Origin: Halovenus sp.
GTDB lineage: Archaea > Halobacteriota > Halobacteria > Halobacteriales > Haloarculaceae
Assembly: GCA_003551265.1 (NCBI GenBank)
Contig: PUMG01000115.1
Location: 1-19,301 of the forward strand
Direction: 5' to 3'
DNA: 19,301 bases
A program made the translations under genes and the position numbers. The notes under the pieces are model-generated. The model did not search any database and had not been told where the DNA came from. It was given only the letters and a program-made list of their open reading frames with translations. Below, piece after piece: positions 1-19,301 of the stretch; within the stretch, counting starts at the first letter, position 1, and each line of letters opens with the position of its first letter.

Positions 1-2
1 CG

Positions 3-122
3 AGTTTCGTCGCTATTGGGGAGCGGCGCTCGCTCGAAACGGTGTCCGAGCGCTGGGATGAGCGACCGGGGACCACGCTTCGTTCTCGAACACAATCAAC
101 GGGAGTCAAGGTAGATGAGTGA
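3..122 (+). CDS. Archaeal-type shikimate kinase, C-terminal end only (partial)
   Basis: An open frame enters from the left edge and ends at TGA 120-122, giving about 39 residues that begin SFVAIGERRSLE and end GVKVDE. The pattern of a short FVAIG strand, a helix, then ERPGTTLRSRTQ resembles the C-terminus of the archaeal GHMP-type shikimate kinase, which phosphorylates shikimate in the aromatic pathway. Only the tail is present, so no catalytic motif can be checked. The call rests on this tail and on the chorismate mutase that starts 18 nt downstream, an arrangement I recall from haloarchaea. It could be another protein; the reading frame is more certain than the name. Confidence 0.5.
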   Translation, partial: SFVAIGERRSLETVSERWDERPGTTLRSRTQSTGVKVDE

Positions 123-140
123 GAAGCAACCCACAGGAAC

Positions 141-461
141 ATGACCGGAACCGAGAACCAGCGAGGAGGTGGAGAGACTGTCAGTCCCGAGGAGATGACG
201 CTTGACCAGTTACGCGAGGAGATCGAGGGAATCGACAGGGAACTCGTCGAACTCATCGCCCGACGGACGTACGTCGCCTACACGATAGCACAGGTGAAAG
301 ACCAGCGCGACCTGCCGATAGTCGACGAGGGTCAGGAACAGCGGGTGATGGACCGTGCGGGCGAGAACGCCGAACGCTTCGACGTCGACGCCAACCTCGT
401 CAAGGCCATCTTCCGACTGCTCATCGAGTTGAACAAGGTCGAGCAACGAGAGAATCGATAG
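141..461 (+). CDS. Chorismate mutase (AroQ fold, archaeal monofunctional)
   Basis: Chorismate mutase converts chorismate to prephenate, the branch point to phenylalanine and tyrosine. The 106-residue protein has the all-helical AroQ pattern: LDQLREEIEGIDRELVELIARR (residues 21-42) with the Arg and Glu positions of the first long helix, then VAYTIAQVKDQRDLPI, and a C-terminal helix IFRLLIELNKVEQ. Size fits the stand-alone family of about 85-105 residues. An alternative start is the ATG at 195 (Met19), just before the conserved domain; residues 1-18 are low-complexity and may not be translated. It lies 18 nt after the preceding frame, probably the same transcript, and faces the antitoxin gene tail-to-tail with 30 nt between. 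Confidence 0.9.
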   Translation: MTGTENQRGGGETVSPEEMTLDQLREEIEGIDRELVELIARRTYVAYTIAQVKDQRDLPIVDEGQEQRVMDRAGENAERFDVDANLVKAIFRLLIELNKVEQRENR

Positions 462-491
462 CCGGTTTCCGAATCACAGTGAGATGTGCAC

Positions 492-707
492 TCACGACGT
501 CCTTCGCTCTCTGGAGCGAGTGCGTCCTTCCTCGATAGTGCTTTCGAGGTCTCTCACCTCCCTTTCAGAGAGAATGCCTGCCACTTCATTCCAGGAGCGT
601 TCCCCTGCGAGACGCTTGACGGTTTCACTGAAGCTCTCCCCTTCCTTTTTCCGGGCTTTCAGTCGCTCGTAGACTTCTTCGTCGAGTGAAATCGTCTTCG
701 TTGCCAT
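492..707 (-). CDS. VapB-type antitoxin, no partner toxin seen
   Basis: A 71-residue acidic/basic protein starting MATKTISLDEEVYERLKARK. The N-terminal beta strand followed by helices, and the segment GESFSETVKRL, match the archaeal VapB antitoxin family (DUF217 type), which binds operator DNA and neutralises a PIN-domain VapC RNase. The ATG at 707 was chosen over an upstream in-frame ATG at 731, because it starts exactly at the family N-terminus and lies about 25-30 nt from a TATA-like tract (733-742). VapC normally follows within a few bases, but the sequence after the stop at 492 holds no PIN domain and runs directly into the end of chorismate mutase. It is therefore an orphan antitoxin or the remainder of a broken module. 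Confidence 0.75.
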   Translation of the reverse strand: MATKTISLDEEVYERLKARKKEGESFSETVKRLAGERSWNEVAGILSEREVRDLESTIEEGRTRSRERRTS

Positions 708-731
708 AGCAATACACAGTACTACATGCAC

Positions 732-744
732 GTTTTAAAAATAT
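732..744. promoter_or_regulatory. Shared TATA-like tract between vapB-like gene and hisS
   Basis: The tract GTTTTAAAAATAT is the only strongly AT-rich stretch in the 124-nt divergent spacer. On the minus strand it reads ATTTTTAAAAC about 26-35 nt before the antitoxin ATG, giving a near-leaderless transcript. On the plus strand it would start hisS near 768, with a leader of about 60 nt. That leader opens with a perfect 6-bp inverted repeat, AGGCGA (767-772) and TCGCCT (783-788). Confidence 0.5.
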
Positions 745-831
745 CCGTGGTGTATCCGTCGGGGACAGGCGAGATTGCTCGGTCGCCTCCAAGACGGTGC
801 TTTCAAGCGGGCGCCTGTCGAATCCCGGTAC

Positions 832-2139
832 ATGTACGACCGTATCAAGGGCTTCCGTGATTTCTACCCGCGGGAGATGCAGTCTCGACAGCAGGTTATC
901 GAGACAGTCGAGTCGACAGCGAGGGGGTACGGGTTCCGACCCATCGGGACACCCGCGCTCGAACAGGCGAAGATGTACGCCGACAAAAGCGGCGAAGAGA
1001 TTCTTGACGAGCTGTACGCGTTCGAGGACAGAGGCGGCCGAGAGGTCGCGCTGACACCCGAGTTGACGCCGACAGTTGCCCGGATGGTGGTCGCCCGCCA
1101 GCAAGAGCTCTCGAAACCCATCAAGTGGGTGTCGACGCGGCCGTTCTGGCGCTACGAAGAACCACAGCAGGGCCGCTTCAGGGAGTTCTACCAGACGAAC
1201 GTCGACATCTTCGGCACCAGCGACCCGGCAGCGGACGCCGAGATTCTCGCAGTCGCTGGAGACGCGCTCTCGAACCTCGGACTCACCGGGGAAGACTTCG
1301 AATTCCACGTCTCACACCGCGATATTCTCGGTGGCTTGCTGGAGGGATTCGACGCCGACGTCGACACGACTGCCGCAATCCGTGCTGTCGACAAACGCGC
1401 GAAGGTCGACCGAGACGAGTACTTCGAACTGCTGGAATCCGCTGGACTGTCTGACTCACAGGCAGCAGAGTTCGACGACCTGCTGGGAACGCCAGAGGCG
1501 GACCTCGACGACCTCGTCGCGTTCGCTGGAACAGACCGTGTCGCGGCCGCCGTTGCGAACCTGCAGGCCGTGCTCGCTGCGACCGAGAGCTTCGGCGTCC
1601 GAGAGTACTGTACGCTCTCGTTGACGACTGCACGGGGACTCGATTACTACACCGGAACGGTCTTCGAGTGCTTCGACTCCACCGGTGAGGTTTCGCGCGC
1701 GGTGTTTGGCGGTGGGCGCTACGACGACCTCATCGAGGGGTTCGGTGGACAGCCGACACCCGCCGTCGGGTTCGCCCCCGGCTACGCCACACTCTCGCTG
1801 CTCTGCCAGCGCGCGGGGGTCTGGCCCGAAGAGACGCTGCAGACTGATTACTACGTCTTGCAGGTCGGCGACACGCAGTCGGTCGCTGCAACTGTCGCCC
1901 GAGAACTACGCGAGCGGGGACACGTCGTCGAATCAGACGTCTCGGGTCGGAGCTTCGGTGCACAACTGGAGTACGCCGACAGCATCAACGCCGAGACGGT
2001 CGTCATCGTTGGCGAGCGTGACCTGGAAAACGGCGAAGTGACGCTCAGGGATATGGAATCCGGTGAACAGACTCAGGTCGCCATCGATGAGTTCCCCGGA
2101 GCGAACACGCGGCCCACGGTTGCGAATTTCGAGAACTAG
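832..2139 (+). CDS. hisS: Histidyl-tRNA synthetase
   Basis: A class II aminoacyl-tRNA synthetase charging tRNA-His. The ATG at 832 gives 435 residues beginning MYDRIKGFRDFYP, the usual N-terminus; a longer frame from 775 adds unrelated residues. Motif 1 lies near GFRPIGTP (34-41). Motif 2 is FWRYEEPQQGRFREFYQ (105-121, with Arg107 and Arg115). The histidine-specific segments ARGLDYYTGTVFE (267-279) and FGGGRYDDLI (292-301) are present. The C-terminal anticodon-binding domain covers about 338-420 (TDYYVLQVGD and SGRSFGAQLEYADSINAETVVIVG). Motif 3 reads GFAPGYATL (313-321), where the usual GxGxER arginine is missing; I believe related haloarchaeal enzymes share this. The gene stands alone, followed 40 nt later by a gene with its own TATA box. 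Confidence 0.95.
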   Translation: MYDRIKGFRDFYPREMQSRQQVIETVESTARGYGFRPIGTPALEQAKMYADKSGEEILDELYAFEDRGGREVALTPELTPTVARMVVARQQELSKPIKWVSTRPFWRYEEPQQGRFREFYQTNVDIFGTSDPAADAEILAVAGDALSNLGLTGEDFEFHVSHRDILGGLLEGFDADVDTTAAIRAVDKRAKVDRDEYFELLESAGLSDSQAAEFDDLLGTPEADLDDLVAFAGTDRVAAAVANLQAVLAATESFGVREYCTLSLTTARGLDYYTGTVFECFDSTGEVSRAVFGGGRYDDLIEGFGGQPTPAVGFAPGYATLSLLCQRAGVWPEETLQTDYYVLQVGDTQSVAATVARELRERGHVVESDVSGRSFGAQLEYADSINAETVVIVGERDLENGEVTLRDMESGEQTQVAIDEFPGANTRPTVANFEN

Positions 2140-2149
2140 CCCGCCGCCA

Positions 2150-2157
2150 TTATATAC
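2150..2157 (+). promoter_or_regulatory. TATA box of the family 2 glycosyltransferase gene
   Basis: TTATATAC lies 23-30 nt before the ATG at 2180, in the 40-nt spacer after hisS. This spacing predicts a leaderless transcript and supports 2180 as the start rather than the longer in-frame extension overlapping hisS. Confidence 0.65.
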
Positions 2158-2179
2158 CCCGTCTACGCTAGAGAAAGAC

Positions 2180-3082
2180 ATGGAGTTCTCGGTGGTGGTC
2201 CCGACGCTGAACGCCCGCGACCAGCTCGCGTGCTGTCTGGACTCCATCGCAAAACACGCCTCGAATGTCGAGGTTATCGTCGTCAACGGCCCGTCCTCCG
2301 ACGGCACGACTGGTATGGTCCGCGAGCGCGACGACGTCGACGTGCTGGTTGAACTCGCAGACCGGACGATACCGGTTGCACGAAACGCTGGTATCGACCG
2401 TGCGAACGGTGACGTCGTCGCGTTTGTCGACCACATGGCTACCGTGACACCGGGATGGACAGACGCACTGAAAGCCGGTCTCGACGAGGCCGACGTCGTG
2501 ACTGGGCCAACTGACACACAGGTCGACGGTGACGATGTCGTAACGCAATCTGAATCGCGGAGCGTTGCCGGGAGGTCAGTGACGTACTTCAACGCCGGGA
2601 ACGTCGCGTTCGACCGACACGTCCTCGATGAACTCGACGGCTTCGACGAGTACCTGCACGTCGGAGCGTCGCGTGACCTTGCTCACCGACTCGCAGGGCA
2701 GTCGTTCGAGGTTGCGTGGAGAGACGGAATGTGCGTCACTCGTGAGTTCGGGACCGACGGCGGCAAGCACGAATCCGACTGGGGCTGGAAGTACCGCTCA
2801 CTCGCCTATCGACTCGTCAAGAACTACAACCTCCGGCCGACTGTCGTTCGGCGACTCGTGGGCCACGCCGCTGCCGATGGGTACGCCGAGTTTCGCTCGA
2901 TTGGACGGGGTGAGACGGCACCCTCGGAGTGGTTCGGCTCGGGAAAACGTGTCGTGAGGAACCTCGCTGGCGGTGTCAGAGCCGGTCTGGGTGCTCGTCG
3001 CCGTGACCGGACGCCACGGCGAAACCCGTGGGGTCGTTCTTCGAGAGCAGACCGCGAAGTGACAGTATACGACTGGCGGTGA
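2180..3082 (+). CDS. Family 2 glycosyltransferase (GT-A fold)
   Basis: A 300-residue protein that probably transfers a sugar from a nucleotide-activated donor to an unknown acceptor. The N-terminus MEFSVVVPTLNARDQLACCL is the GT2 nucleotide-binding start. It is followed by VVNGPSSDGTTGM (35-47) in place of the usual VDDGSxDGT, by PVARNAGI (65-72), and by VAFVDHMATVTPGW (80-93) where a DxD metal motif is expected but only Asp84-His85 remains. A later FNAGNVAFDRHVLDELDGFDE matches the GT2 acceptor-side pattern. The C-terminus (about 265-300) is Arg-rich and may contact membrane or polyanion. No membrane helix is obvious. It is a single gene, and its last codons form the first unit of a degenerate tandem repeat. 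Surface glycosylation or lipid modification is possible; the substrate cannot be deduced. Confidence 0.8.
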   Translation: MEFSVVVPTLNARDQLACCLDSIAKHASNVEVIVVNGPSSDGTTGMVRERDDVDVLVELADRTIPVARNAGIDRANGDVVAFVDHMATVTPGWTDALKAGLDEADVVTGPTDTQVDGDDVVTQSESRSVAGRSVTYFNAGNVAFDRHVLDELDGFDEYLHVGASRDLAHRLAGQSFEVAWRDGMCVTREFGTDGGKHESDWGWKYRSLAYRLVKNYNLRPTVVRRLVGHAAADGYAEFRSIGRGETAPSEWFGSGKRVVRNLAGGVRAGLGARRRDRTPRRNPWGRSSRADREVTVYDWR

Positions 3083-3160
3083 GTGCGCGCAGCTTTGGAC
3101 TGGGGGCGAGTGCGCGCAGTTTCTGAGTGGCGATATGTACGCAGTCTCGGACTAGCGGTA
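3071..3160. repeat. Degenerate 27-bp tandem repeat filling a convergent spacer
   Basis: Unit A (3071-3097) and unit B (3098-3124) share about 22 of 27 bases, including a block GAGTGCGCGCAG. Unit C (3125-3149) is a shorter, more diverged copy beginning GAGTGGCG, and a fourth fragment starts at 3150 (GACTAGCGGTAG). The array holds the last three codons and stop of the glycosyltransferase (+) and the stop of the amidohydrolase homologue (-), and makes up the whole 69-nt space between them. Confidence 0.7.
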
Positions 3161-3961
3161 GTCGAACACCTCGACGACTCTGGCAGCGTTCTTCCAGAAC
3201 ACTTTCCGCATCGAATCCTCTGGCACGTCGAGTGTCAGAATCTCCATGATGGCTACGTTTGGGTGTGCAGCAGGTGCACCGCTCCCGAAGAGTACTCGGT
3301 CGGGGTGTTCCATGATTGCGCGTTCGAGTTGGTGTCTGAACCTGACGAAACTTGTATCGACATAACACGACTCGTAGCTGCTGAGGAGGTCGATCATCTC
3401 GTCGGTGAGTTCTTCATCGAGGGGATACCCGCCACAGTGAGCGACAATCACCGGGATCTCGTAGGCGAGCAGCGTCTCCTCGATAACGGCCGGAGGAAAT
3501 TCACGTCCTCCGTAGGTCAAAAGCGGTCTGTCGACAGATTCGAGCGCCGAGAGTACGTCGGAGTCGGGAAGACCGTCGACCGTCGGGTCGATAACGAACC
3601 CCTCGAAGCGGTCCTCGTAGGCGTACTGTTCGATGTCCTCGGGAGAGGTGTGGTGGTCGCTCCGTGACCGGGCGACGTTACGAAGCAGCGCACCTGTCCC
3701 CACCGACGGTGTCCGAACTCCCGCGATTCGTGCGAACGCGGTGAACGGTCTGTCGACAGCGATGCGCGCCACTGCGTTGTTGACTCGAAGGTAGCCCTCT
3801 TCACGTTCGCCAGGAAACACGAGCGCCTCGACGATACCGGCCTGGTGCATCTCGCGCTGGATCTGCTCTGGGTCGCCGATTCCACGGGGACGTCGACGCT
3901 CGTCCGGCTCGACTTCGATGTGTGTGTCGACAACCCTGAATCCGTGTTCCAACTCCAGCAT
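3152..3961 (-). CDS. Amidohydrolase-fold protein with incomplete metal site
   Basis: A 269-residue TIM-barrel protein of the COG2159 amidohydrolase group. Its order of segments parallels the enzyme at 16347-17216 in this window: start VDTHIEVEPD (11-20), GFVIDPTVDG (121-130), LLTYGG (147-152), VIVAHCGGYP (171-180), CYVDTSF, LFGSGAPAAHP (224-234) and a C-terminal MRKVFWKNAARV. Of the metal ligands expected from that paralogue, His14 and His175 remain. The second His of HxH is Glu16, the mid-barrel His is Tyr150, and the terminal Asp of GTDYP is Gly228. It may have changed chemistry or be a non-catalytic pseudoenzyme. It is divergent from the TrmB-type regulator, with a 76-bp palindromic repeat between the two. 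Confidence 0.75.
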   Translation of the reverse strand: MLELEHGFRVVDTHIEVEPDERRRPRGIGDPEQIQREMHQAGIVEALVFPGEREEGYLRVNNAVARIAVDRPFTAFARIAGVRTPSVGTGALLRNVARSRSDHHTSPEDIEQYAYEDRFEGFVIDPTVDGLPDSDVLSALESVDRPLLTYGGREFPPAVIEETLLAYEIPVIVAHCGGYPLDEELTDEMIDLLSSYESCYVDTSFVRFRHQLERAIMEHPDRVLFGSGAPAAHPNVAIMEILTLDVPEDSMRKVFWKNAARVVEVFDYR

Positions 3962-4015
3962 CTATCCGCACCATGCGCCTGTGGGTACTTAACTCTCGGC
4001 GGATCGTCCTGATAC

Positions 4016-4091
4016 AGGGATTATCGTACCTGTACAGAGATTCCCGCTGCGACGTACAGCGAGAAATCGATGATGACGTACGATAATCTCT
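4016..4091 (-). repeat. 76-bp palindromic element, copy 1
   Basis: An imperfect palindrome with ends AGGGATTATCGTAC and GTACGATAATCTCT. Folding the two halves pairs most of 30+ positions around a short centre flanked by CGCTG and CAGCG. Reversed, it matches 18443-18518 at about 70 of 76 positions and 17289-17364 more loosely. It sits in the 229-nt divergent space, 55 nt from the amidohydrolase start and about 100 nt from the TrmB start. Unknown function; it resembles a REP- or MITE-like mobile palindrome. Confidence 0.85.
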
Positions 4092-4148
4092 ATACCGACC
4101 GCGAACAATCCGCTGGATTCCCCTTCGTAAGTATTGTAGTACAGACAG

Positions 4149-4157
4149 AAATAAGTA
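4149..4157 (+). promoter_or_regulatory. Probable TATA region of the TrmB-type gene
   Basis: AAATAAGTA lies 34-42 nt before the ATG at 4191, implying a leader of roughly 10 nt. GAGGGTG, a partial Shine-Dalgarno-like sequence, sits 6-12 nt before the ATG. Just upstream is GTATTGTAGTAC (about 4131-4142), whose ends GTA and TAC are inverted, a possible regulator site. Confidence 0.4.
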
Positions 4158-4190
4158 CGGTGAGACCGACCACTCACGCGAGGGTGCGAC

Positions 4191-4958
4191 ATGACAGACG
4201 ACAATAAGGCAGTGACCGGGTTGAAGCAACTGGGACTGTCGACGTACGAGGCGCGGGTGTTCGTCGCGCTTCATAAACTCGGGACGGGGACCGCAAGCGA
4301 GATTAGTTCCGTCGTGGAGGTGCCCCGCTCGCAGGTCTACGGCGCTGCTGAGGGTCTCGAAGAGCTCGGGCTGGTCGAGACACAGCAGTCGACGCCGACG
4401 ACGTACCGGCCGGTGCCGCTCCAACAGGCACGTGAGCAGTTGCTCGACCAGCTTGCACGGACTGGCGAGGAGGCGTTCGACTATCTCGAACGGGTAAAGA
4501 ACACCCACGAGGCGCGCGAGAAGAGCGAATCCATCTGGCTCATCAGTGCGCGTGATGCCATCGTCTCCCGAACTGTCGACGTTGCCGCGATGGCCGAGCA
4601 TCGGCTCCTCTATGGGGTTACGAGTGTGGAGTACCTCGAAGACGATATCGTTAGGGCGCTCGAAGAGGCAAGCGAGCGAGGGGTGACTGTTGTCGTGGCG
4701 AGTGCGGAGCCCACGGTTCTCGAGGCGGTCCCCGACAGTAGCCCTCTCATCACGTACCGTGTTCCCGCCGAGCGAGACATGGACGTCGACACTGGACGGG
4801 TGCTCCTCGCTGACGAACACACCGTTCTGTTGAGTACACATTCGGAGGTAACCAGTCAGGGCCACGGCGAGGAGGTTGCGTTCTGGACGAGTGAGAATCC
4901 GTTCGCTTCCGTCCTCGTCGAACTCGTTTCAGGCTGGCTTCGGGAACCGTTTCCGTGA
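4191..4958 (+). CDS. TrmB-family transcriptional regulator
   Basis: A 255-residue DNA-binding regulator. The N-terminal winged helix (about 8-75) has the TrmB signature: GLKQLGLSTYEARVFVAL, then GTASEISSVVEVPRSQVYGAAEGLEELGLVE. A helical linker (77-112) probably dimerises. The C-terminal domain (from about 114, SIWLISARDAIV) has the alternating strand-helix pattern of the phospholipase-D-like TrmB effector domain, which in known members binds sugars or related ligands; no catalytic HKD motif is seen. It is divergent from the amidohydrolase homologue, so that gene and its own promoter are natural targets, an inference from layout. A 7-bp inverted repeat, GGGACGT (4961-4967) and ACGTCCC (4985-4991), follows the stop. 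Confidence 0.88.
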   Translation: MTDDNKAVTGLKQLGLSTYEARVFVALHKLGTGTASEISSVVEVPRSQVYGAAEGLEELGLVETQQSTPTTYRPVPLQQAREQLLDQLARTGEEAFDYLERVKNTHEAREKSESIWLISARDAIVSRTVDVAAMAEHRLLYGVTSVEYLEDDIVRALEEASERGVTVVVASAEPTVLEAVPDSSPLITYRVPAERDMDVDTGRVLLADEHTVLLSTHSEVTSQGHGEEVAFWTSENPFASVLVELVSGWLREPFP

Positions 4959-5007
4959 TAGGGACGTGTCCGTCAGTCTCAAGAACGTCCCGTCCACACA
5001 GCCACGC

Positions 5008-5709
5008 ATGGGTACGACGCTCGAATCCACCGACGAGCAGATGAGAGAGTTGCTGGAACGACTTCACGAGGAGTATCCCGACACGACGATTTCGCTTCGG
5101 TTTTCGAACCGACTGGAGCTGTTGATTGCGGTCGTTCTCTCTGCACAGTGTACCGACGAACGCGTGAACACTGTGACAGCCGGCCTGTTCGAGAAGTACG
5201 AGACTGCCGAGGACTACGCGAGCGCCAGTCAGGACGAACTCGCCGAGGATATCAGCTCGATAACGTACTACAACAGCAAGGCGGGCTACATCCGAGACGC
5301 CTGCAGCCAGATTATCGACGAACACGACGGTGAGGTCCCGGATTCGATGTCGGCGCTCACTGACCTTCCGGGAGTTGGGCGCAAAACCGCGAACGTCGTC
5401 CTCCAGCACGGCCACGATGTCGTCGAGGGTATCGTTGTCGACACCCACGTACAGCGGCTGACCCGCCGACTCGGTATCACCGACCAGCACAGGCCCGAAG
5501 CTATCGAACAGGAGTTGATGACAGTCGTTCCGGAAGGCGAGTGGGTGCAGTTCACCCACCTGCTCATCAGTCACGGCCGGGCGGTGTGCTCGGCCCGGAA
5601 CCCGACGTGTTCGGCGTGTGTTCTCGAAGATATTTGTCCCTCCTCGAAACTCGACAGTCAGGTCGACCTCGACTCCGGCGAGTCGTGGGACTCAGGTTCA
5701 GGCGCATAG
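5008..5709 (+). CDS. nth: Endonuclease III (DNA glycosylase/AP lyase)
   Basis: This enzyme removes oxidised pyrimidines and cuts abasic sites in base excision repair. The ATG at 5008 gives 233 residues; an upstream in-frame extension inside the TrmB gene is not family-like. The helix-hairpin-helix LPGVGRKTANVVL (120-132) carries the catalytic Lys126, and GIVVDTHVQRL holds the catalytic Asp145. The C-terminal four-cysteine iron-sulfur cluster has Cys194, Cys201, Cys204 and Cys210 in the classic C-x6-C-x2-C-x5-C spacing. A short Ser/Asp-rich tail (211-233) follows. The gene starts 49 nt after the TrmB-type gene and converges on a Nudix gene with 29 nt between. All key residues are present, so activity is expected. 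Confidence 0.95.
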   Translation: MGTTLESTDEQMRELLERLHEEYPDTTISLRFSNRLELLIAVVLSAQCTDERVNTVTAGLFEKYETAEDYASASQDELAEDISSITYYNSKAGYIRDACSQIIDEHDGEVPDSMSALTDLPGVGRKTANVVLQHGHDVVEGIVVDTHVQRLTRRLGITDQHRPEAIEQELMTVVPEGEWVQFTHLLISHGRAVCSARNPTCSACVLEDICPSSKLDSQVDLDSGESWDSGSGA

Positions 5710-5738
5710 TCCGTTTCGAGGGACGGATACTGAGTGTA

Positions 5739-6167
5739 TCACTCTTCGTCGAACTTCTCGTCGAGGAACTCGTGTGCGTCTTCGAGAATCTCTCGTGGGC
5801 CATCCTGAGTGATGGTGTTGATGGCCTGTTCGTAGTCGCGCCACTGGTGGTCGCGGTGTTCGTGTGACAGTTCAGCCGACGCCTCGAACGAGCGAGCGAT
5901 GAACAGATGCACGGTCTTGTGAATCGTCTGTCCGCTCGCCTCGAAGACGTAGTCGTACTCCTCACGGAAGCCATCAATCAGCCGGAAATCCGAGATTCCA
6001 GCTTCCTCTTTCACCTCGCGTATCGCCGTTTGCTGAAGTTCCTCGTCACCTTCGACGCCGCCTTTGGGAAACTCCCAGTCTCCCGGACGACTCTTCAGGA
6101 GGAGGTACTCCCGACGGCCACGCGTATCGCGAAAGAGGATGGCTCCCGCGCTCGTGGCCTCCTTCAT
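5739..6167 (-). CDS. Nudix hydrolase, Ap4A-hydrolase-like
   Basis: A 142-residue Nudix enzyme that hydrolyses a nucleoside diphosphate linked to another group. The Nudix box runs from Gly36 to Ile58 and fits GX5EX7REUXEEXGU exactly (REVKEEAGI at 50-58). The preceding GDWEFPKGG and the N-terminus TSAGAILF resemble bis(5'-nucleosyl)-tetraphosphatase (asymmetrical) proteins, which break down the alarmone Ap4A. The substrate is inferred from resemblance only. It is convergent with endonuclease III and divergent from the uS10-like gene. Its single 142-residue domain is typical of the family. Confidence 0.85.
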   Translation of the reverse strand: MKEATSAGAILFRDTRGRREYLLLKSRPGDWEFPKGGVEGDEELQQTAIREVKEEAGISDFRLIDGFREEYDYVFEASGQTIHKTVHLFIARSFEASAELSHEHRDHQWRDYEQAINTITQDGPREILEDAHEFLDEKFDEE

Positions 6168-6288
6168 TGTATCCCTGTATTATGCCCTGCCTAATGAGAA
6201 TATCGAACGACGCGCCCGAAGCACATCTAGAACAGATAACACGAACTGAAACGAATGGGTTTTGTCGGTACCCGTGCTGTCCTCGGAT

Positions 6289-6609
6289 ATGCCGTTCGTC
6301 ACCCGCCTCACGCTCACGAGTGGAGATGGAGACCTGCTCGAATCAGTCGTCTCCGACATCAAACAGCGTGCCGAGCGCAAGGGTGCCGAACTCAGAGGCC
6401 CCCATCCGAAGCCGCCGAGGAAAATCGCGGTTCCCCTGTACAAGGGATTTCGTGAGGACGGCGAGTTCGACACATGGGAGTACACGGTCTACGTTCGCGT
6501 CATCGAGATTATCGACTACAGCGAGTTCGCGCGCGAGGTCGCCGGACGGAGATACCCCGACAGTATCCACATCGCCGCCGACGTCGAGCAGTTCACTCGA
6601 ACGAGATAG
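6289..6609 (+). CDS. uS10/mL48-family ribosomal protein paralogue
   Basis: A 106-residue protein with the fold signature of ribosomal protein uS10: an N-terminal strand FVTRLTLTSGD, a helix with VVSDIKQRAERKGAELRGP, the central loop GPHPKPPRKIAVPLYKG (37-53), a strand WEYTVYVRVIEI, and a C-terminal strand DSIHIAADVEQF. Canonical haloarchaeal uS10 is encoded next to elongation factor 1-alpha; this gene has no ribosomal neighbours, so it is likely a paralogue whose place in the ribosome is uncertain. The ATG at 6289 was preferred over a frame start at 6262 because the family begins at this point. A T5 tract at 6614-6618 after the stop may help end transcription. The next gene begins 35 nt downstream. 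Confidence 0.7.
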   Translation: MPFVTRLTLTSGDGDLLESVVSDIKQRAERKGAELRGPHPKPPRKIAVPLYKGFREDGEFDTWEYTVYVRVIEIIDYSEFAREVAGRRYPDSIHIAADVEQFTRTR

Positions 6610-6644
6610 CCGAGTTTTTGTCACTGAGCGCCCTCGCCTCCGGT

Positions 6645-7949
6645 ATGGCCGTATCCGCTCAGACTGACTGGCTCGTTTCGCTCCGCCGGGAGCTACACCG
6701 CAGACCCGAACCCGCATGGTGTGAGTTCTACACCACTGCACGCATCGTCGACGAACTCCGAACGCTCGGGGTCGACGAACTACACATCGGACCCGAGATA
6801 CTCGCCGACGGAGAGCGACAGGGGGTTCCCGATGAGGCGACGCTTGATGCGTGGCTGGCACAGGCACGCGAAACCGAAGTTGACGAAGACGTCCTCGACC
6901 AGCTTGCCGGCGGCTACACCGGTACAATGGCAACGCTCGAACGGGGTGACGGACCGACGGTCGCGCTTCGGGTCGACATTGACGGACTGCCACAGCAAGA
7001 GACCGACGGACACGGTCACCAGCCCACAGAAGAGGGCTTCCGGTCAGTTCACGAGGGATACATGCACGCCTGCGGACACGACGCACACACGACTATCGGA
7101 CTGGGTGTGCTTCGCGAGCTGGCTGACCGGGAGTTCGACGGGACGCTGAAACTCATCTTCCAGCCCGCAGAGGAGGTCGTCGGCGGGGGCAGACCGATTG
7201 CCGAGAGTGGTCACCTCGACGACGTGGACGCACTCCTTGCGGTTCATATCGGGCTTGGCCATCCGACGGGTGAGATCGTCGCTGGCATGGGCGGCTTCTA
7301 CGCAGTGTCACACTTCGACGCGGCGTTCACCGGCACACCGGCCCACGCTGGTGCGGAACCCGAAGCGGGTGCGAACGCGGTGCAGGCGATGGCGACAGCG
7401 GTGACGAATCTCTACGGAATCGCGCGTCACAGCGACGGTGCGACCCGCATCAACGCTGGCGAGGTGGCTGGCGGGACGGCGTCGAACATCATTCCCGAAG
7501 ACGCCTACATCCAGGGGGAGGTCCGCGGTGAGACGACGGACCTGATGACCTACACCCGGGACAGAGCCGAGAACATCCTGCGTTCGGCCGCCGAGATGCA
7601 CGACTGTACAGTGGAGGTAACCCGCGGGAGCGAAGCGCCCAGCGCTGAGAGCGACGAGGCGGTCGCCTCCGTGGTGGCCGAAAACGCCGAGGGCCACGAC
7701 CACGTCCACACAGTGACTCCCCATGGCGAACTCGGTGCGAGCGAGGATGCGACGTACCTGATGCGTCGGGTACAGGAACGCGGTGGTGTTGCATCGTTCG
7801 TGGGAGTCGGAACGGACCATCCTGGTGGTCACCACACCGCGACCTTCGACGTCGACGAACGTTCGCTCAGAATAGGTGTCGACGTGCTCGCTGACACTAT
7901 CGAGGACCTGTTCGGCGGAGAACACGAAGAGTCAGCGCGTCAGAGCTGA
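6645..7949 (+). CDS. M20-family amidohydrolase, AbgA-like
   Basis: A 434-residue zinc-dependent amidohydrolase of the M20 peptidase family. Metal-site segments are visible: MHACGHDAHT (140-149, with Cys143 and His145), FQPAEE (172-177) with the general-base Glu, a His at 201 (AVHIGLGHP), and TDHPGGHH (390-397) near the C-terminus. The segment LRVDIDGLP, the insertion before GYMHACGHD and the spacing resemble AbgA, a subunit of p-aminobenzoyl-glutamate hydrolase; indole-acetyl-amino-acid and N-acyl-amino-acid hydrolases are close alternatives. The dimerisation domain is about 220-330. The ATG at 6645 starts a family-like N-terminus (SLRRELHRRPEPAW). A link to folate salvage is suggested by the dihydropteroate synthase homologue 2.7 kb downstream, but they are not in one operon. 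Confidence 0.85.
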   Translation: MAVSAQTDWLVSLRRELHRRPEPAWCEFYTTARIVDELRTLGVDELHIGPEILADGERQGVPDEATLDAWLAQARETEVDEDVLDQLAGGYTGTMATLERGDGPTVALRVDIDGLPQQETDGHGHQPTEEGFRSVHEGYMHACGHDAHTTIGLGVLRELADREFDGTLKLIFQPAEEVVGGGRPIAESGHLDDVDALLAVHIGLGHPTGEIVAGMGGFYAVSHFDAAFTGTPAHAGAEPEAGANAVQAMATAVTNLYGIARHSDGATRINAGEVAGGTASNIIPEDAYIQGEVRGETTDLMTYTRDRAENILRSAAEMHDCTVEVTRGSEAPSAESDEAVASVVAENAEGHDHVHTVTPHGELGASEDATYLMRRVQERGGVASFVGVGTDHPGGHHTATFDVDERSLRIGVDVLADTIEDLFGGEHEESARQS

Positions 7950-8000
7950 CAGAGTGAACAAACCTCAACAGTTTAGTGGGGGTCAATCGTAGCATCGGAT

Positions 8001-8342
8001 ATGACAGAGTACACCGTCGAATTTGTGGGGACCGGCGAGCGGATTACCGTCTCGGACACCGAGACAGTGTTGAGTCGCTGTATCGAGGAGGGTATTGCAC
8101 AGGAGTTCTCCTGTCGGGTCGGGATGTGTCTGGCGTGTTCGGCAAAAATCATTGAGGGAGAGGTGACACAGCCAGCAGCGCGAGGGCTGACCGAAGATGA
8201 GCGAGATGAGTACGCGCTGACGTGTATGGCCCGACCCAAATCGGACCTCGTCCTCGACAGAGGAAAGTACCCACCGAGTATCGACGAGGAGTCCCCGGCG
8301 ACCGAAGAAAGTGGCAGTGAAGCCGCCGCTGCTGACGACTGA
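8001..8342 (+). CDS. [2Fe-2S] ferredoxin, plant type
   Basis: A 113-residue soluble electron carrier. The cluster ligands are Cys38, Cys43 and Cys46 in the C-x4-C-x2-C pattern, plus Cys75 in LTCMARP. The beta-grasp start TEYTVEFVGTGERITV and the segment ALTCMARPKSDLVL fit the family. It lacks the N-terminal insertion of the classical halobacterial ferredoxin and instead carries an acidic Glu/Ala-rich tail (about 93-113). A weak TATA-like AGTTTAGT lies near 7968-7975, about 26-33 nt before the ATG. It stands alone, 51 nt after the M20 gene. The redox partner is unknown. Confidence 0.92.
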   Translation: MTEYTVEFVGTGERITVSDTETVLSRCIEEGIAQEFSCRVGMCLACSAKIIEGEVTQPAARGLTEDERDEYALTCMARPKSDLVLDRGKYPPSIDEESPATEESGSEAAAADD

Positions 8343-8419
8343 TACCGACGGATACTCACGAATACCACCCCTGTGGGGATTGGTACTTGCCCGGTTCGTC
8401 TTGACTCGTAGCGAAGGGC

Positions 8420-8428
8420 AGGCCATTT
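8420..8428 (+). promoter_or_regulatory. Probable TATA box before the DUF7110-type gene
   Basis: CCATTTATG is the best AT-rich element in the 165-nt spacer 8343-8507. Transcription would start near 8450, giving a leader of about 55 nt before the ATG at 8508. An in-frame ATG at 8426-8433 overlaps the box and would lie upstream of the transcript, so it was not used as the start. Confidence 0.4.
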
Positions 8429-8507
8429 ATGGGTGGGGCGTCTACAGGGAGGTACAGAGCTGTTCCCAGTCCCGGCCAACCAACCTGGACAACACTCCAC
8501 CACAACC

Positions 8508-9095
8508 ATGACCAGCCGCGTATACAGACTGCACTCAACACTCGAACTGCCACTGGAAGAGCTTCACGAGTATCTTGAAGACCCCGACCTGCCCGAGCGA
8601 GTCGCGGATATCGAGCTCACCCGACGAAACAACACGCTCATTATCAGCGCCGTCCCGGCAGACGACAGCATCAGCAAGTACACACCCACGGCACAGCTGA
8701 AAGCGAGTGTTACGGAGAACCGGGTGTACGAGGAGGAGCCGGAGACGCCGCCAGGGAAACCCCCACGGTCGAGTGGTGGACCGCAGTGGGGAGCGTTCGA
8801 AGAGGAAGAAGAGATCGAGTCAGAACTTGTCGAGTACGCCTGTTTCAAAGGCGACCGCGAGACCGTCCTACAGAACACGGCGCTCCAGTATCAGATGTTC
8901 GAGGTGTTGCGTGAGATTGCGTTGCGTGCGGAGAAAGGAACACTGACCGCTGTGGCAACCGAGAGCGACGACATCGAGGCGATTCGAATCGTCGACGGGA
9001 AGCAGGTTCCGGCCTCCATCACCGTGACTGAAGACCCGAACGAGGACGAGGATGAGAACGGTGTCGACTGGCGGAGCAACGAGTTCATCAGCTAG
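8508..9095 (+). CDS. Conserved haloarchaeal protein, DUF7110 type
   Basis: A 195-residue soluble protein of unknown function. The first 75 residues form a compact strand/helix domain (SRVYRLHSTLELPLEELHEYL, then RRNNTLIISAVPADDSISKYTPTAQLKA in two pieces). A proline-rich, acidic linker follows (about 83-112, EEEPETPPGKPPRSSGG). A helical C-terminal half, FKGDRETVLQNTALQYQMFEVL (about 128-149), precedes a short beta region. The sequence resembles a family I recall only from haloarchaea (DUF7110); the number is from memory. No catalytic motif or membrane segment is visible. It is convergent with the CoA-type Nudix gene, 33 nt apart. Confidence 0.7.
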   Translation: MTSRVYRLHSTLELPLEELHEYLEDPDLPERVADIELTRRNNTLIISAVPADDSISKYTPTAQLKASVTENRVYEEEPETPPGKPPRSSGGPQWGAFEEEEEIESELVEYACFKGDRETVLQNTALQYQMFEVLREIALRAEKGTLTAVATESDDIEAIRIVDGKQVPASITVTEDPNEDEDENGVDWRSNEFIS

Positions 9096-9128
9096 AGTTG
9101 TCGTTGCAGCAGGTTCTTGGAGGGTGCA

Positions 9129-9722
9129 TCAAACCGGATACTCAGCGTCCGCTTCAACGACCTTCTGGACGTCGGGTGCAGTCCACTCGGTCGTCAGTTC
9201 GAGTAACTGGACGAGCATCCGGGCAGTCGCTCCCCAGACGGTGTAACCGTCGACGTAGAAGTAGTGAAGACGGATACGGCCGTGGTAGGGATGCTCACGG
9301 TATTCGCCGTGGTAGTTGTCGAGGTCGATGAGTTCGGGGACCGAAAGAACTGCGATTTCGGCGACCTCGTCCTCACACGGTACGTACTCGTGGTCGGGTG
9401 CGAGTGCAACGAACGGCCGGACGGAGAATCCAGTCACAGTCCGAATATCGTCCAGACGGCCAACGAGTGAAATCTCCTCGCGCGGGAGGCAGACTTCTTC
9501 GTGTGCCTCTCGAATTGCAGTCTCCCAGAGATCCTCGTCGTGGGGTTCGCGCCGACCGCCGGGAAAGCTCATCTGTCCCGGATGGTTCGAGAGGTCCTCC
9601 GCACGTTTGGTCAACAGCAGATGCGGAACGTCGCGCTCGATGACCGGCACCACGACCGCCGACTCGCGGCGCTGGTCGCTCACCACTTCTGGTTCGTGTG
9701 CCTGTACCCCGTGGAGATTCAT
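9129..9722 (-). CDS. Nudix hydrolase, coenzyme A pyrophosphatase type
   Basis: A 197-residue Nudix enzyme likely to cleave coenzyme A or its derivatives to phosphopantetheine and 3',5'-ADP. The subgroup signature LLTKRAEDLSNHPGQMSFPGG (36-56) precedes the Nudix box, REAHEEVCL at 71-79; the usual final Gly is Cys78, a variation the CoA-type group tolerates (E. coli NudL has Ala). The ATG at 9722 was chosen from a much longer open frame because it lies 15-20 residues before the domain. It is the last gene of a leftward group with the DUF7109-type gene (25 nt upstream) and the zinc-finger gene, and converges with the DUF7110-type gene. Confidence 0.88.
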   Translation of the reverse strand: MNLHGVQAHEPEVVSDQRRESAVVVPVIERDVPHLLLTKRAEDLSNHPGQMSFPGGRREPHDEDLWETAIREAHEEVCLPREEISLVGRLDDIRTVTGFSVRPFVALAPDHEYVPCEDEVAEIAVLSVPELIDLDNYHGEYREHPYHGRIRLHYFYVDGYTVWGATARMLVQLLELTTEWTAPDVQKVVEADAEYPV

Positions 9723-9747
9723 ACCTGTTCGAACGAGGCGAGCACTC

Positions 9748-10269
9748 TTAACTGGTCGGAGTGGCAGTGACCAGCTCTTCACGAAGTGCTGACAGGTCGG
9801 TGTCCCCCCACGTCTCGAACTCGTAACTCGCATCGAGCATCGTCTCGATCTGTGTCTCCTCACCACGCTCGATTGCGTCTCGTGCCTCCCTGCGGAACCG
9901 GTCGACAGCCCGTGTCCGGGCGTCTTCGGTGTCAACCTCGCGCACGTCGATATCGAGAATGTGCGGCAGGTCAGCGCCATCGGGAGGTACCTCCGGGAAC
10001 GCGAGTGGACCGGCGAGCAACAGTGGCTCGTCTGCTTCGCCCAGCGACTCGTTTCGTTCGTCCGAGGAGACTGACTGCTCACTATCGAGATCCACAGCGA
10101 CCAGATGATAGGAGCGACGTGCCTCCTTGATACCGTCCTCGTACTGTTCCGGGTCGTACGCCTCTCCCTGTCTGTACGCAAGTTCTGCGAGCGCCTGTGA
10201 AAGCTCTGTCCGCTGCAGGGCACCGAAGAGGTCGACCACACCTGCCATCTCGTCACCTGTGACCGTCAT
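9748..10269 (-). CDS. Conserved haloarchaeal protein, DUF7109 type
   Basis: A 173-residue acidic protein. It begins with MAGVVDLFGALQRTELSQAL (8-27), a helical segment resembling a small helix-turn-helix-like start, followed by AYRQGEAYD. The middle holds PLLLAGPLAFPEVPPDGADL, a short strand region with conserved-looking prolines, and the C-terminus is helical (ARTRAVDRFRREARDAIERG). I recall a haloarchaeal family with this layout (DUF7109) without known function. It is the middle gene of a leftward group: 24 nt after the zinc-finger gene and 25 nt before the CoA-type Nudix gene, so co-transcription is likely. Confidence 0.7.
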   Translation of the reverse strand: MTVTGDEMAGVVDLFGALQRTELSQALAELAYRQGEAYDPEQYEDGIKEARRSYHLVAVDLDSEQSVSSDERNESLGEADEPLLLAGPLAFPEVPPDGADLPHILDIDVREVDTEDARTRAVDRFRREARDAIERGEETQIETMLDASYEFETWGDTDLSALREELVTATPTS

Positions 10270-10293
10270 CTTTCTGAGAGCACTACCGTCGTG

Positions 10294-10464
10294 TCATCCA
10301 ATCTCTTTCCACTCACCGCCACAGTCGGGACAGACGCGTACCCGTCCAATCTTGTCCGGGTCGTTTTTCGTGTCGAGATTCTCGTCGCACTCGACACAGA
10401 GCAATCGTTCGTAGGTGTCCTTTTTCAGATGGCCTGCTCGCAGTCCCTTGCGTGTCGATTCCAT
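10294..10464 (-). CDS. Small zinc-finger protein, HVO_0758 type
   Basis: A 56-residue basic protein with two CxxC knuckles, CVEC (23-26) and CPDC (45-48, within CPDCGGEW), which together can bind one zinc ion. The N-terminus MESTRKGLRAGHLKKDTYERL matches a family of haloarchaeal mini-proteins named after HVO_0758. The ATG at 10464 was chosen over a longer frame from 10515, because a TATA box (10484-10492) lies between the two and 20-28 nt from this ATG, predicting a leaderless transcript. Such proteins are often regulators or adaptors; the function here is unknown. It is the first gene of the leftward group. Confidence 0.85.
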   Translation of the reverse strand: MESTRKGLRAGHLKKDTYERLLCVECDENLDTKNDPDKIGRVRVCPDCGGEWKEIG

Positions 10465-10483
10465 ACCTGTTGTACACCGCATG

Positions 10484-10492
10484 ATTATAAAA
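10484..10492 (-). promoter_or_regulatory. TATA box of the zinc-finger/DUF7109/Nudix group
   Basis: On the minus strand TTTTATAAT lies 20-28 nt before the ATG at 10464. It is the clearest promoter in the divergent spacer and excludes the longer reading frame as a start. Confidence 0.65.
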
Positions 10493-10572
10493 GCCTCATG
10501 CTGCCGGATTGTCATTTATACACTGTCTCCGTGTTTTGCCACATAACCAGAGGTATCGCCGGAATCGCCAGC

Positions 10573-10580
10573 CATTAATA
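10573..10580 (+). promoter_or_regulatory. TATA box of the dihydropteroate synthase homologue
   Basis: CATTAATA lies 22-29 nt before the ATG at 10602, consistent with leaderless transcription of the two-gene unit 10602-12624. Confidence 0.6.
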
Positions 10581-10601
10581 CACACAATCCAATAGCCGGC
10601 C

Positions 10602-11507
10602 ATGCGAACCGTCGACGCAGCAGGGCTGCGTATTGGAGACGAGTACCCGCCACGGATTATGGGGGTCTTGAACGTCAGTGAAGAGTCGCCGTACGACCCT
10701 TCTGTCTACGACGACCCGGGCGAGGCTGCCGCCTACGTTGACGAAGCACTCATCAGTGAGGGTGCGGACATCGTCGACGTGGGCCTGGAGTCGGCGAACA
10801 AGCGACTCGACGTGCTGTCGGCGGAAGAAGAACTCGACCGGCTCGACGTCGCCGTCGAGACCATTCACTCGGTGAGTGGTGATGCGGTATTCTCCATCGA
10901 GACGCGCTATGCGGAGGTTGCAGCGGCCGCACTCGACAGAGGATTCGACATGGTCAACGACGTCTGTGGGTTCGCGGACCCGGAGATGCCCGAGGTGTGT
11001 CGGGACTACGACGTTGCAGTCGGAAAGATGGCGAGTCCGCCCGACCTGCGCCGACCAGGAGCGGTCGACGACGTCGACTGGGCACGCGCTCGCTCGCCGG
11101 AGTGGGCGGCCAGCGCCGACTACGTGGATATGGTGTTCGAGGCGCTCACACAGAATGGATTGACGGAGAAGACAATTGTCGACCCGGCCTTCGGCGGCTG
11201 GAGCGAGGACAAGACGCTTGAAGACGACCGCGAGACGTTCCGGCGACTGGCCGAGTTCCGGGAGTTCGGTCAGCCAGTGCTCGTCTCCATCAACCGCAAG
11301 AACTTCTTGCGTTCGATTGCGGACCGTTCGACAGAAGAGGCACTCCCCGTCAGTCTTGCAGCCACGTCGATGGCAGTTGAACGCGGTGCAGATGTCATCC
11401 GGACCCACGACGTGGCCGAGACCCGCGACGCCGCGCTGGTCGGAGCGACGTTCGCAGAGCGAAAGACACCGACACCCGAGACGGCCACTCCGACAGGAGA
11501 GTGGTGA
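10602..11507 (+). CDS. Dihydropteroate synthase homologue
   Basis: A 301-residue TIM barrel. Dihydropteroate synthase joins p-aminobenzoate to hydroxymethyl-dihydropterin diphosphate. Expected contacts are recognisable: RIMGVLNVSEES (18-29, Asn24), GADIVDVGLES (54-64, Asp59), FSIETRY (97-103, Glu100 where bacteria have Asp), MVNDVCGF (117-124, Asn119), IVDPAFGGWSEDK (192-204, Asp194), VSINRKNFL (228-236, Lys233) and IRTHDV (266-271, Arg267 and His269). The flexible loop that in bacterial enzymes reads GGESTRPG is here GLESANKRL, and the TPDSFSDGG loop is SEESPYDPS. It may be a true archaeal synthase or a related pterin enzyme. It probably forms an operon with the glycosyltransferase gene 7 nt downstream. 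Confidence 0.8.
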   Translation: MRTVDAAGLRIGDEYPPRIMGVLNVSEESPYDPSVYDDPGEAAAYVDEALISEGADIVDVGLESANKRLDVLSAEEELDRLDVAVETIHSVSGDAVFSIETRYAEVAAAALDRGFDMVNDVCGFADPEMPEVCRDYDVAVGKMASPPDLRRPGAVDDVDWARARSPEWAASADYVDMVFEALTQNGLTEKTIVDPAFGGWSEDKTLEDDRETFRRLAEFREFGQPVLVSINRKNFLRSIADRSTEEALPVSLAATSMAVERGADVIRTHDVAETRDAALVGATFAERKTPTPETATPTGEW

Positions 11508-11514
11508 GCGAACG

Positions 11515-12624
11515 ATGGATTACGCACAGGAGTACGTCGCCACGTTGCACGACCTGACAGACCCGACACCGGAGGCACCGCTTGCCGAGAGCGCGGTTGT
11601 CGTCCCGATAGCGGGCACGAACCCGGCTGATGTTCGGGCAGAGCACGTCTTCGAGACGCTCGCATCGGTTCGTCCAGCGAGGGTCGTTGTTCCCCTCCGT
11701 GCACCGGAACAGACGGTGTACGCGTTCGAACAGTGGGTCGAGCGCTTCGACCTGCCGGTGACTGTCCTGTGGTGTAACGCCGAGAGCGTGGATGCAACGC
11801 TTGCGAGACACGGGCTCGCTGGCGAGAGCGGCAAAGGCCGTGACGTCTGGCTCGGGCTGGGTGTTGCCGCCTCGCAGGCGAAGTACGTCGCAGTACACGA
11901 CGCCGACGCGACCACGTACAGCGAGTCTCACGTTCCCCGCCTGCTCGCACCACTCCAGGGTGAATACGAGTTCGTCAAGGGATATTACGCGCGCGTCGAA
12001 GACCAACAGCTCTACGGCCGACTCACCCGACTGTTCGTTGTACCCCTGCTACAGGCACTTTCCGACCAGCACGACACCGAGATCTTGCGCTACCTTTCGG
12101 CGTTCAGGTACCCCCTCGCGGGGGAGTTCGCGCTCACTTCCGAGGCGGCAACCCACATCCGGGCACAGCGCACGTGGGGTCTGGAACTCGGCGTGCTTGG
12201 CGACGCTCACGCCATTGCTGGCCGGAAACACTCCGCACAGGTCGACCTCGGTGTTCACAGACACGACCACCGGCCGGTCGAGGGTCGTGCCGGGCTGTCG
12301 ACGATGGCTGACGAAGTGGGCAACGCTCTGTTTCGAGTTCTCACAGACAACGGACTCGACCTCGACTACGAGGCGCTCCAGAACACCTACCACGACGCCG
12401 CAATGCGCCTCGTCGACCAGTACGCAGCCGACGCCTCGTTCAACGGACTCTCCTACGACCCGGAGGCAGAGCGCGAACAGGTTTCTGTGTACGCGTCGAG
12501 CATCGAGCCACCCGGTGTCGATACCCGTTTGCCGCCGTGGAATCAGGTCGACCTCTCGCCCGCGACGGTTCTGGGTGCCTCTCACGAGGCGACCGCGGGA
12601 ACGACTCAGGTATCGACTGACTGA
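11515..12624 (+). CDS. GpgS-like glycosyltransferase (GT-A fold)
   Basis: A 369-residue protein. Residues 25-61 form a nucleotide-binding start (SAVVVPIAGT, ARVVVPLRAP). GESGKGRDVWLGLG (103-116) and VHDADATTY (127-135, Asp129 and Asp131 as the DxD metal motif) are typical of glucosyl-3-phosphoglycerate synthase and related GT81/GT2 enzymes. FVKGYYARVE (153-162) and YPLAGEFALT (199-208) complete the active-site pattern. GpgS-type enzymes transfer glucose to 3-phosphoglycerate on the way to glucosylglycerate, a compatible solute; substrate identity here is inferred. The ATG at 11515 lies 7 nt after the previous stop. The last six codons and the stop form the first unit of a 26-bp tandem repeat. 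Confidence 0.75.
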   Translation: MDYAQEYVATLHDLTDPTPEAPLAESAVVVPIAGTNPADVRAEHVFETLASVRPARVVVPLRAPEQTVYAFEQWVERFDLPVTVLWCNAESVDATLARHGLAGESGKGRDVWLGLGVAASQAKYVAVHDADATTYSESHVPRLLAPLQGEYEFVKGYYARVEDQQLYGRLTRLFVVPLLQALSDQHDTEILRYLSAFRYPLAGEFALTSEAATHIRAQRTWGLELGVLGDAHAIAGRKHSAQVDLGVHRHDHRPVEGRAGLSTMADEVGNALFRVLTDNGLDLDYEALQNTYHDAAMRLVDQYAADASFNGLSYDPEAEREQVSVYASSIEPPGVDTRLPPWNQVDLSPATVLGASHEATAGTTQVSTD

Positions 12625-12703
12625 GAGTGACTCAGGTATCGACTGACTGAGAGTGACTCAGGTATCGACTGACTGAGAGCGACTCAGGTATCGACTGATT
12701 GAC
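12603..12703. repeat. 26-bp tandem repeat, about 3.8 copies, over a stop codon
   Basis: Units at 12603-12628, 12629-12654 and 12655-12680 are identical except for the last base of the third; a fourth, diverging unit runs from 12681. Unit 1 contains the C-terminal codons and TGA (12622-12624) of the glycosyltransferase gene. Each unit contains CTCAG and CTGAG in inverted order and so can form a small hairpin. The period is not a multiple of three, so the copies do not extend the protein. Confidence 0.9.
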
Positions 12704-12742
12704 CTTCTGGAGTGGACCTGCTGTCGATTTTCGTCCATCAGT

Positions 12743-12765
12743 GTGAGTAAGCAGTATATACTCAC
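12743..12765 (+). promoter_or_regulatory. Inverted repeat overlapping the TATA box of the DUF5518-type gene
   Basis: GTGAGTA (12743-12749) and TACTCAC (12759-12765) are a perfect 7-bp inverted repeat with a 9-bp spacer. The TATA sequence AGTATATA (12753-12760) lies inside, about 30 nt before the ATG at 12790. A protein bound here would compete with TATA-binding protein, so this is a candidate operator for repression. Confidence 0.5.
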
Positions 12766-12789
12766 AGCACGAGAAGCGAGACGAGACGT

Positions 12790-13161
12790 ATGACACAGTG
12801 GCGTGCAGTGATAGCCGGGTTTGTCGTCACGTTCGTGCTCGGAGTGGTCGGTCTGGTCGTACCGGGTGTCGGACAGTTGCTCGCAGCGCTGGTAGGCGGG
12901 TTCGTCGCTGGCTACCTCGCTGGCGGCGGTCTGCTCAGCGGCTTCTGGCACGGACTGCTCGCTGGCAGCCTCTCGGGGATTGTCCTCGGCATCATCCTCC
13001 TTCTGGGCATCTCTCTCGCTGGTCTCACGCTGGGTCCGGTTGGTGGTGCAGTCGGTGGCGTCGTGGGTCTGGGCACGTTCGTCGTGGTCGTAATTCTCGC
13101 CATGATTGCAGCCGTCGACAGCGCAATTGGGGGCGCCATCGGTGGTCTGTTGAACGGGTGA
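12790..13161 (+). CDS. Small membrane protein, DUF5518 type
   Basis: A 123-residue integral membrane protein. Four hydrophobic stretches are visible: about 7-27 (IAGFVVTFVLGVVGLVVPG), 28-45, 56-80 (GLLAGSLSGIVLGIILLLGI) and 86-112. Gly and Ala dominate, with GxxxG-like spacing that favours helix packing. The final GGAIGGLLNG may pack at the membrane edge. This is the layout of the haloarchaeal DUF5518 proteins (family number from memory), whose role is unknown. The gene is single, with a promoter containing a palindrome around the TATA box; 61 nt separate it from the next gene. Confidence 0.75.
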   Translation: MTQWRAVIAGFVVTFVLGVVGLVVPGVGQLLAALVGGFVAGYLAGGGLLSGFWHGLLAGSLSGIVLGIILLLGISLAGLTLGPVGGAVGGVVGLGTFVVVVILAMIAAVDSAIGGAIGGLLNG

Positions 13162-13222
13162 CATCTATTCGCGTATCGGCGTTACGTTCATTGTATCGCA
13201 CCTCCTAGAGACTGACAACGGA

Positions 13223-13672
13223 ATGAGGCGCGACCACTTCACAGTCACTGTTCGACAGCCAGACTCGTTCGACGACACCGAGAGCCCTCGGCTCGAAATC
13301 GAGTACACCGGTCCCACAGAGACACTCACCGCACAGCTGGGAGATGACCACGGGAACCTGTATCCCTCGAATATGCTCGACGCGGGCTTTCGCGTTCAGC
13401 AATCCGACGACGAGCACGAACAGGGAGTGTTCAGCCTCACTCATCGGATGACAGGGGAGTACCTGCTCGAGGTGAACGTGGAGGCAGACACGATACGTGA
13501 CGTCGTTCGTCGTGCACGCAACGCAGACGATGGGAACGGAAGCTACTTCATTCACATCCAGCGCCGTGACGACGACCCTGTTCGCTACGAGATGGACGCG
13601 CTCTTGTTCTACGACAGCGACGGGCAACTCGTCCGTCAACAGAGCCTCATACCCAGCGGGGTCGAACTCTAG
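13223..13672 (+). CDS. Conserved haloarchaeal protein, DUF5793 type
   Basis: A 149-residue soluble, beta-rich protein of unknown function. It starts MRRDHFTVTVRQPD, continues with LEIEYTGPTETLTAQL (25-40), VFSLTHRMTGEYLLEVNVEAD (about 69-89), and ends with FYDSDGQLVRQQSLIPSGVEL, an unusually well-conserved C-terminus in the family I recall as DUF5793. No catalytic motif or membrane segment is visible. Its TAG stop (13670-13672) lies within a CTAG tetramer that also supplies the stop of E1-beta on the other strand, so the two genes overlap tail-to-tail by 4 bp. Confidence 0.8.
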   Translation: MRRDHFTVTVRQPDSFDDTESPRLEIEYTGPTETLTAQLGDDHGNLYPSNMLDAGFRVQQSDDEHEQGVFSLTHRMTGEYLLEVNVEADTIRDVVRRARNADDGNGSYFIHIQRRDDDPVRYEMDALLFYDSDGQLVRQQSLIPSGVEL

Positions 13673-14748
13673 AACTCGACGGCGTCTCGAACTCCTTCTT
13701 TGATTCTGAGCGCCTGTGGCAGGTAGAAGTCCTCCAGCGCGTGCAGCGGCATGTGGGCGTCGTAGCCAGCGATACGCTGGATGGGTGCCTCCTGATACAG
13801 CAGCGCTTCCTCCTGGATGGTCGCTGCAATCTCTGCCCCCACACCCGCCGTCTTCGGCGCTTCGTGGACGACTGCACCACGACCCGTCTTCTCGAAGGAG
13901 TCGACGATGGTGTCGATGGGAAGCGGTGAGAGGCTACGGAGGTCGACAACCTCGCAGTCGATGCCCTCCTCAGCAAGTTCCTCAGCTGCAACGAGCGTCG
14001 GTCGGGTCATCGAGCCCCACGTGAACACCGAGATGTCCGTCCCTTCTCGGCGGATTGCGGCCTCGTCGAGCGGAAGTTCGTACGAAGACTCCGGTACCTC
14101 CTCACGGAACGCGCGGTAGATGAGCTTCGGTTCGAGGAAGATGACAGGGTCGGGGTCACGAATTGCGGCCGTGAGTAGCCCTTTCGCGTCGTACGGCGTC
14201 GAGGGCGTGACAACTTTCAGACCAGGTTCGTGAACGAAAAACGCCTCCTTCGATTCGGAGTGATGCTCGGGCGCGCGGATGCCGCCGCCGTAGGGCATAC
14301 GTACGACGAGTGGTGCGTTCGACTGGCCGTGTGTCCGACTGCGCAGTCGAGAGGCGTGGCTGACGAGCTGGTCGAAGGCGGGATAGACGAAGCCCATGAA
14401 CTGTATCTCGGCGACTGGACGCATTCCCGAGAGCGCGAGACCGATAGATGCGCCCACAATTCCCGCTTCGGCGAGCGGTGTATCGACGACCCGATGGTCG
14501 CCGAACTCGTCGTAGAGTGCGTCCGTGGCGCGGAACACGCCGCCGTTGCGACCGACATCCTCACCGAGCACCATGATGCGTTCATCCTGGCTCATCTCGG
14601 TGTAGAGCGCGTCTGCAACCGCCTCGACGAGCGTGAGTTCCGAGAGGGTCTCGGCAGAGTGGTCGTGCAGTTCCTGCTGATTCACGCTCACTGTTTCGTC
14701 ACCAGCAGCTTCGACGTTCTCACGAACGGTGTCGGCGTACGAACTCAT
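13669..14748 (-). CDS. 2-oxoacid dehydrogenase E1 component, beta subunit
   Basis: The 359-residue beta subunit of the thiamine-diphosphate-dependent E1 enzyme, which decarboxylates pyruvate or a branched-chain 2-oxoacid. The catalytic-site segment MVLGEDVGRNGGVFRAT (59-75, Glu63), TPLAEAGIVGASIGLAL (90-106), EIQFMGFVYPAFDQL (114-128) and RAPEHHSES (158-166) are all typical. Residues 1-36 (SSYADTVRENVEAAGDE and onward) precede the usual family start near LTLVEAV and form an acidic extension. The start ATG overlaps the stop of the alpha gene by 4 bp, so the two are translated as a unit. No E2 or E3 gene follows; the next gene faces it. Confidence 0.92.
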   Translation of the reverse strand: MSSYADTVRENVEAAGDETVSVNQQELHDHSAETLSELTLVEAVADALYTEMSQDERIMVLGEDVGRNGGVFRATDALYDEFGDHRVVDTPLAEAGIVGASIGLALSGMRPVAEIQFMGFVYPAFDQLVSHASRLRSRTHGQSNAPLVVRMPYGGGIRAPEHHSESKEAFFVHEPGLKVVTPSTPYDAKGLLTAAIRDPDPVIFLEPKLIYRAFREEVPESSYELPLDEAAIRREGTDISVFTWGSMTRPTLVAAEELAEEGIDCEVVDLRSLSPLPIDTIVDSFEKTGRGAVVHEAPKTAGVGAEIAATIQEEALLYQEAPIQRIAGYDAHMPLHALEDFYLPQALRIKEGVRDAVEF

Positions 14749-15875
14749 TCTAACACCTCCGAGAACGCGCTGTCACCGTACTTTTCACGCAACTCACGCA
14801 GCTCCTCACGCTGGTCTTCGAGTCGCCTCGGCAGTTCGTCGTAGACGTGCTCGAAGATGTCGTCGGGGTCGGCTTCCAGCGACTCCGCCTCCTCGACAGC
14901 GGTCTGGATGCGGTCGTCGACCCGTTTCTCGATGGTCGCCTGCCGCTCGTCTGTGAGGATTCCCTCGTTCGTGAGGTAACCACGAAGTCGGTCGACGGGG
15001 TCGCGCTCGCGGTAGTACTCGGCGGCGTCGTCTGGCCGGTAGACGGTTGGGTCGTCGGAGGTCGTGTGTGCGCCGAAACGATACTGGAGGGACTCGATCA
15101 GCGTCGGTCGACCTTCGCCAGGGCCCGGGTCTTTCGCCTTGCGCACTGCGCCACGGGTGGCCTGATACACCGCCAGCGGGTCGAGTCCGTCGACGCGGAC
15201 GCTCTCGATGCCGTAGGCGTCGGCTTTCTGTGCCAGCGTCTCGCTCTGTGTCTGGCGCTCCACCGGCGTCGAGATTGCCCACTGATTGTTGTTGCACACG
15301 AATACGGCTGGTACGTCGAAGACGCCAGCGAAGTTGAGTCCCTCGTGGAAGTCACCTTCCGAAGTCGCGCCGTCACCAAAGTGACACAGCACTGCCCGGT
15401 CCTGCTGGCCCTGAAGCTTGAAGCCCCAGGCCATCCCCATCGCCTGTGGAATCTGTGTCGCAATCGGGATGTACTCCGGCATGACGTTCACGCCATCGGG
15501 AATTGCATACCCCTCACGATACCCTCGAAGCGGCGCGAGCAGCGACGTGAGGCTCATCCCGTGAACGTGTTTGGCCGCGTGATCCCGGTAGGTCGGGAAC
15601 AGCCAGTCCTGCTCGTCGAGTGCGTAACTGGTCGCAACCTGTGAGCCTTCCTGTCCGGTCATGGGCGCGTAGGTTGCGAGTCGACCCTGGCGTTGAAGGC
15701 TGATTGCTCGTCTGTCGAATCGGCGTGCGAGCACTAACGCCTCGTACATCGCCAGTAGCTCGGCTTCGGAGAGGTCGGGAACTTCGGCGTCCGGCCGAAC
15801 GTTCCCATCGGGGTCCAGTATCTGTAAACGGTCGTTGCTGTCCTGTTCGTAGACGCTTGAGTGGGCGTTCATCAT
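14745..15875 (-). CDS. 2-oxoacid dehydrogenase E1 component, alpha subunit
   Basis: The 376-residue alpha subunit that binds thiamine diphosphate. The cofactor motif runs from GDGATSEGD (167-175) to CNNNQWAIS (194-202). Substrate-side segments TYAPMTGQEGSQVA (68-81), PTYRDHA (94-100) and FGAHTTSDDP (267-276) are present. HTTSDDP is close to branched-chain and acetoin-type enzymes, so pyruvate is not the only candidate substrate. The start could be 15875 or 15872 (ATGATG); a longer frame to 15926 adds an unrelated, Gln-rich start. It overlaps the beta gene by 4 bp. The 5' region is long and contains three hairpins. Confidence 0.92.
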   Translation of the reverse strand: MMNAHSSVYEQDSNDRLQILDPDGNVRPDAEVPDLSEAELLAMYEALVLARRFDRRAISLQRQGRLATYAPMTGQEGSQVATSYALDEQDWLFPTYRDHAAKHVHGMSLTSLLAPLRGYREGYAIPDGVNVMPEYIPIATQIPQAMGMAWGFKLQGQQDRAVLCHFGDGATSEGDFHEGLNFAGVFDVPAVFVCNNNQWAISTPVERQTQSETLAQKADAYGIESVRVDGLDPLAVYQATRGAVRKAKDPGPGEGRPTLIESLQYRFGAHTTSDDPTVYRPDDAAEYYRERDPVDRLRGYLTNEGILTDERQATIEKRVDDRIQTAVEEAESLEADPDDIFEHVYDELPRRLEDQREELRELREKYGDSAFSEVLE

Positions 15876-15933
15876 GGTCGTTGTCTCGTGTGTTTGCTGT
15901 TGTGGGTCCGTCCCGTGGGTTCGCACCTGCGTG

Positions 15934-16053
15934 CCCGCTGTGGAACCAGCGGGAGTTGTTCGATGTCAGTACGAATTTCGGCCGACCTGCTCCGGGTCCG
16001 TCGCCATCGTAACCCGGAACCAGTGTCGGTCGTGTCCCGACAGCGGTGTCGGG
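15934..16053 (-). promoter_or_regulatory. Candidate structured leader of the E1-alpha mRNA
   Basis: Three perfect 7-bp inverted repeats lie in order on the minus strand. They are CCCGACA/TGTCGGG (16036-16053, 4-nt loop), TCCGGGT/ACCCGGA (15991-16018, 14-nt loop) and CCCGCTG/CAGCGGG (15934-15953, 6-nt loop). If transcription starts from the AT-rich tract at 16080-16092, all three would be in a leader of about 180 nt before the ATG at 15875. No known riboswitch core was recognised, including the thiamine-diphosphate type. Function is inferred only from position and structure. Confidence 0.45.
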
Positions 16054-16079
16054 AAGTTATCGAAGATTAAATGTGATTG

Positions 16080-16092
16080 TTTTAAAAATAAG
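16080..16092 (-). promoter_or_regulatory. Candidate TATA region for E1-alpha
   Basis: On the minus strand CTTATTTTTAAAA is the strongest AT-rich element upstream of E1-alpha, followed by a second, ACATTTAAT, near 16066-16074. Transcription would begin around 16040-16060, at the first hairpin. It lies about 205 nt from the start codon, unusually far for this window. Confidence 0.4.
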
Positions 16093-16105
16093 TGCTACTG
16101 TGCGT

Positions 16106-16127
16106 CCGAACGCCGGCGACCGTTCGG
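16106..16127. promoter_or_regulatory. Perfect 7-bp inverted repeat upstream of the E1-alpha TATA region
   Basis: CCGAACG (16106-16112) and CGTTCGG (16121-16127) flank an 8-bp centre that itself contains GCCGGC. A further short pair, GGGG (16159-16162) and CCCC (16169-16172), follows. Lying 14 nt beyond the AT-rich tract on the upstream side for E1-alpha, it could be an activator or repressor site; no protein is known to me for it. The rest of the spacer, 16173-16346, holds a TATA-like GATAATAC (16204-16211) and a 12-codon open frame. Confidence 0.35.
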
Positions 16128-16346
16128 TTGGTGATAATTGACCTGCTGCACAGACGTCGGGGAGACTGCCCCAGTACATACTCGGATAAATGTTGGTGGG
16201 ATAGATAATACTTCTGCTACTTGTGCTAACATGACCCACACTGACACTCCCCTCAACGGCATTTGGTGACTTCCTTCGAGAGAAATAGGCGTCCGAAGCG
16301 TTCGCAGAGGAGTAACGCTATTACTGGGGCAGACCTGCGTTCGACC

Positions 16347-17216
16347 ATGAGCATTGATGTACTGGACGACCGGCAGGCGATAGACACCCACGCACACCAG
16401 CCAACCAGCGAGTTTCTTCACGATGCAGGCGGACAGATGATGAAAGATGCGGCCAGACGGTTTGGTTCGGAGATGGAGACCTGGAGCTACGAGGAGATGA
16501 TTGCGGAGTACCACGAGGTGGGCATCGGTCGTGCGGTCTTGCTCGGGTGGGACGCCGAGACGAACACCGGCAATCCACCGGTTCCGAACGACTACGTTGC
16601 CGAGGTGCGTGACAGCCACGACGACTTCTTCATCGGCTTCGGCTCGGTCGACCCGCTGAAAGACGACTGCGTCGAAGAGGCACGCAGATGTGTCGAGGAC
16701 CTCGACCTCTCGGGGTTCAAATTCCAGCAGATTGCCCAGGGCTTCGACCCGTCCGACGCCGAGTACGAACCGCTCTGGGAGACCATCGAGGAACTCGGGG
16801 TTCCCGTTGTCTTTCACGGCGGGAACTCGACGCTCGGTGCGTGTGCGCCGGGTGGACGCGGTCTCCACATCAAGTACGGGAACCCTATGCTGATTGACGA
16901 CGTTGCCGCACGTCACCCCGACCTCCAGATACTGATTGCTCATCCCGCGTACCCGTGGGAGAAAGAGCAACTCGCCATCTGTCAGCAAAAGGGGAACGTC
17001 TACATGGATCTCTCGGGGTGGATGCCCCGCTACATCGACGACCAGGTGCTTCACTATGCGAAGACGCTGCTGAAGGACAAGGTCATGTTCGGCACCGACT
17101 ACCCGATGCTCAGACCCGAACCGTGGCTCGAACAGTTCGATGAACTCGGATACTCCGAGGAGATACAGCGCAAAATTCTCTGGGAGAACGCCGAACAGTT
17201 CCTCGGACTGTCCTGA
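16347..17216 (+). CDS. Metal-dependent amidohydrolase family protein (COG2159)
   Basis: A 289-residue TIM-barrel hydrolase or decarboxylase. All expected metal ligands are present: His15 and His17 in IDTHAHQP, His157 in VVFHGGN, His199 in ILIAHPAYPW, and Asp251 in MFGTDYP. The ATG at 16347 begins a family-like N-terminus; the longer frame from 16263 adds a basic, unrelated stretch. Relatives include aminocarboxymuconate-semialdehyde decarboxylase-like and ketoacyl-CoA hydrolase-like enzymes, so the substrate is unknown. It is divergent from E1-alpha across a 471-nt region. A 19-bp tandem duplication covers its stop codon and a 76-bp palindromic element follows at 17289. The protein at 3152-3961 is a paralogue with altered ligands. 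Confidence 0.85.
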   Translation: MSIDVLDDRQAIDTHAHQPTSEFLHDAGGQMMKDAARRFGSEMETWSYEEMIAEYHEVGIGRAVLLGWDAETNTGNPPVPNDYVAEVRDSHDDFFIGFGSVDPLKDDCVEEARRCVEDLDLSGFKFQQIAQGFDPSDAEYEPLWETIEELGVPVVFHGGNSTLGACAPGGRGLHIKYGNPMLIDDVAARHPDLQILIAHPAYPWEKEQLAICQQKGNVYMDLSGWMPRYIDDQVLHYAKTLLKDKVMFGTDYPMLRPEPWLEQFDELGYSEEIQRKILWENAEQFLGLS

Positions 17217-17244
17217 GACTGTCGAACTGTCCTGAGACTGTCGA
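17207..17244. repeat. Perfect 19-bp tandem duplication over a stop codon
   Basis: ACTGTCCTGAGACTGTCGA occurs at 17207-17225 and again, without a mismatch, at 17226-17244. The first copy contains the last codons and TGA (17214-17216) of the amidohydrolase gene. The lack of divergence suggests a recent duplication. Confidence 0.9.
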
Positions 17245-17288
17245 ACGAGCTACCTCCAGGAATGCGCGCACGTCCGTGTTGGAGGTAT

Positions 17289-17364
17289 CGCGATTCTCGT
17301 ACGTCATCAGAGAGTTCTCGCCGCAGGTCGTGAGGAGACTCTCTGAACAGGTCCGATAATCTCT
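17289..17364 (+). repeat. 76-bp palindromic element, copy 3 (diverged)
   Basis: Same length and orientation as 18443-18518, with about 55 of 76 positions shared by eye. The arms are well conserved (GATT, TCGTACGTCATCA, ACAGGT, CGATA) and most changes fall in the centre. The two halves still pair with each other. It begins 44 nt after the duplicated stop region of the amidohydrolase gene. Confidence 0.75.
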
Positions 17365-17665
17365 ACCGCTATCGCTCGCTGTTGTTGTGGTTGGTATCAA
17401 TAGCGATAATGCAGAGGATGCGTACACGCGTTTCCCTGAAGACAGAGTGTATACTGACACACCGAATTTCGTGAACTCGTGGTAGCCACACTGACGGATA
17501 TGTGAATACAGGAAGTACAGAAAACCGGTTGAGGAGTCGGAGATACAGTCCAGAAATATCGGATATTAGTCAGAGACCGGGGGCGAGAATCTACAGAATT
17601 TCTCTCCGTCAGTACCTCGTCGGATTCGTTGGGTCTGGCAATTCTCGCCACCTGAGTTTCGGTAG
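17365..17665. other. Gene-poor, AT-richer spacer with inverted repeats
   Basis: No convincing gene was found in this 300-nt stretch, and it looks less GC-rich than its surroundings. It holds a perfect 13-bp palindrome, AATATC-G-GATATT (17554-17566). It also has a perfect 9-bp inverted repeat, GGCGAGAAT (17582-17590) with ATTCTCGCC (17641-17649), enclosing 50 nt. Open frames here (for example 17397-17651 on the minus strand) have no recognisable domain. It could be a remnant, a small RNA gene or a regulatory region. Confidence 0.4.
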
Positions 17666-17673
17666 GTTTATGC
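17664..17673 (+). promoter_or_regulatory. Probable TATA box of the DUF7556-type gene
   Basis: AGGTTTATGC lies 24-33 nt before the ATG at 17697, fitting a leaderless transcript and favouring this ATG over the out-of-frame one at 17693. Confidence 0.5.
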
Positions 17674-17696
17674 CGCGGTGTCAGTAATTATCATGC

Positions 17697-17864
17697 ATGC
17701 AGCCGGATACAGTCGTCCCGGCCGAAGCGGCAACGAGTACGAACGTGATGGCGTCAGTCGAGGAGGGACCGGTAGACCAGTTTATCCTCGCAGACATTAG
17801 CACAGACGACGCGTACCTCACAGTTCGACTCGCAGACGCCGCCTCGCTCTCAGACTGGCGATAA
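17697..17864 (+). CDS. Short conserved haloarchaeal protein, DUF7556 type
   Basis: A 55-residue acidic protein: MQPDTVVPAEAATSTN, then VMASVEEGPVDQF, ILADISTDDAYLTV and a C-terminal ADAASLSDWR. The pattern VMASV, ADISxDDAYLTV and a final SDWR matches a small haloarchaeal family I recall as DUF7556, of unknown function. It is shorter than many gene finders accept. The frame is supported by a TATA box at the right distance, the acidic composition, and termination by TAA just 24 nt before the convergent msrA stop. Confidence 0.7.
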   Translation: MQPDTVVPAEAATSTNVMASVEEGPVDQFILADISTDDAYLTVRLADAASLSDWR

Positions 17865-17888
17865 TCCGGCTTTCGATCTCCCATCGAG

Positions 17889-18416
17889 TCACAGCTCTGT
17901 GAGCTTGCTCTGGAACTTCTCACGGACCTTCTCGACTTTCGGGGCGGCGTGCATCCGACAGTAGGCGTCGCTGGGATTTTTCTCGAAGTAATCCTGGTGG
18001 TACTGCTCGGCCTCGTAGAACGTCTCGAGGGGTTCGAGTTCGGTGACAACATCGTTCCGGTACTCCTCGTCGAGTGCTTCGATGTACGCACGCGCGGTGC
18101 GCTCTTGTTCGTCGTCGTGTGCGAGAATGATAGAGCGATACTGCGTTCCAACGTCTGGACCCTGCCTGTTCAACTGTGTCGGGTCGTGAATCGTGAAGAA
18201 TACCTCAAGCAACTCGTCGTAGCCGACGACGTCGGGGTCGTACACCACCTGTACAACTTCTGCGTGGCCTGTCGTCCCCGCGCAGACCTCTTTGTATGTG
18301 GGTTCTTCGGTGTGACCACCAGCGTAGCCGGAGGTCACCGCCTCGACGCCGTCGAGTTCTTTGAACGCCGCCTCGATACACCAGAAACAGCCTCCACCGA
18401 GCGTTGCCGTTGCCAT
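17889..18416 (-). CDS. msrA: Peptide methionine sulfoxide reductase A
   Basis: This enzyme reduces the S-form of methionine sulfoxide in proteins and free methionine, repairing oxidative damage. The 175-residue protein starts ATATLGGGCFWCIEAAF, with the catalytic GCFWC motif (Cys10 attacks the sulfoxide). VTSGYAGG, YKEVCAGTTGHAEVVQV, FFTIHDPTQLNRQGPDVGTQYRS (split across about 73-95) and YHQDYFEKNP follow as expected. The ATG at 18416 starts right at the family N-terminus; a longer frame to 18464 runs into the 76-bp repeat. A TATA-like CTATAC on the minus strand (about 18437-18443) abuts that repeat, 21-27 nt from the ATG. Confidence 0.95.
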   Translation of the reverse strand: MATATLGGGCFWCIEAAFKELDGVEAVTSGYAGGHTEEPTYKEVCAGTTGHAEVVQVVYDPDVVGYDELLEVFFTIHDPTQLNRQGPDVGTQYRSIILAHDDEQERTARAYIEALDEEYRNDVVTELEPLETFYEAEQYHQDYFEKNPSDAYCRMHAAPKVEKVREKFQSKLTEL

Positions 18417-18442
18417 ACGTTCTCTTGGGCGTCGAGTCGTAT

Positions 18443-18518
18443 AGGGATTATCGTACGTCATCATCGATTTCTCGCTGTCCGCCCCAGCGAGAATCTCTGT
18501 ACAGGTACGATACTCCCT
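18443..18518 (+). repeat. 76-bp palindromic element, copy 2
   Basis: Ends AGGGATTATCGTAC and GGTACGATACTCCCT. It differs at only about 6 of 76 positions from the reverse complement of 4016-4091. It lies between the msrA start (27 nt away) and the end of the membrane-protein gene at 18570, in the upstream region of msrA, and its left end touches the msrA TATA-like sequence. Confidence 0.85.
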
Positions 18519-18569
18519 GTCTGTATCTGACTGCCCGGACCAGAATCGCCACAGACAGTAGCTGGCGAG

Positions 18570-18971
18570 TCACGTTTCGGCGTCCGTCCCTGGCCGAAAC
18601 CGATGGATGAGTGTCCCCACGACGACGTCGAAGACGCCGAAGACGACCGCGATTGCACCGATTTCGAACGCCTCAAATCCGAGTCCGAGACTGGTGGTTG
18701 TCTCCACGAGACCGATGGCTCCGACGGCACCGACTCCGAGACAGAGTTGCACCCACCACGTTCCGCGCTCGCGCAACCCCGCTCCCAGCACAATTGCGAG
18801 ACCGACCAGCGACCCGGTTGCGACAGACGACGGGAGAACGAGCGAGAGCCCAAGCAACGCCAGCCCGCCCAGAACCACACCGAACCCAGCGCTTCGAAGA
18901 CGAAGCGGGCCGGAGACGCGTTCGCTCATGACTGGAGGTCGCTTCTCGGGGAGCATACCAATGTCGGTCAT
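18570..18971 (-). CDS. Small four-helix membrane protein
   Basis: A 133-residue hydrophobic protein I do not recognise by family. Four probable membrane helices lie in VVLGGLALLGLSLVLPS, TGSLVGLAIVLGAGL, WWVQLCLGVGAVGAIGLV and FEIGAIAVVFGVFDVVVGTLI, with a cytoplasmic-looking basic end HRFRPG. The ATG at 18971 was chosen because a TATA-like TACTATGTAT (minus strand, about 18991-19000) lies 20-29 nt before it; ATG 18929 (starting MSERVSGPLRL) is a reasonable alternative. It is upstream of msrA on the same strand but separated by 153 nt and a repeat, so separate transcription is likely. It is divergent from the PstS-like gene. Confidence 0.65.
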   Translation of the reverse strand: MTDIGMLPEKRPPVMSERVSGPLRLRSAGFGVVLGGLALLGLSLVLPSSVATGSLVGLAIVLGAGLRERGTWWVQLCLGVGAVGAIGLVETTTSLGLGFEAFEIGAIAVVFGVFDVVVGTLIHRFRPGTDAET

Positions 18972-19011
18972 TCCCGGCAATGTCCCGTGAATACATAGTA
19001 GAACGGATGCA

Positions 19012-19112
19012 TATATATTGAAATATATAGTTTAGTAATTGTCTTGAGCACTATCGACGTGTCTATATTATAACCTACTTCAGTATATAGCTATTATAAT
19101 CACTCTTATACG
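19012..19112 (+). promoter_or_regulatory. AT-rich regulatory region of the PstS-like gene
   Basis: This stretch is the most AT-rich in the window. It has a perfect 8-bp inverted repeat, TATATATT (19012-19019) and AATATATA (19022-19029), with only 2 nt between. A second pair is CTATAT (19063-19068) with ATATAG (19085-19090). The likely core TATA, ACTCTTATACG (19102-19112), lies 22-32 nt before the ATG at 19134. Several AT palindromes ahead of a phosphate-uptake gene suggest phosphate-dependent control, an inference from gene identity. Confidence 0.45.
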
Positions 19113-19133
19113 TTCGTGCGGAAGTTGCTGACG

Positions 19134-19301
19134 ATGTCAAAGGAAATCGACACGACCCGGTACACGGTGACACGCCGCCAGGCAATTGCAACCATTGCGG
19201 CAGGCAGCACGGTCGCAGTGGCCGGGTGTGGGGTTCTCGGTGGAGACGACGAAGATACGACCATCGTCGCATCTGGGTCGAACACGGTGGCACCAATCAC
19301 A
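19134..19301 (+). CDS. Phosphate ABC transporter substrate-binding lipoprotein, PstS-like (partial)
   Basis: The first 56 residues of a secreted binding protein; the gene runs off the right edge. A Tat signal is visible: twin arginines Arg14-Arg15 in YTVTRRQAI, a moderately hydrophobic core IAAGSTVAVA, and a lipobox VAGC with the lipid-attached Cys32, the usual haloarchaeal export route. After an acidic spacer GGDDEDT comes IVASGSNTVAPIT, close to the SGSSTVxPI start of PstS proteins, which capture phosphate outside the cell for the PstCAB transporter. The rest of the operon would lie to the right. Another substrate-binding lipoprotein is possible but less likely. Confidence 0.75.
   Translation, partial: MSKEIDTTRYTVTRRQAIATIAAGSTVAVAGCGVLGGDDEDTTIVASGSNTVAPIT

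Follow-up and report, generated by a model that had tools for sequence, protein, structure and literature searches.

Three palindromes in the window

What are the three short palindromes that lie between genes in this haloarchaeal contig, and how did they come to be there? The window, meaning the whole stretch of DNA that was analysed, is contig PUMG01000115.1 of assembly GCA_003551265.1 (19,301 nt); its host genome, G000, is a 2.9 Mb draft that is 88% complete. Among relatives named to genus, the closest to a protein of the window comes from Halovenus aranensis (82% identity), which makes the host probably a Halovenus-like member of the Haloarculaceae. The original prediction took the palindromes to be mobile and transposase-dependent, of REP or MITE type. 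We found that they belong to a repeat family with sharp ends and copies of many ages, which inserts at TA, is missing from corresponding sites in relatives and is nested with a second palindromic family. The element, best taken as 78 bp long, is likely a non-autonomous, TA-targeting MITE of the RUP, NEMIS and ERIC kind, probably moved by an IS630-type enzyme.

The three copies were confirmed, each of them a palindrome. Copy 1 occupies 4013-4094 on the minus strand as an 82-bp unit (covariance model score 105.6 bits), within which the 78-bp element runs from 4015 to 4092, with an outer TA at 4013-4014 and another at 4093-4094. Copy 2 (17286-17367, plus strand), between an amidohydrolase gene and a DUF7556 ORF, has diverged more (85.1 bits); its element at 17288-17365 has TA on the left (17286-17287) and CC as the right pair. 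Copy 3 (18440-18521, plus strand, 99.4 bits) holds its element at 18442-18519, with TA on the left at 18440-18441 and TC as the right pair. Its terminal inverted repeats are TAGGGATTATCGTAC (18442-18456) and GTACGATACTCCCTG (18505-18519), and inside them lie the two strands of a conserved, mismatched internal loop, GTCATCA on the left (18457-18463) and TGTACAG on the right (18498-18504).

The unit had been described as 76 bp long, which did not hold: when 102 of the 105 places described below are aligned, it measures 82 bp, that is, the 78-bp element plus flanking TA. Over the 76-bp frame, copies 1 and 3 agree at 70 positions, copies 1 and 2 at 58, and copies 2 and 3 at 55. The identities given earlier, about 70/76 and 55/76, had thus been assigned to the wrong copies, with copies 2 and 3 swapped. 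Each copy was also said to fold on itself. RNA folding against dinucleotide shuffles supports this strongly for copies 1 and 3 (z -5.1 to -6.6 on both strands, 0 of 200 shuffles as good) and weakly for copy 2 (z -2.3 and -1.1 on the two strands, with 7 and 29 of 200 shuffles as good).

Anatomy of the element

In the alignment of 102 copies, from which three were omitted for odd length or a missing flank, the unit is sharply limited at 82 bp, TATAGGG...CCCTATA, and the flanks are unrelated. Segmental duplication as the source of the three window copies was rejected, as homology stops sharply at these limits in all 102. The majority consensus of the best copies is TATAGGGATTATCGTACGTCATCATAGATTTCTCGCTGTACGTCGCAGCGAGAATCTCTGTACAGGTACGATAATCCCTATA; the element itself, TAGGGATT...AATCCCTA, measures about 78 bp and carries the terminal inverted repeats TAGGGATTATCGTAC and GTACGATAATCCCTA. 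Pairing of the outer arms is almost complete. The asymmetric internal loop, GTCATCA versus TGTACAG, is conserved, and its mismatches are kept in most of the 102 copies (G.G in 88, C.C in 95, A.A in 86 and T.T in 69).

The outer pair is TA on the left in 31 and on the right in 30 of the 40 best-scoring copies (on both sides in 22), on the left in 17 and on the right in 11 of the 25 mid-score copies, and on the left in 11 and on the right in 5 of the 37 low-score copies, where none has both. The outer TA fades with copy age. A frequent form among low-score copies is CTGAGAGGG...CCCTCTCAG, consistent with an older subfamily whose tips may sit about 4 bp outside those of the 78-bp element.

Copy number and distribution

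Searching the host genome with blastn returned at least 55 matches (40 of 123 candidates scored). With a covariance model built from 31 copies we obtained at least 142 matches at E ≤ 0.001 (150 of 1903 candidates scored), which correspond to at least 105 distinct places once the matches of both strands are merged, a lower bound for the genome. Further copies, as anticipated, do exist. A profile search of 587 kb recovered the same 105 places and 10 further partial ones. The tip pattern, allowing up to 3 mismatches, matched 206 times versus 3 times for a reversed control pattern; together with the 142 model matches at 105 places, this copy number excludes chance. Forty copies score at least 90 bits, 25 between 70 and 90 and 40 below 70, and divergence varies widely. 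This spread suggests that the family has been active over a long time.

Outside the host, matches are rare. Among 58 relatives searched with the covariance model under stricter filters, four had matches: G011 (2 places) and G013 (3 places) of the 17 same-genus genomes, and the other relatives G020 and G033 with one weak match each. No model match was obtained in the remaining 15 same-genus genomes under these filters. Across 146 genomes of the host's taxonomic family, the tip pattern occurred 38 times in G000 and once each in G011, G013 and G143, the match in G143 not being palindromic. The element had no blastn match among 72,556 plasmid records and 50,697 phage records. A wider haloarchaeal family was considered and rejected. 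An exact 20-position core pattern, in a search from which records from or near the host genome were possibly excluded, matched 20 stretches of genome contigs (≥ 3 kb), and the seven stretches inspected (five of these 20, among them all three from haloarchaea, plus two separate viral stretches) contained no such palindrome. On 29 stretches, including the pattern matches and the G143 match, the element profile reached at most 19 bits versus the 30-112 model bits of the 105 copies, scores from different models that are only roughly comparable. Among the genomes searched, the 78-bp family is nearly limited to this species and is not general in haloarchaea.

Empty sites in relatives

Empty sites, which would be expected of a mobile element, were found in relatives for at least two copies, copy 3 among them. 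At the orthologous site of copy 3, G001, G002 and G004 have the flanks of the reductase gene on both sides and no element, and G014 agrees clearly on the left only. The empty site reads GACTCG-TA-TGTATCTGACTGC in G001, and the filled one GAGTCG-TA-[element]-TC-TGTATCTGACTGC. Likewise, G014, G004 and G002 lack the C364 copy where the same two genes meet, in an alignment that is partly gapped. The gene interval that holds copy 2 is shorter and element-free in G010, G002 and G001, and at the convergent site of C56:17382 the relatives G004, G014, G008, G002 and G001 have no copy. On 19 stretches from relatives that span such sites, the element profile detected no copy. At C357, TA is absent from the junction in relatives. 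No reading was obtained for copy 1, whose flanking genes lie apart in G002 and G004 and for which the left flank was compared, or for C104:2370, C56:23283 (intergenic DNA too diverged in both) and C379.

Nesting with a second palindromic family and target duplication

In the flanks of the element we observed another family of palindromes, henceforth the second family, about 83 bp long, TATACCGGTCGACGGAATCTGTGA...TCAATCGTTCCGTCGACCGGTATA. At an internal position, six uninterrupted copies of it carry GTGTGAGAAC-TA-TCAATC or a close variant; the dinucleotide is TA in five and TG in the sixth. On C318 the 78-bp element occupies this internal TA, GTGTGAGAGC-TA-[TAGGG...CCCTA]-TA-GCAATC, and on C207 it occupies the same TA in the opposite orientation, GTGTGTAAAC-TA-[TATGG...CCCTA]-TC-TCAGTC. 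The reverse nesting occurs on C193, where the second family lies inside an arm of the 78-bp element with an exact TA duplication, GGGAT-TA-[TACCGG...CCGGTA]-TA-TCGTACC. Two loci in which pieces of both families are joined and rearranged (C230 and C102:334) were left out of the nesting count. The second family gave no match in plasmids, and none in viral contigs with a 22-nt pattern. Mutual nesting at known TA positions provides internal empty sites, so that target choice can be read without a second strain.

Target-site duplications, another feature looked for, are supported in the form of TA at C318, C207, copy 3 and C193; none is seen at C357. Comparing filled with empty sites, C318 has TA on both sides with one flank base changed, and C207 and copy 3 have TA and TC; an exact duplication is seen only with the second family, at C193. 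In 81 copies tested at fixed offsets, neither a clear duplication nor a longer one emerged, in a design where a TA-only duplication would hardly show. One rule, duplication of TA around TANNGG...CCNNTA, explains C318, C207, C193 and copy 3. Each of the three cases of the 78-bp element has one changed base in or beside the duplication, besides ordinary flank divergence, and blunt insertion without TA duplication is for this reason improbable rather than impossible. It would require, however, that the ends of the element differ from case to case. Because only the second family shows an exact duplication, our confidence in the MITE reading, which we still hold to be the probable one, is slightly reduced.

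Transposase and autonomous partner

The element is too short to encode a transposase and so must move in trans, presumably through an enzyme that recognizes the inverted tips. It inserts at a TA dinucleotide, which it probably duplicates. Judged by this TA duplication, the putative mover is an IS630 (Tc1/mariner-like) transposase, and movement would be by cut-and-paste.

A matching transposase, as the prediction would have it, was not found through tips, repeated ORFs or a Y1 domain search. Of 73 tips listed at up to 1 mismatch, 64 lie in the 105 copies and nine elsewhere, on nine different contigs of the draft assembly, so no further element with two such tips was seen. In 587 kb of the genome, nine ORFs recur with at least 55% identity; of the three that were scanned, one is a mutase, one an HD-domain protein and one unassigned, and none is a transposase. 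The partner transposon, sought by these two routes, is lost, has diverged ends or falls outside the 88% complete assembly. Single tips without a second arm were inspected at 13 places and may be relics of arm deletion.

A REP- or PATE-like element would instead move as a single-stranded hairpin through a Y1 transposase (IS200/IS605 or RAYT). REP units are shorter than the 78-bp element and rely on a Y1 transposase. The hairpin that extends almost end to end, covariation above shuffles at several paired positions and a location closer to the 3-prime ends of genes would all suit such an element, yet the Y1 domain PF01797 had no match in the G000 assembly (88% complete), in a search that was positive in 5 of 14 control genomes, Haloferax volcanii among them. 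Moreover, TA duplication is, to our knowledge, not expected of Y1 transposases. We regard this explanation as highly improbable. Many copies, unrelated flanks, empty sites and nested TA duplication bear out the mobility that had been proposed, and the MITE half of the proposal stands with it; REP fits badly, as the draft assembly yielded no Y1 transposase domain.

Comparison with described repeats

The 78-bp family appears to be a new family of an already known kind of element, the MITE, set apart from its described relatives by their descriptions; our literature search, which ran without most subscription journals, found no description of it. Bacterial TA-ended MITEs (RUP, NEMIS/Correia, ERIC) are presented in the accessible text of Delihas 2007 (PMC2229807) as elements of less than 200 bp with inverted ends, terminal TA and target duplication, mainly intergenic, whose transcripts form stable stem-loops. 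According to the same text, RUP measures 107 bp, has 108 copies, inserts into IS elements and has ends similar to those of IS630-Spn1, which it probably uses. Our element, compared by description, resembles these in its size (78-82 bp, too short for a transposase), its 105 places, terminal inverted repeats, terminal TA, TA duplication and intergenic placement. It differs from them in its archaeal host, in being a palindrome nearly from end to end and in that no partner IS was found.

REP/BIME sequences are likewise extragenic palindromes, often with more than 100 copies per genome (as given in the consulted part of PMC2817692), and it is in these respects that the element resembles them; unlike them, it has no Y1 transposase detected in its host genome. 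The same difference separates it from the PATEs of Haloquadratum, IS605-related, transposase-free, high-copy palindromes that the consulted part of PMC3119063 describes with near-terminal palindromes, no terminal inverted repeats and no duplication. The element shares with PATEs the palindrome, the missing transposase, the haloarchaeal host and the high copy number, but has inverted tips.

The nearest haloarchaeal objects, again compared by description, are the small mobile repeats of Haloquadratum walsbyi. SMR-A/B are given in the available text of PMC3119063 as about 80-110 bp long with inverted ends and up to 54 copies per family, inserting into other mobile elements and reported there without target duplication; that text also notes Haloquadratum MITEs whose ends are related to known transposons. 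The 78-bp family might then be of the SMR type, with inverted ends unlike those of any transposon, no target duplication and an unexplained mover. Size, copy number, inverted ends, insertion into another repeat family and the fact that no partner transposon was found agree with that description. However, TA at nested and empty sites indicates a 2-bp duplication, said to be absent in SMRs, and we consider an SMR-type element unlikely.

A more speculative idea, to which we give only a small chance, is that the extruded hairpin with its mismatched loop is the recognized object and that a common enzyme moves both palindromic families. If true, such a hairpin-reading enzyme would also explain the Haloquadratum SMRs. 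Haloarchaeal transposase-free repeats known so far include the SMRs, whose mode of movement is unexplained; the present data add a well-defined, high-copy, TA-targeting MITE family, plus a second one, to haloarchaea. The archaea named with MITEs in the portion seen of a 2024 review (PMC10969869) are few.

Covariation, host function and neighbouring genes

Alternatively, the hairpin could be retained for a host function, as a transcript end, an mRNA processing site or a small RNA, with spread being secondary. Across 37 arm pairs we counted 128 double changes versus 78 expected from shuffling and 59-70 in slid controls, and covariation exceeds shuffles at several pairs, e.g. 35-94 (T-A 78, G-C 8), 32-97 and 60-70. 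The conserved internal-loop mismatches (69-95 of 102) would also suit a function, as would the location, since at tandem sites the element is closer to the end of the upstream gene in 39 of 53. Nevertheless, numerous other arm changes are one-sided, and covariation can reflect the history of subfamilies, or template switches from one arm to the other; part of it is indeed subfamily history, as the shuffles leave shared ancestry in place. Element orientation between tandem gene pairs shows no preference (27 versus 26), the window has no Rfam match at gathering score, and 15 of 17 same-genus genomes lack a match under the stricter filters. Retention for a host function is therefore very unlikely, and we return to the MITE reading.

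Intergenic placement, noted for the window, extends to nearly all copies: only 4 of the 105 share more than 30 bp with a predicted gene, in DNA that is 84% predicted coding, and for 10 further copies of the 105 a neighbouring gene is absent on one side. Gene-relative positions are approximate, since genes were called with a simple script based on codon usage, which overlooked at least the TrmB gene at 4191-4958. Some copies lie near gene starts and may therefore alter the expression of neighbouring genes; copy 3, for example, lies upstream of a peptide methionine sulfoxide reductase gene, about 23 bp from its likely start codon.

Palindromic repeats of the host genome

The host genome of Halovenus sp. 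carries a second palindromic family of ~83 bp (TATACCGGTCGACGGAA...TTCCGTCGACCGGTATA), for which six uninterrupted copies, besides partial or interrupted ones, were found in 587 kb of sequence. Members lie on contigs C193, C71, C362, C212, C112 and C373 (loci L005, L219, L151, L315, L310 and L304). On C193, where the element sits inside a first-family copy, the TA duplication is exact. Rearranged junctions made of pieces from both families occur at C230:7746 and C102:334 (L160 and L158). The two families also have a motif near AGATTCTCG in common, possibly a point of recombination.

At 13 inspected places in the host genome we found solo tips, single terminal arms with no matching second arm nearby (L298:9585, L304:8570, L303:10139, L301:2876, L302:7438, L306:11759, L305:2298 and L203:3368, among others).

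Differences between aligned first-family copies of the host genome are biased, A-to-C or T-to-G being frequent; at pair 38-91, for example, 30 of 101 copies carry T-C. Older copies, scoring below 70 covariance-model bits (e.g. C79:2073, C102:8180 and C181:11163), frequently have the tips CTGAGAGGG...CCCTCTCAG. In G020, a genome of another genus, locus L064 holds a 110-bp palindrome (E 3e-4) with arms similar to the first family and a different centre. These tips and this palindrome hint at a wider, older group.

Surroundings of the window copies

The genes flanking copy 1 (interval 3964-4218) are separated from each other in the related genomes G002 and G004. In the stretch 18414-18521, copy 3 precedes a peptide methionine sulfoxide reductase gene by ~23 bp, counted upstream from its likely start codon, and the insertion may have changed the promoter of this gene. 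The window also contains a tandem repeat at 12603-12702, with ~4 copies of a 26-bp unit (GACTCAGGTATCGACTGACTGAGAGT).
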